Below the pieces are notes generated by a model, which saw only the letters and a program-made list of their open reading frames with translations, searched no databases and was not told the origin of the DNA. This document shows positions 1 through 64,000 of a stretch of DNA of 64,000 nucleotides, piece by piece (position 1 is the stretch's first letter; every line of letters starts with the position of its first letter). The translations under genes were made by a program, and so were the position numbers. Origin of the DNA: Imbricaverruca yamaguchii (taxonomy: Eukaryota > Arthropoda > Thecostraca > Neoverrucidae); NCBI GenBank assembly GCA_034440575.1, contig JAOTOL010001170.1:155001-219000 (forward strand). Reading direction: 5' to 3'.

Positions 1-100
1 CCGCGCCGCGGCGCGGCGTTTTTGTGTCTCTGAGCTTCCGTGAGATGCATCTTCGGGCGTGTCGGGTGCCAGCTGCGACTTCCTGCGGATTGAGCGATCG

Positions 101-366
101 GGGTTGTGGTTGTGGTAGCGGTTGTGGTGGCTGTGGCTGTGTGGCTGTGTGACTGTGGCTGTAGTTGTGGCTGTGGTTGTGGCTGTGGTTGTGGCTGTAG
201 CTGTGGCTGTGTGGCTGTGTGGCTGTGGTTGTGGCTGTGGCTGTGGTTGTGGTGTGTGGCTGTGTCTGTGGTTGTGGCTGTGGCTGTGGCTGTGGCTGTG
301 GCTGTGGCTGTGGCTGTGCCTGTGCCTGTGGCTGTGGCTGTGGCTGTGGTGTGGTGTGGTGGTGGC
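101..366. repeat. GT-rich hexamer array (TGTGGC)n
   Basis: Imperfect tandem TGTGGC/TGTGGT units cover about 265 bp. All + frames are open over it, giving spurious Val/Ala/Cys-rich reading frames. No gene is supported. Confidence 0.9.
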
Positions 367-524
367 TGTGTCCTTCACTCTGGAGGATGTGGCAAATGTC
401 GTTGTCAGCAGAACTGGGTGTATTCTTACACCTCCGAACCGGTTGCCGATACACTCGTACTTTGCAAATTGCACACTTGCTCTGTTTGTTTACAAAACAC
501 ATTCGCTTTAAAAGGAGCGTGATG

Positions 525-960
525 GGCATTAGGGTCGTCCTAGAAATTGGATTGGAATAGCAGATCTGGTCTTCAGCGTAGTAACGTTCAAGTCAGCAGA
601 GAAAACTTGAACGTTACCATGCTGAAGACCAGATCTGCTATTCCAATCCAACTTCTAGGACGACCCTTGTGGCCCAGCACGCCTGTAATCTCACGTTCTC
701 TCTCCGAGGAGGTTTGCCATGTTGCCGAATGCGGTGTCTTGGCCAATGTCGACTTCACACGCGTTGGAACCATTTTCTTTGGCAGGAGCAGAACTGGTCT
801 TGGGCGTAGTCAACCCCCGTGCTACTCCATATGTCCGACCGTATCACAGTTGAAATGGCAGCTGGAATGCTTGAGTGTCTGCCATCGGCTGACTTGAACG
901 TTACCAAGCTGAAGGCCAGATCTGAGATTCCAGCACAATTTCTAGGACGACCCTAATGCC
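525..960. mobile_element. Foldback/MITE-like element with ~68 bp terminal inverted repeats
   Basis: The left end (525-593, starting GGCATTAGGGTCGTCCTAG) is the inverse of the right end (892-960, ending CTAGGACGACCCTAATGCC). An extra inverted copy of the left arm lies inside at 605-666, so 535-593 and 605-666 form a near-perfect palindrome with an 11-14 bp spacer. There is no transposase frame. A clear target-site duplication is not visible. A non-autonomous DNA transposon or foldback element fits best. Confidence 0.75.
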
Positions 961-1414
961 ACATGGCCTGCCATTTTGATAGCATACCTACCTGCAGTTC
1001 ATTTGTGAAGTGGAAGACACGCGCGGAAGACGTTGGGATTTGCAGTGTCGCAGACGTAGTCTGGTCAACATTGTCTAGTCATAGCGGGACGTTCAAATAT
1101 AACATGTCCTGCAATCGCAAAAAATGTCACGTGCGCCAAAATCGCGTATGGAGGTGCTGAATGTCAACGCAACTTTGCTGAGTGATTCCAAGGCTTCGGC
1201 AAGCCGCATCACGAAGAAAACATATGCAAGACATATGTCTTAAAAACATATGTTTTCGCATATGAAAAACATAAGAAGAAAAACAAAACATATTAAGTCG
1301 AATTCTCGTTTCGCGAGCAGATGCAAGCATGCTTCCGTTCGCTTTCGGGACCGGACCAAGCCGCAAAGTCACAATGGTGTCGTTGCCCGGCACTGTACCG
1401 CCACGTGCTAGATC
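961..1414. other. Unannotated interval with a CATATG-rich palindromic patch
   Basis: No gene seen. Around 1222-1268, repeated ACATATG blocks in both orientations form an AT-rich imperfect palindrome. Confidence 0.5.
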
Positions 1415-1592
1415 CATATACTAGATCACACCAAAGTGTGATCTAGTATATAGTAGTATATAGTACACGTGTACTATGTACATATAGTATTTAGTAGTAT
1501 ATAGTACACGTGTACTATATACAGATAGTATATAGTAGTATATAGTACACGTGTACTATATACATATAGTATATAGTACACGTGATCTAGCC
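1415..1592. repeat. Palindromic AT-rich tandem repeat centred on GTACACGTGTAC
   Basis: A 26 bp palindrome (CTAGATCACAC...GTGTGATCTAG, about 1421-1446) is followed by roughly 52 bp units, each holding TAGTACACGTGTACTA. The units are self-complementary and could extrude cruciforms. Confidence 0.8.
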
Positions 1593-1602
1593 TACGTGTA
1601 CC

Positions 1603-2107
1603 CGTCACCGACACTACCCGGTGCCCACCTGTACCGGCCACCGACGCCACCCGGTGCCCACCTGTACCCGCCACCGACGCTACCCGGTGCCCACCTATAC
1701 CCGCCACCGACGCTACCCGGTGCCCACCTGTACCCGCCACCGACGCTACCCGGTGCCCACCTGTACCGGCCACCGACGCTACCCGGTGCCCACCTGTACC
1801 CGCCACCGACGCTACCCGGTGCCCACCTGTACCCGCCACCGACGCTACCCGGTGCCCACCTGTACCGGCCACCGACGCTACCCTGTACCCGCCACCGACG
1901 CTATCCGGTGCCCACCTGTACCCGCCACCGACGCTACCCGGTGCCCACCTGTACCGGCCACCGACGCTACCCGGTGCCCACCTGTACCCGCCACCGACCG
2001 CCCGGTGCCCACCTGTACCCGCCACCGACGCTACCCGGTGCCCACCTGTACCCGCCACCGACGCTACCCGGTGCCCACCTGTACCGGCCACCGACGCTAC
2101 CCGGTGC
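1603..2107. repeat. 33 bp minisatellite, left of candidate exon 2116-2330
   Basis: About 15 copies of a unit containing CCACCGACGCTACCCGGTGC. Read on the minus strand, each unit holds GTACAG|GTGGGC, a donor-like junction matching the 3' end of the unique segment at 2116-2330. Open frames across it on both strands are array artefacts. Confidence 0.9.
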
Positions 2108-2115
2108 CCGCCCAC

Positions 2116-2330
2116 CTGGACCACCCCCAGCCGCTCCCACGCGCTCCCTCTGTGACCGCGCCGCCCTCTGCCCAGGTCGGACGCGCCGCGCGGTGCCGCG
2201 GTAGACCGGCCGGTGCCCGCGCCAGTGGGGGCTCCAGCCAAGCCAAACAGAGCCGCCGCCGCCGCCGGCTGCAGTGCGGTCCTGTCGGCCGGCCAGGGAG
2301 CACGCGCGGGGCGCGCGCCGGGCCGCCACA
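2116..2330 (-). CDS. Possible minus-strand exon between two arrays (unidentified)
   Basis: This is a GC-rich non-repetitive segment between two minisatellites. On the minus strand it has an acceptor (CACCTGTACAG|TG, exon begin 2330) and a donor (GGTCCAG|GTGGGC, exon end 2116). The upstream array repeats the acceptor-like sequence and the downstream array repeats the donor-like sequence, the same polarity seen at the securely recognised exons. All three minus frames are open through it and none gives a recognisable product. It could instead be non-coding DNA trapped between arrays. Confidence 0.25.
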
Positions 2331-3126
2331 CTGTACAGGTGGGTGTCGGTGGTCTGACCTGTGGTGACCTGTGTCCGGGCCGCCACACTGTACAGGTGGG
2401 TGTCGGTGGTCTGACCTGTGGTGACCTGTGTCCGGGCCGCCACACTGTACAGGTGGGTGTCGGTGGTCTGACCTGTGGTGACCTGTGTCCGGGCCGCCAC
2501 ACTGTACAGGTGGGTGTCGGTGGTCTGACCTGTGGTGACCTGTGTCCGGGCCGCCACACTGTACAGGTGGGTGTCGGTGGTCTGACCTGTGGTGACCTGT
2601 GGTCGGGCCGCCACACTGTACAGGTGGGTGTCGGTGGTCTGACCTGTGGTGACCTGTGTCCGGGCCGCCACACTGTACAGGTGGGTGTCGGTGGTCTGAC
2701 CTGTGGTGACCTGTGTCCGGGCCGCCACACTGTACAGGTGGGTGTCGGCGTCTGACCTGTGGTGACCTGTGGTCGGGCCGCCACACTGTACAGGTGGGTG
2801 TCGGTGGTCTGACCTGTGGTGACCTGTGTCCGGGCCGCCACACTGTACAGGTGGGTGTCGGTGGTCTGACCTGTGGTGACCTGTGGTCGGGCCGCCACAC
2901 TGTACAGGTGGGTGTCGGTGGTCTGACCTGTGGTGACCTGTGGTGACCTGTGTCCGGGCCGCCACACTGTACAGGTGGGTGTCGGTGGTCTGACCTGTGG
3001 TGACCTGTGGTCGGGCCGCCACACTGTACAGGTGGGTGTCGGTGGTCTGACCTGTGGTGACCTGTGTCCGGGCCGCCACACTGTACAGGTGGGTGTCGGT
3101 GGTCTGACCTGTGGTGACCTGTGGTC
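2320..3126. repeat. 57 bp minisatellite with TACAGGTGGGTG core
   Basis: About 14 highly uniform units. 57 bp is a multiple of three, so long repetitive frames appear on both strands. The + strand unit holds TGTACAG|GTGGGTG (donor-like) and the minus strand CACCTGTACAG|TG (acceptor-like). Confidence 0.93.
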
Positions 3127-3650
3127 GGTTACGTGTGACTTATGACTCGTGACCTATGGCTGTCGGTGGTCTGACCTGTGGTGACCTGTGGTCGGTTACG
3201 TGTGACTTATGACTCGTGACCTGTGGCATGTGACCTGTGGGCTGTGGGCTGTGGGCTGTGACATATGACCTGTGACCTATGACTTGTGGCATGTGACTTA
3301 TCACCTATGACCTGTGACCTACGACAGGTAACATATGACCCATGACTCGTGACCGGTGACCCGTGACCTGTGACATACGACTTGTAATATATGGGATACG
3401 ACATGTAGCATGTGCTCTATGGCATGTAACCCACGCCATGTAGCATGTCACCTGTGACATATGACATATGACCTGTGACATGTGACATGTGACATGTGAC
3501 CTGTGACCTGTGACATGTGACATGTGACATGTGACATGTAACATGTGACATGTGACATGTGACATGTGACCTGTGACATGTGACATGTGACCTGTGACAT
3601 GTGACATGTGACCTGTGACATGTGACCTGTGACATGTGACCTGTGACACG
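3127..3650. repeat. Degenerate TGTGACATG repeat
   Basis: Two roughly 67 bp transition units (3127-3230) grade into short TGTGACATG/TGTGACCTG units to about 3650. It appears to be a decayed relative of the 57 bp array beside it. Confidence 0.85.
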
Positions 3651-4190
3651 GCTGCTTCTGCACCGATGGTGCCCCATAGTAGCCTGCGCTGTCGGTGACC
3701 GTGCCACCACCCGTCTACTTCACGTGTGGTGACCCGAGCGTGGTACTGTGACCCGAGTGTGGTGACACGTGTAGTGACCCGAGTGGCCGCGTGACCTGTG
3801 CTGGGCGCTGGGCTGTCCGGCGATTGATTTGGTGTCCTGCGGACAACTCCCGCCTTGACAACCGCTGGCCGTGCTTTGGTCAGTTAAAGGCGCGAGGATC
3901 GGCTAACCGGTCTGAGCTGCAGTCCGGCTCGGGGCAGGCTTTTCCTCGGCTGGCTGGTGTGTAGCGGCGGTAACACGGGCGGGTGTTGGTCACGTGGCCG
4001 AGTTGACAACAGCCGACTGCGGCCGCGGCTCTGGGGTCGTTGACCGCCGCACTGAAGTTGTGTCGTCCGTTTTCTCGCGCGCCGGGAGGGTGCGGTCTCG
4101 CTTAGTTTGTGTCCTGACGTAATGCGTGGACCACGTCCAGTGATAGATCCACGGAGCAGCCGCCCCCTCCACCTTGAGATGTTGCGCCCT
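3651..4190. other. Interval without recognisable features
   Basis: Mixed GC-rich sequence with a few diverged GTGACCCGAGTG units near 3725-3790. I see no gene or mobile element. Confidence 0.4.
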
Positions 4191-4377
4191 CACGATTGGA
4201 AGGGGACGAGTAGTCTAGGGGTAAGTTGCCCGTCTCACAATCGAAAGAGTGTGGGTTCGAGTCTCAACTGTCGCTATTCTTCCCCCGCGGCCAATCGGCG
4301 TGAGAGATTGGCGACGCTACATGACTCAACGGTCGACGTGTCGTAAAACCCAACAACCACCACCACCACGATTGGAA
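4191..4377 (+). mobile_element. SINE-A (tRNA-Val-like head, shared hairpin tail), with TSD
   Basis: The body at 4202-4366 begins GGGGACGAGTAGTCTAGGGG, followed by a CTCACAATCGAAAGG anticodon-arm relic, a B box GGTTCGAGTC and the tail hairpin CGACGC...GTGTCG. It ends in AACC-type repeats. A perfect 11 bp duplication CACGATTGGAA flanks it (4191-4201, 4367-4377). The head resembles tRNA-Val(CAC). This is a reference full-length copy of the commonest family in the window. Confidence 0.93.
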
Positions 4378-4890
4378 AGGGACTGGACGCTGGATACAGG
4401 ACGCTGGATTGCTTTTTTTAAAGTCGAAACAATCCAGCGTCTCGCTCGACCAGTTTTTAGCCCATCAAAGCTCCCTCTCAAAGTAGAAAAGGCTCCTTAC
4501 CCCGGATAAATATCGCCCCTTCAGAATAAATCCTCCGATAAGAATTCCTGGGTTCGCTCCTGGCCAGACGCCAGGAATGGGAAAGGGTCCGCGGTGTGCA
4601 TGCAATCGGGAGGAGGGGGGGGAGTCAACAAAGCGTATTCGGGGCTTCCTCACGACTTCGGGGAAAACCCAACTCGGCGAAAGCCCAACAAGAACAAGAA
4701 TCGGGGCGGTCAGTAGACCGCGAAGCTGCGACCCCTGCGGCGATGGCGTCAGTCCGCAGTGACCTATGCCCCGCGGCGTTTCGCAGTTGTCTGCGGTGGC
4801 GTCTGGCAGCTCGCGGCCGCGGGATGCCAGATGGCGGCAGGGCTGCTGTCGTCTTTCACTTTGCGGCAAGAAGAAGCGGGGCCGCGGCGG
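4378..4890. other. Interval between SINE-A and the 21 bp array
   Basis: Contains a short duplicated GGACGCTGGAT motif and an AG-rich stretch near 4610. I see no supported exon, though 4785-4890 is unique GC-rich sequence abutting the array and could be an exon edge. Confidence 0.3.
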
Positions 4891-6820
4891 TCCGTGTCCG
4901 ATCCGTCGGACACTCTGTCCGATCCGTCGGACACTGTGTCCGATCCGTCGGACACGGTGTCGACACTGTGTCCGATATGTCGGACACGGTGTCTGATATG
5001 TCGGACACTGTGTCTGATCCGTCGGACACTGTGTCTGATCCGTCGGACACTGTGTCTGATCCGTCGGACACGGTGTCTGATATTTCGGACACTGTGTCTT
5101 CCGTGATATGTCGGACACTGTGTCTGATCCGTCGGACACTGTGTCTGATCCGTCGGACACTGTGTCTGATCCGTCGGACACTGTGTCCGTGATATTGATC
5201 CGTCTGACACCGTGTCCGATCCGTCGGACACTGTGTCTGATCCGTCGGACACTGTGTCTGATCCGTCGGACACTGTGTCTGATCCGTCGGACACTGTGTC
5301 TGATCCGTCGGACACTGTGTCTGATCCGTCGGACACTGTGTCTGATCCGTCGGACACTGTGTCTGATCCGTCGGACACTGTGTCTGATATGTCGGACACT
5401 GTGTCTGTCTCGGACACGTGTCTGATCCGTCGACACGTGTACACGTGTCTGATCCGTCGGACACTGTCTGATCCGTCGGACACTGTGTCTGATCCGTCGG
5501 ACACTGTGTCTGATCCGTCGGACACGTGTCTGATCCGTCGGACATTTATGTCGGACACTGTTATCGTCGGACACTTTTATCCGTCGGACACTGTGTCTGA
5601 TCCGTCGGACACTGTGTCTGATCCGTCGGACAGTGTCTGATCCGTCGGACACTGTGTCTGATCCGTCGGACACTGTGTCTGATCCGTCGGACACTGTGTC
5701 TGATCCGTCGGACACTGTTCTGATCCGTCGGACACTGTGTCTGATCCGTCGGACACTGTGTCTGATCCGTCGGACACTGTGTCTGATCCGTCGGACACTG
5801 TGTCTGATCCGTCGGACACTGTGTCTGATCCGTCCGATCCGTCGGACACCGTGTCTGATCCGTCGGACACTGTGTCTGGATCCGTCGGACACTGTGTCTG
5901 ATCCGTCGGACACTGTGTCTGATCCGTCGGACACTGTGTCTGATCCGTCGGACACTGTGTCTGATCCGTCGGACACCGTGTCTGATCCGTCGGACACTGT
6001 GTCTGATCCGTCGGACACTGTGTCTGATCCGTCGGACACTGTCTGATCCGTCGGACACTGTGTCTGATCCGTCGGACACTGTCTGATCCGTCGGACACTG
6101 TCTGATCCGTCGGACACTGTGTCTGATCCGTCGGACACTGTGTCTGATCCGTCGGACACTGTGTCTGATCCGTCGGACACTGTGTCTGATCCGTCGGACA
6201 CTGTTCATTCCGTCGGACACTGTGTCTGATCCGTCGGACACGTGTCTGATCCGTCGGACACGGTGTCTGATATGTCGGACACGGTGTCTGATCCGTCGGA
6301 AACTGTCTGGTCCGTCGGAAACTGTCTGATCCGTCGGACACTGTGTCTGATCCGTCGGACACTGTGTCTGATCCGTCGGACACTGTGTCTGCGGACACTT
6401 GTCTGATCCGTCGGACACCGTGTCTGATCCGTCGGACACTGTGTCTGATCCGTCGGACACTGTGTCTGATCCGTCGGACACTGTGTCTGATCCGTCGGAC
6501 ACGTGTCTGATAAACTGTCGATCCGTCGGACACTGTGTCTGATCCGTCGGACACTGTGTCTGATCCGTCGGACACTGTGTCTGATCCGTCGGACACTGTG
6601 TCTGATCCGTCGGACACTGTGTCTGATCCGTCGGACACTGTGTCTGATCCGTCGGACACTGTGTCTGATCCGTCGGACACTGTCTGATCCGTCGGACACT
6701 GTGTCTGATCCGTCGGACACTGTCTGATCCGTCGGACACTGTGTCTGATCCGTCGGACACTGTCTGATCCGTCCGACACCGTGTCCGATATGTCGGACAC
6801 GGTGTCTGATCTCGGAATCG
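4891..6820. repeat. 21 bp minisatellite, ~90 copies
   Basis: The unit is GATCCGTCGGACACTGTGTC plus one base, with GTCGGACAC/GATATGTCGG variants and occasional 4-5 bp deletions. 21 is a multiple of three and the unit lacks stops in several frames, so repetitive Ser-Asp-rich frames up to 578 codons appear. Every small deletion shifts the frame while the repeat sequence stays conserved at DNA level, so there is no sign of coding selection. Confidence 0.95.
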
Positions 6821-7035
6821 CACACATGTGCACCGACATGGGCCAGGGGGGGGGGGTGCTTGAGAGGGCGAGCTCGCGAACGCTTAAGAACGCCGTGATT
6901 ATCATCAGGTCCACTCAGCCATCCTTGGGTACGGACTCGGTCTGTCTTCAGTTGAGTCACCAGTCGTCTATCGTGTGCATTGTTCGATTCTGGGACGTGA
7001 GCTGAGCACCGAAGCCGGTGGCTATGCAGCTGCCA

Positions 7036-7088
7036 GCCCTGGCCCCTCGCCCTGGACCCTCGCCCTGTTGAGGGCGAGGGGCCAGGGC
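7036..7088. repeat. 18 bp-arm inverted repeat (hairpin)
   Basis: GCCCTGGCCCCTCGCCCT at 7036-7053 is the exact inverse of 7071-7088, with a 17-base loop that itself repeats the arm motif. Confidence 0.85.
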
Positions 7089-7744
7089 CATGCTGGGACG
7101 ATGTGACCCTGGCGGAATCTAGCTCATGGACCGTAGGCACTTTCCTCAGCTCAAATTTCACTAAAGCTCAACTGCAACTTTTTTTTTGGGTGGGAATTCA
7201 GGTTGTGTTGATACACTACTGAAGAAAGTTTGGAAAAATTGAGCATGCAGTTTGTGTTAAAAGACGAAGGGCTGTCCTGTGTGTGGATATTGCAATTTCA
7301 GTCGTTTAAAGATGGATTGGATGTTTTGCTGCATCTTTCTCTACGAAGACACAGGCAGAAGTAGGAAAGGTTCACTGTTTTTCCTTCATTACCGTTTTTA
7401 CTGTCTCCTGCCACGAAACGTATGATGGCTAGATCCCCCTTTCCACCGTCTACTCATGTACGCGGACTTAAGTCACCCAAGCACTACGACGCCCAGCCGA
7501 GCCGCGAAACATCCAAAAGCACCTGGTGATACTTCAGACGCCCAGTAGCGTTTAACGCTGGTGCAACCTCCGGTCGCACGTCTCCTCGTGTTTCCGAAAG
7601 GTACATTTATTACCATATCTAGATATTTTGATGGAATGACTATTCAGCATTTTTCATGTCTATATTTGGAGGAAAGAAGCCTGTATATCTCGCTGATTGG
7701 ATAAGTTTCCTTCAAATTCGAACAAATTCGAAAACAATGCATTC
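7089..7744. other. Interval without recognisable features
   Basis: AT-richer single-copy-looking DNA. I see no exon with convincing splice borders. Confidence 0.4.
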
Positions 7745-7894
7745 TTGGCACCCGATCGCACCCGATGGCACGCGATGGCACGCGATGGCACGCGATGGCA
7801 TCCAGCAACACCTGTGACACCCAGTGACCTCGGCGACCCCCAGTAACCTCGGCGACCCCGGTGACCTCGGCGACCCCCAGTGACCTCGGCGACC
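7745..7894. repeat. Two short minisatellites (10 bp and 19 bp units)
   Basis: A CGCGATGGCA array at about 7748-7803 is followed by four copies of a GTGACCTCGGCGACCCCCA-type unit at about 7812-7894. Confidence 0.85.
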
Positions 7895-8255
7895 GGGGGC
7901 ACAAACACGTGCCACCGGACGTGACGGCTACAAACAAACAAACAAGTGTGTTGCAGGCGCAGACCACAGCCAGGAAGCGAACGCGTCACTGCATTCCTTG
8001 CATTCTGTCGGTGTGCTTCACATTGTTCCGCTGCAATCCTTCGGAGCCCGTCTGCGTATGAGGAAGTCTGCTTGAACTCCGGATGAGAGGAGCCGCCTTG
8101 AAGCTTCGTTTGTGTCAACTCGGTGGACCGGTGCGACGGTTTTGTAAAGCTGGCAAAACAGTGGAATTACCTGTTTGGGCTTTCATCTCCATTTATTTGC
8201 AATCATTTTCGCTGTGCCGTGCGACGAAAATAAGCTTTCTACGTTTGCTGTCGAT

Positions 8256-8450
8256 GATGAAGCTAATGGGGACGAGTAGCCTAGGGGTAAGTCGGTCGTC
8301 TCACAATCAAAAGGCTGTGGGTTCGAATCTCACCTGTCGCTTCTCTTCGCCCGCGACCAATCGGCGTGAGAGATTGGCGACGCTGCATGACTCAACGGCC
8401 GATGTGTCGTAAATCCAATAACAAACCAACCAACCAACGAAGATGAAGCT
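8256..8450 (+). mobile_element. SINE-A with TSD
   Basis: The body at 8268-8441 is full length, with GTGTCGTAAATCC in the tail and four CCAA units. GATGAAGCT is duplicated at 8256-8264 and 8442-8450. Confidence 0.9.
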
Positions 8451-9171
8451 TAGGACGTCGCGGTGCATGTATCCGATTCGCATGCTATTGTATAACACAA
8501 GTCGTCTGGGCTCGTGCCCGGACTTCAGCTCGTGCCACGATTACAAAAAAAAAACATGTACGCAGTAGCCGAATGACGTGCATGCCGGGTCAGTTGTATT
8601 AGCATGTACCTGGTGCATGGTGCATGGTGCATGATGCAACCCGCTGCTGCGCACTCCTGGATGCGCCGATACAGGCCAATGGACGGTAGCGACGAGCAGA
8701 TATCCATCTGACTTTGGATGTAAGTGCTTTTCCTGTTGCACGACATTTTCCACCGAAGTTGACGAATTTGGACACGCCGCTAGTGTAGGAAGAAACATCT
8801 GTACTGACGAGAAACAGCAAAACCATCGACTTCGGTCGAAGCGCCTTTAAACTCAAATAACTCACCTCATCAACTTCGGAATCAGTTATGCTACCGGTTG
8901 TTAAGCCGGATGTTCGACCCTTTCTCAGATGGTTTGTTAGAAAGTCAACGGCTAGTCGTTGGTGCATGCGATGTTAGGTTTCGCGAAAACTGAGCAGGAT
9001 GCTTCTCAAGTCGCCCTGCACGAGCAGTGCAGTTGGTTGGACGTGGAGCTTCTGACCCAGGGACGCGGGTTCGAATCTCTGCAATGGGCTGAAGCTGGCC
9101 GAAATCTTTGGAGAGGAGGGAGGGCACACGCCCCCTATGGGCCGATTTTGCGTGGTGTAGCGGAGGCACGT
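8451..9171. other. Interval with one tRNA-like relic
   Basis: No gene seen. At about 9029-9085 an A-box-like AGTTGGTTGGACGTGG and a perfect B box CGGGTTCGAATC suggest a decayed tRNA-derived element. The rest is unassigned. Confidence 0.35.
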
Positions 9172-9367
9172 AGTTTGGCGGGGTCGGGGACGAGTAGCCT
9201 ATGGGTAAGTCGCTCGTCTCACAATCGAAAGGTTGTGGGTTCGAATCTCACCTGTCGCTACTCTTCGCCCGCGACCAATCGGCGTGAGAGATTGGCGACG
9301 CTGCATGACTCAACGGTCGATGTGTCGCAAAACCAATAACCAACCGACCAACCAGTTTGGTGGGGTC
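9172..9367 (+). mobile_element. SINE-A with 14 bp TSD
   Basis: The body at 9186-9353 is flanked by AGTTTGGCGGGGTC (9172-9185) and AGTTTGGTGGGGTC (9354-9367). The target is the left edge of the adjoining GTCCGGGGAGGGACG minisatellite. Confidence 0.92.
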
Positions 9368-9630
9368 CGGGGAGGGACGTAATTAGCTCGGGTCCGGGGG
9401 ACGTGGTTTGCTGGTATCCTGGGGAGGGACGTGCTTTGCCGGGGTCCGGGGAGGGACGTGTTTTGCTGGGGTCCGGGGAGGGACGTGGTTTGCTGGTATC
9501 CTGGGGAGACACGTGGTTTGCTCGGGTCCGGGGGACGTGGCTTCCTGGTGCCCTGGGAGGGACGTGTTTTGCCGTGGTCCGGGGAGACACGTGGTTTGCT
9601 GGGTCCGGGAGGGGGGGGGGGGGCACGTGC
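9368..9630. repeat. ~35 bp minisatellite, GGGTCCGGGGAGGGACGTG core
   Basis: Seven to eight imperfect units with variants (TGGTATCCTGGGGAG), ending in a run of G at 9610-9622. Confidence 0.88.
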
Positions 9631-9659
9631 CGGCAGCGCCCCAGCCGGGCTGCCGGTCG

Positions 9660-10140
9660 ACTGGGCAGTGGGCACCAGACCATGATCGGTACAGCGACTC
9701 ATCGGAGCGCGGTGCTCCATCCGACTGTCACAGCTGTCTGCACTCGCTGTGGTATCCCATTGACAGTGCGACACGTTCTCAAGGTGTGCCCTCGTTTCTC
9801 AGCCCAACGACGACGATACTTAGGAAGAGAAGTGTCCATGATGACGATGGCAAACATTCTAGGTGATGGGTCGCATGTGGTTCGGAGTGGACGACTGTTC
9901 GAGTTTCTCTCACAAATAAGACTTCCTGTCATCTATCCAGGGAGGTAATCGTATTTCACAGTGCATCTCACCCCATGACGTGTTATTCTGACTGATTTTC
10001 GCTTGATTTCACTGTCTGATGATGTGACTTCCATTTCAATGTTCGACTGATGAGTGCATCTTACTGTTTCACTGACGATGTCATGGGCGCTGCATGACCG
10101 ACGCAGTCGATGCGCCCTTAAACTCCAACAACTAACTAAC
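9660..10140 (+). mobile_element. 5'-truncated LINE: end of reverse-transcriptase ORF plus 3' UTR
   Basis: An open frame ending at 9948 encodes roughly the last 80-90 residues of a LINE polyprotein. It has the hallmark C-terminal zinc knuckle C-x2-C-x8-H-x4-C (CTRCGIPLTVRHVLKVCP), as in many non-LTR retrotransposons with a C-terminal RNase H. After the TAA comes a roughly 190 bp 3' UTR. It finishes in the hairpin GGGCGC (10085-10090) / GCGCCC (10112-10117) and an ACTAACTAAC tail. That last ~55 bp is the module shared with the SINEs and with tail-only insertions, so this is the likely autonomous partner. The endonuclease and RT domains are absent. Clade not assigned. Confidence 0.8.
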
Positions 10141-10265
10141 AGGGCGGCTGTCTGCGTGATATTAACATTGCACTCCTTCCTGTGCGGCGTCCACGCCCAG
10201 GGTCGGATGGAACAAGGTCGAAGGTGGGATGGCGTCGATTGGAACAAGGTTGGACGTGGATGCAG

Positions 10266-10316
10266 CGTGGGCGCTGTGCGATCGAGGTGGTCGATGCGCC
10301 ACTGGGCACAAATAGC
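10266..10316 (+). mobile_element. Degenerate LINE-tail insertion
   Basis: GGGCGC...GTCGATGCGCC followed by ACTGGGCACAAATAGCC matches the LINE 3' module with mutations. Confidence 0.55.
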
Positions 10317-10381
10317 CAGCCGCGGTGGGTGAAGTCGGATGTAATAGTGGCGAAGATGGTAGGAATTGGAGTATCGCCGAA

Positions 10382-10418
10382 TGGTTGGTTATTTGGGCTT
10401 ACGGGCGCGTCGACTGAA
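10382..10418 (-). mobile_element. LINE-tail fragment, minus strand
   Basis: Reverse-complement reading gives CAGTCGACGCGCCCGTAAGC followed by CCAAATAACCAACCAT. This is the 3' half of the tail module, truncated inside the hairpin loop. Confidence 0.7.
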
Positions 10419-10776
10419 AATATCGCCGAATGGAATGAAGCCGAGAACCTGTTCAGCCCAGAGACAGCTGTTGCTTTGGAGGTGCACGGAGGCATGCTCA
10501 CCCCGTGCAACGACGTTACAGCCAATTTGACTAACATAATACATTATATTCTGGTCTATGCTATCTAACCTAGCATAACCTGGCCAGACCCAAGCCAAAC
10601 ATAGCCTACCCCCAGCCCAATCATCGGTCTGTGCTATACGCATGTTTTCGTAAACGTATCTGTGATCTTGCAGAGCAGTTTTCTCTGGGCTCTTTTTCGA
10701 CTTTGTCGTTCGACGCTGTTCCAATCCCTTCTATTTTCGGCGGTAATCCATTCGACTCTTTTTCATTTTCGACTTG
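10419..10776. other. Interval without recognisable features
   Basis: No exon or element recognised. Confidence 0.4.
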
Positions 10777-10949
10777 GGGGGACGAGTAGTCGAGGAGTAA
10801 GTTGCTCGTCTCACCATCGAAAGGTTGTGGGTTCGAGTCTCACCTGTCGCTACTCTTCGCCCGCGACCAGTCGGCATGAGAGATCGGCGACGCTGCATGA
10901 CTCGACGGTCGATGTGCCGTAAAACCAATAACTAACGAACCAACCAACC
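10777..10949 (+). mobile_element. SINE-A
   Basis: Full length with an AGTCGAGGAGTAAG variant A box. Flanks TTTCGACTTGG and TTTTGACCTGG may be a diverged duplication. Confidence 0.88.
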
Positions 10950-11084
10950 TTTTGACCTGGTTCCATTCAGCCATATTTGGCTTCAGACGCTCCATTAGAC
11001 ACTAGCCCGGCTCATATCCCCAGCTACTTTTCAACTTTGTTCCACCGTTCGACACCCACCTTTCTTCGCACGTATTTCAGGGAT

Positions 11085-11140
11085 GGGCGCAAATGGCCCT
11101 GATTGTCGACGCGCCCCTAAACTCCAATTCATCATCATCT
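11085..11140 (+). mobile_element. Tail-only LINE insertion
   Basis: GGGCGC (11085-11090) pairs with GCGCCC (11111-11116). The tail is CTAAACTCCAATTCATCATC. Confidence 0.8.
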
Positions 11141-11269
11141 CATGGGATGTGTATAGAGGTGCAAATTTTCCACAGCGGCTCCACTGCGCGACGGAGCGTA
11201 GCGCCGCGGAGGCCTGCACCTCCACCAATCCGGGACGATCATTCGCCGGGTGTTCACTGAAAACTGGAA

Positions 11270-11565
11270 TGGACGCTTTATGATCAGCATGATCGATGCG
11301 CCCTAAAGCCAAAATATCTAAGGGGCGTGTCGGTAGCTCAGTGGTTGAGCTGAGCGTCTGGCAAGCCAGAGGTGCGGGGTTCGATTCCCCGCGATGCCCG
11401 CCCTTCCTGCCAGGGTGCGAGGCAGGCGACGCTGTATGGCCTCAGCTGCTGAGGTCGTCGTAAAGCCACAATCCAATCCAATCCAAAATATCTAACTAAC
11501 TGATAATCGGGCTAAATGATCTACCGTGGTCGATGCGCCCCCAGAACCACAATCACACAATAACC
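11270..11565 (+). mobile_element. LINE-tail copies interrupted by SINE-C (11322-11482)
   Basis: A tail copy (GATCGATGCGCCCTAAAGCC, from about 11270) is split by a full SINE-C. The SINE is bounded by the perfect 13 bp duplication CCAAAATATCTAA at 11309-11321 and 11483-11495. SINE-C has a GTCGGTAGCTCAGTGG A box, GGGGTTCGATTCCCC B arm and an (AATCC)n end. A second tail copy (GTCGATGCGCCCCC) follows at 11512-11565. The nesting shows SINE-C was active after the LINE tail landed. Confidence 0.88.
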
Positions 11566-12368
11566 GATGAGCGGGGTGGACGCGGATTCAACGTCGCACA
11601 AAGCGGCATCTCGTGGTGACGTCACCAACGTCTCGCGGTGCCCTCTGACCCCGGGTGGCGGAGATCAGCCGTGACGCCGCGTGGCCTCTGACTCACCGCC
11701 GGCCCGGTCAGACCCGGGACGGCGACATCTTGCTGGCCAGCTGACTGAGAATTATCGGTCACTTGTTGACCCACGTCCGCGCAGCGTCTTCGGCGGCAGC
11801 GTCTTCGGCACCGTCATCGGCACCGTCATCGGCATCGTCAGCGGCCTCGCCGCGAGGACGTTCGCCGAAACTGTCCTGCCACGTTGTGTTGCCATGGTGA
11901 ATCTCTTCAGCGTCGCTTGTCCTGAGGCTTGTCCTGAATCCACCGCTAGGTACACCTGGTACTCTTATAATTCCCCCAGTTATAAGCAGGGTCTAAGGCA
12001 CCTAACAGGGGCGTTGACGTCTGAAAGTTATCGGAGGGGTAACAGTACATCATGCCAATGGGCGGACCCAACTGAATGGGGGGTGGGGGACATTCCGTAG
12101 GGTCCCATGTTAAAGGTCGAAATTATTGGGGCGGGGCAAAGACAATATTGTGGGAACACTTGCCCGCTGGAAATAAAACAATTATCAGGCTTACGAGCAT
12201 CAATCGCGCCCAGTTCACCCGAATTCCGATACCTCTACCGCATACCTTGGAATTAAATAATCACGTACTTGGAGGTAGTCGATCTATCCACCTAGTTCCA
12301 GGGAACGATCGGACACATGGTGGCCCCTTGGCCAGTCTCTTCAGCGTCACATGCTCAAACGAACGCAT
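11566..12368. other. Interval without recognisable features
   Basis: A short 12 bp tandem (ACCGTCATCGGC) lies at about 11810-11845. Nothing else identified. Confidence 0.4.
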
Positions 12369-12570
12369 TGAATCCGCCGTCTGTTTACTGAGTGGTTCAC
12401 GGCGCACTTTATGCACATTCACGGCTAATGGCGCCGCCCACACTGTTTCGCCGGTGGGCCGCGGGTTTGGGAAGTGTCCCGAGCGGCGCTAGTGTCGAAC
12501 CCGGAACCATTGGCACCCAGAGCCCAACACCTCGACCGCTCGGCCATCCCCGCCCCCTGAATCCGCTGTC
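12369..12570 (-). mobile_element. SINE-B (class II tRNA-like head), minus, with TSD
   Basis: The body at 12382-12557 read on the minus strand begins GGGGATGGCCGAGCGG, a class II (Leu/Ser type) tRNA A box. Its B box is CCGGGTTCGACAC-like. TGAATCCGCCGTC (12369-12381) and TGAATCCGCTGTC (12558-12570) flank it. Confidence 0.9.
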
Positions 12571-12654
12571 GTGTACGCCTGTTGCCGGCGTAGTTCCCGA
12601 AGCTCCGTCGCTCTGCGTGATCAACGCCCACTGGTGCGTGTTTGCGTGCGCGCA

Positions 12655-13035
12655 GCTCCAGTGTGTAGGCGTGCCTCCTGCGAAGCAAGTCACCGCGGCG
12701 GCGGTCAGGCGTAAGAGGCGTGCCGAGCGGCGCCGGTGTGGGGGTGTACCTCCTGTGGAGCGAGTCACCGCGGCGGCGGTCAGACATCAGAGGCGTGTCG
12801 AGCGGCGCCGGTGTGGGGGTGTACCTCCTGTGGAGCGAGTCACCGCGGCGGCGGTCAGGCGTAAGAGGCGTGCCGAGCGGCGCCGGTGTGGGGGTGTACC
12901 TCCTGTGGAGCGAGTCACCGCGGCGGCGGTCAGGACGTAAGAGGCGTGTCGAGCGGCGCCGGTGTGGGGGTGTACCTCCTGTGGAGCGAGTCACCGCGGC
13001 GGCGATCGGACATCAGAGGCGTGCCGAGCAACCCC
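12655..13035. repeat. 75 bp minisatellite, ~4.7 copies
   Basis: The unit contains GGAGCGAGTCACCGCGGCGG and GGCGTAAGAGGCGTG. The GGC|GTAAGA string is donor-like on the + strand. Copies differ by a few bases. Confidence 0.9.
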
Positions 13036-13156
13036 GGTAGGGGTCGCTAATGGCAAAGCCTCTGAATTTAACCCATGGGTGGGGGTGGCTGCATTTTAAG
13101 CCGTGTTTTGAGTCTGGGTGCTATGTAAGTGACGATGCGCTGAAAAACCCAAATAT

Positions 13157-13275
13157 ATGGAGGCCAGAGGTACGCGGTTCGATTCCCCACGGTGTCAGCC
13201 CTTCCTACCAGGGCGAGGGGCAGGCGAAACCATATGGCTTCAGCTGCTTAGTGCCCCGTAAAGTCATAGCAACCA
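13157..13275 (+). mobile_element. SINE-C, 5'-truncated and diverged
   Basis: Starts in the anticodon arm (GGCCAGAGGTACGCGG) and keeps GGTTCGATTCCCC, the AGGGGCAGGCGA body and GCCCCGTAAAG near the end. Confidence 0.75.
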
Positions 13276-13299
13276 CCACCACCCAAAGCCCAAGTGACC

Positions 13300-13479
13300 T
13301 ATCTTGAGTCGGGGCGTCGGCAGCTCAGTGGTTAAGCTGGGCATCTGACAAGCCAGAGGCGCGGGGTTCGATTCCACGCGGTGCCCGCCCTTCCTGCCGG
13401 GGTGAAAGGCGGGCGACGCCATATAGCCTCAGCTGCTGAGTGCATCGTAAGGCCACAGTCCAATCCAACGTATCTTGAG
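13300..13479 (+). mobile_element. SINE-C with TSD
   Basis: The body at 13309-13470 is flanked by TATCTTGAG (13300-13308, 13471-13479). The tail hairpin is GCGACGC...GCATCG. Confidence 0.9.
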
Positions 13480-13504
13480 GCAACGCCGTAGGGGTTAGTG
13501 GTAG

Positions 13505-13580
13505 GCTTGTCGACGGCAAGCGTCGACCGTCGACGCTTCCGTCGACCGTCGACCGTCGAGGGTCGACGGTCGACGGAAGC
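13505..13580. repeat. GTCGAC-based palindrome
   Basis: 13535-13580 is a near-perfect inverted repeat (GCTTCCGTCGACCGTCGACC and its inverse) built from SalI-type GTCGAC blocks. Confidence 0.85.
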
Positions 13581-14259
13581 GATGCGGGGCTCCGCTGCGC
13601 GCAGCTCCCTCTCACATGGAGCAGATTGGTATTTGCGTTGCTGCAACAGCGTATGTCCCGTCCGCTCATGCCAGTGTGTGACGAATTGTCGCACATACGC
13701 GGTCATCTGTGAATGTCGTTCAGTCGGTGCAGAAAGCTGCGAGTTTAGTCGCCTGGCGAAAGTCCCCAGTGGGAAGAAGCGAACTGGAAGGACTACGGCA
13801 CATCTTGAATAATTATACGAATACGTATCGAATTTTGCATTTGTGCACTCGCTGCCGTACTTGTCAAACCCCGGGATTGAGAAGCGTATTGTGAGCAGGC
13901 CTATTTTTATGTATATCTCCCTGATTATTGTTACTTGTATTCCTGATTATATCTCTTTGTATATATATATATATATATATCTATCCTGGTTATATTTATT
14001 CCTGATAATGCAGTCGTGCTGGTTTCTTCGGCGACCGCACGGAGGCGTTTCCTGCAGCTACTGCAACTGCAACTGCAGCGACTGCAGGCGGCGTTTCCCG
14101 CCCCGCTCGCCCACCTGCCCTGCGCGTGAACCTCACGCTGCCGTGCCGGGCCGTGCTCGCGTGTCGTCGCAACAAGGCGCGGATGCGCCGGGCCGGCCCC
14201 GGCCGACAACGGCATTGTCTTCCGCACGGGAGAGGCGCTCGCTGACGCCGACTCGACCC
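13581..14259. other. Interval with (TA)n and a possible minus-strand reading frame end
   Basis: (TA)n lies at about 13960-13982. On the minus strand, 14277 down to 14133 is open from an AATGCCAG acceptor-like site to a TGA in a GC3-rich frame. No homology recognised and no call made. Confidence 0.3.
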
Positions 14260-15000
14260 GACCCGACTCGACCCGACCTGGCATTGTGCGCGTGCAGTGG
14301 CGGTGAGCGCGACCCGACCTGGCATTGTGCACGTGCGGTGGCGGTGAGCGCGACCCGACCTGCCATTGTGCGCGTGCGGGGCGGTGAGCGCGACCCGACC
14401 TGGCATTGTGCACGTGCGGTGGCGGTGAGCGCGACCCGACCTGGCATTGTGCGCGACCCGACCTGGCATTGTGCGCGTGCGGTGGCGGTGAGCGCGACCC
14501 GACCTGCATTGTGCACGTGCGGTGGCGGTGGGCGGACCTGGCATTGTGCGCGTGCAGTGGCGGTGAGCGCGACCCGACCTGGCATTGTGCGCGTGCGGTG
14601 GTGGTGAGCGCGACCCGACCTGGCATTGTGCGCGTGCGGTGGCGGTGAGCGCGACCCGACCTGGCATTGTGCACGTGCGGTGGCGGTGAGCGCGACCCGA
14701 CCTGGCATTGTGCACGTGCGGTGGCGGTGAGCGCACCCGACCTGGCATTGTGCGTGCGGTGGCGGTGAGCGCGACCCGACCTGGCATTGTGCGCGTGCGG
14801 TGGCGGTGAGCGCGACCCGACCTGGCATTGTGCGCGTTGGTGGGACCCGCGAGGTGGCGGTGGGGGGGCACCGGGCGGTGGCGGTGAGCGCGACCCGACC
14901 TGGCATTGTGCACGTGCGGTGGCGGTGAGCGCGACCCGACCTGGCATTGTGCACGTGCGGTGGCGGTGAGCGCGACCCGACCTGGCATTGTGCGCGGTGG
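14260..15000. repeat. 41 bp minisatellite with GGTGAGCGCGACC core
   Basis: 17-18 units. The + strand unit contains TGGCG|GTGAGC (donor-like) and the minus strand CAATGCCAG|GTCGGG (acceptor-like). Small indels shift frame, so the 254-399 codon frames over it are not genes. Confidence 0.92.
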
Positions 15001-15009
15001 CGTGTTGAG

Positions 15010-15375
15010 CGCGACCTGATGTCATTCCTCGGGCCTGTTGCGCTCGTGTGTAGGTCGTGTGTGGGTGGCATTGATGTGTATGTCGTATTTTGTGGGTAGT
15101 ATTGGTGTGCGGTTCGTGTGTGGGTGACAATGGTGTGTAGGGCGTGTGTAGGTGGTATTAGTGTGTTGGGCGTGAGTGGGTGATATTGGTGTGTAGGCGT
15201 GCGAGTTGGTGTGAGGCGGTTCAGCTCGGTGTGGGTGGTATTGGTGTGCGAGTTGGTGTGAGGCGGTTCAGCTCTGTGTGGGTGGTATTGGTGTGCGAGT
15301 TGGTGTGAGGTGGTTCAGCTCTGTGTGGGTGGTATTGGTGTGCGAGTTGGTGTGAGGCGGTTCAGCTCGGTGTGG
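15010..15375. repeat. 47 bp GT-rich minisatellite
   Basis: Three to four clean units (GTGCGAGTTGGTGTGAGGCG plus GTTCAGCTC) from about 15185, preceded by decayed GTGTGGGTGATATTG units. Confidence 0.85.
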
Positions 15376-15547
15376 GTGCTGCAACCGTGGGCTACAGGGT
15401 GATATTATGAGCGGTGCGCCCGGGCGTGTTGTGGGGCCGGGTGAAAGTAACGCGGGTGCGATACTTTCAAGAAAAGCTCGTGGAAACCCCGACATACCCG
15501 TGGTTTCTTTGGGTGTGGGATCAGCATGATCTCCGCAGTCTCAAGAG

Positions 15548-15935
15548 GGTCGTCGTTGGCGCAGTGGTTAAGCTGAGCGTCTGGGGCGTGGATGGCCGAG
15601 TGGTTAAGGTGTCGGGCTATGGGTACCAAAGGTCCCGGGTTCGACTCTAGCGCCACTCACGACATTTCCCAATCCCGCGGCCCACCGGCGAAACAGTGTG
15701 GGCGGCGCTATTAGCCGTGAATGTGCATAAAGTGTGTCGTGAACCGACCAATAAACAAACAACAAGCTGAGCGTCTGGTACGCCAGAGGCACGGGGCTGG
15801 ATGCCCTCGATGTCAGCTCTCCCTGCTGCAACTAGTCGATCCCCAGCTCTCCCTGCCAGGGTGAGAGGCAGGCGACGCCATACAGCATCAGCTGCTGAGC
15901 ACGCTGTGAAACCGCAGCCAGCCAACCGTGCAGTT
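15548..15935 (+). mobile_element. SINE-C host interrupted by SINE-B (nested)
   Basis: The SINE-C left part (15548-15584) and right part (from 15764) are separated by a complete SINE-B at 15585-15763. The perfect 15 bp duplication AAGCTGAGCGTCTGG at 15570-15584 and 15764-15778 marks the insertion. SINE-B carries GGATGGCCGAGTGGTTAAGG and ends in AATAAACAAACAA. Confidence 0.93.
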
Positions 15936-16111
15936 GGTGCGCCTCTGCACTGCAACTAGCCGGCTGTTGAGACCAAAGCTGCAGGAGAGTCGATGCAGTG
16001 TTTTGCGTCCGTTTTTGTTCCGTCTTCGATTGTGCGTAACTGCACCGGAAACCAGCGTCGCAAATCCCTCAAGTTCTTCTGACCGCGAGCCTGCTCAATT
16101 AGTTGAGTTCC

Positions 16112-16240
16112 CCAGTGCCGTAAACACCTGTCGCTACTCTTCGCCCGCGACCAATCGGCGTGAGAGATTGGCGACGCTGCATGACTCAGCGGTCGATGTG
16201 TCGTAAAACCAATAACCAACCAACGCAGTGCCGTGAAACC
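16112..16240 (+). mobile_element. 5'-truncated SINE-A with TSD
   Basis: Starts at CCTGTCGCTACTCTTCG (about 16125), so the whole tRNA head is missing. CAGTGCCGTAAAC (16112-) and CAGTGCCGTGAAAC (16226-) flank it. 5' truncation is the signature of target-primed reverse transcription. Confidence 0.85.
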
Positions 16241-16320
16241 TCCAAATGGAAAAACAGTCGCGTCGTTCTTGGCGAATTAAGTAGTCCAGCATCCTAATGG
16301 TTCAATCGTGGCTATTAGCC

Positions 16321-16630
16321 GCCCCGGTAGCTCAGTTGGTTAGAGCGTTGGCCTGCACTGGTCTCCCCTGTCTTGGCAACGCAGGGTTCGAGTCGCTTCG
16401 CGCGCTCGCATTTAGCCCTCGGCCGGGAGTGTCAGTTGGCAGCTGACCCGATAAGGCCGGGGACCAGCTACCGGGCGGCCGTGTCGATGCATTGACGGCA
16501 CGTTGAACTTTCGATAAAAATTCCGCCGTTGAACAGGAATTCGTGGATCGGGTGGTGGGGCCAGGGTTCACGCAACAAGCTCTGCTTAGCAAGAGAACCC
16601 TGGTTCCTCCAGCAATAACTCGGATTAAAT
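16321..16630 (+). mobile_element. SINE-D (~310 bp, tRNA-like head)
   Basis: The head GCCCCGGTAGCTCAGTTGG is followed by a B box GGTTCGAGTCGC, a unique body, and a 3' stem-loop with arms CCAGGGTTC...GAACCCTGG. It ends AACTCGGATTAAAT. This tail differs from that of SINE-A/B/C, so a different LINE partner is likely. Confidence 0.85.
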
Positions 16631-17037
16631 GTATGCAAAAAAAGAATAAAAAGGGTGTGTATGCAATGTTTCAAAATGTGCTGTGCCTGAACGTTCCAAT
16701 GTTTTTTGTTTTTGTTTTGTTTTTGTTTTATAAACTCCGATTTCCTTAAATACCTACAGCTCCAAAGTACCGCATGGCTCACAGCCACCCAATCAGCTGA
16801 CGACGATCGTGGTGGTTGGTGGTTGGTTCAAGGTCGTGTCGCACGACCTTCAACCGTATGGCGGCGCGAAGTGCTCCTCGAAGCTGCTGAAACGATGCAC
16901 GCGACGCTTAACCACAACTGGGGATCTCAAACCGGTCAGTTCGCACCGAATGTATTCGTTCAGGAGTGGGCGACCACTGGTTTTTAGCAGTCGTGGGTGG
17001 ATTTGTTTGTTCAGGAACCCAGTCGGCGCCGAGGAGG
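16631..17037. other. Interval without recognisable features
   Basis: A T-rich run at 16700-16735 is the only notable composition. Confidence 0.4.
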
Positions 17038-17440
17038 GTCGTGCCCCCACCCAGGGTCGTGCCCCCACCCAGGGTCGTGCCCCCGCCCAGGGTCGTGCCC
17101 CAACCGGGAAAGGGGGCGGAGGGGGACCAGCACCGTTCCGTTCTTCCAGTTCTTCACGTGACCAGCATCGGCTTCACGGTTGTCGTTGGTCCCCAGGCGC
17201 CGTCAGTCGTTTGGACCCGCTGGTGCCCTTTTGCAGTCGCTGGTGCCCTTTCGCTGGTGCCCTTTCGCAGTCGCTGGTGCCCTTTCGCTGGTGCCCTGGT
17301 TTGCAGTCGCTGGTGCCCTTTCGCAGTCCCTAGTGCCCTTTCGCTGGTGCCCTGGTTTGCAGTCGCTGGTGCCCTTTCGCAGTCCCTAGTGCCCTTTCGC
17401 TGGTGCCCTGGTTTGCAGTCGCTGGTGCCCTTTCGCACGG
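17038..17440. repeat. Two arrays: 17 bp (17038-17104) and TCGCTGGTGCCC-based (17213-17440)
   Basis: The first has four GTCGTGCCCCCACCCAGG-type units. The second alternates CGCTGGTGCCCTTTCGCAG and GGTGCCCTGGTTTGCAG, whose pyrimidine-CAG ends look acceptor-like on the + strand. Confidence 0.88.
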
Positions 17441-18350
17441 TACTGCCAATCTCAGTCCGAATGTGATGCATTCGTTGGTCCTCTGCTTTATCTGCATGCT
17501 GGGCTCACTGATGAGGTTGTAAGCACATGGGATTTTGAAGTTTAGTTGGTAATTTGGAGCTTGAGAGCGCTTCGACCGATCTTTGTTCACTCGCGCCCAA
17601 ATATCTCAAAGCGTGGGATATTTAAGGCATTCGATGTTCTAAATGTGCGCGCCGGAAGCGATCTGTTTTGTAGCGTTTTTCTTTGGTCGGTCCCGAAGAA
17701 GGTCCAGGCTGCGCCCTCGTGTGCCGATGCTGTGGTCGGTAGTATGACAGGCCAACTGTGTGTTAAACGTTTGTGGCCGTAAGGCCAACTTCTTTAGATA
17801 AATTAGTCATTCTTACGACGTTCCAACAAATGCTTGTTGATTTCTGAACAGTATTGGAAGGGGAGGGGGGCACATACATGAAGGCAATGGGCGACTCAAA
17901 GTGGACTTGGGAGCGCATATGGACGCCATATCGTTCCATATTCAAGGTTGAAATTATTGTGTGTGTGTGTGGGGGGGGAGCCAAAGTCAACATTGAGGTG
18001 GCACTTTCCCACTCTCCCTCCACCACTCTCCTCGCGTTTTGGGTGGCAGCCAATGGATGGGATGACATCGATTTCTCGAAGACTCGTCTTGGAAGCGAAT
18101 GCTTTCAAACGTCGCCAATGGGATTATCTGGTGGGAATTCCATCAGCTTCTCGAACCACTCTTCCCACCGGTTTGTGGTGCGGGCGGACGGTGATTGCAG
18201 CAGCTCGTGGCTGATCAAAGTGGCGCCTTTTCCAGCGGTGACGTAGGCTGACGTGACACTGCTGGCGGTCCAAGATGTTGTCTTCTTGTCGGCTGTCTGT
18301 TGGTTTCTGCATGTTTACCACAGATTCTATGGATTTTGAAGATTATGTTC
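17441..18350. other. Interval without recognisable features
   Basis: A short (TG)n plus G-run lies at 17957-17982. No gene seen. Confidence 0.4.
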
Positions 18351-18424
18351 ACCAACACGCTTAGCGCTGTATGACCGAAGCAGTCGAAGCGCCCCTAAGC
18401 CCAAAAAAGTAACCAACACGCTTA
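18351..18424 (+). mobile_element. Tail-only LINE insertion, 48 bp, with perfect 13 bp TSD
   Basis: The insert 18364-18411 starts inside the 5' arm of the hairpin (GCGC...GCGCCC at 18389-18394) and ends CCAAAAAAGTA. It is flanked by ACCAACACGCTTA at 18351-18363 and 18412-18424. It contains nothing but the shared 3' module. Confidence 0.93.
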
Positions 18425-18685
18425 CCCAGGCGAGGTTATGGGCCGGTTGCTCAGTTGACTATTTACCGCAGTCATAGGTGGCACATGGCACGATATGTTC
18501 GCCAACTGCTGGCTATTTCGTCTAATGCGATCCCTGGTCTTGTATTTCGGTGAAGATAGATAGATAGGTCTGTCGAGCTATACCTTACGCAAAATCGCTC
18601 TGCAATTAGCTGATCTGCGTAAGCATTCTGCCTGATCTGCGTAAGCATTCGGCAGGCGGTACCTTGTGGCACAACGGACAGTCTT

Positions 18686-18860
18686 GGTTGGTTGGTTATT
18701 GGTTGGTTGTTGGTTTTGCGACACATCGACCGTTGAGTCATGTAGCGTCGCCAATCTCTCACGCCGATTGGTCGCGGGCGAAGAGTAGCGACAGGTGAAA
18801 CTCGAACCCACAACCTTTCGATTGTCAGACGAGCAACTTACCACTAGACCGCTCGTCTCC
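18686..18860 (-). mobile_element. SINE-A, minus
   Basis: The (GGTT)n end is at 18686 and the tRNA head ends at CTCGTCTCC (18860). Full length. Confidence 0.88.
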
Positions 18861-18934
18861 GACAGGCCGTCTTGCAAGTGCATGATCGGTGGCATGTGAT
18901 TGCGCCAAGGAACACGCTTGGGGTTTTCCTACGG

Positions 18935-19028
18935 GTGCTCCTCAGTGTGTTCCTCAGTGTGCTCCTCAGTGTGCTCCTCAGTGTGTTCCTCAGTGTGTTC
19001 CTCAGTGTGCTTCTCGGTGTGTGTCGGT
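18935..19028. repeat. 12 bp minisatellite CTCAGTGTGYTC
   Basis: About eight copies. Each ends in a pyrimidine-rich CTCCTCAG|TGTG, acceptor-like. Confidence 0.88.
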
Positions 19029-19179
19029 GTGGGCGTCGTCGGCCTCGCAAATGGGGAGGTATGGGTGTCTGGCGTTCTCTTATCTGCAATATATCATTGC
19101 ATTGGAGTGATCATGTGACGTCACCATGCTCTAAAGCACAAACCACCAACCGGCCTAAACACACTCCCCTGTCGAACAC

Positions 19180-19326
19180 GGGGACGAGTGGTCTAGGGGT
19201 AAGTTGCTTGTCTCACAATCGAAAGATTGCGGGTTCGAGTCTTGCCTGTCGCTACTCTTGGCCCGCGCGAACAATCGACGTGAGAGATTGACAACGCCAC
19301 AGAACTCAACGGCCGATGTGTCGTGC
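19180..19326 (+). mobile_element. SINE-A, missing its final tail
   Basis: The body runs to GATGTGTCGT and then stops. The usual AAAACCAATAACC is replaced by the sequence of the next insertion's target. Confidence 0.85.
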
Positions 19327-19456
19327 AGTCGCTAGCGCACGGTACGATTGTTTAGGATCGACACAGTTTAAATAGTTGAGTTATGGGCACTGTATAACCA
19401 CTGCAGTTGAAGCGCCCTAAAACCCAAATAACTAACTAACTCGTGGAGTCGCTAGC
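19320..19456 (+). mobile_element. ~100 bp LINE 3' end insertion with TSD
   Basis: The insert runs from about 19338 to 19439. It contains 50 bp of LINE 3' UTR, the hairpin GGGCAC (19385-) / GCGCCC (19412-) with one mismatch, and an (AACT)n tail. TCGTGCAGTCGCTAGCG and TCGTGGAGTCGCTAGCG flank it. Confidence 0.82.
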
Positions 19457-19561
19457 GTGTTTGTAACACGCTCCGACCGAAATTCGTATTGCGAGCTTAC
19501 GTCAGACCCAATTTGTCGCCTTTTAGACTGGCAGAAGGGTGCGACACGCGACAGGTTTCGA

Positions 19562-19660
19562 TGCACATCGCTCTCCCCGCGCCCATCGCTCTCCCCGCGC
19601 CCATCGCTCTCCCCGCGCCCATCGCTCTCTCCGCGCCCTTCGCTCTCCCCGCTCAGAGAG
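19562..19660. repeat. 18 bp minisatellite CATCGCTCTCCCCGCGCC
   Basis: Five copies with minor substitutions. 18 bp keeps all frames open. Confidence 0.88.
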
Positions 19661-20384
19661 GACGAAGCGGGCGAAATCGGCCACCTCGCACGTGAAGAAC
19701 GCGCATGAAGCACGTGGACATTCGAGAAGAACGCTAAAATTTGAGAAGAAAGTGAAAATTTGAGAAGCATGTGGATGAAGCGGGAGATTCGCCGCGCGGT
19801 GTTAATTTCTCCCTCGGCCGAAGCCTGTGTGTGTTGGTCGTCTTGACCGCCTGACAACCCCGTGTGACCCCATGACAAGAAAAACCGCATGACGAACGCC
19901 TCCTCAGATTGTCCGATCGTCTTGCCGGCTCCGCACAGATGGAGCGAAGGGCGCCAAGGCGAGCCCTCTTACCTTGCGCACTCAAGGCCGTTAGCGGGTC
20001 GGCACCCTGCCCCCCCCCCCACCACCACGCCGTGCTTCTGTTTTGTCTGTGGTCGGGCCAGTGAGGCAACAGTCGGCCATCTTTTTCTCGCAACCTTTGA
20101 CCTCTGCCATTGTTGTATCATGTGCGAGGGGGTTCGTGGAGAATCAGCCATCGTTCTTTCTATTGCAAATCTCCGCCTGTCGATGGCTCGCAGTTCAGTT
20201 TTATTTTATTTCCGGAAGCACGTCCTTGCAGACGGCACGTGTCGTGCTGGCCAGGCGTGACCGATCGCGCATGGTCGCGGGTGCCGTGCTGCTCAGAGCT
20301 GGCGGCTTGGAGGCGTTGTTCCGAGAAAGCTTGCCGAACGTATCAATATTTGAAGTAGCACTCTTGGCCGTCCGTGCATTGGCG
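19661..20384. other. Interval without recognisable features
   Basis: Contains a C-run at 20011-20022. No exon supported. Confidence 0.4.
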
Positions 20385-20760
20385 TGGCTACGCGCCACGA
20401 ATGTGCTACGTGCGTGCTACGTGCTACGTGCTACGTGTGCGCTACGTGCGAGCTACGTGTGTGCTACGTGTGTGCTACGTGCGAGCTACGTGTGTGCTAC
20501 GTGTGCTACGTGTGTGCTACGTGCGAGCTACGTGTGTGCTACGTGTGTGCTACGTGCGAGCTACGTGTGTGCTACGTGTGTGCTACGTGTGTGCTACGTG
20601 TGTGCTACGTGTGTGCTACGTGTGTGCTACGTGTGTGCTACGTGTGTGCTACGTGTGCGCTACGTGCGTGTAGCTACGTCACGTGCGAGCTACGTGCGAT
20701 GTGTGCTACGGTGCGAGCTACGTGTGCGCTACGTGTGCGCTACGTGTGCGCTACGTGCGA
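20385..20760. repeat. 9 bp array GTGTGCTAC with GCGAGCTAC variants
   Basis: About 40 imperfect units. A 9 bp unit gives Cys-Tyr-rich pseudo-frames. Confidence 0.92.
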
Positions 20761-20944
20761 CTATTCACTAGACAATTTACGCTCAAGTGCAAGTTTCACG
20801 CGAGGATAAAGGAAACTTGAATACGCTAAGGTCACTCGGTCGCCACTTACCGTTGTAATCACCGCCGAATAAGTGCTACAATTGTACCTTGGTAAGGCTA
20901 GCTGTTGGCTTTATCGAGAGGAATTGTTCCGATGACACTAAGCA

Positions 20945-21050
20945 TCTGAACATCATATACGTGTAGTTAAACATGGAGGTGGCTCCTGTGCCACTGTGTG
21001 GTGGGTAGCTCATCTGAAAATCGTATACGTGTAGTTAAAAATGGAGGTGG
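20945..21050. repeat. Two-copy ~66 bp direct repeat
   Basis: CATCTGAACATCATATACGT... at 20945 recurs as CATCTGAAAATCGTATACGT at 21011. Its end was the target of the SINE at 21049. Confidence 0.75.
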
Positions 21051-21224
21051 GGACGATTAGTCAAGGGGTAAGTTGCTCGTCTCACAATCTAAAGGTTGTG
21101 GTTTCGAGTCTCACCTGTCGCTACTCTTCGCCCGCGACCAATCGGCGTGAGAGATTGGCGACGCTACATGACTCAACGGTCGATGTGTCGTAAAACCAAT
21201 AACCAACCAACCATAAATGGAGGT
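21039..21224 (+). mobile_element. SINE-A with TSD
   Basis: The body at 21049-21214 is flanked by AAATGGAGGT (21039-21048, 21215-21224). Confidence 0.9.
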
Positions 21225-21411
21225 GGGTCCTGTCCTGTCGTTTGGCGGGCAGCTCACGGCACCATGGTCCGTACCGGCTGAACTTGTGTCGTTATCCTGG
21301 ACCCGTCTCCCATTGTGACACTGGCTGTCGGACGGCACGCTATTGTTCGGCCAGAGTTGGCAGGCGTCAGCGCCGCCAGCCAGCACTGTCCAGGTAGATG
21401 CGTCCCACTGA

Positions 21412-21598
21412 ACTCCAACCCGCGCAGCGGACGAGTAGCCTCGGGGTGAATTGTTCGTCTCACAATCGAAAGGTTGTGGGTTCGAGTTTCGCCTGTCGCT
21501 ACTCTTCGCCCGCGACCGACCGGCGTGAGATTGGCGACGCTACGTGACTCGATAGTCGATGTATCGTAAAACCAACGAACAAACAAACTCCAGCCCGA
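21412..21598 (+). mobile_element. SINE-A with TSD
   Basis: The body at about 21425-21586 is flanked by AACTCCAACCCG and AACTCCAGCCCG. An AGAG is lost in the AGAGATTGG motif and the tail is AACGAACAAACAAAC. Confidence 0.88.
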
Positions 21599-21855
21599 AC
21601 GTCGCTTCACACGGGGTTTTGAAGTCGAACGTGCCTCTGCACTGTTCGCGCCGGGGTCAGCAATACCGAGCGTTTATGGACTTGCGATCCGGAGAAAACG
21701 AGCGGTCGTGTAGTCCGTTCTTGCACGCTGGCGCCCGACCGACCGGCCGGCCGGCTCGCTCGCGTGGCGAGGAGCCGTGCGGCGACCGGTCAAGGTCGCT
21801 CGGTCGACATCGTGCGCAGCGTGAAAGAAGGGCCTACACACGCTCCGGGAGCGCG

Positions 21856-21893
21856 TCCAAAACAGCCGGGTATTTCCGGCTGTCTTGGACGGC
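21856..21893. repeat. Hairpin with ~16 bp arms
   Basis: GTCCAAAACAGCCGG and CCGGCTGTCTTGGAC flank a short GTATTT loop, with one mismatch. Confidence 0.8.
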
Positions 21894-21920
21894 TGGCTCG
21901 CACCGGTCTCGTCAACTCGT

Positions 21921-22080
21921 GTTGGTTGTTGGTTTTTACGACACATCGATTGCTGAGTCATGTAGCGTCGCCAATCTCTCACGCCGATTGGTCGCGGGCG
22001 AAGAGTAGCAACGGGTGAGACTCGAACCCACAACCTTTCGATTGTGAGACGAGGAACTTACCCGTAGGCTACTAGTCCCG
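21921..22080 (-). mobile_element. SINE-A, minus
   Basis: Full length. GTAGGCTA occurs within the head end and again just outside it, possibly part of a duplication. Confidence 0.88.
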
Positions 22081-22777
22081 TAGGCTAGATTCAAGCTGAC
22101 TTGACGACGGCGTGCCTGCACACGCGAAGGCACGTCGACACGTCTTCCCGTTGGACGGATACGTCATCGCGCGGCTGCGATCGCGCTGATTGGTGCTGCC
22201 GGTGCTGTCGGCGCCGCCCCCTGGTCGGCTGGGCAGCGTCGCCCGGGCCAGTGGCGCCCGGGCGAGTGGCGCCGGCGGCTGTTTGTGGCGCGCGACTCAT
22301 TGCCGGCACGCGCCGGAATGCTGCCGCGTTGAGCGATCGAGAGAGCACGGCTGTTGGGTGTTGTGTGGCGACAGGTGGGTGTGGTGCTTCGCACGGGGAT
22401 GGGAGGTGGGGCGGAAGTGGTCCCAGACTTGATTTGGTTTGGTGCGCTTCTATAGGCTCGTAGTTATGGATGCAATTCGGTCAGAGGATCGTGGCTGAAG
22501 CCGCGAAGTTATTAAAGTTCCGGATGTTCGATAGGAGGGGACCCAATTCTAGTGTTGGGTGTTGAGTCAGTTGAACGTATCTTCCAATGCGTGGTCGGTG
22601 GAACCAGGCGTATAATTTGCTTAGCCTTAGTCAATAGGAGGTTGATGCACCCCCGAAAGGTTTCTCGTGGATCGGTTCCAAACTGCTCAACGTGACCCAG
22701 TGAAAACGACCCGAAAACAGAATCGAGTGCACCCCGCCCCCCAGCCCACTCTGCCCCGCCGAGCGTATAAAAGGTGT
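22081..22777. other. Interval without recognisable features
   Basis: GC-rich to about 22390, then ordinary. Frames near 22190-22430 lack splice or homology support. Confidence 0.4.
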
Positions 22778-22975
22778 AGTGGTGGATTGTCTTGCTCTGT
22801 GGTGGAATGTCTTCATCGAGTGGTTGATGGTCTTCCTCAGTAGTGTATTGTCTTTCTCAGTGGTGGATTGTCCTCCTCAGTGGTGGTTTGTCTTCCTCAG
22901 TGGTGGAATGTCTGCTTCAAGTGGTGGATTGTCTTCCTGGGTGGTGGATTGTCTTCTTCGAGTTTTGGATTGACC
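22778..22975. repeat. ~19-20 bp minisatellite TGGTGGATTGTCTTCCTCAG
   Basis: About nine imperfect units, each ending in a pyrimidine-rich TCTTCCTCAG that would serve as an acceptor on the + strand. Confidence 0.88.
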
Positions 22976-23403
22976 TTTTGTGCGCATCACTCTGTTTTCA
23001 GTGCTCAGTTATATATGGCTTGTATAGAACCAATCATCTTATTTATCGCCCTACCTCAACTGCAGTGACTCATCTCTGACCTATTTCCCCTCCTCTCTAC
23101 TGGATGGTGGTCTACCTCGCTCTCATACTTAACTCTTTTCGCTCTCGCTCCCTTATTTTCGCTACCTCTCTTCGTCTCCTTTCTCGCTTCCTTGCCGTCT
23201 CGTCCTATCTGCCTATCGCTCTCGCACACTTGCCCTCCATCTCGCTCTGTTCCCCTTGTTCTTGTGCTGATCCCTCTGGTTCTTCTTGCTCCTTATTCTT
23301 GTTCTTCTGTCCCCTCTCGTTCTTGTTCTGCTTCTTGTTGCTGACTCTCGTAGCCCTTTCTCCTCCCCTTTTCCTGCCGTGTCCTCATCCTCATCTACTT
23401 ATT
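22976..23403. other. Pyrimidine-rich tract
   Basis: From about 23080 the + strand is dominated by CTC/TTC blocks with interspersed ACT. Low complexity, no gene. Confidence 0.6.
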
Positions 23404-23512
23404 GTGATAAGTATATCACATCTATAATCAGATAAGTATATTATCACATCTATATCAGATATATCACATCTATATCAGATAAGTATATCACATGATAAGT
23501 ATATCCTCATCT
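23404..23512. repeat. AT-rich minisatellite (ATCAGATAAGTATATCACATC)
   Basis: Irregular copies of GATAAGTATATCAC and CATCTATATCAGAT. Confidence 0.8.
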
Positions 23513-23639
23513 ACTTATCTGATAGCCCCTTTACTGGCCATTTTCTCGTTGCCATCGCTTTGTCATTTCCATCTCCCTCCTATTTACCTTTCGCTCTTCG
23601 CCTGCCGTCTCGCCGACCGCACAAAACCGACCGCTGCCG

Positions 23640-23750
23640 TCTCCCGACTGTGACGTCACCCGACTGTGACGTCACCCGACTGTGACGTCACCCGACCGCT
23701 GCCGCTCCCGACTGTGACGTCACCCGACTGTGACGTCACCGCTCGGTTTG
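23640..23750. repeat. CCGACTGTGACGTCA array upstream of exon 23754
   Basis: Five to six units, each with a TGACGTCA palindrome (CRE octamer). The exon itself begins TGACGTCGCC, so the array appears to copy the acceptor-side sequence. Confidence 0.85.
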
Positions 23751-23753
23751 CAG

Positions 23754-23921
23754 TGACGTCGCCATGGTGGACTGCATGCGGCGCAAGCAGAACATCCGTC
23801 TGTGCGCGTACGCGGACGTGCTGTGCGCCCGGCCGGACTCGTACGGCGACGTGTCGCCGACCCGCGAGCGCGCCTACCGGCTGGACAGTCGGGACGAGGC
23901 CGGCCCAGAGCCGTCGGACAG
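23754..23921 (+). CDS. Probable exon, 168 nt, phase 2 to phase 2 (unidentified)
   Basis: Acceptor GGTTTGCAG|TGACG and donor GGACAG|GTCAGT bound 168 nt. The frame (1 + 165 + 2 nt) reads DVAMVDCMRRKQNIRLCAYA and continues to GPEPSD. Nearly every third position is G or C from the ATG onward, a strong coding signature not shared by the other two frames. I do not recognise the domain. It has no signal peptide or membrane segment and ends acidic and polar, as a linker would. Being on the + strand 10.5 kb before the PDZ exons, it may belong to the same gene, but its phase 2 end does not fit the phase 1 start at 34452, so another exon would have to lie between. The ATG at 23764 is an alternative first codon. 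Confidence 0.55.
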
Positions 23922-26403
23922 GTCAGTGGCGGGGGAAGGGTCAGTGGCGGGGGAAGGGTCAGTGGCGGGGGAAGGGTCAGTGGCGGAGGGCAGGTCAGTG
24001 GCGGGGGAAGGGTAGTGGGGGGAGGGTCGTGGCGGGGGCAGTGGCGGAGGGCTGGACAGTCGGGACGAGGCCGGCCCGAGCCGGCGGACAGGTCAGTGGC
24101 GGGGGCGGGGACAGGTCAGTGGCGGGGGAAGGGTCAGTGGCGGGGGAAGGGTCAGTGGCGGAGGGCAGGTCAGTGGCGGGGCAGGACAGTGGCGGAGGGC
24201 TGGACAGTCGGGACGAGGCCGGCCCAGAGCCGGCGGACAGGTCAGTGGCGGGGGACAGGTCAGTGGCGGAGGACAGGTCAGTGGCGGAGGGCAGGGTCAG
24301 TGGCGGGGGCAGGTCAGTGGCGGGAGGACGGGTCAGTGGCGGAGGACAGGTCAGTGGCGGAGGACAGGTCAGTGGCGGAGGGCAGGGTCGGTGGCGGAGG
24401 GCAGGTCAGTGGCGGAGGGTGGTGGAGGGCAGGTCAGTGGCGGAGGGCGGGTCAGTGGCGGAGGGAAGGGTCAGTGGCGGGGGACGGGTCAGTGGCGGGG
24501 GACGGGTCAGTGGCGGGGGCAGGGTCGGTGGCGGAGGGCAGGTCAGTGGCGGGGGAAGGGTCAGTGGCGGAGGACAGGTCAGTGGCGGAGGACAGGTCAG
24601 TGGCGGGGGAAGGGTCAGTGGCGGAGGGCAGGTCAGTGGCGGGGGAAGGGTCAGTGGCGGGGGAGGGTCAGTGGCGGGGGGGGGTCAGTGGCGGGGACGG
24701 GTCAGTGGCGGGGGAAGGGTCAGTGGCGGAGGACGGGTCAGTGGCGGGGGAGGGTCAGTGGCGGAGGCAGGTCAGTGGCGGAGGGCAGGTCAGTGGCGGA
24801 GGGCAGGGTCAGTGGCGGAGGGCAGGTCAGTGGCGGAGGGCAGGACAGTGGCGGAGGGCAGGTCAGTGGCGGAGGGCAGGTCAGTGGCGGAGGGCGGGTC
24901 AGTGGCGGAGGGCAGGGTCAGTGGCGGAGGGTGGGTCAGTGGCGGAGGGCAGGTCAGTGGCGGGGGAAGGGTCAGTGGCGGGGGAAGGGTCAGTGGCGGG
25001 GGAAGGGTCAGTGGCGGAGGGAAGGGTCAGTGGCGGGGGAAGGGTCAGTGGCGGAGGACAGGTCAGTGGCGGAGGGCAGGATAGTGGCGGAGGGCAGGAC
25101 AGTGGCGGAGGGCAGGTCAGTGGCGGGGGCGGGTCAGTGGCGGGGGAGGGTTGGAGGGCAGGTCAGTGGCGGGGACAGGTCAGTGGCGGAGGGCAGGGTC
25201 AGTGGCGGAGGGAGGTCAGTGGCGGAGGGCAGGTCAGTGGCGGAGGGCAGGGTCAGTGGCGGAGGGCAGGTCAGTGGCGGAGGGCGGGTCAGTGGCGGAG
25301 GACAGGTCAGTGGCGGAGGACAGGGTCAGTGGCGGAGGGCAGGGTCAGTGGCGGGGGAGGGTAGGGAGGACAGGTCAGTGGCGGAGGGCAGGTCAGTGGC
25401 GGAGGGTGGCGGAGGGCAGGACAGTGGCGGAGGACAGGTCAGTGGCGGAGGGCAGGACAGTGGCGGAGGGAGGTCAGTGGCGGAGGGCAGTGGCGGGGGG
25501 CAGGTAGTGGCGGGGGGGGTCAGTGGCGGGGAGGGTCAGTGGCGGAGGGCAGGTCAGTGGCGGAGGGCGGGTCAGTGGCGGAGGGCAGGTCAGTGGCGGA
25601 GGACAGGTCAGTGGCGGGGACAGGGTCAGTGGCGGAGGGCAGGACAGTGGCGGAGGACAGGTCAGTGGCGGAGGAAGGGTCAGTGGCGGGGGTGGGCAGG
25701 GTCAGTGGCGGAGGGCAGGTCAGTGGCGGAGGACAGGTCAGTGGCGGAGGAGAGGTCAGTGGCAGGTCAGTGGCGGAGGGACAGGTCAGTGGCGGGGGCG
25801 GGTCAGTGGCGGGGGACGGGTCAGTGGCGGAGGACAGGGTCAGGTGGCGGAGGGAGGGCAGGTCAGTGGCGGAGGGGGGGTCAGTGGCGGAGGGCAGGTC
25901 GGTGGCGGAGGGTAGTGGCGGAGGGCAGGTCAGTGGCGGAGGGCAGGTCAGTGGCGGAGGGCGGGTCAGTGGCGGAGGGCAGGTCAGTGGCGGAGGACAG
26001 GTCAGTGGCGGAGGGCAGGTCAGTGGCGGAGGGCAGGTCAGTGGCGGAGGGCAGGTCAGTGGCGGAGGACAGGTCAGTGGCGGAGGGCAGGGTCAGTGGC
26101 GGGGGCAGGTCAGTGGCGGAGGGCAGGTCAGTGGCGGAGGGCAGGTCAGTGGCGGAGGACAGGTCAGTGGCGGAGGGCGGGTCAGTGGCGGAGGGCAGGT
26201 CAGTGGCGGAGGGCAGGTCAGTGGCGGAGGGCAGGTCAGTGGCGGAGGACAGGTCAGTGGCGGAGGGCAGGTCAGTGGCGGAGGACAGGTCAGTGGCGGA
26301 GGACAGGTCAGTGGCGGAGGGCAGGTCAGTGGCGGAGGGCAGGTCAGTGGCGGAGGGCAGGTCAGTGGCGGAGGCAGGTCAGTGGCGGAGGGCAGGTCAG
26401 TGG
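23922..26403. repeat. Giant 18-19 bp minisatellite of donor-like units
   Basis: About 130 units of (A)GGTCAGTGGCGGAGGGC or the GGGGGAAG variant, starting exactly at the donor of exon 23754-23921. Every unit restates ACAG|GTCAGTGGCGG. Longer copies of the exon end (GGACGAGGCCGGCCC) recur at about 24070 and 24215. No + strand frame has regular stops, producing frames up to 685 codons (24391-26448) that are array artefacts. Confidence 0.95.
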
Positions 26404-28098
26404 GGTTACCGCAGAGGCGGCGCCACGACACGATACTGCTCATACTAAGTTGGCCCGGTCCACAGCCGCACCCACAGGCCCATCACGAATGGCCGTTCCG
26501 GAGCCGACGCCTAGACGCCCGATTAGTCACCGTCGTCACCGTCGTCTCCGTCATCTCCATCGCCTCGGTAGTGCCCCGTCCTGGCGCACACGAGCATGGC
26601 CATGGTGCCAGCTGGTTCCCCTCCAGACGAACATTGTGGGCTCTATTCACCCCCCCCCCCCCCCAGGGTCGAGGTCACCGTTTCTGAGTAGAGAGCGGGA
26701 GGGGGCGGCGTTGAAGTCGCAGGGCGGGCCAGCGGAATTTGCTGCGAGGTGATTTGTTGGCGGACTTTGGTGGAGAATGTCAACAAAGCTGGTATGGCTG
26801 AGCGAGCAAAACCGGTGTAAACAACGGAATGCCAGCACGTCGTCTCTCTGCACGGTGGCGTGACCTCATGTGTTGTAGGCACGTGCGAATCACTGGCGTG
26901 GTCAGATTACTCCAGTCTGAAGTACGACTACACCAGTCGGACATTACGCCTCACCAGTCACAGATACTGGAGTCCCGCGGCCTCCAGCCCGAAGTACTTT
27001 TTTTCAAAGTATTTCTATCAAACTACTAGGGGGGATCAAACTACTGAGTCGATTCTTGGCATGCGACGCCAGAATGTAGATGCCGCCTTCGATGGCGAGA
27101 GGGGGCTGTCTTCCGCCGTCTGAAGATGGAGCGTGCTTCCCCAGAATGGCTCCCCGTTGCCCCTCCCTCCCCCCCACCTCTGGTGACGCCTCCGGTCGGC
27201 GGCTTGGGCAGGTTGAGTCACCGTCTGAGTGTGAGGCCAGTTCGGAGGGGGGGGGGGGCAGAGATCAATGGCTAACAAGTGCAAGTTCAACGAGGTCAGT
27301 TCTGGCCGACTGACCAGAGGTTGGGCGGCGGCGGTGGGTGGGTGGGGTGGGGGAGGGGGGGGGGCGGGCCGACACCCGCCAAACACTGCCAGGGTGTTGT
27401 TTATTCAAGTGACTCACTCCTAGTGAATGCGGTTGCCGTCCCACCTCGTTGATAAGGTGTTGGAACAGCGTTTTGCGTCGGTCGCCCCTCCTTTGAAGCG
27501 CATTGATGTGTCGGACTAGCGAAACGGCAAAACGGAGGGTCGTCGGCTGTATTTCACTCATTTCCGTGTGCGGCGAGGAGGGATCTGTCCAGCCTGCTAC
27601 GGGATGGATTCGCCAGCTGAATTTGCAGGCAATACAGCTCTTTTTAAATGGAGAGATAAAGGTGACCAAATGTTTCAGAGTGCACATGGAATTGTTCGTT
27701 AACGGACAGTCGTGTATATTTGATGTTATCAGTGAACTACCGATAATTTTAACGACTTGGCATTAGTTGTAAGGCATTGGATGATGGGAATGTGCTTTAA
27801 TCAGGCGTGAGCAATACCAACGATTCCGCGAAGGCGCCCACTTTTTGCCGTTCAATGCGGCACCTTTTCCTCCGGTGTTTATCTCAGCCGGCCATACGTG
27901 AATCGTGGGAAGACAAGTCAACTGTGCAATCTGGCCATCTTCACACCTTCGCAATCAACCGGTCCCTGGAGCAAGAGGAAATACGCGCACCGGAGGAATG
28001 AGGTTCCACCGACGGCTCGCTCGGTGGCCGATTGCCGTATGTTTACATGGTGCAATGCCCCACCCCAGCCGCGACCCTCCCACCCATAATTTTTTTAT
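26404..28098. other. Interval without recognisable genes
   Basis: Holds a C-run (26648-26663) and a G-rich stretch (27245-27370) with many runs of three or more G, able to form quadruplexes. No exon with a recognisable product. Confidence 0.4.
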
Positions 28099-28415
28099 GC
28101 CGCTTTGGTAGCTCAGTTGGTTAGAGCGCTGGCCTGCGCTGGTCTCCCCTGTCCTGGCAACACAGGGTTCGAGTCGCTTCGCACGCTCGCATTTAGCCCC
28201 CAGCCGGGAGTGTCAGTCGGCAGCTGGCCCGATAAGGCGGGGACGAGCTACCGGGTGGCGTGTCGGTGCATTGGCGGCACGTTAAACTTTCGGTCTAAAT
28301 TCTGCCGTTGAACTGGAGTTCATGGATCGGGTGGTGGGGCCAGGGTTCACGCAACAAACTCTGCTTAGCAATAGAACCCTGGTTCCTCAAGCCACCCGAA
28401 CAACTCGGATTAAAT
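28099..28415 (+). mobile_element. SINE-D
   Basis: The head GCCGCTTTGGTAGCTCAG is followed by the same body and terminal stem-loop as the copy at 16321, ending AACTCGGATTAAAT. Confidence 0.85.
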
Positions 28416-29371
28416 TTATTTTTAAAAAAATTTTAATGTAGGGCTATCTGTTTCCCACTGAATGTGGCACGTACATGGCCAAAGAGAGTGAAAGGTTGTC
28501 CAACACCTCCCATCTGCGCACAGCTGTTCAGTGTCCATCACCTCGCGTGGTGGAATGTCTCATCACGGCGTCAATGTCCGGTATTCCAGCTGATGGTATT
28601 CCCGCGGGCGACAGGGGAAGTGGTGGACGGATGTGACGGATGTATTGATTGGTAAGAGGGGTCTTCCCGAGCAAGGCAATCCAGCGGGAGATTGAGTGGC
28701 TTAGCGGACGTTTTGGAGTTTCAGCGCACATAATAAAATAAGCGGCACGTGCACCAGAAAATGATATTGGGAATACGTAGAAAATGTATTGGGTGTTTAC
28801 CGGCATTGAAACTGCGTACTTAGTTTTTGACAAATCGACCACATTGGCTTAATTTTACTGTGCTAGCACAGCTGCCGGTGCATCTAAAGCCTAAATGATC
28901 AGCGAACAAAATCGCGTTCACTGGCACCGTTCAAGATTGGTCTTCTGCGTATCATGGGGACCACTTACTCTATCCAGCACACGTGACACACCATTTATGA
29001 ATGAAGGAGCATTTATGTCACATACGTGTGCCGCGCTCATGGCGATTGATGCCAATTTAGATATTTGGCGCCCCAATCTAATTAATCGTAGCATGTCTGT
29101 ACGCGCCTTACAGGAGGATCTGTTATGTAGACATTCTTAATTACTATCGTTAGTGTGACTTAATCTTTGAGAGAATGGTATGCACTTCGCATGTCTCGGT
29201 ATTCTGTCTCCCTCGAGATCACGACACATGGTTATTCACTTTCTCAGCAGCGTTGCATCGAGGCAACCCATCCTTCCTCTGAACAGAGTACACCACACGA
29301 AGTCTGGGTTACTGCACCCCTGCATGCGCTGACGGAATTCGGCCCAACATCATGCGTCAACCCAAAACTAC
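28416..29371. other. Interval without recognisable features
   Basis: A very weak LINE-tail resemblance near 28872-28898 (GGTGCATCTAAAGCC) is the only repeat trace. Confidence 0.4.
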
Positions 29372-29480
29372 ATAGTTCGAGTCTCACCTGTCGCTACTCT
29401 TCGCCTGTTACCAATCGGCGCGAGAGATTGGCGACGCTACATGACTCAACGGCCGATATGTCTTAAAAAAACAAATAATA
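29372..29480 (+). mobile_element. 5'-truncated SINE-A
   Basis: Begins at GTTCGAGTCTCACCTG (inside the B box) and ends GATATGTCTTAAAAAAACAA. Confidence 0.8.
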
Positions 29481-29486
29481 AAGCCA

Positions 29487-29565
29487 GCCACCGGTGGGAT
29501 TCGAACACGCGGCCCTTGGCCCGGCAACCAGACGCTGCGTCGACCGCGCTACAGAGGCGCGCGAA
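29487..29565 (-). tRNA. tRNA-like sequence, minus (probable relic)
   Basis: The minus strand has TAGCGCGGTCGACGCAGCG (A-box-like) and GTGTTCGAATCCCAC (B box) at normal spacing. The acceptor arms pair poorly, so it is more likely a pseudogene or SINE head than a working tRNA. It lies head to head with the tRNA-Arg 126 bp away. Confidence 0.4.
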
Positions 29566-29690
29566 TGCGCCCTTAATCCAGTTGAAGCCCACCCCGTAAG
29601 AGTCTTGCGTGGCGCGGTACGTGGGCTGTTCCTACGGTCGGGGTGGGGTGTAAATCACACCCGACACCGGCTCGGCGCCGAGGACCGCGC

Positions 29691-29763
29691 GTCCCTGTAG
29701 CGCAGTGGATAGCGCGTTGGACTTCTAATCCAAAGGTCGCGGGTTCGAATCCCGCCAGGGATG
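29691..29763 (+). tRNA. tRNA-Arg (UCU)
   Basis: A 73 nt cloverleaf with every stem intact. The acceptor stem GTCCCTG/CAGGGAT has seven pairs with G-U at the end. The D stem is GCGC/GCGC. The anticodon stem TTGGA/TCCAA encloses loop CTTCTAA (anticodon TCT). The T stem is GCGGG/CCCGC with loop TTCGAAT. A TTTT Pol III terminator follows at 29765-29768. A and B boxes are canonical. There is no intron and no SINE body, so this looks like a real gene reading AGA codons. Confidence 0.93.
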
Positions 29764-30660
29764 GTTTTGTGCGGGGTAATCTGAACGCATCTGAGGTGCC
29801 TCGGTGATGAATGTGCTGGGACTACCGGAGGCGGTACAAAAGGTCGCGCCGCACTTCGGAGAGGTCTCCGTGTGGTTTCAGATGGTTTCCGCTCGTCGTG
29901 TGCCCCTGCACGCGCGGTGTTGCGCAGCATGGCTGGATACGTCGGGAATACTCGCCCCTTCTGAAATCTCTATCAACGCTATATAACTTATCACAGCTGC
30001 TGCAACCCTAAACCCAAAGATCTTAACAGTCATAAAACAGTTGCGGTTCAGATATGTTTCCTAATGGCGCCGGCAATTATTCCATTAAATGCGAAATGAT
30101 CCCATAAAGTATTCATACGTGATGAAGTATTGGTGAAGTATTCATTCATTCATCAATTGAAGTAATCGGAATATATTTCCATGTATATATAATATATATA
30201 TATATAATATTAGTGGATGTGTGCACCCTCGTGCATCGTAAGCTCATAAATGGTCCTCACGTTTCAGGAGCACATCATATGTACGTTCAGCACATTTTGG
30301 TGGAAAAAGCTGGATTGAACCGTTAGCACGGAAGTATGCGCGCGCTGTCGGGATGACGTCACTGCACCACTGATAACATCCTCCACCGCAGGTTCGGTCT
30401 GGGCATCAACCTGCGCGGCAGCGACATCTGGCTAGAACCTCTGCACGACCAAAAGTCAAATCGGGAGAGGTCGTCCAAACGACACCGAGACACTTGCGGC
30501 CCGACCCGCCGCCGGGCATCTCCCCGGGCAGGTGCGGGGTCACGCGAGCCTTTCGTGACCTTTTGGACCGGCCCGGCCTAGGCTTGAGGCGGCTGGATCA
30601 ATGAACTTGTCGACATCAAAGTTGCAGGAGCCTCATTAGCATCGGTCCTGCATTATTTAC
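29764..30660. other. Interval without recognisable genes
   Basis: (TA)n lies at 30183-30212. Near 30390-30600 is GC-rich sequence with no supported exon. Confidence 0.4.
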
Positions 30661-30995
30661 TACGATCACATCCCCATGAATTTATTTATCTCGTTCCATA
30701 CTCTGCCCTCCCCTCCTTTTCCACTTTCCTCTTCATCCTTCATCTCCTCTCTCCTCCCTCTCTCTCCTATCACCTCTCCTTCCTCGCCCTCCTCTCCTCT
30801 CCTCTCCTTTCTCTAGTATCACTCCTCTCGCTCTTCTCATCCATCTTCCCCTCCTTGCTTCCCCTCTGAATCCCGTCCTCGCTTTCGCACCTTCGACTTT
30901 TTCTGCCTTTCACTTCCATCTGTATCTCTTTCTCCTATCGCCTCTCGCTCTCTCGCTCAGGCTCTGGCTCTGGCTCTGGTTCTAGCTCTAGGAGA
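30661..30995. repeat. Pyrimidine-rich low-complexity tract and (CTGGCT)n
   Basis: CTCCTCTCC-type sequence for 300 bp, ending in CTCTGGCTCTGGCTCTGG. Confidence 0.75.
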
Positions 30996-31030
30996 GTGTG
31001 CACTTATGAATACTGAAGAGACGCCTTTTC

Positions 31031-31285
31031 CTCTGAGGAGGCGCCTTTTCCTCTGATATGCATTTTTCCTTTTCCTCTTCCTCTCGGGAGGATTCCTTTG
31101 GCTGAAACGTCCGTTTAGCTAGGGGAGGGGTGGTGCACTCGAGCCTTCCCGGTGGGGCGTCTGTTCCCGGCCAGAGGGGCGCCGCCTTGCACGTGGGGTG
31201 GGGGTGCATGTCCCCAGTTCCCCCAGTGCCCCTTCATCCGCTTCTGGATGTGTCGGTTGCTTGCACTGTTCTGCCCCGCTTCTAA
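31031..31285. repeat. Dispersed repeat R6, copy 1
   Basis: AGCCTTCCCGGTGGGGCGTC followed by TTCCCGGCCAGAGGGGCGCC and CCCCTTCATCCGCTTCTG recurs at 54535-54650 and 63640-63815 with about 70% resemblance by eye. Its class is unknown. Confidence 0.6.
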
Positions 31286-31517
31286 TCAGGTGTATAGCAA
31301 CACTGCCAGCTTTAAGCTTACCAACTGGGAGCTTTGATGACAACTACCAGGACAGTTTAAGATGCAGCTTTAGCCTATGGTGGCTGCCGAACTGTTATCC
31401 CGAACTGTTGTTGAGCTGTTGCTGGGGAACTGTTGAACCGTTGAACTGTTGCGTGAATTGCCGGTAGAACACAATTTTCCCGCCGTCACGAATCTGTCCA
31501 TCTCCCGTTCGCGTCTC

Positions 31518-31591
31518 GGTCGGTTAGCTCGGTTGGTCAGAGCGTCGTGCCAATAACGCGAATGTCGTGGGTTCGAACCCCACACTGGCCA
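31518..31591 (+). tRNA. tRNA-Ile (AAU)-like gene with C33
   Basis: 74 nt with all four arms pairing: acceptor GGTCGGT/ACTGGCC, D stem GCTC/GAGC, anticodon stem TCGTG/CGCGA, T stem GTGGG/CCCAC. A TTTTT terminator follows at 31598-31602. The anticodon loop CCAATAA gives AAU but has C where U33 is nearly universal. It may be a young pseudogene, a SINE founder or an unusual active gene. Confidence 0.7.
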
Positions 31592-32425
31592 GCGCGCTTT
31601 TTCGCTCCGTAGCAGCTGTAGGTGCACAAAGTAAGGCAGTGCCTCATCAGAAGTCATGCACCCGGTGATGACGAAGCGTACAAAGCCTGGGAACAGAAAG
31701 CCGTTTCAGAATCGGTCTTCATTCATTAAATATAGTCTTATGTCGTTCACAATCGTCCATAGACCATGGTCTGTAGTCCATGATTCGCGATCCGTGGTCC
31801 GTGGACCATGGTCCGTTCTCCCCTCGACAGATGAGAGATGTCAAGAGATGAAGAGAGGAGTGAAATTCGCCAGTCATGCAGAAACGACGTAGCCATTCCT
31901 GCAACTCTGACGTCACGAAGTTCATTGATCTAATCGCTTTCTCCCACTGAACTCGCTGGCGCGCTCTCGCTCTCCACCTTACTGTCTCTCATTTTTTTTT
32001 TTTCTCTTCTTTCTCTTTTCTTCTCTTTCTCTATCTTCTTTCTCTTTTCTTCTTCTTTCTCTTCTTCTCTCTTTTCTCTCTCTTTCTCTCTCTATCTCTC
32101 TCTTCTCTCTTTTTCTTTTTCTCTCTCTATCTCTCTCTATCCCTCTACCCTTCTACCTCTCTACATCTCTACTTCTAGCCTCTATGTATCTTTGTACCTT
32201 TGTATCCCTGTATCTCTTTGTCCCCATTTACCTCTCGCTCCCTCGCTTTCGGCTTCCTACTAGTGGGACCTATAATTTAGTACTACCGATCCCCTGTGCC
32301 CTTCCACACCTGACTTACTTCTCACTCATATGCCCTCTGATTCTTTCGTTGTCTCGTCCTCGCTCTCCCTGTAACTGACTGAAATATGTGCCTCTTTCCC
32401 ATGTAGTTGACTGAACGAAACGCTC
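31592..32425. other. Interval with CCATGGTC palindromes and a TTCTC tract
   Basis: 31765-31822 repeats GACCATGGTC/GTCCATG in both orientations. 31940-32190 is almost pure pyrimidine (TTCTCTTTCTC). No gene seen. Confidence 0.55.
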
Positions 32426-32429
32426 GAGC

Positions 32430-32471
32430 TCGATGACGGTTGATGTGTCGTAAAACCAATAACCAGCCAAC
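32430..32471 (+). mobile_element. SINE-A tail fragment (~42 bp)
   Basis: GACGGTTGATGTGTCGTAAA followed by ACCAATAACCAGCC. Only the 3' arm of the hairpin and the tail remain. Confidence 0.7.
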
Positions 32472-33135
32472 TTGACTCGCAAAAATTGCATCAATGTGAC
32501 TTCCAACTAAGTTCCCAATATTTGGCTGCTTAATCAACTTCGCCCTCAGAATCGAAGTCGTACCCCTAGTCCTTGTATGCCTTCTCGCAATCCTCATATT
32601 TGACTGGCCTTACGTCATGCCCCACCTTTTCACTGGTGATCTGACCTCTTCCTGGATATCTGTTTTTTTTTATTTCTGCTCTGTTTGTCCCCAGATATCT
32701 GTTTTTAATTCCTTCTAATTGTTGACCCGTGCTCTGAATTGAGTTCTGGTGTCTGTTGCGACTCGTGCCAGGACTTGCTCCATTGTTTTTACTCTGACAT
32801 CTGGCCTGTAATGACCTCTGGTCTCCCTTCGCCTCTGGTGTGGCAGCCTGATCTATAGCATGCTTTTATTTCGCATGGCCTCTGGCAATATTCCCTGGCA
32901 TGACCTCTGACATGACCTCTGACATGCTCTGCCCGACACGACCCTGACCAGCCCTGCCATGACTTGTTCTGGCCTGTCCTGACCTGATCTGGTCTGTTGT
33001 CCAGTCGGGACGATTGGTGGACTTCTTTTCTGCAGTGTCATTCTCCGCAATATATTCTCCTCGCTGATATACATGGCATGTAAACTTTGCACCAAAATAG
33101 GACCATTTTCACGGTTACGAACGATGTGAAGTTTG
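32472..33135. other. Degenerate TGACCTCTGGC/TCTGACATG sequence
   Basis: From about 32760 to 33000 diverged TGACCTCTGACATG-like words recur, resembling an old relative of the 14 bp array at 33.2 kb. No gene. Confidence 0.5.
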
Positions 33136-33222
33136 ATACTGTACTTTGTTAGCTACAAGAGTTATGGGCGCAAAATGACCTTAGTAGTCGATGCGCCCTT
33201 AAGCCCAAATAATCAATAATTC
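33136..33222 (+). mobile_element. LINE 3' end insertion
   Basis: The hairpin GGGCGC (33166-33171)/GCGCCC (33193-33198) is followed by TTAAGCCCAAATAATCAAT, with about 25 bp of LINE 3' UTR-like sequence (ACAAGAGTTAT) before it. Confidence 0.78.
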
Positions 33223-33237
33223 AATCAATGATCTGGT

Positions 33238-34430
33238 CTGTCTTTATCTGACCTGACTGATCTGACATGACTGACCTGACATGACTGACCTGACATGACT
33301 GACCTGACATGACTGACCTGACATGACTGACCTGACATGACTGACCTGACATGACTGACCTGACATGACTGACCTGACATGACTGACCTGACATGACTGA
33401 CCTGACATGACTGACCTGACATGACTGACCTGACATGACTGACCTGACATGACTGACCTGACATGACTGACCTGACATGACTGACCTGACATGACTGACC
33501 TGACATGACTGACCTGACATGACTGACCTGACATGACTGACCTGACATGACTGACCTGACATGACTGACCTGACATGACTGACCTGACATGACTGACCTG
33601 ACATGACTGACCTGACATGACTGACCTGACATGACTGACCTGACATGACTGACCTGACATGACTGACCTGACATGACTGACCTGACATGACTGACCTGAC
33701 ATGACTGACCTGACATGACTGACCTGACATGACTGACCTGACATGACTGACCTGACATGACTGACATGACATGACTGACATGACATGACTGACCTGACAT
33801 GACTGACATGACATGACTGACATGACATGACATGACTGACATGACATGACTGACTTGACATGACTGACCTGACATGACTGACCTGACATGACTGACCTGA
33901 CATGACTGACTTGACATGACTGACTTGACATGACTGACTTGACATGACTGACATGACATGACTGACATGACTGACATGACTGACATGACTGACCTGACAT
34001 GACTGACCTGACATGACTGACCTGACATGACTGACCTGACATGACTGACATGACATGACTGACATGACTGACATGACTGACCTGACATGACTGACCTGAC
34101 ATGACTGACCTGACATGACTGACCTGACATGACTGACATGACATGACTGACATGACTGACATGACATGACTGACCTGACATGACTGACATGACATGACTG
34201 ACCTGACCTGACATGACTGACCTGACATGACTGACCTGACATCTGACCTGACTGTCATGACTGACCTGACATGACTGACCTGACATGACTGACCTGGCAT
34301 GACTGACCTGACATGCTGACCTGACATGACTGACCTGACACTGACATGACTGACCTGACATGACTGACCTGACATGACTGACCTGACATGACTGACATGA
34401 CATGACTGACATGACATGAGTCTTCTGATC
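33238..34430. repeat. 14 bp minisatellite CATGACTGACCTGA, ~80 copies, upstream of PDZ exon
   Basis: Near-perfect units for 1.2 kb, ending 20 bp before the acceptor of exon 34452. Each unit holds CTGAC, which fits the metazoan branch-site consensus. Minus-strand Ser/His/Val-Met frames up to 455 codons across it are artefacts. Confidence 0.95.
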
Positions 34431-34451
34431 TGATCTGACCTATGCCGGCAG

Positions 34452-34651
34452 CTGCCTGCTGGGACGTGGCGGTGACCCGGGGCTCCCGCGGCCTGGGCCT
34501 CAGCATAGAGAGCGCCCGCGGCGACTGGACGGGTCACGTGTGTGTCAAGCGGGTGTTTCCCCACCAGCCGGCGGCGAGCACGGGACAAATCCGCGCCGGC
34601 GATGTCCTGCTGCGGGTCAACGAGCTGCCCATGCGCGGCCTGTCTGTACAG
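34452..34651 (+). CDS. PTPN13: PTPN13-like gene, exon A: first two-thirds of a PDZ domain
   Basis: The exon runs from acceptor ATGCCGGCAG|CT (phase 1) to donor GTACAG|GTGAGA (phase 0), 200 nt. The product starts [19 protein letters not shown] and carries the PDZ carboxylate-binding loop (R-x3-GLGL). It continues with [20 protein letters not shown] and [12 protein letters not shown], covering strands b1 to b5. By memory of the human protein, PDZ3 of PTPN13 has the same VFPxQPAAxxGxI, GDVxLxVN and GLSxQ signature. PTPN13 is a large submembranous tyrosine phosphatase with FERM and five PDZ domains that binds receptor tails and cytoskeletal partners. FRMPD2 is the main alternative because it shares related PDZ domains. 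The intron after Q falls just before helix aB. Flanking introns are a branch-site-like array on the left and a CTGTCT microsatellite on the right. Confidence 0.82.
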
Positions 34652-34669
34652 GTGAGACTTACCGTCCGT

Positions 34670-35065
34670 CTCTGTCTATGTCTATGTCTGTCTCTGCCTC
34701 TGTCTGTCTCTGGCTATGTCTGTCTCCATCTCTGTCTCTGTCAGTCTGTCTCTGTCAGTCTGTATCTGTCAGTCTGTCTCTGTCAGTCTGTCTCTGTCTG
34801 TCTGTCTCTGTCTGTGTCTGTTATGTCTGTCTCTGTCTGTTATGTATGTCTGTGTGTGCATGTCTGTATATGTCTGTGTCTGTGTCTGTGTCTGTATGTA
34901 TGTATGTGTCTGTGTATGTCTGTGCGTATGTATGTGTCAGTCTGTGTCTGTATGCTTGTCTTTGTCTGTCTGTCTGCTGTTGTCTCAGTTTGTCTGTCTC
35001 TGTTGTCTGTCTGTCATGTCTGTCAGTCTGTCTCTGTCATGTCTGTCTCTGTCTGTATGTCTGTC

Positions 35066-35098
<33 letters not shown>

Positions 35099-35110
35099 GT
35101 CTGTGTCTTC
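34670..35110. repeat. (CTGTCT)n/(TGTG)n microsatellite filling the intron start
   Basis: Begins within about 20 bp of the donor of exon 34651 and runs 440 bp as CTGTCTCTGTCTGT with TATG interruptions. No coding value. Confidence 0.93.
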
Positions 35111-35165
35111 TGTCTGTTGCTTTTGTTGCTTTGTTGATGTGTGTCTTTACGTTTTTACTTCATTG

Positions 35166-35692
35166 TCCCGTCGTATGAGGTGCTGTATGTGCCGTGAGGT
35201 GCTGCCTCTGATGGTGCCGTGTCCGGCTGTCAGGAGGTGCTGTATGTGCCGTGAGGTGCTGCCTCTGATGGTGCCGTGTCCCGGCGGCAGGAGGTGCTGT
35301 ATGTGCCGTGAGGTGCTGCCTCTGATGGTGCCGTGTCCCGGCGGCAGGAGGTGCTGTATGTGCCGTGAGGTGCTGCCTCTGATGGTGCCGTGTCCCGGCG
35401 ACAGGAGGTGCTGTATGTGCCGTGAGGTGCTGCCTCTGATGGTGCCGTGTCCCGGCGGCAGGAGGTGCTGTATGTGCCGTGAGGTGCTGCCTCTATGGAT
35501 GGTGCCGTGTCCCGGCGGCAGGAGGTGCTGTATGTGCCGTGAGGTGCTGCCTCTGATGGTGCCGTGTCCCGGCGGCAGGAGGTGCTGTATGTGCCGTGAG
35601 GTGCTGCCTCTGATGGTGCCGTGTCCCGGCGGCAGGAGGTGCTGTATGTACCGTGAGGTGCTGCCTCTGATGGTGCCGTGTCCCGGCGGCAG
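35166..35692. repeat. 57 bp minisatellite duplicating the acceptor of exon B
   Basis: About nine units, each ending CCCGGCGGCAG|GAGGTGCTG, the same string that forms the true 3' splice site at 35693. In the exon B frame each upstream copy reads GAG GTG CTG TAT GTG CCG TGA, so using any earlier acceptor would introduce a stop after six codons. Confidence 0.93.
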
Positions 35693-35872
35693 GAGGTGCT
35701 GCACGCGCTGCGTCTGGCCGGCTCGGAGGTGCTGCTGTCGCTGGTGCGTCCGGTCGGCCCGGCCAGTGGCGACCTCTCCGACTCGGAGGACGAGCCGCCG
35801 CCGGCCGCCGCCGCCGAGGTGGCCCGCTCCTCGTCACGAGAGACACTCAGCCTCGACCTGGACTCTGCCGGC
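35693..35872 (+). CDS. PTPN13: PTPN13-like gene, exon B: end of the PDZ domain plus acidic/Ser linker
   Basis: 60 codons in phase 0 at both ends, acceptor GGCGGCAG|GAG, donor GCCGGC|GTGAGT. Residues 1-20 ([20 protein letters not shown]) complete the PDZ domain begun in exon A with helix aB and strand b6, matching the QEV-x2-ALR-x4-EVxLxLxRP pattern I recall for PTPN13 PDZ3. The helix aB1 position is Val, not the His typical of class I PDZ domains. The remaining 40 residues are a low-complexity linker ([23 protein letters not shown]) with acidic-serine clusters that could be casein kinase sites (inference). The human linker between PDZ3 and PDZ4 is much longer. It joins exon A in phase 0 and exon C in phase 0. 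Confidence 0.82.
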
Positions 35873-36412
35873 GTGAGTGTCCAGGGAGTGTCTAGGGCCA
35901 GGGAGTGTCTAGGGAGTGTCTAGGGAGTGTCTAGGGAGTGTCTAGGGAGTGTCTAGGGAGTGTCAGGGAGTGTCTAGGGAGTGTCTAGGGAGTGTCTAGG
36001 GAGTGTCTAGGAGTGTCTAGGGAGTGTCCAGGGAGTGTCTAGGAGTGTCTAGGGAGTGTCTAGTGAGTGTCTAGGGAGTGTCTATGGAGTGTCTATTGAG
36101 TGTCTAGGGAGTGTCTAGGGAGTGTCCAGGGAGTGTCTAGGGAGTGTCTAGGGAGTGTCTAGGGAGTGTCTAGGGAGTGTCTAGGAGTGTCTAGGGAGTG
36201 TCTAGGGAGTGTCTAGGGAGTGTCTAGGGAGTCGCGAGAGTCACGGGAGTCGCGAGAGTCACGGGAGTCGCGAGAGTCACGGGAGTCGCGAGAGTCACGG
36301 GAGTCGCGGGAGTCACGGGAGTCTAGGGAGTCACGGGAGTCACGGGAGTCACGGGAGTATAGGGAGTCACAGGAGTCTAGAGAGTATAGGGAGTCTAGAG
36401 AGTCGAGTCGAG
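35873..36412. repeat. 11-12 bp minisatellite derived from the exon B donor
   Basis: Starts at the donor (GTGAGTGTCCAGG) and becomes AGGGAGTGTCTAG units to about 36228. It then becomes GAGTCACGGGAGTCGC units to about 36412. The first unit is the splice donor itself. Confidence 0.9.
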
Positions 36413-36890
36413 TAGAATATTTCGTAGTCTGGCGCAGTCGTCCGGGGTAGGGAGCGGGGGAGGATGATGTGGAGGCGACAATTTGGAGTTCTTCAAATTT
36501 GGAGGGGACAGCTTCTCTCTTTGTGGTATATGAAAGTCTTGTTTTGCGCTTGCTAATGGCGTTTGGACATTCTATGAACAAGCAGTACTCAGGGTCGTCG
36601 TCGACAGCACTATTGGACCATCTAGAAAGACAATTGTGTTAATTTTCTGGAGAGAATGATGATTTGGATGACAAAAACATCCGGCCTAGTCATGGGGCAT
36701 TGGTGGATTCTTGTGTCCATTACTGTGGATGTGGATTCGCACCCGGAAGGGGCCAGTTTGGCCAAACATGCTATAATGCAAGCGAGGAAAACGACATACA
36801 TACAGCTATAGCACACACAAGAAAATGCCAAGCAGCATGATAAAAGTGCACGCTGGAAGTATTCAAGCTTACAGCGACACCTCCATTTCC
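36413..36890. other. Intronic interval without recognisable features
   Basis: Single-copy-looking DNA, nothing assigned. Confidence 0.4.
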
Positions 36891-36891
36891 C

Positions 36892-37090
36892 CCTTGCGCG
36901 TTCACGGGGCGTTGGCGACTCAGTAGTTAAGCTGAGCGTCTGGCAAGCCAGAGGTACGGGGTTCGGTTCCCCGCGATGTCCGCCTTTCCTGCCAGGGTGA
37001 GAGGCAAGTGGCGCCAGAGCAGCTGAGCTGAGGCGACAGCTGCTGAGTGCGTCGTAAAGCCACAATCCAATCCAATCCTTGCGAGTACAC
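36892..37090 (+). mobile_element. SINE-C with imperfect TSD
   Basis: The body at about 36905-37077 ends (AATCC)n. CTTGCGCGTTCAC before it and CTTGCGAGTACAC after it resemble a duplication with two changes. A short insertion (AGCAGCTGAGCTGAGGCG) lies in the 3' part. Confidence 0.87.
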
Positions 37091-37105
37091 CGACGTCATA
37101 GCTGA

Positions 37106-37283
37106 TGTAACTTAGTATTCCTGACGTAACTTAGTATTCCTGACGTAGCTTAGTATTCCTGACGTAACTTAGTATTCCTGGCGTAACTTAGTATTCCTGA
37201 CGTAACTTAGTATTCCTGACGTAACTTAGTATTCCTGACGTAACTTAGTATTCCTGACGTAACTTAGTATTCCTGACGTAACT
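37106..37283. repeat. 19 bp minisatellite CTGACGTAACTTAGTATTC
   Basis: Nine nearly identical copies, intronic. Confidence 0.93.
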
Positions 37284-38100
37284 TAACATGTCCACCCAGA
37301 TGATGAACATGTTTTAACCGAAATTTCCGCGCTGGTGTTTGTAACGGGTGGGTGGCTGGGGTTTGGAACAGGTGGAGAGAGTTCGGAACCGTTTGTAATT
37401 GCCTGGGAGACGTGGGTGGCGGGAGTCGGTCCCAGCGGTCCCGCGTTTGGCGCTGCCAGATTTGCGTCGGACTCTGTGTGCAATGAGTCGTGGACGAGGA
37501 CGGAAACTCCGCTTTCTCCTGGATGTTTTCCATCAGTGTCCTCTCCAAAAAAAAACATGGGAAATTTTGTAACTGTGACGTCAGAGCATTGTCCTCTCTA
37601 AACGAAATTTTGCTCGTTTTTGCCTCACGATTTAATGAATTGATTGCAACTGGCAGGACACAAACGCATTGCTGTTAAAAATTGACATCTCCGAATGTTA
37701 TTGTGGTGTGCACCAAAGGAGTTTTTGATGCCGGAACAGAAAACAAAAATATTGCCTTCCAAATTCAAGTGCCCTGCAATTTTCCTCTCCACATCCCAAT
37801 TCGAAGACATACCTTCAACCCAAGTCGTGGAACGACTCGCTTGGCTGACTCACTGTCCCTACCCACCGGGGGGGGGCAGTGAGTCACTAACTCTGGCGGA
37901 GGAAATGTCACGTGCACCCGACTTCTCCGAACGACGAACACGGCTGTGAACAGCCACGGTGGTCACCGACTGCGAGGGGGGGGGGGGCACCCTTGTCGGC
38001 TAAGTCACCGTTAATGGTGGTCGCGTCACGAGAGGGGCATGGTCATGCTGATGTCGGCTTGGCTCAATTCATACCACGGCGATCGTTGGTGGTTTCCGGC
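37284..38100. other. Intronic interval without recognisable genes
   Basis: Includes G-runs at 37868-37876 and 37976-37987. No supported exon. Confidence 0.4.
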
Positions 38101-38310
38101 CGGTTTTGCGTGGAGCCGTTGGCGCCATTTCCGGCCGGATTTGGGTGGAGCCGTTGGCGCCATTTCCGGCCGGATTTGGGTGGAGCCGTTGGCGCCATTT
38201 CAGGCCGGTTTTATGTGGAGCCTTTGGCGCCATTTCAGGCCGGTTTTATGTGGAGCCTTTGGCGCTTTTTCCGGCCGTTTTCGCGTGGAGCCGTTGGCGC
38301 CATTCCGCGT
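38101..38310. repeat. 35 bp minisatellite (GGAGCCGTTGGCGCCATTTC)
   Basis: Five to six units, each with GGCGCC and GGCCGGTTTT/GGCCGGATTT. Confidence 0.92.
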
Positions 38311-38660
38311 GTCTGCGCGTGAGGAGCTGTCGCGCTCGGCCGCCGAGTCGTGAACGTCTGGCGCCAAACGCTGGAACGTTTGGCGCGCCGCCCAATCAAC
38401 GACTCCGAGCTGCTGCCAGATCCTAGCCGATGACTGAGTTTGCTGCCAGATCAAGACGGCGGCCTGGTTTTCCGGGCGTGCCGCGTGCCGATCTCAACTT
38501 GTGGAAATTGGGTTGGGGGGGGGGGGGGAGATTGTATTGCACTACTCGCAGGGCTGTCGTCTTGTAAAGACGACTGGCTGGATGCATCAGCCTCATTTCA
38601 GACACTTTGGGCTGCGTCAGGACGTCGGCCGGTCGTGCTCGCGCTACTCTGTGTCTGGGC
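38311..38660. other. Intronic interval without recognisable features
   Basis: G-run at 38516-38528. Nothing else. Confidence 0.4.
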
Positions 38661-38830
38661 CGGGGATGGCCGAGTGGCTAAGGTGTCGAGCTCTGGGTAC
38701 CGAAGGTCCCGGGTTCGACACTCGCACCACTCGGGACACTTCCCAATCCCGCGGCCCACCGGCGAGGCAGTGTGGGCGGCGCCATCAGCCGTGGATGTGC
38801 ATAGTGCGTCGCGAACCACCCAATAAACAA
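38661..38830 (+). mobile_element. SINE-B
   Basis: GGGGATGGCCGAGTGGCTAA head, B box CGGGTTCGACAC, ends CACCCAATAAACAAAA. Confidence 0.9.
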
Positions 38831-39186
38831 AAGCTGCTCGGTGTCCTGTTGGGCAGGGTGCGACCCAGCATTTCAGCCTGCACGCTCCCCTGCCACCGCG
38901 CCTTCCCTGATGTACGGAAAACAACGCCCGTCGTCATGGGGCGAGACGCTCGAAGCTGACCACCGATGCGATCTCGTGTTTGAGTACGAAAGCATCGGAG
39001 GGTAGCCAGAGCCAACATCTGAGGGAAGCCGGAGAGATGTAAGTCAACACCCACCGGTGGTCGCGTGGGTGTCAGTGAAGACCACGTGTCTCGCGCCTCG
39101 CCACCCTGTGACGTCAGAGTGGTGCCGTCCAACGAAAGCAAGCGCCTCCTCGAAGGTCGGTGGTGACCTCCCGACCTCCCGGCAAT
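38831..39186. other. Intronic interval without recognisable features
   Basis: Nothing assigned. Confidence 0.4.
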
Positions 39187-39240
39187 GGGCGCAGTGACCC
39201 TTGATGTCGACGCGCCCCTAAACTCCAATCCACCACCACC
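39187..39240 (+). mobile_element. Tail-only LINE insertion
   Basis: GGGCGC (39187-39192) pairs with GCGCCC (39212-39217), followed by CTAAACTCCAATCCACCACC. Confidence 0.82.
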
Positions 39241-40357
39241 TCCCGGGCATGTGGCCTGTTGAGCGTGTCATCGCTCTGGCGTCGAGCGTCCTTGGATGGC
39301 GGCTGAAATCTGCCGCTTCGGGATGACGATGCGCCGTTGGACAATGTTCCACTTGGTCGGCTGCCGGTGCGACAGGTCGAGTCGCAGCGGAACGCGAGGT
39401 GGGGCTGCAGCCGCTGTGGAAATCGCTGCACTGTGTGATCGCTGATCACTGCGTACGTGTTGGACGTCGTTCCATCGCAGTTGGCATTGCGGCGTCCAGA
39501 GACTATGGCTGCAGATCCCGGGGGGAGGGGGTCTGGTCGCCCTGGTTTAGCACCCTGCGAATGGTAATTTGTGATTTTCCCGATGCGATTGAAGGTATGT
39601 TCTGAAATAAAAGACGTGGACTCTCTTGGTTTGGTGTGATAACTCCAGCCTTGCGAGAAAGCTTGAACATTAATTAAAATATTAGCAGGTATTTATATCC
39701 AAATGTGTGTATGTATGTATGCAAGTATACGTATGCATGTATGTATGTGGATGTATTGTTAGTTACAGTGTCACATTCCTACATTGTCACGGACCATTCC
39801 AGATGTCATGTCAACCAGCGGAGAACCATGTATTGGAAGGTCAAGGTACAAAACATCAAGAACACTCGACATTCAACACACTCGCACCGTACCTCTTGCT
39901 TAAAGCCATATTCACTCAAGTCACACATCTTTAGGAAACGACCGCGGGATATCTTTCACCAAACCTCGAATGCTCCCTCCATGTTGGCTCCCCCAAATAA
40001 TTTTCAGTTTTAGCGTGGGGTCCTGTTGAGTGTTCCCCCACCCCCACCCCGAATCCATTTGCGGCCTGCCCATTTCCTCTATGGGTACGCGACCCTTTCC
40101 TCGCGAGTCTGTACCCGACATCTCTTGGCGATGTTCCAAACATTAGTATGTTCATTGGCCGCTTCGGTCAGTTGGCGCTACTGCTCGGATACTTCACTGC
40201 GCTTGAGGTTCAGTCAGAGAACACCGCGTGTATTGTGAAGCTGGCTGGGGGATGGGTCCTTTCTGAAGACCGGATACCAATTGATAGGCTGCTAATTGTT
40301 GAGAAGGGAGTTGTTCTATCTACCCTACGCTGTCATTTCGTCACTGTGGATTATGAA
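39241..40357. other. Intronic interval
   Basis: A degenerate ATGTATGTATGC microsatellite lies at 39703-39752. No exon recognised. Confidence 0.4.
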
Positions 40358-40663
40358 TGACTACATGTCACCCATCAAAATATGTAAGTATGAGTAAATG
40401 GTGTTTGCCACCAAAACACCATTTACTCACTTACCCTATTTGTATGGGATGGGGATAGCATGTAGTCATTGTTAAAATACGTGTTGTTTTCCTGGTGTTT
40501 GAAAACGGTTTGTTTCACGATATTAATATTATTTTCCTGGAGAAATTACTTTTTTCTAGATTTCAGCACATAAAAAACACCATTTACTCACACTTAACAT
40601 ATTGTTATGGGGTGCAGTCAACCCCATAGAAATATGGTAAGTGTGGTAAATGTTTTTTATGTG
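40358..40663. mobile_element. Pair of foldback elements sharing AAAACACCATTTACTCA
   Basis: Element 1 (40358-40473) has arms ATGACTACATG...GAGTAAATGGTGTTT and AAACACCATTTACTC...CATGTAGTCAT around a 6 bp loop. Element 2 (about 40571-40663) has AAAACACCATTTACTCACAC and a near-inverse GTGTGGTAAATGTTTTTT. They look like small MITE-type hairpin elements of one family. Confidence 0.7.
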
Positions 40664-40827
40664 TTTTTATGGCTGTGGATTATCGCCTGCGGCAACAAAT
40701 CTCTAGTATCCACATCTTTGTGCACGGAAGAGCTTAATATTTTCACCACGTCTCACGTATTCCAGACAGATTGAGCAGAGCAAACGGCACGCCGGACGCT
40801 TGCTCACCTTCGTCTACAGCATGACCC

Positions 40828-41011
40828 CACAAAGCCGGGGACGAGTAGCCTGAGGGTAAGATGCTCGTCTCGCAATCGAAAGGCTGTGGGTTCGAGTCTC
40901 GCATGCCGCTACTCTTCGCCCGCGGCCAATCGGCGTGAGAGATTGGCGGCGCTGCATGACTAACGGTCGACGTGTCGTAAAACCCAATAGCCAACCAACC
41001 GCACAAAGCCG
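40828..41011 (+). mobile_element. SINE-A inserted at the acceptor region of PDZ exon C
   Basis: The body at 40838-41001 has the duplication CACAAAGCCG at 40828-40837 and 41002-41011. Only 14 bp separate the duplication from exon C, so the SINE supplies the sequence where the branch site is expected. A one-base deletion unique to this copy turns GACTCAACGG into GACTAACGG, making CTAAC (branch A at 40963, 62 nt before the AG). Confidence 0.93.
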
Positions 41012-41025
41012 CCTCTCTGTGTCAG

Positions 41026-41178
41026 ACGTTCGAGGTGGAGATGGAGAAGGTGAACAACACGCTGGGCCTGAGTCTGCGCCGCACGGACGCTACGGTGCTG
41101 GGCCACGTGATCCGCGCCAAGGTCCGCCAGCCGGCGCTGAGCGACCCGCGCGTCCGCGTCGGCGACAAGCTGATCCAG
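41026..41178 (+). CDS. PTPN13: PTPN13-like gene, exon C: first part of the second PDZ domain
   Basis: 51 codons, phase 0 to 0, acceptor CTGTGTCAG|ACG, donor ATCCAG|GTCGGT. The product begins TFEVEMEKVNNTLGLSLRRT. It has the PDZ binding loop as NNTLGLSL, then PALSD and RVGDKLIQ. It splices in frame with exon D to give GDKLIQ-VNGVD, the b4-b5 region. By memory this matches PTPN13 PDZ4, which has PAKSDGRL, GDRLIKVN and THTDAV at equivalent places. The acceptor tract is short (CCTCTCTGTGTCAG) because a SINE sits just upstream. Codons are strongly GC3. The distance from exon B is 5.2 kb. Confidence 0.85.
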
Positions 41179-42010
41179 GTCGGTGTCGGGCGAGACGCTG
41201 GTCCGGGTCAGGTCGGTGTAGGGGAGACACTGGTCCGGGTCAGTGTCGGGGAAGACGTTCCCCAGGTCGGTGTCGGGGAGACTGGTCCAGGTCGGTGTCA
41301 GGGGAGACGCTGGTCCGGGTCAGTGTTGGGGAAGACGTTCCCCAGGTCGGTGTCGGGGAGACTGGTCCAGGTCGGTGTCGGGGGAGACGCTGGTCCGGGT
41401 GTGTGGGGAGGCAGGTCGGTGTGGGAACTGGTCCGGGTCGGTGTGGGGAGACGCTTCCGGGTCGGTGTCGGGAGACTGGTCCAGGTCGGTGCAGGGGAGA
41501 CTAGCTGACCCAGGCCAGTGTCAGGGGAGAGAGACTGATCCAGGTCAGAGTCAGGGGAGAGACGGGCTGATCAAGGTTGGTATCTGGGGAGATGCTGATC
41601 CAGGTCAGTGCAGGGAGAGGCTCGCAGGGAGATTCTTGTTAGTGTGGGATAATGCAGGTCTGTGTCTGTGGCGAGACTGGCTGATCCAGGTCAGCGTGAG
41701 GGGAGAGATGGGCTGATCCAGGTCAGTGTCTGAGAGACGAGCTGATCCAGATCAGGGCAGCAGGAGAGATGGGCTGATCCAGGTCAGTGTCTGAGAGACG
41801 AGCTGATCCAGGTCAGAGCAGCAGGAGAGACCAGCTGATGCAGGTCAGTGTCTGAGTAGGAACAGATCCAGGTCAGTGACAGAGGTCTCCAGACAGGGGA
41901 GACATTGATGCAAAACAGTTCCCGGCAGACGCAACGGTTTCAGATCGTTGTTAGTGGTGTACAAACTGATCCCGGTCATTGCTGAGGGGGACAAGCAGAT
42001 CGAGGTCAGC
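41179..42010. repeat. Degenerate ~35-45 bp minisatellite copying the exon C donor
   Basis: Units repeat CTGATCCAG|GTCAGTGT or GGTCCAG|GTCGGTGTCGG, i.e. the last exon codons plus donor, with GGGGAGAC spacers. About 18 copies become more diverged with distance from the exon. Confidence 0.9.
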
Positions 42011-42720
42011 GTCAGGGGTGTGAGTGGTCCAGGTTAGTGGCAGAGAAGACAATGCATCGAACTGCATTCCACACGGCGCGCTTAAGCTTTGTTAGTCACC
42101 CTAGGTGCCGGGCGCACCGCGCGCAATGTCGATGTGACGTCAGCTCCGAGAAGTGTTGCGTGTTGATGCCGTCGTTCCTCGTCTCGCTGAGCGCTGGTCG
42201 TGCGATGGCTAGCTTCAGGCCAGCCGCCGGCGTGTGGCACTATTATTAATGGTATTGTTGAATTATTTCGTGATGTCGTTTGCTATTATTGGTCGAGTTC
42301 CTGCTGCCATGACATGCGATTCCGTTATTTACTAGCGCCACTTGCTATTATTCGTTGAGTTCCTGCCGTAATATCGTATGACTGGTTGGTTTCCTGCCGT
42401 CATGTGATGTGATTGGTTGATGTCCTGGCGCGTTTCCGTGTTCCCGATGCATTGTCCGGCATGACTTTCTGTCCCGTAAATTGTAACGACGAGCACATTA
42501 CCTGACCCGTGCGCCTCTGACGTGGTCAGGGGCGCAGCCAGGATTTTCACAAAGGGAGCCCGATCAAAAAAAATGTCATGAACCGGAGACCGCTGCGAGA
42601 ATCTCAGAATTTCTCGGTCGGTCTGGTGTATTTTTCGTTGTTATTGGGTAGGGGCGGTACGGACTCACCTGGCCGCGCCTCTGCGCGCGGTACACACTCT
42701 GACACGGCCGCCCACTGCGA
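42011..42720. other. Intronic interval without recognisable features
   Basis: Diverged TTCCTGCCGTCATGTGATG-type words recur near 42295-42420. No gene. Confidence 0.4.
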
Positions 42721-42723
42721 CAG

Positions 42724-42879
42724 GTGAACGGCGTGGACACGACGTGCATGTCCCACGCCGACGTGGTGGCCTTCCTGCGCCAGTGCTCGGCCAGGGTCAC
42801 GCTGACCCTGTACCGCGACGGCCAGGCCACGCCCGGGAGCCCCGGCTCGCCGGTCAGCTCGCGCTCCACCAGGCTGAGG
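42724..42879 (+). CDS. PTPN13: PTPN13-like gene, exon D: end of the second PDZ domain
   Basis: 156 nt from acceptor CACTGCGACAG|GTG to donor GCTGAG|GTCAGT, starting in phase 0. VNGVDTTCMSHADVVAFLRQ followed by ARVTLTLYRDG completes strand b5, helix aB and b6. His at the first position of helix aB (SHADVV) is the class I ligand determinant, conserved in PTPN13 PDZ4 (THTDAV). The last 14 codons depend on a run of five C near 42840, where the tandem copies downstream have four. One extra base changes the linker frame, so the 3' end is uncertain (sequencing error or a real change). Phase at the end is 0 as read, which does not match the phase 2 start of the exon at 46564. Confidence 0.83.
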
Positions 42880-43140
42880 TCAGTCGTGACGTCATAGTGA
42901 CGTGATGGGGACGGTCGCGGCAGCCCCGGCTCGCCGGTCAGCTCCCGCTCCACCAGGCTGAGGTCAGTCGTGACGTCATAGTGACGTGATGGGGACGGTC
43001 CCGGCTTCGCCGGCTCCCGCTCCACCAGGCTGAGGTCAGTCGTGACGTCATAGTGACGTGATGGGGACGGTCACGGCAGCCCCGGCTCGCCGGTCAGCTC
43101 CCGCTCCACCAGGCTGAGGTCAGTCGTGACGTCATAGTGA
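42880..43140. repeat. ~84 bp tandem duplications of the exon D 3' end plus donor
   Basis: Three further copies of GGCTCGCCGGTCAGCTCCCG plus TCCACCAGGCTGAG|GTCAGTCGTGACGTCATAGTGACG, each with a donor. TGACGTCA occurs once per unit. Confidence 0.93.
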
Positions 43141-43680
43141 CGTTACGGTGACTGTGACGGTGACTGTGCGGTGACGTGTGAGCTCTCGCCGTGTGTTCAA
43201 ATTCGCTATTTCAGGTACTGAACCAAGGAAGTAAATGCAATTTAAACTCGAGATAGCTTGCGCATCATGAGGAAGACGCTCATCAAAATCGGGATTTGAG
43301 TGTATTTCGAGGCAGAAGAGCAACTGAATGCGGTTCCTTGTCTGTTGCCTATCACAAGTTATCCTTTTTTACTTTGGTACCTGGCTTAGTACTGTAAACT
43401 GTATAGTATAGTACCTGAGTACTGGTAAAGGTGGGGTACTTTACTTGTCTTTTTACTTTTATTTTACTTTTTACTAGACAACTTTTTTATTTACATCCTG
43501 ACACCGAACTGAACGAATTTGAACACATCGAGCTCCCCTATCACCTGCCTCTCACATATTTACTACCGCCTGCCCTTTTCACCTGCCTCTTGTTATCTAC
43601 CTACTCACATGCATCTATCATCCTGTCATCTACCTCTCTGTCACCTGCGTCTATATCATCTACCTACTTCCACCTAGTCT
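43141..43680. other. Intronic interval grading into a TCACCTACCTCTCTA satellite
   Basis: From about 43530 to 44155, diverged CACCTACCTCTCTAT words form the background into which a SINE-C and two LINE tails inserted. Confidence 0.6.
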
Positions 43681-43872
43681 CCTGTCACCCACCTGGGGCG
43701 TCGGTAGTTCAGTGGCTAAGCTGAGCGTCTGGCAGTTCAGAGGTACGGGGTTCGATTCCCTGCGGCGCATGTCCTTCCTGCCATGGTAAGAGGCAGGCGA
43801 CGCCATATGGCATCGACTGCCGAGTGCGTCGCAAAGCCACAATCCAATCCAATCCAATCCTGTCACCTACCT
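43681..43872 (+). mobile_element. SINE-C with 14 bp TSD
   Basis: The body at 43695-43858 is flanked by CCTGTCACCCACCT (43681-43694) and CCTGTCACCTACCT (43859-43872). The tail hairpin is perfect: CGACGC (43798-43803)/GCGTCG (43826-43831). Confidence 0.93.
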
Positions 43873-43894
43873 CTATCACCTACCTCTCCATTTA

Positions 43895-43965
43895 GATATG
43901 GGCGCAAAGTGACCCTTGATGTCGACGCGCCCCTAAACTCTAATCCACCACCACCACCTACCTCT
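43895..43965 (+). mobile_element. Tail-only LINE insertion
   Basis: GGGCGC (43900-43905)/GCGCCC (43927-43932), tail CTAAACTCTAATCCACCACC. Confidence 0.82.
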
Positions 43966-44032
43966 CTATCACCAACCTCTCTATTACCCCTACCTCTCTA
44001 TCACCTGCCTCTGTATCACCTACCTCTCTATT

Positions 44033-44090
44033 TAGTTATGGGCGCAAAATGACCCTGGAAGTCGACGCGCCCCTAAGCTCCAATTCATCA
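44033..44090 (+). mobile_element. Tail-only LINE insertion
   Basis: GGGCGC (44040-44045)/GCGCCC (44067-44072), tail CTAAGCTCCAATTCATC. Confidence 0.82.
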
Positions 44091-44463
44091 CCTACCTATC
44101 CCCTCTATCACAATTCACCACCACCTCTATCACCTACCTATCCCCCGACACCTCCCTCTTCACCACACTGATGCTAGTTGTGACGACGCGATGGCCGGGC
44201 GGCGCGACGGTGAGCTCTCCTCTCAAACACCACTTCACCGACGTCGTGAAATAGTGACGTCATAGTGACGTGGTGGTGGGCAGTGCCACGTCAGCCAGCC
44301 TTCTCGATGTGTCCCGGCGGTCGCGATTTCGTGCCAGGATCAACGCAGGTGGAGCTCAGGACGGCTGGATTGAACTATAGCGTGAGTGGCCGGCCGGCGA
44401 TGAGCGAGCGTTTGCGTGTCAGAGGCGCGAGCACCAGCCGCGGCGACCCGTGCCGTGCGCCGT

Positions 44464-44545
44464 GGTGACGTCACTCCCATCAGTTACGTCACTCCCATCA
44501 GCGACGTCACTCCCATCAGCGACGTCACTCCCATCAGTGACGTCG
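44464..44545. repeat. 18 bp minisatellite GACGTCACTCCCATCAGY
   Basis: About 4.5 copies. Each has GACGTCAC and a pyrimidine-CATCAG acceptor-like end. Confidence 0.88.
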
Positions 44546-44993
44546 CTGCCGTTGCGTGTGCGGGCGGGTCTGGGGTTTGGGTGGGCGTGGTCAGGTCGGC
44601 CAGAGTGGGCTAGCTGGTGGGATAGTCGACCCCACTCCGCCGAATGTGGCTTCACCAGATTGAGTGAAATCCCCAGGTGGAAGAGTTCGGTTCGCTTTTT
44701 TTTGTTCTGTTAGCGAAGAAGGGAAATTGTCTTCTGAGATGTCTGGCGATCCATGCTTTCCTCTCAGAAACGTCTGTATGCTGGAAAATTTGCTACAGTC
44801 CTTTCCTCCCACTCCCCATTTCCTTTCCATTCCTTCCCATCCCCTTCTCTCCCACTCCCCTCACATTCCCCTCCCTTCCCATCTTCCCCCTTCCCACCTC
44901 CACCACCATGCCGACAGTCCCGGGTCCCGGTTCACTCGGGGTGGTCTGGACCCGGCGCACTCCTCCGGGACTCTTGAGCGCCAGGCGACCAGG
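44546..44993. other. Interval without recognisable genes
   Basis: A CCCATTCCC-type pyrimidine/C-rich tract lies at 44805-44910. Nothing else. Confidence 0.4.
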
Positions 44994-45432
44994 CCTGGCC
45001 CAATCCACCACCGCCAGGCGACCAGGCCTGGCCCAATCCACCACCGCCAGGTGACCAGGCCTGGCCCAATCCACCACCGCCAGGTGACCAGGCCTGGCCC
45101 AATCCACCACCGCCAGGCGACCAGGCCTGGCCCAATCCACCACCACCAGGTGACCAGGCCTGGCCCAATCCACCACCACCAGGTGACCAGGCCTGCCCAA
45201 TCCACCACCACCAGGTACAGGCCTGGCCCAATCCACACCGGCGCCGCAGGTGACCAGGCCTGGCCCAATCCACCACCGCCAGGCGACCAGGCCTGGCCCA
45301 ATCCACCACCACCAGGTGACCAGGCCTGGCCCAATCCACCACCACCAGGTGACCAGGCCTGTCCCAATCCACCACCACCAGGTGACCAGGCCTGGCCCAA
45401 TCCACCACCGCCAGGTGACCAGGCCTGGCTGA
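44994..45432. repeat. 32 bp minisatellite (GACCAGGCCTGGCCCAATCC)
   Basis: About 13 units with CCACCGCCAG|GTGACC or GCGACC variants. The AGGCCT core makes each unit partly palindromic. Long frames on both strands are artefacts. Confidence 0.93.
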
Positions 45433-45699
45433 CACGCCCCACCCCCAACTGCCATCGCCCTCTGGCGCCACATCACACACCCGGGTCACTCTGCGTCACG
45501 TGACACGCCGGCCTGGCGTCGGTCTTGTCACGTGACCATTGGCGTTGCCGCGGATTTCCGATGTGGCCGAGAAGGTTTCGGTTCAACCCGCCCCCTCCGT
45601 CTCCCGCCGTAGGGGCAATGCCAAGCTTTGTGAAGTTTGGAGAGGGGCACGCTTCTCCCTCTCTGTGCTGCCGACGCTCATGCACGTGGCAAACACGAG
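45433..45699. other. Short unassigned interval
   Basis: Nothing recognised. Confidence 0.35.
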
Positions 45700-46563
45700 T
45701 AACGTAATTGCCGCATCTCCCGACAGGCCAGAGTAACGTAATTACCGCATCTCCCGACAGGCCGGAGTAATGTAATTACCGCATCTCCCGACAGGCCAGA
45801 GTAATGTAATTACCGCATCTCCCGACAGGCCAGAGTAACGTAATTACCGCATCTCCCGACAGGCCGGAGTAATGTAATTACTGCGTCTCCCGACAGACCC
45901 GAATGACGTCATTACTGCGTCTCCCGACAGACCCGTGTGACACTCACTCCTTCGTTATGCGACAGGCCCGAGTAATGGAGTACTGGGGTCCCGGAAGGCC
46001 GAGTGGTTAATTACGTGTCGGGCTATGGGACAGGTCCCGGGTTCGACACTAGCGCCAATGTAGGACATCTCCCAAGAATGCTCATTACTGCGGCCCACGG
46101 CGAATGACAGTGTGGGCGTCTACATTAGCCGTGAATGTCACTAACGTGTCGTTCACCCGATAAACAAACAAGTAACGGCAGTACTGGATCACCCGACAGG
46201 CCCGACCGGTGTCATTGTCGCAGCACCCAACAGGCCCGAATGACTGTCCTGCGTCGCCCGACAGGCCCGATCGACGTCGTAGCTGAATCACCCGACAGGC
46301 CCGAGGTCGTGCTCTCAGGTCGTGCTGTCGTGCGACGTCATGACCGCGTCACCCTGCAGGCCCGAGTGACAGCGTTGTTGTGTGGCAGGACCTGGCCGAG
46401 TGACACCGTGACCGCGTGACCCCGCAGGCCCGAGTGACAGCGTTGTTGTGTGGCAGGACCTGGCCGAGTGACACCGTGACCGCGTGACCCCGCAGGCCCG
46501 AGTGACAGCGTTGTTGTGTGGCAGGACCTGGCCGAGTGACACCGTGACCGCGTGACCCCGCAG
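45700..46563. repeat. Acceptor-like arrays upstream of exon 46564
   Basis: A ~34 bp unit (AATTACCGCATCTCCCGACAG|GCC) covers 45700-45960. Diverged CACCCGACAG|GCCCGA units cover 46188-46316. A 68 bp unit (GTGACCCCGCAG|GCCCGAGTGAC) covers 46317-46563, and its last copy is the true acceptor. In the exon frame every decoy copy reads into TGA or TAA within two or three codons. Confidence 0.92.
45971..46187 (+). mobile_element. SINE-B within the array, with TSD
   Basis: The body at about 45987-46170 is flanked by AGTAATGGAGTACTGG and AGTAACGGCAGTACTGG. More diverged than the other SINE-B copies, so probably old. Confidence 0.85.
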
Positions 46564-46772
46564 GCCCGAGGCGGTGGAGATGCTGAGCGGGCTGGCGTTC
46601 CGGCGCGAGCTGAGCCAGCCGCCGGCCGACTCTGAGGACGGCTCGCCGCCGGAGCTGGCCGCGCGCGGCTCGCGGGCAGAGCGCGTGCGCCGACTGAGCT
46701 GCGGCTCGCGCGGCTCGCGCGCCTCGCCGCGCCTGCGCAGCAAGCGCTGCACGCCCAGCCCCGACCACTGCG
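46564..46772 (+). CDS. Probable linker exon, 209 nt, phase 2 to 1 (Ser/Arg-rich)
   Basis: Acceptor GTGACCCCGCAG|G, donor CACTGCG|GTGAGT. 69 full codons begin PEAVEMLSGLAFRRELSQPP, followed by ADSEDGSPPEL and a basic-serine stretch RVRRLSCGSRGSRASPRLRS, ending CTPSPDHC. GC3 is near saturation and there are no stops. No fold recognised. Its composition suits a disordered inter-domain linker, with RRLS and TPSP being possible kinase sites (inference). It lies downstream of the second PDZ domain on the same strand, so it is probably the same gene. Its phase 2 start does not fit the phase 0 end of exon D as read, so an exon is missing between them or the exon D end is misread. Confidence 0.65.
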
Positions 46773-46793
46773 GTGAGTGTGGTCGCCGATATC

Positions 46794-46976
46794 ACCACAC
46801 GGTGGGGGGTCGATTGGTCGGGGGTAAGTTGCTCGTCTCACAATCGAAAGGTTGTGGGTTCGGGTCTCGTCTGTCGCTACTGTTCGCCCGCGGCCGATCG
46901 GCGTGAGAGATTGGCGACGCTACATGACTCAACGGTCGACGTGTCGTAAAATCAATAACCAACTCCAACCACACGG
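46794..46976 (+). mobile_element. SINE-A with 9 bp TSD
   Basis: The body at 46803-46967 has a disrupted A box (GGTCGATTGGTCGGGGG). ACCACACGG lies on both sides. It starts about 20 bp after the donor of exon 46564. Confidence 0.88.
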
Positions 46977-47013
46977 AGGCGGGCTGGCGAAATTCAACTA
47001 CGCACACACACAC

Positions 47014-47176
47014 GGGGACGAGTAGTCTAGGGGTAAGTTGCTCGTCGCACGATCGAAAGGTTGTGGGTTCGGGTCTCGCCTGTCGCTACTGTTCGCCCGC
47101 GACCGATCGGCGTGAGAGATTGGCGACGCTACATGACTCAATGGTCGACGTGTCGTAAAACCAATAGCCACCAATA
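47014..47176 (+). mobile_element. SINE-A
   Basis: Full length, 40 bp from the preceding copy in the same orientation. The ACACACACACGGGG flank hides any duplication. Confidence 0.88.
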
Positions 47177-48674
47177 GTGTGTTCGTATTTTCCCGCAATG
47201 TCTTTGCCGTCATGCTTTCCTTGACATCACGTATTACAGGGGTCCCCTGATAGCTTTGGAGAAGTTTTGCCGAGGGCTTGTCAGATATATCACGCATAAT
47301 GCAGCTCCTACGTCACGTATATGTTGCATTACCTGTCGTTTGCAACAATTAACAAATATATAGGTAAGGGATGATGATGGCATTGAGGCATGGCAAAGTG
47401 ACTATGCATTTACACAGAAACATCAGTCCCAGGACCCTAGAACTCGGGAAACTGAATCTAAATTCCGGTTTTGGTATCTGGAAGTTCTTTCTGATAATGT
47501 ACGTGCTGGCCATGCTTGAAAGAAAAGAGAATAAGGAGCCAGGAGTGATTGGAACATATCCCCATACATTTTCCCCACCTGTCCAAGCAGACAGGAGGGA
47601 AGCTCTCTGAGACACGGAGGCGAACCCAGTAAGGCTAGCTGGTTAAATCTACGCTGTTCTCGCTCCGATGAAAGCAACTCATGAACTGTTTACGTTTGTG
47701 CCAAATTCCATTTTCCGTTGATGACTTCTTATCGTTAAATTTTCAACCCATCCCTCAATTAAGTCACGATATTGGATATCAAAGAATAGGTGTTAGGTTT
47801 TCTTTCCACTCGTTACCAAAGGCTAATGCCAAACTCCGAAGGCATTTAATTTTTTTCATTAATTTTCGGAATAACTGCATGCATCGAGATCCACCGATGG
47901 ACGGCAGGTGGTATGATGCAGTGTAGTGTGCAGCGCAGTCGGCGTATTATGCACCATAATCCCCACCGAAATCGCCTCGTCATGAATCAGCACAGTCGCA
48001 CCGAGAGCGATTTGCTTGAGCATTTTTTTCATTTTATCAAATGCATGCTTCATTGCCAGCTGCGGTACACACATGCCTAAAACTTGAATGGCGGGATCGC
48101 TGATATCGACGAAACGTGTTCCGCAAATACGTGCGCTTGCCTTCCGGGATGAAAACGGGGATCGATGTAGTGGCGTGTCGGTGGAACCTGCGCTGCAGAA
48201 CGTTATCTGTGTCGGTAGGTCGGTCGGGTTCTAGAGAACGTTATCTGATAGCCCTTCCCACCGCGCGATAATCCACGGACTCCAGACCGAGTCGCTGGCG
48301 TGCGGCGGGTGGTGGTTTGTCATCGGTGTCGCCGACGATCACGCACTCTACCGACGGCAGCTTCAGCCATCAGGCGAGCAGCTCGGGCTGTTAAACTTCA
48401 AACAAAAAAGCAAACGATGCGTTTGTCAGCGGGTTTCGTCAGCGGCGCTGGTGTTTGGCGTCTCCTGATTGGCTGTCTCCGTCCGTCGACGCCGTCCCGA
48501 TCTGTGACGCAAGCCGGCACGGTTTTGTGTCGCGGCAGGCACCTCCAGTCGGGGGGATCCGGCCGGTGGCCGGCCGCCGCGGCAGTCGGCACCGATTGGT
48601 GGTGGGTGGCGGTGGGCGTGGCCAGAGGGTAGTGCCTGTCGACTGGCGGGTGGTGACAACACGTGGAGGAGCCT
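47177..48674. other. Interval without recognisable genes
   Basis: AT-richer to 48100, then GC-rich. Frames near 48300-48630 lack convincing splice borders or homology. Confidence 0.4.
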
Positions 48675-48830
48675 GATTGGTCTGTGGCAGTCTCTCCTCG
48701 ATCGCGAAGCAGACCGTTGACTGATTTGTCTGTCTCTCCTCGATCGCGGGGCAGACCGTTGACTGATTTGTCTGTCTCTCCTTGATCGCGGGGCAGACCG
48801 TTGACTGGTCTGTAGCTGCCTCTGCACGAT
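48675..48830. repeat. ~42 bp minisatellite (GGGGCAGACCGTTGACTGAT)
   Basis: About 3.7 units with TCTGTCTCTCCTCGATCGC. Confidence 0.9.
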
Positions 48831-48912
48831 CACGAATTAGAGCGTCAACTCCGCTCGGTGCTGGTATGCTCTCGCTGGTATGTAGTGCGCCCCTGCTGCA
48901 CACGAAGGCGAC

Positions 48913-48991
48913 TCGGCTGAGCCTTGGGCGCTGGATGACCGATGTAGTCGATGCGCCCCCAAACTCCAGTAGCCAACCAATCGGCTGAGCC
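48913..48991 (+). mobile_element. Tail-only LINE insertion, 57 bp, with perfect 11 bp TSD
   Basis: The insert 48924-48980 holds GGGCGC (48926-48931)/GCGCCC (48953-48958) and AAACTCCAGTAGCCAACCAA. TCGGCTGAGCC flanks it (48913-48923, 48981-48991). Confidence 0.93.
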
Positions 48992-50265
48992 GGCGAACGC
49001 GTCCGCTCGCTTCACGGCCGAAATCTCCGCTTTCCCGTGCGAATTGTCGTGCCGGCGACCGGCTCGGGCCTGGTAAAGCCCAAGTTTGGCGGTAAAGGGG
49101 CCCGATGTAGCCCAACTTTGGCGGACGTCTGCGCCGGGCCCGTCCGCAGGCGCCTCGCTGCGCGCCTGCACACACGCGGTGCACAAACACCTGTTGCGTC
49201 GTCGCATCGATCGGGCCGGGCGCTGATGGGCCGCGTGTTTCGCCGGTCCTGGGGGCGGGGGTGGAGGGGGGGGGGGGGGGGCTGGTGGCCGCCGCTGTCA
49301 GTTGTCGCTCGTTATCGACCCGCTTCGGCGGCGCGGTCGCATCGCTCCAGTGTTGTGCGGCACCTGAGGGTGAAGGGTGCGTTTGCGGCCACTGCGTCGT
49401 CACAGGTCAGGTCGGGTCGGGTCAGGTGTGTGCCGTGTGGTGGTGGACGGAAGGATTGTCGCTGTGATACCTCGGCGAATCACAGATCCGCCCAGGTGTC
49501 CGATTCCCGCCTAAGTGTCCGGTGACGCCTCCAAGGTGTCGGACGATTTCCGCCAAGATACAACTTTTGGCTATTAGGTGGTCGCTCTAAGATGCCACTG
49601 ATCCCCTAGCGGGGTGTGAGTTGATCTCCGCTATTGCGCCAGGTGATATTTGCCTTGTCGGCAGGTGAAGGCTATCGAGGTACATGCTGTCCGTCGAGAC
49701 AGCACGTATCTACCATGTAGGTACACGATCGCGCTTATGTGGATGTTTTTGCGATATGCACAATGCACCTACCACGGGGACTCGGAGACCAAGAGACCCT
49801 GCGTATCCGTTATTGCTGTCGAGATATATCGTGGCCCTCGCTCCGTTATTTGTGTTTTAGTCGCTCCCGCCATATTTAAGCGCGCTTACCGCCGTGGTGT
49901 TCGATGGTCTGTCAGCGTTAAGAAATCCCCGCATCACTGCACACCGCAAGTTGTAGATGCAAAATTTAGTCTATTAACTCTTGGTCACTTTTGAATAGTT
50001 CCGTGATGTCTGATGGGTTCCAAAAACGTGAATGTTAGCAGTAGATGGCCTAAGCAGGCATCAATGTGAGGTTGGCTTATTTCGGTTGTTCAGTATGTGT
50101 CCTCACGCATCGTTTAGACTCGAGGAACTCTATGAACCCGGGCTTTCATAGGTCTTGATTTATCTCGTAGTCGTTTCTCTTGCTAGACGAACACGAACAT
50201 TGTTACGCACCGTTGTATCATACCTGCGAATATCCTCGCCCCTTAACAGTGTTAACGTCTGTATC

Positions 50266-50266
<1 letters not shown>
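48992..50266. other. Interval without recognisable genes
   Basis: A long G-run lies at 49267-49281 inside a G-rich stretch. No exon supported. Confidence 0.4.

Positions 50267-50326
<60 letters not shown>
50267..50326. repeat. (TA)n microsatellite, ~30 repeats
   Basis: Uninterrupted TA dinucleotides. Confidence 0.97.
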
Positions 50327-50329
<3 letters not shown>

Positions 50330-50717
50330 GCCTCAAGCGTGAGCCCATACAGGCAGGCCATTGTCTGCTGTGTAGCCGTCCGACCGTGCCGGCTGGGGTG
50401 TACAGGAGCCCCTCGAGTGTTCCCGGGAAGCCGAGCGGCTGGCGCGACCTCTGGCCACGGTATCTACACCCGAAATTATCAGCTGGGATCCCCCGTGGCG
50501 GCAGGGTTCGGGGCCTCCGGGGATGGGGTGGAGGCATGCAGCGGTAAGCTCGCCGTGTTGTGCGGCTTGTCGAGGAGTTGAGATAGCTGCGAGTCGTGCT
50601 AGAGTGGAGATAAGTTGGAGCCGTCGTGTGCCGCTTGTTGAGGAATTGAGAGTTCCTAGCGGTGCGGGATGATAAGAAAGCCAAACACGTTGATCTGCAA
50701 TTGGCCACGTATGATCT
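50327..50717. other. Interval without recognisable features
   Basis: Nothing assigned. Confidence 0.4.
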
Positions 50718-50785
50718 TGGACAAAGCCTTGCGACCGACGCAGTCGATGCGCCCATAAACTCCAATGACAACAGGGCTTTGCGCA
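50718..50785 (+). mobile_element. Tail-only LINE insertion, 5' arm lost
   Basis: GCGACCGACGCAGTCGATGC with GCGCCC at 50749-50754 and ATAAACTCCAATGACAAC. Flanks ACAAAGCCTTGCG and ACAGGGCTTTGCG may be a diverged duplication. Confidence 0.72.
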
Positions 50786-51049
50786 CATAGACCAAATATT
50801 GAGTGGTTTGGCCCACCCACTCAATATTTTGCTATGTATTTCGCATTGTATGCAACATTCGCAACAATATTAACCTAAAGCAGGACACTGGTCGCCTTAA
50901 AAGCTTTTCATTTTGACAGTCGACACCATATATGCCTTTCATCATACAGTTCATAACCATCTGCCTCATTTAAGTCGGGACGTTTCACCCAAACACCCGC
51001 ATGACTGTCCAGTCCGTGGCTGACTTCAGAATATTTTAGGATCACTCCC
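50786..51049. other. Short unassigned interval
   Basis: Nothing recognised. Confidence 0.35.
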
Positions 51050-51190
51050 AACCCCACCCAAACACCACACCACTCCAACCCCACACCACTCCAACCCCAC
51101 CTCGACCACGACCACGACCACGACCCCCACCACGACCCCTACCACGACCCGACCCCTACCCCTATCCCGACCCCTACCCGGACCCCACTC
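51050..51190. repeat. C-rich array (CCACCACGACCCCTA)
   Basis: Imperfect 6-15 bp units of CACCCC/CACGACC. Confidence 0.85.
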
Positions 51191-51204
51191 GCCATGCTGC
51201 GGCG

Positions 51205-51727
51205 GAGCCCACATGTCCACGTGTCCGTGTCTACATGCCCACGTGTCCGTGTCTACATGTCCACGCGAGCCGCAGAGCCACACGTGCACCCGGCGCCCGG
51301 CGGCCGGCCGTCGACAGTGACGTCACTGCCGACCCCGACGGCTCGACCCGGGGCCGGTCGGGTGCAGCGTCGGCCACCTCTGCGTTGTCGCCCGGCAGAC
51401 GGCGGCCTACGTGCGTCACGTGACACGTGTCTACGGACACGTGGACACGGACACGGACACGGACACGGACACGTGGACACGGACACGTGGACACTGACAC
51501 GTGGACACTGACACGTGGACACTGACACGTGGACACTGACACGTGGACACGGACACGTGGACACTGACACGTGGACACTGACACGTGGACACGGACACGG
51601 ACACGTGGACACTGACACGTGGACACGGACACGGACACGTGGACACTGACACGTGGACACTGACACGTGGACACTGACACGTGGACACTGACACGTGGAC
51701 ACGGACACGTGGACACGGACACGTGGA
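51205..51727. repeat. 14 bp E-box minisatellite CACGTGGACACTGA with unique insert 51265-51420
   Basis: About 20 units at 51425-51727, each with the palindromic E-box CACGTG. Three inverted-sense units (CCACGTGTCCGTGTCTACATG) lie at 51211-51260. The unique GC-rich piece between has an open minus-strand frame (GDNAEVADAAPDRPRVEPSG), but its splice borders are weak and no exon is called. Confidence 0.9.
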
Positions 51728-52799
51728 CGGGCTATCGATGTGTGTGGTGTTCGATAGTGACGCGTAAACGCTCGCGGATGTGGTGTTCGTTCGCCGCGCC
51801 GGGTCGTGAAAGGTCAGCGTGTTGGGCCGGCCAGGAAGTCGCCGACAATCGACAGGTGTTTGTGCCGAGCGCCTCGTTACCATCGGGCACGCGTTTCGAC
51901 CGGCGTGGGAGTTGGCAGTGGATGCCTGGTGGCTCTGATCAGGCGCGTGCGCCGTGCTGTTCGGGTCGTGCGTTAGGTGGTGTATTTGGTGGTGCATTTG
52001 GTGGTGCATTTGGTGGGGCGTTGATTTTCATGGCGAGATCGTGGGTTCAAGTCCCACAGCCAGCATGGTTTCCGCAAGCCACGACCGATCGGCGTAAGAG
52101 GCTAGCGATGTCATGTGACCTAGTAGTCGAGATCGAGTGCGGCGTTAAATGCTCCGAGGTTGTTTTTCGAATCGTGTTCGAGCCACATGGAGGTTGGTTG
52201 GCATAATTCGTCTCGAGACTGTCTGATCCAGTCACTGCTCGGCAGTGACTCGTCGTCACTGCGCGGCAGTGACTCGGCATCACTGCCGCCATTTTACTGT
52301 TTGCTCTCGGTCAACTGTTACTGAAGTCATGTCAGCTTCCTGTGGTACTAAGGGAGCAGCTCATTTCACTCGGAATGTCTTTTTTTTTTTTTGTTTTTTT
52401 TGTGCATATGTCATTTTGCAATGTGCTTTCTGCGTCGGCACGACGTATCCTTTGTGTCTGTTCGGGTGTCGATTCCTCCTGATTCCGCGACACACGACTT
52501 TCCAGAGAGACTGGATCTTCGGTCCGTGGTTTATTCTTCCGCCCTGCTCACTCCTCCAGCTCCAAACGACCAATGTCGCTTATTGTCTCCGGTTCCCATT
52601 TCCGCCGCAGGCGGCAGCACCTAATGAGCCGGTGAGGTCACCTAGTAGCCCCGCCACCTAGCGGTATCATGTGAAGCTGGACTTCATATTCAGCTCGCGG
52701 CATGCACACTCCCAACAGTGTCGCCCCATGTGAAGAGTCGCCCACTTCGCGACACGTCTTGCGCACGATTGTATTGCCCAGCCGTCCACATCAGCGACG
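51728..52799. other. Interval with a decayed SINE and TCACTGC hairpins
   Basis: 52025-52140 keeps a B-box-like GTGGGTTCAAGTCCCAC and a SINE-A-like CGATCGGCGTAAGAGGCTAG, too diverged to place. 52215-52280 repeats GGCAGTGACTCG/CGTCACTGC as inverted pairs. T-runs lie at 52380-52401. Confidence 0.5.
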
Positions 52800-53165
52800 C
52801 AAACGAGCCCGCCCCTCGTTTCCCGTTCGGCCAACACTCGTTTCCCGCTCTGCCAAGCCTCGTGTCCAGCTCTGCCAAGCCTGGTCTCCCGCTCTGCCAG
52901 CCATCGTTCCATGCTCGCCCAGACCTCGTTTCCCGCTCGGCCGACATTCGTTCCGCGTTCGTTTTGCACTCGTTTTGCGCTCGTTCCGTGCTCGTTCCGC
53001 GCTCGTTCCGCGCTCGTTCTGCGCTCGTTTTGCGCTCGTTTCGTGCTCGCTCCGCGCTCGCTCCGTGTTCGTTCCGCACTCGTTTTGCGCTCGTTTCGTG
53101 TTCGTTCCGCACTCGTTTTGCGCTCGTTTCGTGCTCGTTCCGCGCCCGTTCCGCGCTCGGTCGCC
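52800..53165. repeat. 11 bp minisatellite CTCGTTYYGCG
   Basis: About 22 clean units from 52930, preceded by diverged TCCCGCTCTGCCAAGCCTCG units. Confidence 0.9.
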
Positions 53166-53277
53166 GCGCGGGAGAGAGGCGCGGCCGACCCGCCTCGACA
53201 GTGTCCGCCGGGCGGCCGGGGGGCGTTGCGTGGGAACCGAGCGGCGCCCGGTGACGTCACGACGGCCGTCCGCCCAG

Positions 53278-53385
53278 ATAGCGTCTCCGCCCGCCGAGAC
53301 CGCCCCCGCCTGTCCCGGATCTGGTGACGTCGCGGCCACCGCCGCCGCCCGAGTCTGGTCCGCAGTCGGCAAGCTCCACCGCGGC
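53278..53385 (+). CDS. Candidate exon, 108 nt, phase 0 to 0 (unidentified)
   Basis: Acceptor GCCGTCCGCCCAG|ATA and donor CGCGGC|GTAGTC enclose 36 codons reading IASPPAETAPACPGSGDVAA then TAAARVWSAVGKLHRG. GC3 is high and there is no stop. The array that follows begins at the donor with GTAGTCGTGGAC units, the same arrangement as at the better exons. The donor (GTAGTC) is weak. The product is not recognised and it could be chance open sequence. Confidence 0.3.
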
Positions 53386-54155
53386 GTAGTCGTGGACGTA
53401 GTCGTGGACGTAGACGTGGACGCAGTCGTGCACGTAGTCGTGGACGATGGACGTGGACGATGGACGATGGGCGTTGGCGTGGACGATGGACGTTTATGGG
53501 CGTGGTCATGGACGTGGTCATGGGCGTGGTCATGGACGTGGTTATGGGCGTGGTCATGGGCGTGGTCATGGACGTGGTTATGGGCGTGGTCATGGGCGTG
53601 GTCATGGGCGTGGTTATGGGCGTGGTTATGGGCGTGGTTATGGGCGTGGTTATGGGCGTGGTTATGGGCGTGGTCATGGGCGTGGTTATGGGCGTGGTTA
53701 TGGGGGTGGTCATGGGCGTGGTTATGGGCGTGGTTATGGGCGTGGTCATGGGCGTGGTTATGGGCGTGGTTATGGGCGTGGTCATGGGCGTGGTCATGGG
53801 CGTGGTCATGGGCGTGGTTATGGGCGTGGTTATGGGCGTGGTTATGGGCGTGGTCATGGGCGTGGTCATGGGCGTGGTTATGGGCGTGGTTATGGGCGTG
53901 GTCATGGGCGTGGTTATGGGCGTGGTCATGGGCGTGGTCATGGGCGTGGTCATGGGCGTGGTTATGGGCGTGGTCATGGGCGTGGTCATGGGCGTGGTTA
54001 TGGGCGTGGTCATGGGCGTGGTTATGGGCGTGGTTATGGGCGTGGTTATGGGCGTGGTTATGGGGGTGGTTATGGGGGTGGTCATGGGCGTGGTTATGGG
54101 CGTGGTTATGGGCGTGGTTATGGGCGTGGTTATGGGCGTGGTTATGGACGCGGTA
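53386..54155. repeat. 12 bp minisatellite ATGGGCGTGGTY, ~60 copies
   Basis: Starts as GTAGTCGTGGAC at the candidate donor and becomes GTGGTCATGGGC/GTGGTTATGGGC. A 12 bp unit with no stop gives MGVV, GHGRGY and WAWS pseudo-proteins in the three + frames. The synonymous-looking T/C switch is also present in frames where it is non-synonymous. Confidence 0.95.
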
Positions 54156-54218
54156 CAGCCGAAGTGGCTGACCCGCCCAACGATCCCAACTAAGTGCATG
54201 CCACGAGAGGGCATATGT

Positions 54219-54389
54219 CCTCGGGGGTATTGGTTTCACGGCACATCGACCGTTGAGTCATGTAACGCCGCCAATCCCTCACGCCGATTGGCCGCGGGCG
54301 AAGAGTAGCGACAGGTGAGACTCGAACCCACAACCTTTCGATTGCGAGACGAGCAACTTACCCCTAGGCTAATCGTCCCCCCTCGGGGG
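54219..54389 (-). mobile_element. SINE-A, minus, with 9 bp TSD
   Basis: The body at 54228-54380 is flanked by CCTCGGGGG at 54219-54227 and 54381-54389. Confidence 0.9.
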
Positions 54390-54534
54390 GGGAGGGGGCG
54401 TCTTCGGCGGAAAAGTTCATGCAGCGGGGTAAGGGTGCTGAACTGGGGAATATTGATGCCTCTCGTCATACGGGCACGTTTTTCTCTGAAAGTGGGTCTG
54501 ACTGGATAATCTGTTGATCGAGGGAAGTGGGTGG

Positions 54535-54650
54535 ACTAGGACCTTCCTAAGGGGCGCATTTCCCGAGCGGAGGGCGCCACCTTCCCACGGTGGTAGGCAC
54601 ATGCCCCCTGAGCCCCCCCCCTCCTGTATCCGCTCCTGACCCGACTTCCA
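54535..54650. repeat. Dispersed repeat R6, copy 2
   Basis: GGACCTTCCTAAGGGGCGCA then GCGGAGGGCGCCACC and TGTATCCGCTCCTGACCCG align with 31.1-31.25 kb and 63.7-63.8 kb. Confidence 0.6.
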
Positions 54651-55846
54651 CTTGCTGTCTCCGGCCGGTTGGTTTGTTTTTGCGTGCTCGTTTGTGACGC
54701 AGGGTAGTGGCCTCGCGCGGATCGTTTCGGTTCCCGGGGACGGATTTGTTCAGCCTTGCATAGTACGCTACGATTTTATTTGCGCTTTTGATGCGAGTAC
54801 AAAAGTGTCCTATGACCCTACAGGTATTCAGACGGGGTAATTTCATCCTTATTTGTTTCATGAGGACTAAATTGTAAGCAATAGTGGAAAGTAGGACAAG
54901 ACGGCTATCGCATGGTTCTACGTCGTGTGTGCCAGAAATGAAGGGGCTTGGGAACTATTTTTCCTCGCGCCGACGCATGGACACCGCATTTTCCCAGCAC
55001 GTCTCGGAGACAGATTGTTTCTGTGTTTCGATTATGACCCTGGACAGGTTTCCAAAAGTCCACCAAAAAGCTTTATTCCACCGGGTAGATTAAGACTGAC
55101 GGACTCATCAATTCGGCAGTCTTAAGCCGGCCACATTAATTCGATGTTTTCAGATATGCATAGGATCGATTTGTTTCATTATTTATTTACTGTTCCTTGT
55201 GCAGTCATACCTAACGGGAGCCCATAAAGCGGTTACAGACAGCAGAATCTCTTAGCACGATTAACGTCTTTTTTAAGCTTTCTCGTTTGGGGGTAGGAAT
55301 AGGCACGCTAAATATACAAGCACCGGTAGAATATTACGGTATTTTCCATCCGATAGGTATCGATACATACGGTATTTTCCATTCCAAGGATCTGCCTGAG
55401 AAGATACGGTACCTTGACAAAGAGGTGTGTTGTTCGTGACACGTGTGCGCAAGCTTGGAAGACTTTGGGGCGGCTCTCGATCCATGGAGCGAGTGATCAA
55501 TGTTAGTGGTCATCTTACCCCACAATTTGAGCTGCCACACCAAACTGCCATCCTGGGAACATCGTATGGAATGAAGTTGGCAGAGCATGCGTACAGAAAC
55601 AAGTATTTGAAGTGTCTGCAGACGGAATGGGATCCGCTTTCTAGGTGCAATCTTACGTGTGCAATGGCTTACGTCAGCTAGCAGAAAGAACTTCACTTGA
55701 AGGACTGTTCTCATGTTTCTTGAAATAGCGGACACATTTTGTAGGTTGCATTGTGCCAGGGTTCGGGCATACAGTGTTTGGTGCAAACTCATTTCAAAAT
55801 TCCCCGCTAGTGGCACTACTAGTTACAGGTGCGGAGATGATATTAT
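54651..55846. other. Interval without recognisable genes
   Basis: AT-richer DNA. ACGGTATTTTCCATTCC-like words repeat twice at 55337-55385. No exon supported. Confidence 0.4.
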
Positions 55847-56165
55847 CTAGTGGTGGCTGGTGTTCCGTTACGGACACCTGAGGTGTTGTCTAGTGGTGGC
55901 TGGTGTTCCGTTACGGACACCTGAGGTGAAGTCTGGTGGTGGCTGTTGATGTGTTACGAACACCTGAGGTGTTGTCTAGTGGTGGCTGTTGATGTGTTAC
56001 GAACACCTGAGGTGTTGTTAGTGGTGGCTGTTGATGTGTTACGAACACCTGGGGTGTTGTCTAGTGGTGGTTGATGTGTTGTTACGAACACCTGGGGTGT
56101 TGTCTAGTGGTGGCTGGTGATGTGTTACGAAACCCTGAGGTGTTGTCTAGTGGGGGCTGGTGCTG
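55847..56165. repeat. ~43 bp minisatellite (GAACACCTGAGGTGTTGTCT)
   Basis: Seven units with AGTGGTGGCTG and the palindromic ACACCTGAGGTGT core. Confidence 0.92.
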
Positions 56166-56216
56166 TTTGCTTGAGCTTCAATTCGTACCAGACAGCACCG
56201 TTCGATGTTCGCGGTA

Positions 56217-56345
56217 CCCAAATTACTTCAGGCGCAACTTCTGGCGCTACTCCGGGCGGTGTTTTGGCCGGTACTTCGGCCGGTACTTTGGGAGGTGCAT
56301 CGGGCGGTACGTCGGGTGGTACTTCAGACGTTATTCGGGCATTAC
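56217..56345. repeat. Degenerate 12 bp repeat (ACTTCGGGCGGT)
   Basis: About 10 units. In one + frame they read ITSGATSGATPGGVLAGTSA and so on, a Thr/Ser-Gly pattern kept despite much divergence, running on to RALLRDGMEVLTFA and a stop. Coding status unknown. Confidence 0.7.
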
Positions 56346-56513
56346 TTCGGGATGGAATGGAGGTGTTGACATTTGCGTGAGTTCGTGTCCATGTAACACG
56401 CGCATGACTGTGGACGCCTAATTCACTGCAAAACAAATAATGTGGGACCAACCGCATAGCTCCCTCGCCCACCCCGGTGCAGGTGATTGTTATGAACATC
56501 GCCACGTGCCACT

Positions 56514-56680
56514 AGGGTCGTCGGTAGCTCAGTGGTCTGGCTGAGCGTCTGGCACGCCAGAGGTAGTGGGTTCGACTCCCCGCGATGTCCGGCCTTCCTG
56601 CCAGAACTAGCGGCAGGCGACGTCATATGGCCTCAGCTGTCGAGTGCGTCGTAAGGCCACAACCGACCAACCAATTACTT
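56514..56680 (+). mobile_element. SINE-C
   Basis: AGCTCAGTGGTCTGGCTGAG head, GGGTTCGACTCCCCG B arm. Tail hairpin CGACGT/GTGCGTCG has one mismatch. Confidence 0.88.
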
Positions 56681-57100
56681 CTACATCACGTATCGCAATG
56701 GATTGACAGCACAATTGATTATATTGAGTGGCATGAGGCGGAATGACCTTCAGCTGGTAAATAAAGCCGCCAGAACGCCCCGCTGTGATGTCACCAGCGT
56801 GAGGTCACGGTGGGCGTTTTTGACCGACGATCTCCGGCTGCGGTCAGCGGGCAGCGGGCAGTCGTGGGGCAGGTGGTGCGGGGCGTAACGTCGTTATCTG
56901 ACCGACGTCCGCGGGGTCGGCCGCTGCAGCGTTCGAGGAACGATGCCGTGCGACGGCGGGCGGACGGCGTATCAGTCGATCGCATCGTGCGACCGCCGGA
57001 CATCGAGGCTGCACGGTCTTTGTGCGAGGGCCGCGGTTTTGGTCCGAGGTGATGTTGGTGGTGATGATGGTGGTGATGTTGGTGGTGCTGTGCGGACGTT
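56681..57100. other. Interval without recognisable genes
   Basis: GC-rich from 56770. A GGTGATGTTGGTGGT microsatellite lies at 57046-57090. No exon supported. Confidence 0.4.
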
Positions 57101-57286
57101 GGTTGGCGATGGTTGGTTGGTTGTTGGTTTTGCGACACATCGACGGTCGAGTCATGCAGCGTCGCCAATCTCTCACGCCTATTGGTCGCGGGCGAAGAGT
57201 AGCGACAGGTGAGACTCGAACCCACAACCTTTCGATCGTGAGACGGGCAACTTACCCCTAGACTACTCGTCCCCGGTTGGCGATGG
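57101..57286 (-). mobile_element. SINE-A, minus, with 12 bp TSD
   Basis: The body at 57113-57274 is flanked by GGTTGGCGATGG at 57101-57112 and 57275-57286, perfect. Confidence 0.93.
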
Positions 57287-57442
57287 GTGGCGTTACGCAC
57301 GAGCCGGACATGATCTGGGGGGGGGAGGTGACAATTTTACGATCGGTCGGTCGGCGCCAGCCGCTGACCGATATGATCACGAGACAATTACATCTATATC
57401 TGTGTTTGCCCGTACCGCCAAGACCTGCGCCTTGCGGCCGGG

Positions 57443-57600
57443 CGAGGACGAATAGTCTAGTAGTAAGTTGCCCGTCTCACAATCGAAAGGCTGTGGGTCC
57501 GAGTCTCACCTGTCGCTACTCTTCGCCCGCGACCAATCGGCGTGAGAGATTGGCGACGCTGCGTGACTCAACGGTCGGCGTGTCGTAAGGCCAGTAGCGA
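57443..57600 (+). mobile_element. SINE-A
   Basis: GAGGACGAATAGTCTAGTAG variant head shared with the copy at 60536, suggesting a subfamily. The tail is altered to GTAAGGCCAGTAGCG. Confidence 0.87.
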
Positions 57601-58013
57601 ACCGGTGGTCGGGCGGCCGCCACACGTGCACGTGCGGAAAGCACGTGTCGGGCCGTGCAGCGCCACCCCGACCACTATGTGCCTCGCCGACCAGCACAAG
57701 GTCGGCGCCGTCTGAACGCCTCGCAGGCCGGCGACCACAGCTGGGCGACGCGCCACATGTGGCGCGTCACATGTGGCGCGTCGCACGTGCGCCACCCGCC
57801 GCCGCCAGCTGTCTGTCGTCGGGCGTCGGCGGCGACGAAGCCGTGACGCCGGAGGCGGCGGTCGCCTGTTGCCCGACACTTGGCGCCGACTCTGTACGCC
57901 GACGGCGGCATTCGAAAGTGGGGTGTTGCGAGCACTGCGGCGGTGATGCCAACACGAACACGAATCACCACCAAATGTGTATTGTTTGTCTCGACCTTTC
58001 TTTTTGGTGAATA
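57601..58013. other. Interval with tandem CCACATGTGG palindromes
   Basis: ACGCGCCACATGTGGCGCGT, a perfect 20 bp palindrome, lies at about 57750-57769 and is half repeated to 57785. No gene. Confidence 0.55.
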
Positions 58014-58334
58014 AATTTAATCCGAGTTGTTGCTGGGTGGCTTTAAGGACCAGGGTTCTATTGCTAAACAGAGCTCGTTGCGTGAACCCTGGCCCCACCA
58101 CCTGGTCCACGAATTCCTGTTCAACGGCAGAATTTTGATCGAAATTTTAACGTGCCGTCAATGCACCGACTCGGCCGCCCCGTAGCTGGTCCCCGGCCTT
58201 ATCGGGTCAACTGTCAACTGACACTCCCGGCCGGGGGCCAAATGCGAGCCCGCGAAGCGACTCGAACCCTGCGTTGCCAAGACAGATGAGACCAGTGCAG
58301 GCCAGCGCTCTAACCAACTGAGCTACCGGGGCGG
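58014..58334 (-). mobile_element. SINE-D, minus
   Basis: From ATTTAATCCGAGTT to AGCTACCGGGGCGGC. Same stem-loop CCAGGGTTC/GAACCCTGG near the 3' end. Confidence 0.87.
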
Positions 58335-58796
58335 CTACAACACGAAATTCCTTCGTTTGGCAACACGGGCGTTGCAATTCGCTGCGCCAGCTCCACTGGT
58401 CTTCCAATGGAGTTAACTTCCAGTGATCTTCCAGTGGAGTCGATTTCCGGTGGTCTAGTGGTCTTCCACCTTTGGCGGCACTAGCTTACTGATGGTCGAC
58501 ATTGTGTGTTCAGTTGCCTGGCAGTACCTGTCAAGATTGGTGGAAATGAGGCAGCCAATCACATAGAAAGTAAACGGTCGATATCAGCGGCTATATTATC
58601 TGATCAAGTTCACTTCGGTTGGGAGATGAGATGCGGAAGAAAAATGTCACAACAGAAGCGCAACGGAGGGAAATGTCTACTGCTCTCTTCGCTGCAGCAT
58701 TTATTGTTCTTCTTGATTGCTGCCCAGCACCCCGATTCGGTGATCCGGAAAATAGCTGACTGTCCTCCAGCGCGCAGTGTCGCCGTCCGCATCCCT
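58335..58796. other. Interval without recognisable genes
   Basis: Short CTTCCAGTGGAGT words repeat near 58390-58470. Nothing else. Confidence 0.4.
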
Positions 58797-59655
58797 CCAT
58801 GACTGAATCTCGTCTGCATCCCTCCATGACTGAAGCTCGTCTGCATCCCTCCATGACTGAATCTCGTCTGCATCCCTCCATGACTGAATCTCGTCTGCAT
58901 CCCTCCATGACTGAATCTCGTCCGCATCCCTCCATGACTGAATCGCTGCATCCTCCATGACTGAATCTCGTTGATCCTCCATGACTGAATCTCGTCTGCA
59001 TCCCTCCATGACTGAATCTCGTCTGCATCCCTCCATGACTGAATCTCGTCTGCATCCCTCCATGACTGAATCTCGTCTGCATCCCTCCATGACTGAATCT
59101 CGTCTGCATCCCTCCATGACTGAATCTCGTCTGCATCCCTCCATGACTGAATCTCGTCTGCATCCCTCCATGACTGAATCTCGTCTGCATCCCTCCATGA
59201 CTGAATCTCTCTGCATCCCTGACTGAATCTCGTCTGCATCCCTCCATGACTGAATCTCGTCTGCATCCCTCCATGACTGAATCTCGTCTGCATCCCTCCA
59301 TGACTGAATCTCGTCTGCATCCCTCCATGACTGAATCTCGTCTGCATCCCTCCATGACTGAATCTCGTCTGCATCCCTCCATGACTGAATCTCGTCTGCA
59401 TCCCTCCATGACTGAAACGTCTGCATCCCTCCATGATGATTGCCCCATGCTGAACTCGTCTGCATCCCTCCATGACTGAATCTCGTCTGCCCCCTGCTGT
59501 CGTCTGCATCCCTCCATGACTGAATCTCGTCTGCATCCCTCCATGACTGAATCTCGTCTGCATCCCTCCATGACTGAATCTCGTCTGCATCCCTCCATGA
59601 CTGAATCTCGTCTGCATCCCTCCATGACTGAATCTCGTCCGCATCCCTCCGTGAC
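58797..59655. repeat. 27 bp minisatellite, ~31 copies
   Basis: The unit is GACTGAATCTCGTCTGCATC plus CCTCCAT. On the minus strand every unit holds ATG and GGATGCAG|A (acceptor-like). 27 is a multiple of three, giving 344-377 codon pseudo-frames. Internal deletions (58946-58975, 59210, 59418-59505) break them. Confidence 0.95.
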
Positions 59656-59805
59656 TGGCGCTGCAGGCGCGCCAGTGGGGTTTGATGTCGGTCAGAGTTG
59701 ACGCAGTGGCGGTAGACAGTCGCAGCGCGAGTATCGTCTGCACGAGACTCTTGGCCCAAGTTGGCGGCGGGCGAGCACCGCCCCCGACAATGTCTCCCCT
59801 CTCTC

Positions 59806-60230
59806 CCTGTGGGGACAGTATTATACCGAGGGCCGTACTCAGGGAATGTCTTTCTCCTCCCTGTGGGAAAATCTTGCCAGAGGACCGCCCCCGGGAATGT
59901 CCCCCCCCTGTTGGGACAGTATTATCCCGAGGGCCGTCCTCCGGGAATGTCTTCCTCCTTCCCTGTGGGAAAATCTTGCCAGAGGGCCGCCCCCGGGAAT
60001 GTCCCCCCCCTGTTGGGACAGTATTATCCCGAGGGCCGTACTCAGGGAATGTCTTTCTCCTCCCTGTGGGAAAATCTTACCAGAGGGCCGCCCCGGGAAT
60101 GTCCCCCCCTGTTGGGACAGTATTATCCCGAGGGCCGTACTCGGGGAATGTCTTTCTCCTCCCTGTGGGAAAATCTTACCAGAGGGCCGCCCCGGGAATG
60201 TTCCCCCCCTGTTGGGGAATGTCTCCCCCT
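59806..60230. repeat. ~102 bp minisatellite, 4 copies
   Basis: The unit contains GGGACAGTATTATCCCGAGG, AATGTCTTTCTCCTCCCTG and AGAGGGCCGCCCC. It alternates two diverged halves each starting GGGAATGTC. Confidence 0.92.
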
Positions 60231-60255
60231 CACATGTGGGCGGGCACAGTCTTAT

Positions 60256-60463
60256 CCTGATCTCGCTCCGTTTATTGTTTATTGGTTGGCTCACGACACA
60301 CTTTATGCACATTCACGGCTAATGGCGCCGCCCACACTGTTTCGCCGGTGGGCCGCGGGATTGGGAAATGTCCTGAGTGGCGCTAGAGTCGAACCCGGGA
60401 CCTTTGGTACCCATAGCCCGACACCTTAACCACTCGGCCATCCCCGCCCCTGATCTCGCCCCG
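60256..60463 (-). mobile_element. SINE-B, minus, with 15 bp TSD
   Basis: The body at 60271-60448 is flanked by CCTGATCTCGCTCCG and CCTGATCTCGCCCCG. Confidence 0.92.
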
Positions 60464-60525
60464 TGCCACCGCCGTCGGCCCGGCACAGCCCCCTCGTGAC
60501 GCCCGCCACCCAGCTCGTGGCGCCC

Positions 60526-60711
60526 GTACCCTGTCTGGGGACGAATAGTCTAGTAGTAAGTTGCTCGTCTCACAATCGAAAAGTTGTGGGTTCGAGTCTC
60601 ACCTGTCGCTACTCTTCGCCCGCGATCAATCGGCGTGAGAGATTGGCGACGCTACGTGACTCAACGGTCGACGTGTCGTAAAACCAATAACCAACCAACC
60701 TGTACCCTGTC
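60526..60711 (+). mobile_element. SINE-A with TSD
   Basis: The body at 60536-60701 is flanked by GTACCCTGTC (60526-60535, 60702-60711). Same GGACGAATAGTCTAGTAG variant as 57443. Confidence 0.92.
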
Positions 60712-60769
60712 CGTTGACACGGTACTGTCGCGCTGGACAGCCGCCGGACATGTCCGGACGTCACCGACG

Positions 60770-61390
60770 TCAGGACAGGTCTGTTAGTGGCGTCGGCGAT
60801 GTCCGGACATGTCTGTCAATGACGTCGATGATATCCGGACAGGTCTGCCAATGACGTCGATGATATCCGGACAGGTCTGCCAATGACGTCGGTGATATCC
60901 GGACAGGTCTGCCAATGACGTCGATGATATCCGGACAGGTCTGCCAATGACGTCGATGATATCCGGACAGGTCTGCCAATGACGTCGATGATATCCGGAC
61001 AGGTCTGCCAATGACGTCGATGATATCCGGACAGGTCTGCCAATGACGTCGGTGATATCCGGACAGGTCTGCCAATGATGTCGGTGATATCCGGACAGTT
61101 CTGTCAGTGAGGTCGGTGATATCAGGACACACCTGTCAGTGAGGTCGGTGATATCCGGACAGGTCTGCCAGTAGGTGAGTCGGTGATATCCGGACAGGGT
61201 CAGTGACGTCGCCGATGGGCCGTCGGGCGTGACCCAGTGAGGTCGGTGATATCCGGACAGGTCTGCCAATGACGTCGCCGACGGGCCGTGCGCGTCGGGG
61301 CGGTGACCCCAGTGAGGTCGGTGATATCCGGACAGTTCTGTCAATGACGTCGCCGACGGGCCGTGCGCGTCGGGCGGTGACCCCAGTGAC
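60770..61390. repeat. ~32 bp minisatellite (GATATCCGGACAGGTCTGCC)
   Basis: About 13 clean units with AATGACGTCGATG, then longer units with GCCGACGGGCCGTGCGCG toward 61390. It stops at the acceptor-like CCTCGCAG of candidate exon 61398. Confidence 0.92.
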
Positions 61391-61397
61391 CTCGCAG

Positions 61398-61605
61398 GCA
61401 GTGTCAGCGGGGCTGGCCGGCGCCATCCCCAGCTGGCTGCGGACGCTGGCGTGCCAGGGCGCGACTGACACCATCGATTGCCCGCGGCATCGACCTGCCG
61501 GTGTCAGACTGGCCACGAGGTGCCCCGTGTCGGGTCACTGGTCTGCTGACGTCACGGCTGCGGCCGCAGACGTGGCTGTGACGTCACCGACGAAGCTGGC
61601 GGCAG
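61398..61605 (+). CDS. Candidate exon, 208 nt, phase 0 to 1 (unidentified)
   Basis: Acceptor GTGACCTCGCAG|GCA and donor CTGGCGGCAG|GTCTGC. The frame reads AVSAGLAGAIPSWLRTLACQ then GATDTID and stays open. GC3 is high in the first 30 codons and weaker after, so a shorter exon ending at 61519 (GAG|GTGCCC) is possible. The phase 1 end would fit the phase 1 start of the exon at 63181. No domain recognised. Confidence 0.35.
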
Positions 61606-61667
61606 GTCTGCTGATGGTGCCGTTGCTCTTTAAGATGGCAGACTGCGGCCGACCGGCGTCTCACGTC

Positions 61668-61855
61668 TGCAATGTCATGCAATAGCATGAAATATGGCAT
61701 GCAGTATGGCATGCAGTATGGTATGCAATATGGCATGCAATATGTTATGCAAAATGTCATGCAATATGTCATACAATGTCATGCAATATATCATGCAATG
61801 TGGCATGACATCATCGTGTCATGCAATGTGACATGACATCATTGTGTCATGCAGT
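61668..61855. repeat. ATGGCATGCA-type repeat
   Basis: About 15 short units of CATGCAATATG(G/T)(C). TGCATGC cores are self-complementary. Confidence 0.9.
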
Positions 61856-62867
61856 AGGGCACCATCACGGTCGACGCCGTCGGCGGAAGTGGGCAATGAG
61901 AAGGATGGTGTCATTACATCATCCGTCTTCGAAAGAGTCTAGGTGAACCGCACGCTTGTTTAGGCATGGAGATCGAGCGTCATGCACGTGGCTCCCCGCC
62001 CCCTCATCGTGACGGTATCCGCGCCGCCAGACTGTGCGTGAAGATCGGTTCAATTTTCGTCGATTTGGGTCGGATTGGAGTTCGTTGATTTTGGTTCGTC
62101 GGCTCCCGCACCGACGCTGTCGGTTGCCATGGCAACACCATCCACGACCGACGCCGTCGGTTGCCATGGCAGCGCGATCCAACGGCGGGTCGGCGCCCGT
62201 TGGCGGCTGCGGGACGGAATTCCCAGTCGGTCGCCCTCCGGCCTCCTCCAGTGGTGCTGAAGCACCAGGGAGACGCCACTGGCTGGGGCAGGGAGTGGCC
62301 ATGACCGGCGGAGAGGGCGAGGCACCCCCCCCCGCTCAGCTGGCATGTTGGGTGCCTCTGAAGGTGTCGCTAGGCCCAGGACGGTCTTCGACAGCCGACA
62401 GACCGTGACCAGGGTTGGAAAACAGACGGGTTCTGGGTGCTTTGCATCCAGAACTTTATCCTCTCCGATAAGTTTTCCTCTCGTTGTTCTCAGCTGGAGT
62501 TTGAATGGTTCTGTTTGACAATGCACTGCTCTGTGACAAAGTGCTCGAGATTCGTTGGAAAGCGCAAACTGGGCTTTCGATGCCAGAGGCTGAACGAAAC
62601 ACATCTCCGTAATGACGACTGCTCAGTAATTATCCTCCCTGCGCCTAGAATAACAAGCCACAAATACAACATTGATCAGGACTGGCGCGCAAACATCGGT
62701 GGCTCCTGTGGACGGCAAGCTATCCTGACCGGTAATGCGGCCTTAGGTACATTGTGCGAAGGGCCCAACAGCGCTGACGAACACACCCTCATTTGGGCGC
62801 CGGAATCGTGGGCTCCATGTTAAAATCGGCCATCGCCGCCATCGCCACCAGGTCTGTCCTTGACGTG
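61856..62867. other. Interval without recognised genes, containing RFX-type X-box palindromes
   Basis: GTTGCCATGGCAAC (62123-62136), a perfect RFX X-box palindrome, and a near copy at 62158-62171 (GTTGCCATGGCAGC) lie 35 bp apart. A frame at 62520-62820 is open but unsupported. Confidence 0.45.
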
Positions 62868-62950
62868 ACAAGCACGCTGACAAGCACACCAACAAGCACA
62901 CCAACACGCACACCACACACGCACACACAACACAACGCACACCGACAAGA
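62868..62950. repeat. ACAAGCACACCA 12 bp repeat
   Basis: Four to five units grading into CACACACG. Confidence 0.85.
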
Positions 62951-63180
62951 TACGAAGTATCCTGTCATTGGAACTAAACCGTGCAATTCTGGTTGTGCCG
63001 CAATTATGCCACAAGGGAGTCTTTTTCGTACGTTTTTTATGTTCACAGGCTGGCACCTTCGGAGCTTCTTTAAATTCGAATTTCATCCATGCGTCTGGTG
63101 TTATGTTTTCTCCTCTCCACCCCGCGATTTTTACTGTCGTCATATGGTTTCGCCATTAACAAGGCTTTCACTTGCTCCAG

Positions 63181-63521
63181 CAGTCGTCGAGGACCCGTTT
63201 TCTCGTCTCTCGGGGGTCGACGAACTCGACTCAGTGACGTCAGAGCGGCTCGACCAGCTGACGCGCGTCTCCGAGAGCTCCTGCATGGAGGAAGTGACGT
63301 CAGAGCGGCTCGACCAGCTGGCGCGCGTCTCCGAGAGCTCCTGCATGGAGGGAGTGACGTCGGAGCGCCTTGACCAGCTGGCTCGTATCTCCGAGAGCTC
63401 CTGCATGGAGGAAGTGACGTCGGAGCGGCTTGACCAGCTGGCGTGCATCTCTGAGAACTCCGGAGGGGCCGACAGCGACGGCTGGATAGACAGTGGAGAC
63501 GACAGCGATGCTGAGCTGCAT
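63181..63521 (+). CDS. Probable exon with four in-frame 20-residue repeats
   Basis: Acceptor CACTTGCTCCAG|CAG (a second AG three bases on would start the exon at 63184) with a good pyrimidine tract. Donor CTGCAT|GTAAGT. Phase 1 to 0, 113 codons. After VVEDPFSRLSGVDELDS come tandem units VTSERLDQLARVSESSCMEE starting at 63234, 63294, 63354 and 63414 (60 bp each, the fourth partial), then SGGADSDGWIDSGDDSDAEL. Most differences between units are third-position changes or conservative (Val/Ile), and no stop or indel breaks the frame, unlike the non-coding arrays. The acidic Ser-rich repeat suggests a linker or docking segment (inference). It may be part of the PTPN13-like gene, but I cannot prove linkage across 16 kb. 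Confidence 0.65.
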
Positions 63522-63639
63522 GTAAGTGGCTGGGCGATGGGGAGGAGTGGCGTACCCGCATGTCAGGGGTTCTCAATTCTGAAGCAGCCGCGCGACAGCT
63601 AGCACGGTACATTGGTGTTGGAAATATAAAAGGGGCGCC

Positions 63640-63815
63640 ATTTCCTCTGAAGAGGGTGCCGTTCCGCGCCCTTGCCCGTGGCCGGGCGAAGGCGAACGCG
63701 GTGGCGGTGTGCTCTAGCCTTCCCAAAGGCACCCCTTTCCCGGCCGGAGGGACGCCACCGTTCCATAGGGAGGCACGTACCTACAGTGCCCCCCCCCATC
63801 CGCCACTGTACACGC
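63640..63815. repeat. Dispersed repeat R6, copy 3
   Basis: AGCCTTCCCAAAGGCACCCC then TTTCCCGGCCGGAGGGACGC and CCCATCCGCCACTG match the other two copies. Confidence 0.6.
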
Positions 63816-64000
63816 GGTGTTGTACCTTTCCTGCTGAGAACTCCACTGATGCATTTGTGGGTTTGAAGGGCAGTGGCGAGTGCCGGCGTGTTCCTACTGT
63901 GCGGCATGTTCTAGGCAGCAAAAACAAGTTGGATGCATGTAGCGAACGCCAAAGGGGATAACCACCCGCAAATGTATTCCAAAGAGTGAGGGTTAAAGTA

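What the first reader, a model, noticed from the sequence alone, without database searches (positions are those of the whole stretch)
23922..46563. Minisatellites seeded at splice junctions of the same gene
At every well-supported PDZ-region exon border an array starts or stops at the junction, and its unit restates that junction. Examples: acceptor GGCAG|GAGGTGCTG (35166-35692), acceptor CCGCAG|GCCCGAG (46317-46563), donor ACAG|GTCAGTGG (23922-26403), donor GTGAGTGTC (35873-36228), donor CCAG|GTCGGTG (41179-42010), exon end plus donor (42880-43140), and branch-like CTGAC (33238-34430). Units differ from junction to junction, so this is repeated independent origin and not one satellite spreading. 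I know of no established mechanism. Replication slippage or repair primed at R-loop or splice-associated breaks would be one idea.
Basis: partly seen in the sequence, partly recalled or inferred. Interest (0 to 1): 0.9.

Follow-up and report, generated by a model that had tools for sequence, protein, structure and literature searches.

The report
Tandem repeats copying splice junctions
In one gene, probably from an arthropod, the stretch of DNA that marks where exon meets intron has been copied over and over into the intron at several exon edges, so the cell must pick one real splice site next to many look-alikes; similar structures were described before in amphioxus.

Summary
The gene is a multi-PDZ protein whose best relatives are arthropod "PTPN13-like" proteins. 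Of 14 splice junctions in seven phase-consistent exons, five lie inside a tandem array whose unit copies the junction (E1, E5, E6 donors; E4, E7 acceptors). The E4 donor array starts 2 nt into the intron. Three junctions have an array 13-32 nt away that does not restate them; five have none within 100 nt. So "every well-supported border" is wrong.

Junction-spanning minisatellites are known in amphioxus as "mirages". New here are the probable lineage (arthropod) and five cases in one gene.

Junction overlap is enriched against placement and seeding nulls (P 0.00005-0.002), but less so with exon GC matched (P 0.003 or 0.10), because arrays favour GC-rich DNA. My reading: tandem duplication is frequent here (33% of the window is array); a duplication across an exon edge leaves the exon and one splice site intact, survives, and grows on the intron side. 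A junction-specific initiator is possible but not required. By a generic weight table, 65, 18 and 3 decoy donors and 8 and 14 decoy acceptors score at least as well as the true sites.

The parts
23754..23921 (+). E1: exon, begins TGACGTCGCCATGG; may be the first coding exon (good Kozak context, recalled), so its 'acceptor' is uncertain
   Evidence: open frame; phase fits E2; coding score is not independent, since E1 was in the training set; no homology hit
23921..26403 (+). Mirage-type array on the E1 donor, CAG|GTCAGTGGCGG units, about 140 x 18 nt; 58 copies of the 20-nt junction word within 3 kb, 65 decoy donors scoring at least as well as the true site
30392..30531 (+). E2: tentative exon linking E1 and E3 in phase (its donor was chosen among candidates that fit the phase); no array at either border
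33248..34419 (+). CTGACATGACTGAC array ending 32 nt before the E3 acceptor; does not restate the junction
34452..34651 (+). E3: first half of PDZ 1
   Evidence: Pfam PDZ, tblastn with relatives
34668..35117 (+). TCTG-rich array starting 16 nt after the E3 donor; does not restate the junction
35176..35701 (+). Mirage-type array on the E4 acceptor, 57-nt unit ...CGGCGGCAG|GAGGTGCTG..., 8 decoy acceptors (5 identical to the true site for 42 nt upstream and 9 nt downstream)
35693..35872 (+). E4: second half of PDZ 1 plus linker
   Evidence: alignment of the spliced protein to relatives; coding score not independent
35875..36404 (+). Array starting 2 nt inside the E4 donor (GAGTGTCTAGG, then GGGAGTCAC units); restates GAGTGTC, does not span the junction
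41026..41178 (+). E5: first half of PDZ 2 (ends ...GDKLIQ|)
   Evidence: tblastn 62% identity to the Lygus protein
41158..41878 (+). Mirage-type array on the E5 donor, CTGATCCAG|GTCAGTGTC-like units (three TRF blocks, last units near 42029), 18 decoy donors
42724..42878 (+). E6: second half of PDZ 2 (starts |VNGVD)
42833..43181 (+). Mirage-type array on the E6 donor, unit holding about 46-51 nt of exon plus the donor, 3 decoy donors
45697..46570 (+). Mirage-type array on the E7 acceptor: 34-nt CGACAG|GCCCGA units, interrupted at about 45980-46175 by what reads as a tRNA-derived SINE (by eye), then a 68-nt higher-order unit next to the exon; 14 decoy acceptors
46564..46772 (+). E7: linker exon after PDZ 2 (|PEAVEMLSGLA), donor side without array
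   Evidence: alignment of LRPEAVEMLSGLA to LRKEAQDMLSELA across the E6/E7 junction; tblastn hit by 14 of 122 proteins, best E 0.001

Best explanation
These are mirage-type minisatellites. In an array-prone, GC-rich genome, short tandem duplications arise often. When one happens to span an exon-intron border, one copy still gives the whole exon plus a working splice site at the exon edge, and the other copies become intron. The change is nearly neutral to the protein, survives, and then expands on the intron side by slippage or unequal exchange. Shown: the arrays span five junctions, the junction supported by the gene model is the exon-side terminal copy in all five, overlaps with exons lie at exon edges only, and units are mostly unrelated. 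Inferred: the duplication and expansion steps, the neutrality, that at least two of the introns predate their arrays, and that splicing picks the terminal copy by exon definition.
For: Five of 14 junctions lie within arrays with junction-copying units. None of 75 TRF blocks lies wholly inside an exon; overlaps with exons are 1-46 nt, at the edge. Arrays cover 33% of the window. Array edges rise from about 2.3-2.6 per kb at 40-59% GC to 6.5 per kb at 70-79% GC, and exons are 72% GC. Alignment to relatives supports the exon-proximal copy as the real junction for E4, E5, E6 and E7. Introns E5/E6 and E6/E7 look old: the ENA protein P0004, whose letters resemble the Daphnia carinata relative P0054 (compared by eye), contains what read as two unspliced short introns at the same positions and phases, without arrays. 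The same structure is described in amphioxus, where the authors say their data suggest no interference with regular splicing (PMC3087553, passages).
Against: Uniform seeding predicts only 0.56 of 12 junctions spanned, against 5 (P 0.0003), and even the GC-matched null leaves a 2- to 4-fold excess, so junctions may be favoured beyond composition. The absence of blocks inside exons is weak evidence: at the window's mean density about 1.4 blocks would be expected in 1205 nt of exon (75 per 64,000, my arithmetic). The window protein lacks a few linker residues just before the E6/E7 junction that most of the eight aligned relatives have. No transcript data, so use of the terminal copy is not shown.
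Confidence: 0.6

Rival explanations
1. Junction-targeted birth: splice junctions are hotspots where duplication is primed, for example by co-transcriptional R-loops or breaks near splice sites.
For: 5 of 12 junctions spanned against 0.56 expected from uniform seeding, P 0.0003; 8 of 14 junctions within 16 nt of an array against 2.0 or 3.6 expected with GC matched, P 0.00014 or 0.009; donors and acceptors both hit.
Against: The GC-matched overlap test gives P 0.003 or 0.10 depending on the trim; 69 of 75 blocks do not touch a recognised junction; one gene only; no mechanism tested.
Confidence: 0.22
2. The arrays are kept by selection because repeated splice signals help definition or regulation of these exons.
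For: Six junction blocks are longer than the other 69 (rank-sum P 0.003); a donor-like unit lies on the transcribed strand in 3 of 6 junction blocks and on the other strand in 0 of 6. A C. elegans minisatellite is enriched in introns near multiple alternative splicing decisions (PMC4039745, passages).
Against: Decoys would mostly damage the product: all 8 E4 decoys keep frame but carry an in-frame TGA, and 64 of 65 E1 decoys follow a stop. The E5 and E6 acceptors and the E7 donor do without arrays. Long arrays also lie away from known exons, e.g. 4894-6811.
Confidence: 0.07
3. The introns themselves were born by tandem duplication of AGGT-containing exon sequence, and the arrays are the remains.
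For: Units carry exon sequence plus AG/GT; models of this kind exist (PMC4974935, abstract; PMC3087553, passages).
Against: The E5/E6 and E6/E7 introns appear to be at the same positions and phases in P0004, a Daphnia-like protein, as short array-free introns (by eye), so those introns would predate the arrays; the E6 acceptor, at the far end of the intron that starts at the E5 donor array, has no junction copies.
Confidence: 0.04
4. Assembly artefact: the arrays or their copy numbers are produced by misassembly.
For: Array copy number is hard to assemble; the authors of PMC3087553 call the draft-genome version of one globin mirage aberrantly assembled (passages).
Against: Units within arrays differ by substitutions and small indels, one array carries what reads as a SINE insertion and a second-level 68-nt unit, and the six junction arrays have different units.
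Confidence: 0.05
5. Chance: with 33% of the window in arrays, some junctions fall at array edges.
For: Of 600 random positions with arrays included, 99 had at least two copies of the surrounding 20-mer downstream and 112 upstream; the GC-matched expectation with wide trimming is 2.65 of 14, P 0.10.
Against: The other nulls give P of about 0.003 or less for overlap; of 400 random non-array positions only 1 downstream and 6 upstream have two copies; the copied stretches cross the junction with up to 51 nt of exon.
Confidence: 0.05

Closest known systems
[quoted passage not shown] Adh3, globins, TnC, PGBD5)
   Same: Tandem units span the junction, both 5' and 3' boundaries occur, unit lengths differ between genes and many units hold AG/GT signals (PMC3087553 passages; PMC3902484 passage).
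   Different: Here the host is probably an arthropod, five junctions of one gene are affected, and one array reaches 2.5 kb and about 140 units; no RT-PCR or polymorphism data.
Human interferon-induced 6-16 (IFI6) minisatellite giving multiple splice donor sites
   Same: A minisatellite that carries donor sites (title of Turri et al. 1995, seen in the reference lists of PMC4526556 and PMC2572611; that it sits in the 6-16/IFI6 gene is recalled and fits the citing papers).
   Different: By its title its repeats provide functional donors; here use of internal copies is unknown and would mostly give stops.
[quoted passage not shown] potato RdRp case)
   Same: A tandem duplication crosses an intron-exon boundary (PMC4974935 abstract).
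   Different: There a new intron arose; here two of the introns appear older than their arrays.

Membership tests
Mirage minisatellites (as described in amphioxus) | tandem unit spans an exon-intron boundary and copies exon plus intron sequence | tested here: met
   five of 14 junctions; not met at the E4 donor array
Mirage minisatellites (as described in amphioxus) | both 5' and 3' boundaries can be affected | tested here: met
   three donors, two acceptors
Mirage minisatellites (as described in amphioxus) | units differ between loci | tested here: met
   13 of 15 unit pairs at shuffle level; two borderline
Mirage minisatellites (as described in amphioxus) | regular splicing despite decoy sites (RT-PCR) | not testable with these tools
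   no RNA data; alignment to relatives is only indirect support
Mirage minisatellites (as described in amphioxus) | length instability, somatic polymorphism (Adh3) | not testable with these tools
   one haplotype only
Mirage minisatellites (as described in amphioxus) | cephalochordate host (the only hosts in the papers seen; a host range, not a structural feature) | tested here: inconclusive
   points to an arthropod: of 120 rows listed (of 341), those with an organism name are arthropods; but no amphioxus protein was compared and candidates were limited by length and shared words
Intron gain by tandem duplication | the intron is absent from relatives | tested here: inconclusive
   P0004 reads as holding introns at two of the positions; the other introns were not checked

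The most novel reading that the evidence does not exclude
Splice junctions are true hotspots of minisatellite birth in some animal lineages (cephalochordates and probably at least one arthropod): transcription or splicing primes tandem duplication there, and the spliceosome tolerates tens of near-perfect decoys by choosing the exon-terminal copy.
Probability: 0.25. Interest if true: 0.78.

Novelty: new member of a known kind. Interest (0 to 1): 0.5.

Why it matters
If the arthropod reading holds, it carries a structure described in amphioxus outside the chordates, and it packs five cases into one gene. It is also a natural test of splice-site choice: at the E4 acceptor five of eight upstream decoys are identical to the true site for 42 nt upstream and 9 nt downstream, so only exon content or position can tell them apart. 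A genome-wide count would say whether junctions are hotspots or merely places where duplications are tolerated.

Tried and rejected
Species: not identified. Barnacle was a guess from GC; three barnacle papers (passages only) gave, in the passages seen, no GC figure and no minisatellite statement. A first protein search with one PDZ half-exon gave 50 candidates, none at E 0.001 or better. Pfam over three forward frames (6001-20999 and 20001-63999; 1-6000 and the reverse strand not scanned) found only the PDZ exons and weak low-complexity hits (Serglycin, Collagen, Collagen_mid). PDZ 3 of the relatives was not found in the window: the best tblastn hits outside known exons had E 0.010 or weaker. 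Coding-score scan: trained on E1 and E3-E7 themselves, so it is no independent proof; it recovered five of the seven exons (E1, E4-E7) and missed E3 and E2; beyond them only 2177-2338 (+) and 51284-51430 (-) stood out, both unproven. Does the E4 unit descend from a longer exon stretch? Weak similarity only, 14 of 1000 shuffles as good. One older E7 unit shares just 9 nt with the junction (9 of 1000 shuffles as good); the E7 case rests on the regular 34/68-nt register. Donor-like motifs in other arrays show no strand bias: 3 plus, 4 minus of 23 in the gene span (two of the three plus are pieces of the E5 array), 4 and 4 of 42 elsewhere; 71 of 75 blocks were scored, units under 9 nt left out. 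E2 was left out of the placement null because its donor is tentative, and included. Array-edge density by GC has sparse extreme bins that break the trend (20-29% GC: 3 edges in 246 positions). Literature searches on such arrays (only 67 and 68 named crustaceans or arthropods) found the amphioxus papers and, by title, the human donor-site case; the library misses most subscription papers, and the 2002 amphioxus paper was not held (one search asked for it under a wrong identifier).
Full report
What the gene is. The window is eukaryotic and GC-rich (46-73% in 2-kb windows). Seven exons on the + strand join in phase: E1 23754-23921, E2 30392-30531, E3 34452-34651, E4 35693-35872, E5 41026-41178, E6 42724-42878, E7 46564-46772. 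The joined protein has two PDZ domains. A search with it gave four hits: Lygus 42% and Apolygus 44% identity over about 63% of the query (insects), a rodent multi-PDZ protein at 25%, and an unnamed ENA protein, P0004. An alignment search found 341 proteins at E 1e-10 or better among 7998 scored candidates; 120 rows are listed, and those with an organism name are arthropods, including Daphnia, Scylla, Hyalella, Armadillidium and Darwinula, many called "PTPN13-like". By tblastn at E up to 1, E3, E5 and E6 are hit by 113, 121 and 122 of 122 proteins and E7 by 14; E4 gets one hit, spurious and on the wrong strand, but it aligns well within the spliced protein; E1 has none. E1 and E2 therefore rest on open frame and phase only. 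The closest relatives share about 44%, so the species stays unknown; an arthropod is the best reading, not a proof.

What the arrays are. TRF gives 171 rows that merge into 75 blocks covering 20,946 of 64,000 bases. Of 14 junctions, five fall within a block (E1, E5, E6 donors; E4, E7 acceptors), the E4 donor block starts 2 nt in, three have a block at 13, 16 and 32 nt, and five have none within 100 nt. A 20-nt word across the junction (10 exon, 10 intron, 3 mismatches allowed) recurs in the adjoining 3 kb of intron 58, 7, 6, 3 and 2 times at the E1, E4, E5, E6 and E7 junctions and not at all at the other nine; of 400 random non-array positions only 1 downstream and 6 upstream reach two copies. 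Exon sequence in the copies reaches about 50 nt at E1, 13 at E4, 17 at E5, 51 at E6 and 7-13 at E7, with a few mismatches allowed. No block lies wholly inside an exon, though only about 1.4 would be expected there. The E7 array runs from 45697 to 46570 with 34-nt units CGACAG|GCCCGA, is broken by what reads as a tRNA-derived SINE, and has a 68-nt second-level unit next to the exon.

Is it more than chance? Three nulls. (a) Six exons placed at random among fixed arrays, with the exon core free of array: overlap 5 of 12 against 0.21-0.96, P 0.00005-0.0017. (b) Uniform seeding with each block's own period: 0.56 expected, P 0.0003; with the longest period 0.69, P 0.0007. (c) Positions matched for exon-side GC: overlap 5 of 14 against 1.15 (P 0.003) or 2.65 (P 0.10) by trim; within 16 nt, 8 of 14 against 2.0 (P 0.00014) or 3.6 (P 0.009). 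Null (c) matters: array edges are roughly 2.5 times denser in 70-79% GC than in 50-59% GC, and exons are 72% GC. So composition explains a good part of the effect, and one gene cannot settle the rest. The P values assume independent junctions and are rough.

How it most likely works. A tandem duplication that lies wholly in an exon changes the protein; one that spans a junction leaves the exon and a splice site intact, with the extra copy in the intron. Such duplications are filtered in, and the array grows away from the exon. This fits the terminal position of the modelled site in all five cases. At least two introns are probably older than the arrays: P0004, whose letters resemble the Daphnia carinata relative, reads through what look like two short introns at the E5/E6 and E6/E7 positions and phases; this is my reading of its letters, not an annotated gene. 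A junction-directed cause remains possible.

Consequence for splicing. At E4 five of eight decoys are identical to the true acceptor for 42 nt upstream and 9 nt downstream; all eight keep frame but the unit reads EVLYVP-stop. At E1 64 of 65 decoys lie after an in-frame stop, at E5 10 of 18, at E6 3 of 3. In an alignment with eight relatives the window protein shows no insert at the E3/E4, E5/E6 or E6/E7 junctions, and is a few residues shorter than most of them just before E6/E7, so the terminal copies are presumably used. No RNA evidence was available.

What is known. [quoted passage not shown] it mentions other loci, suggests no interference with regular splicing, and calls the mechanism unclear (PMC3087553, passages and reference entries). 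A second paper reports tandem repeats over splice sites in lancelet PGBD5 and cites troponin C (PMC3902484, passage). The title of Turri et al. 1995 shows a human minisatellite giving multiple splice donors (reference entries). A genome-wide tandem-repeat paper on Daphnia has no occurrence of "splice", "intron-exon" or "exon-intron" in its text (PMC3152781), and a C. elegans paper links an intronic minisatellite to alternative splicing without, in the passages seen, junction-spanning units (PMC4039745). I found no arthropod case of junction-spanning arrays in eight searches, only two of which named arthropods or crustaceans: weak evidence of absence.

Verdict. It is a new member of a known kind, in what is probably a new lineage, with five cases in one gene.

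Noticed in passing
window 2177-2338 and 2318-3123: Possible exon between two arrays; the 57-nt unit of the array at 2318 carries ...CACTGTACAG|GTGGGTGTC, a strong donor-like site, so this may be a sixth mirage. No homology support.
   Followed up: partly
window 4894-6811: About 1.9 kb of a 21-nt unit that is itself an inverted repeat (GTGTCCGA TCCG TCGGACAC, read by eye).
   Followed up: no
window 23638-23740: Array whose units hold TGACGTCA (CRE-like, recalled), ending 13 nt before E1, whose first bases are TGACGTCG; could be promoter rather than intron.
   Followed up: no
window 36903-37072, 38656-38830, 40838-40995, 43696-43860, 45980-46175, 46800-46980, 47020-47170: Several tRNA-derived SINE-like insertions of perhaps three types, read by eye (approximate ends); one splits the E7 array.
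   Followed up: no
window 29690-29764 and 31518-31591: Two tRNA genes (Arg TCT, Ile AAT) in the E1/E2 and E2/E3 introns.
   Followed up: no
window 46773-64000: The third PDZ domain that several arthropod relatives have was not found downstream on the + strand by tblastn or Pfam, so it may lie beyond the window, be too diverged, or be lost.
   Followed up: partly
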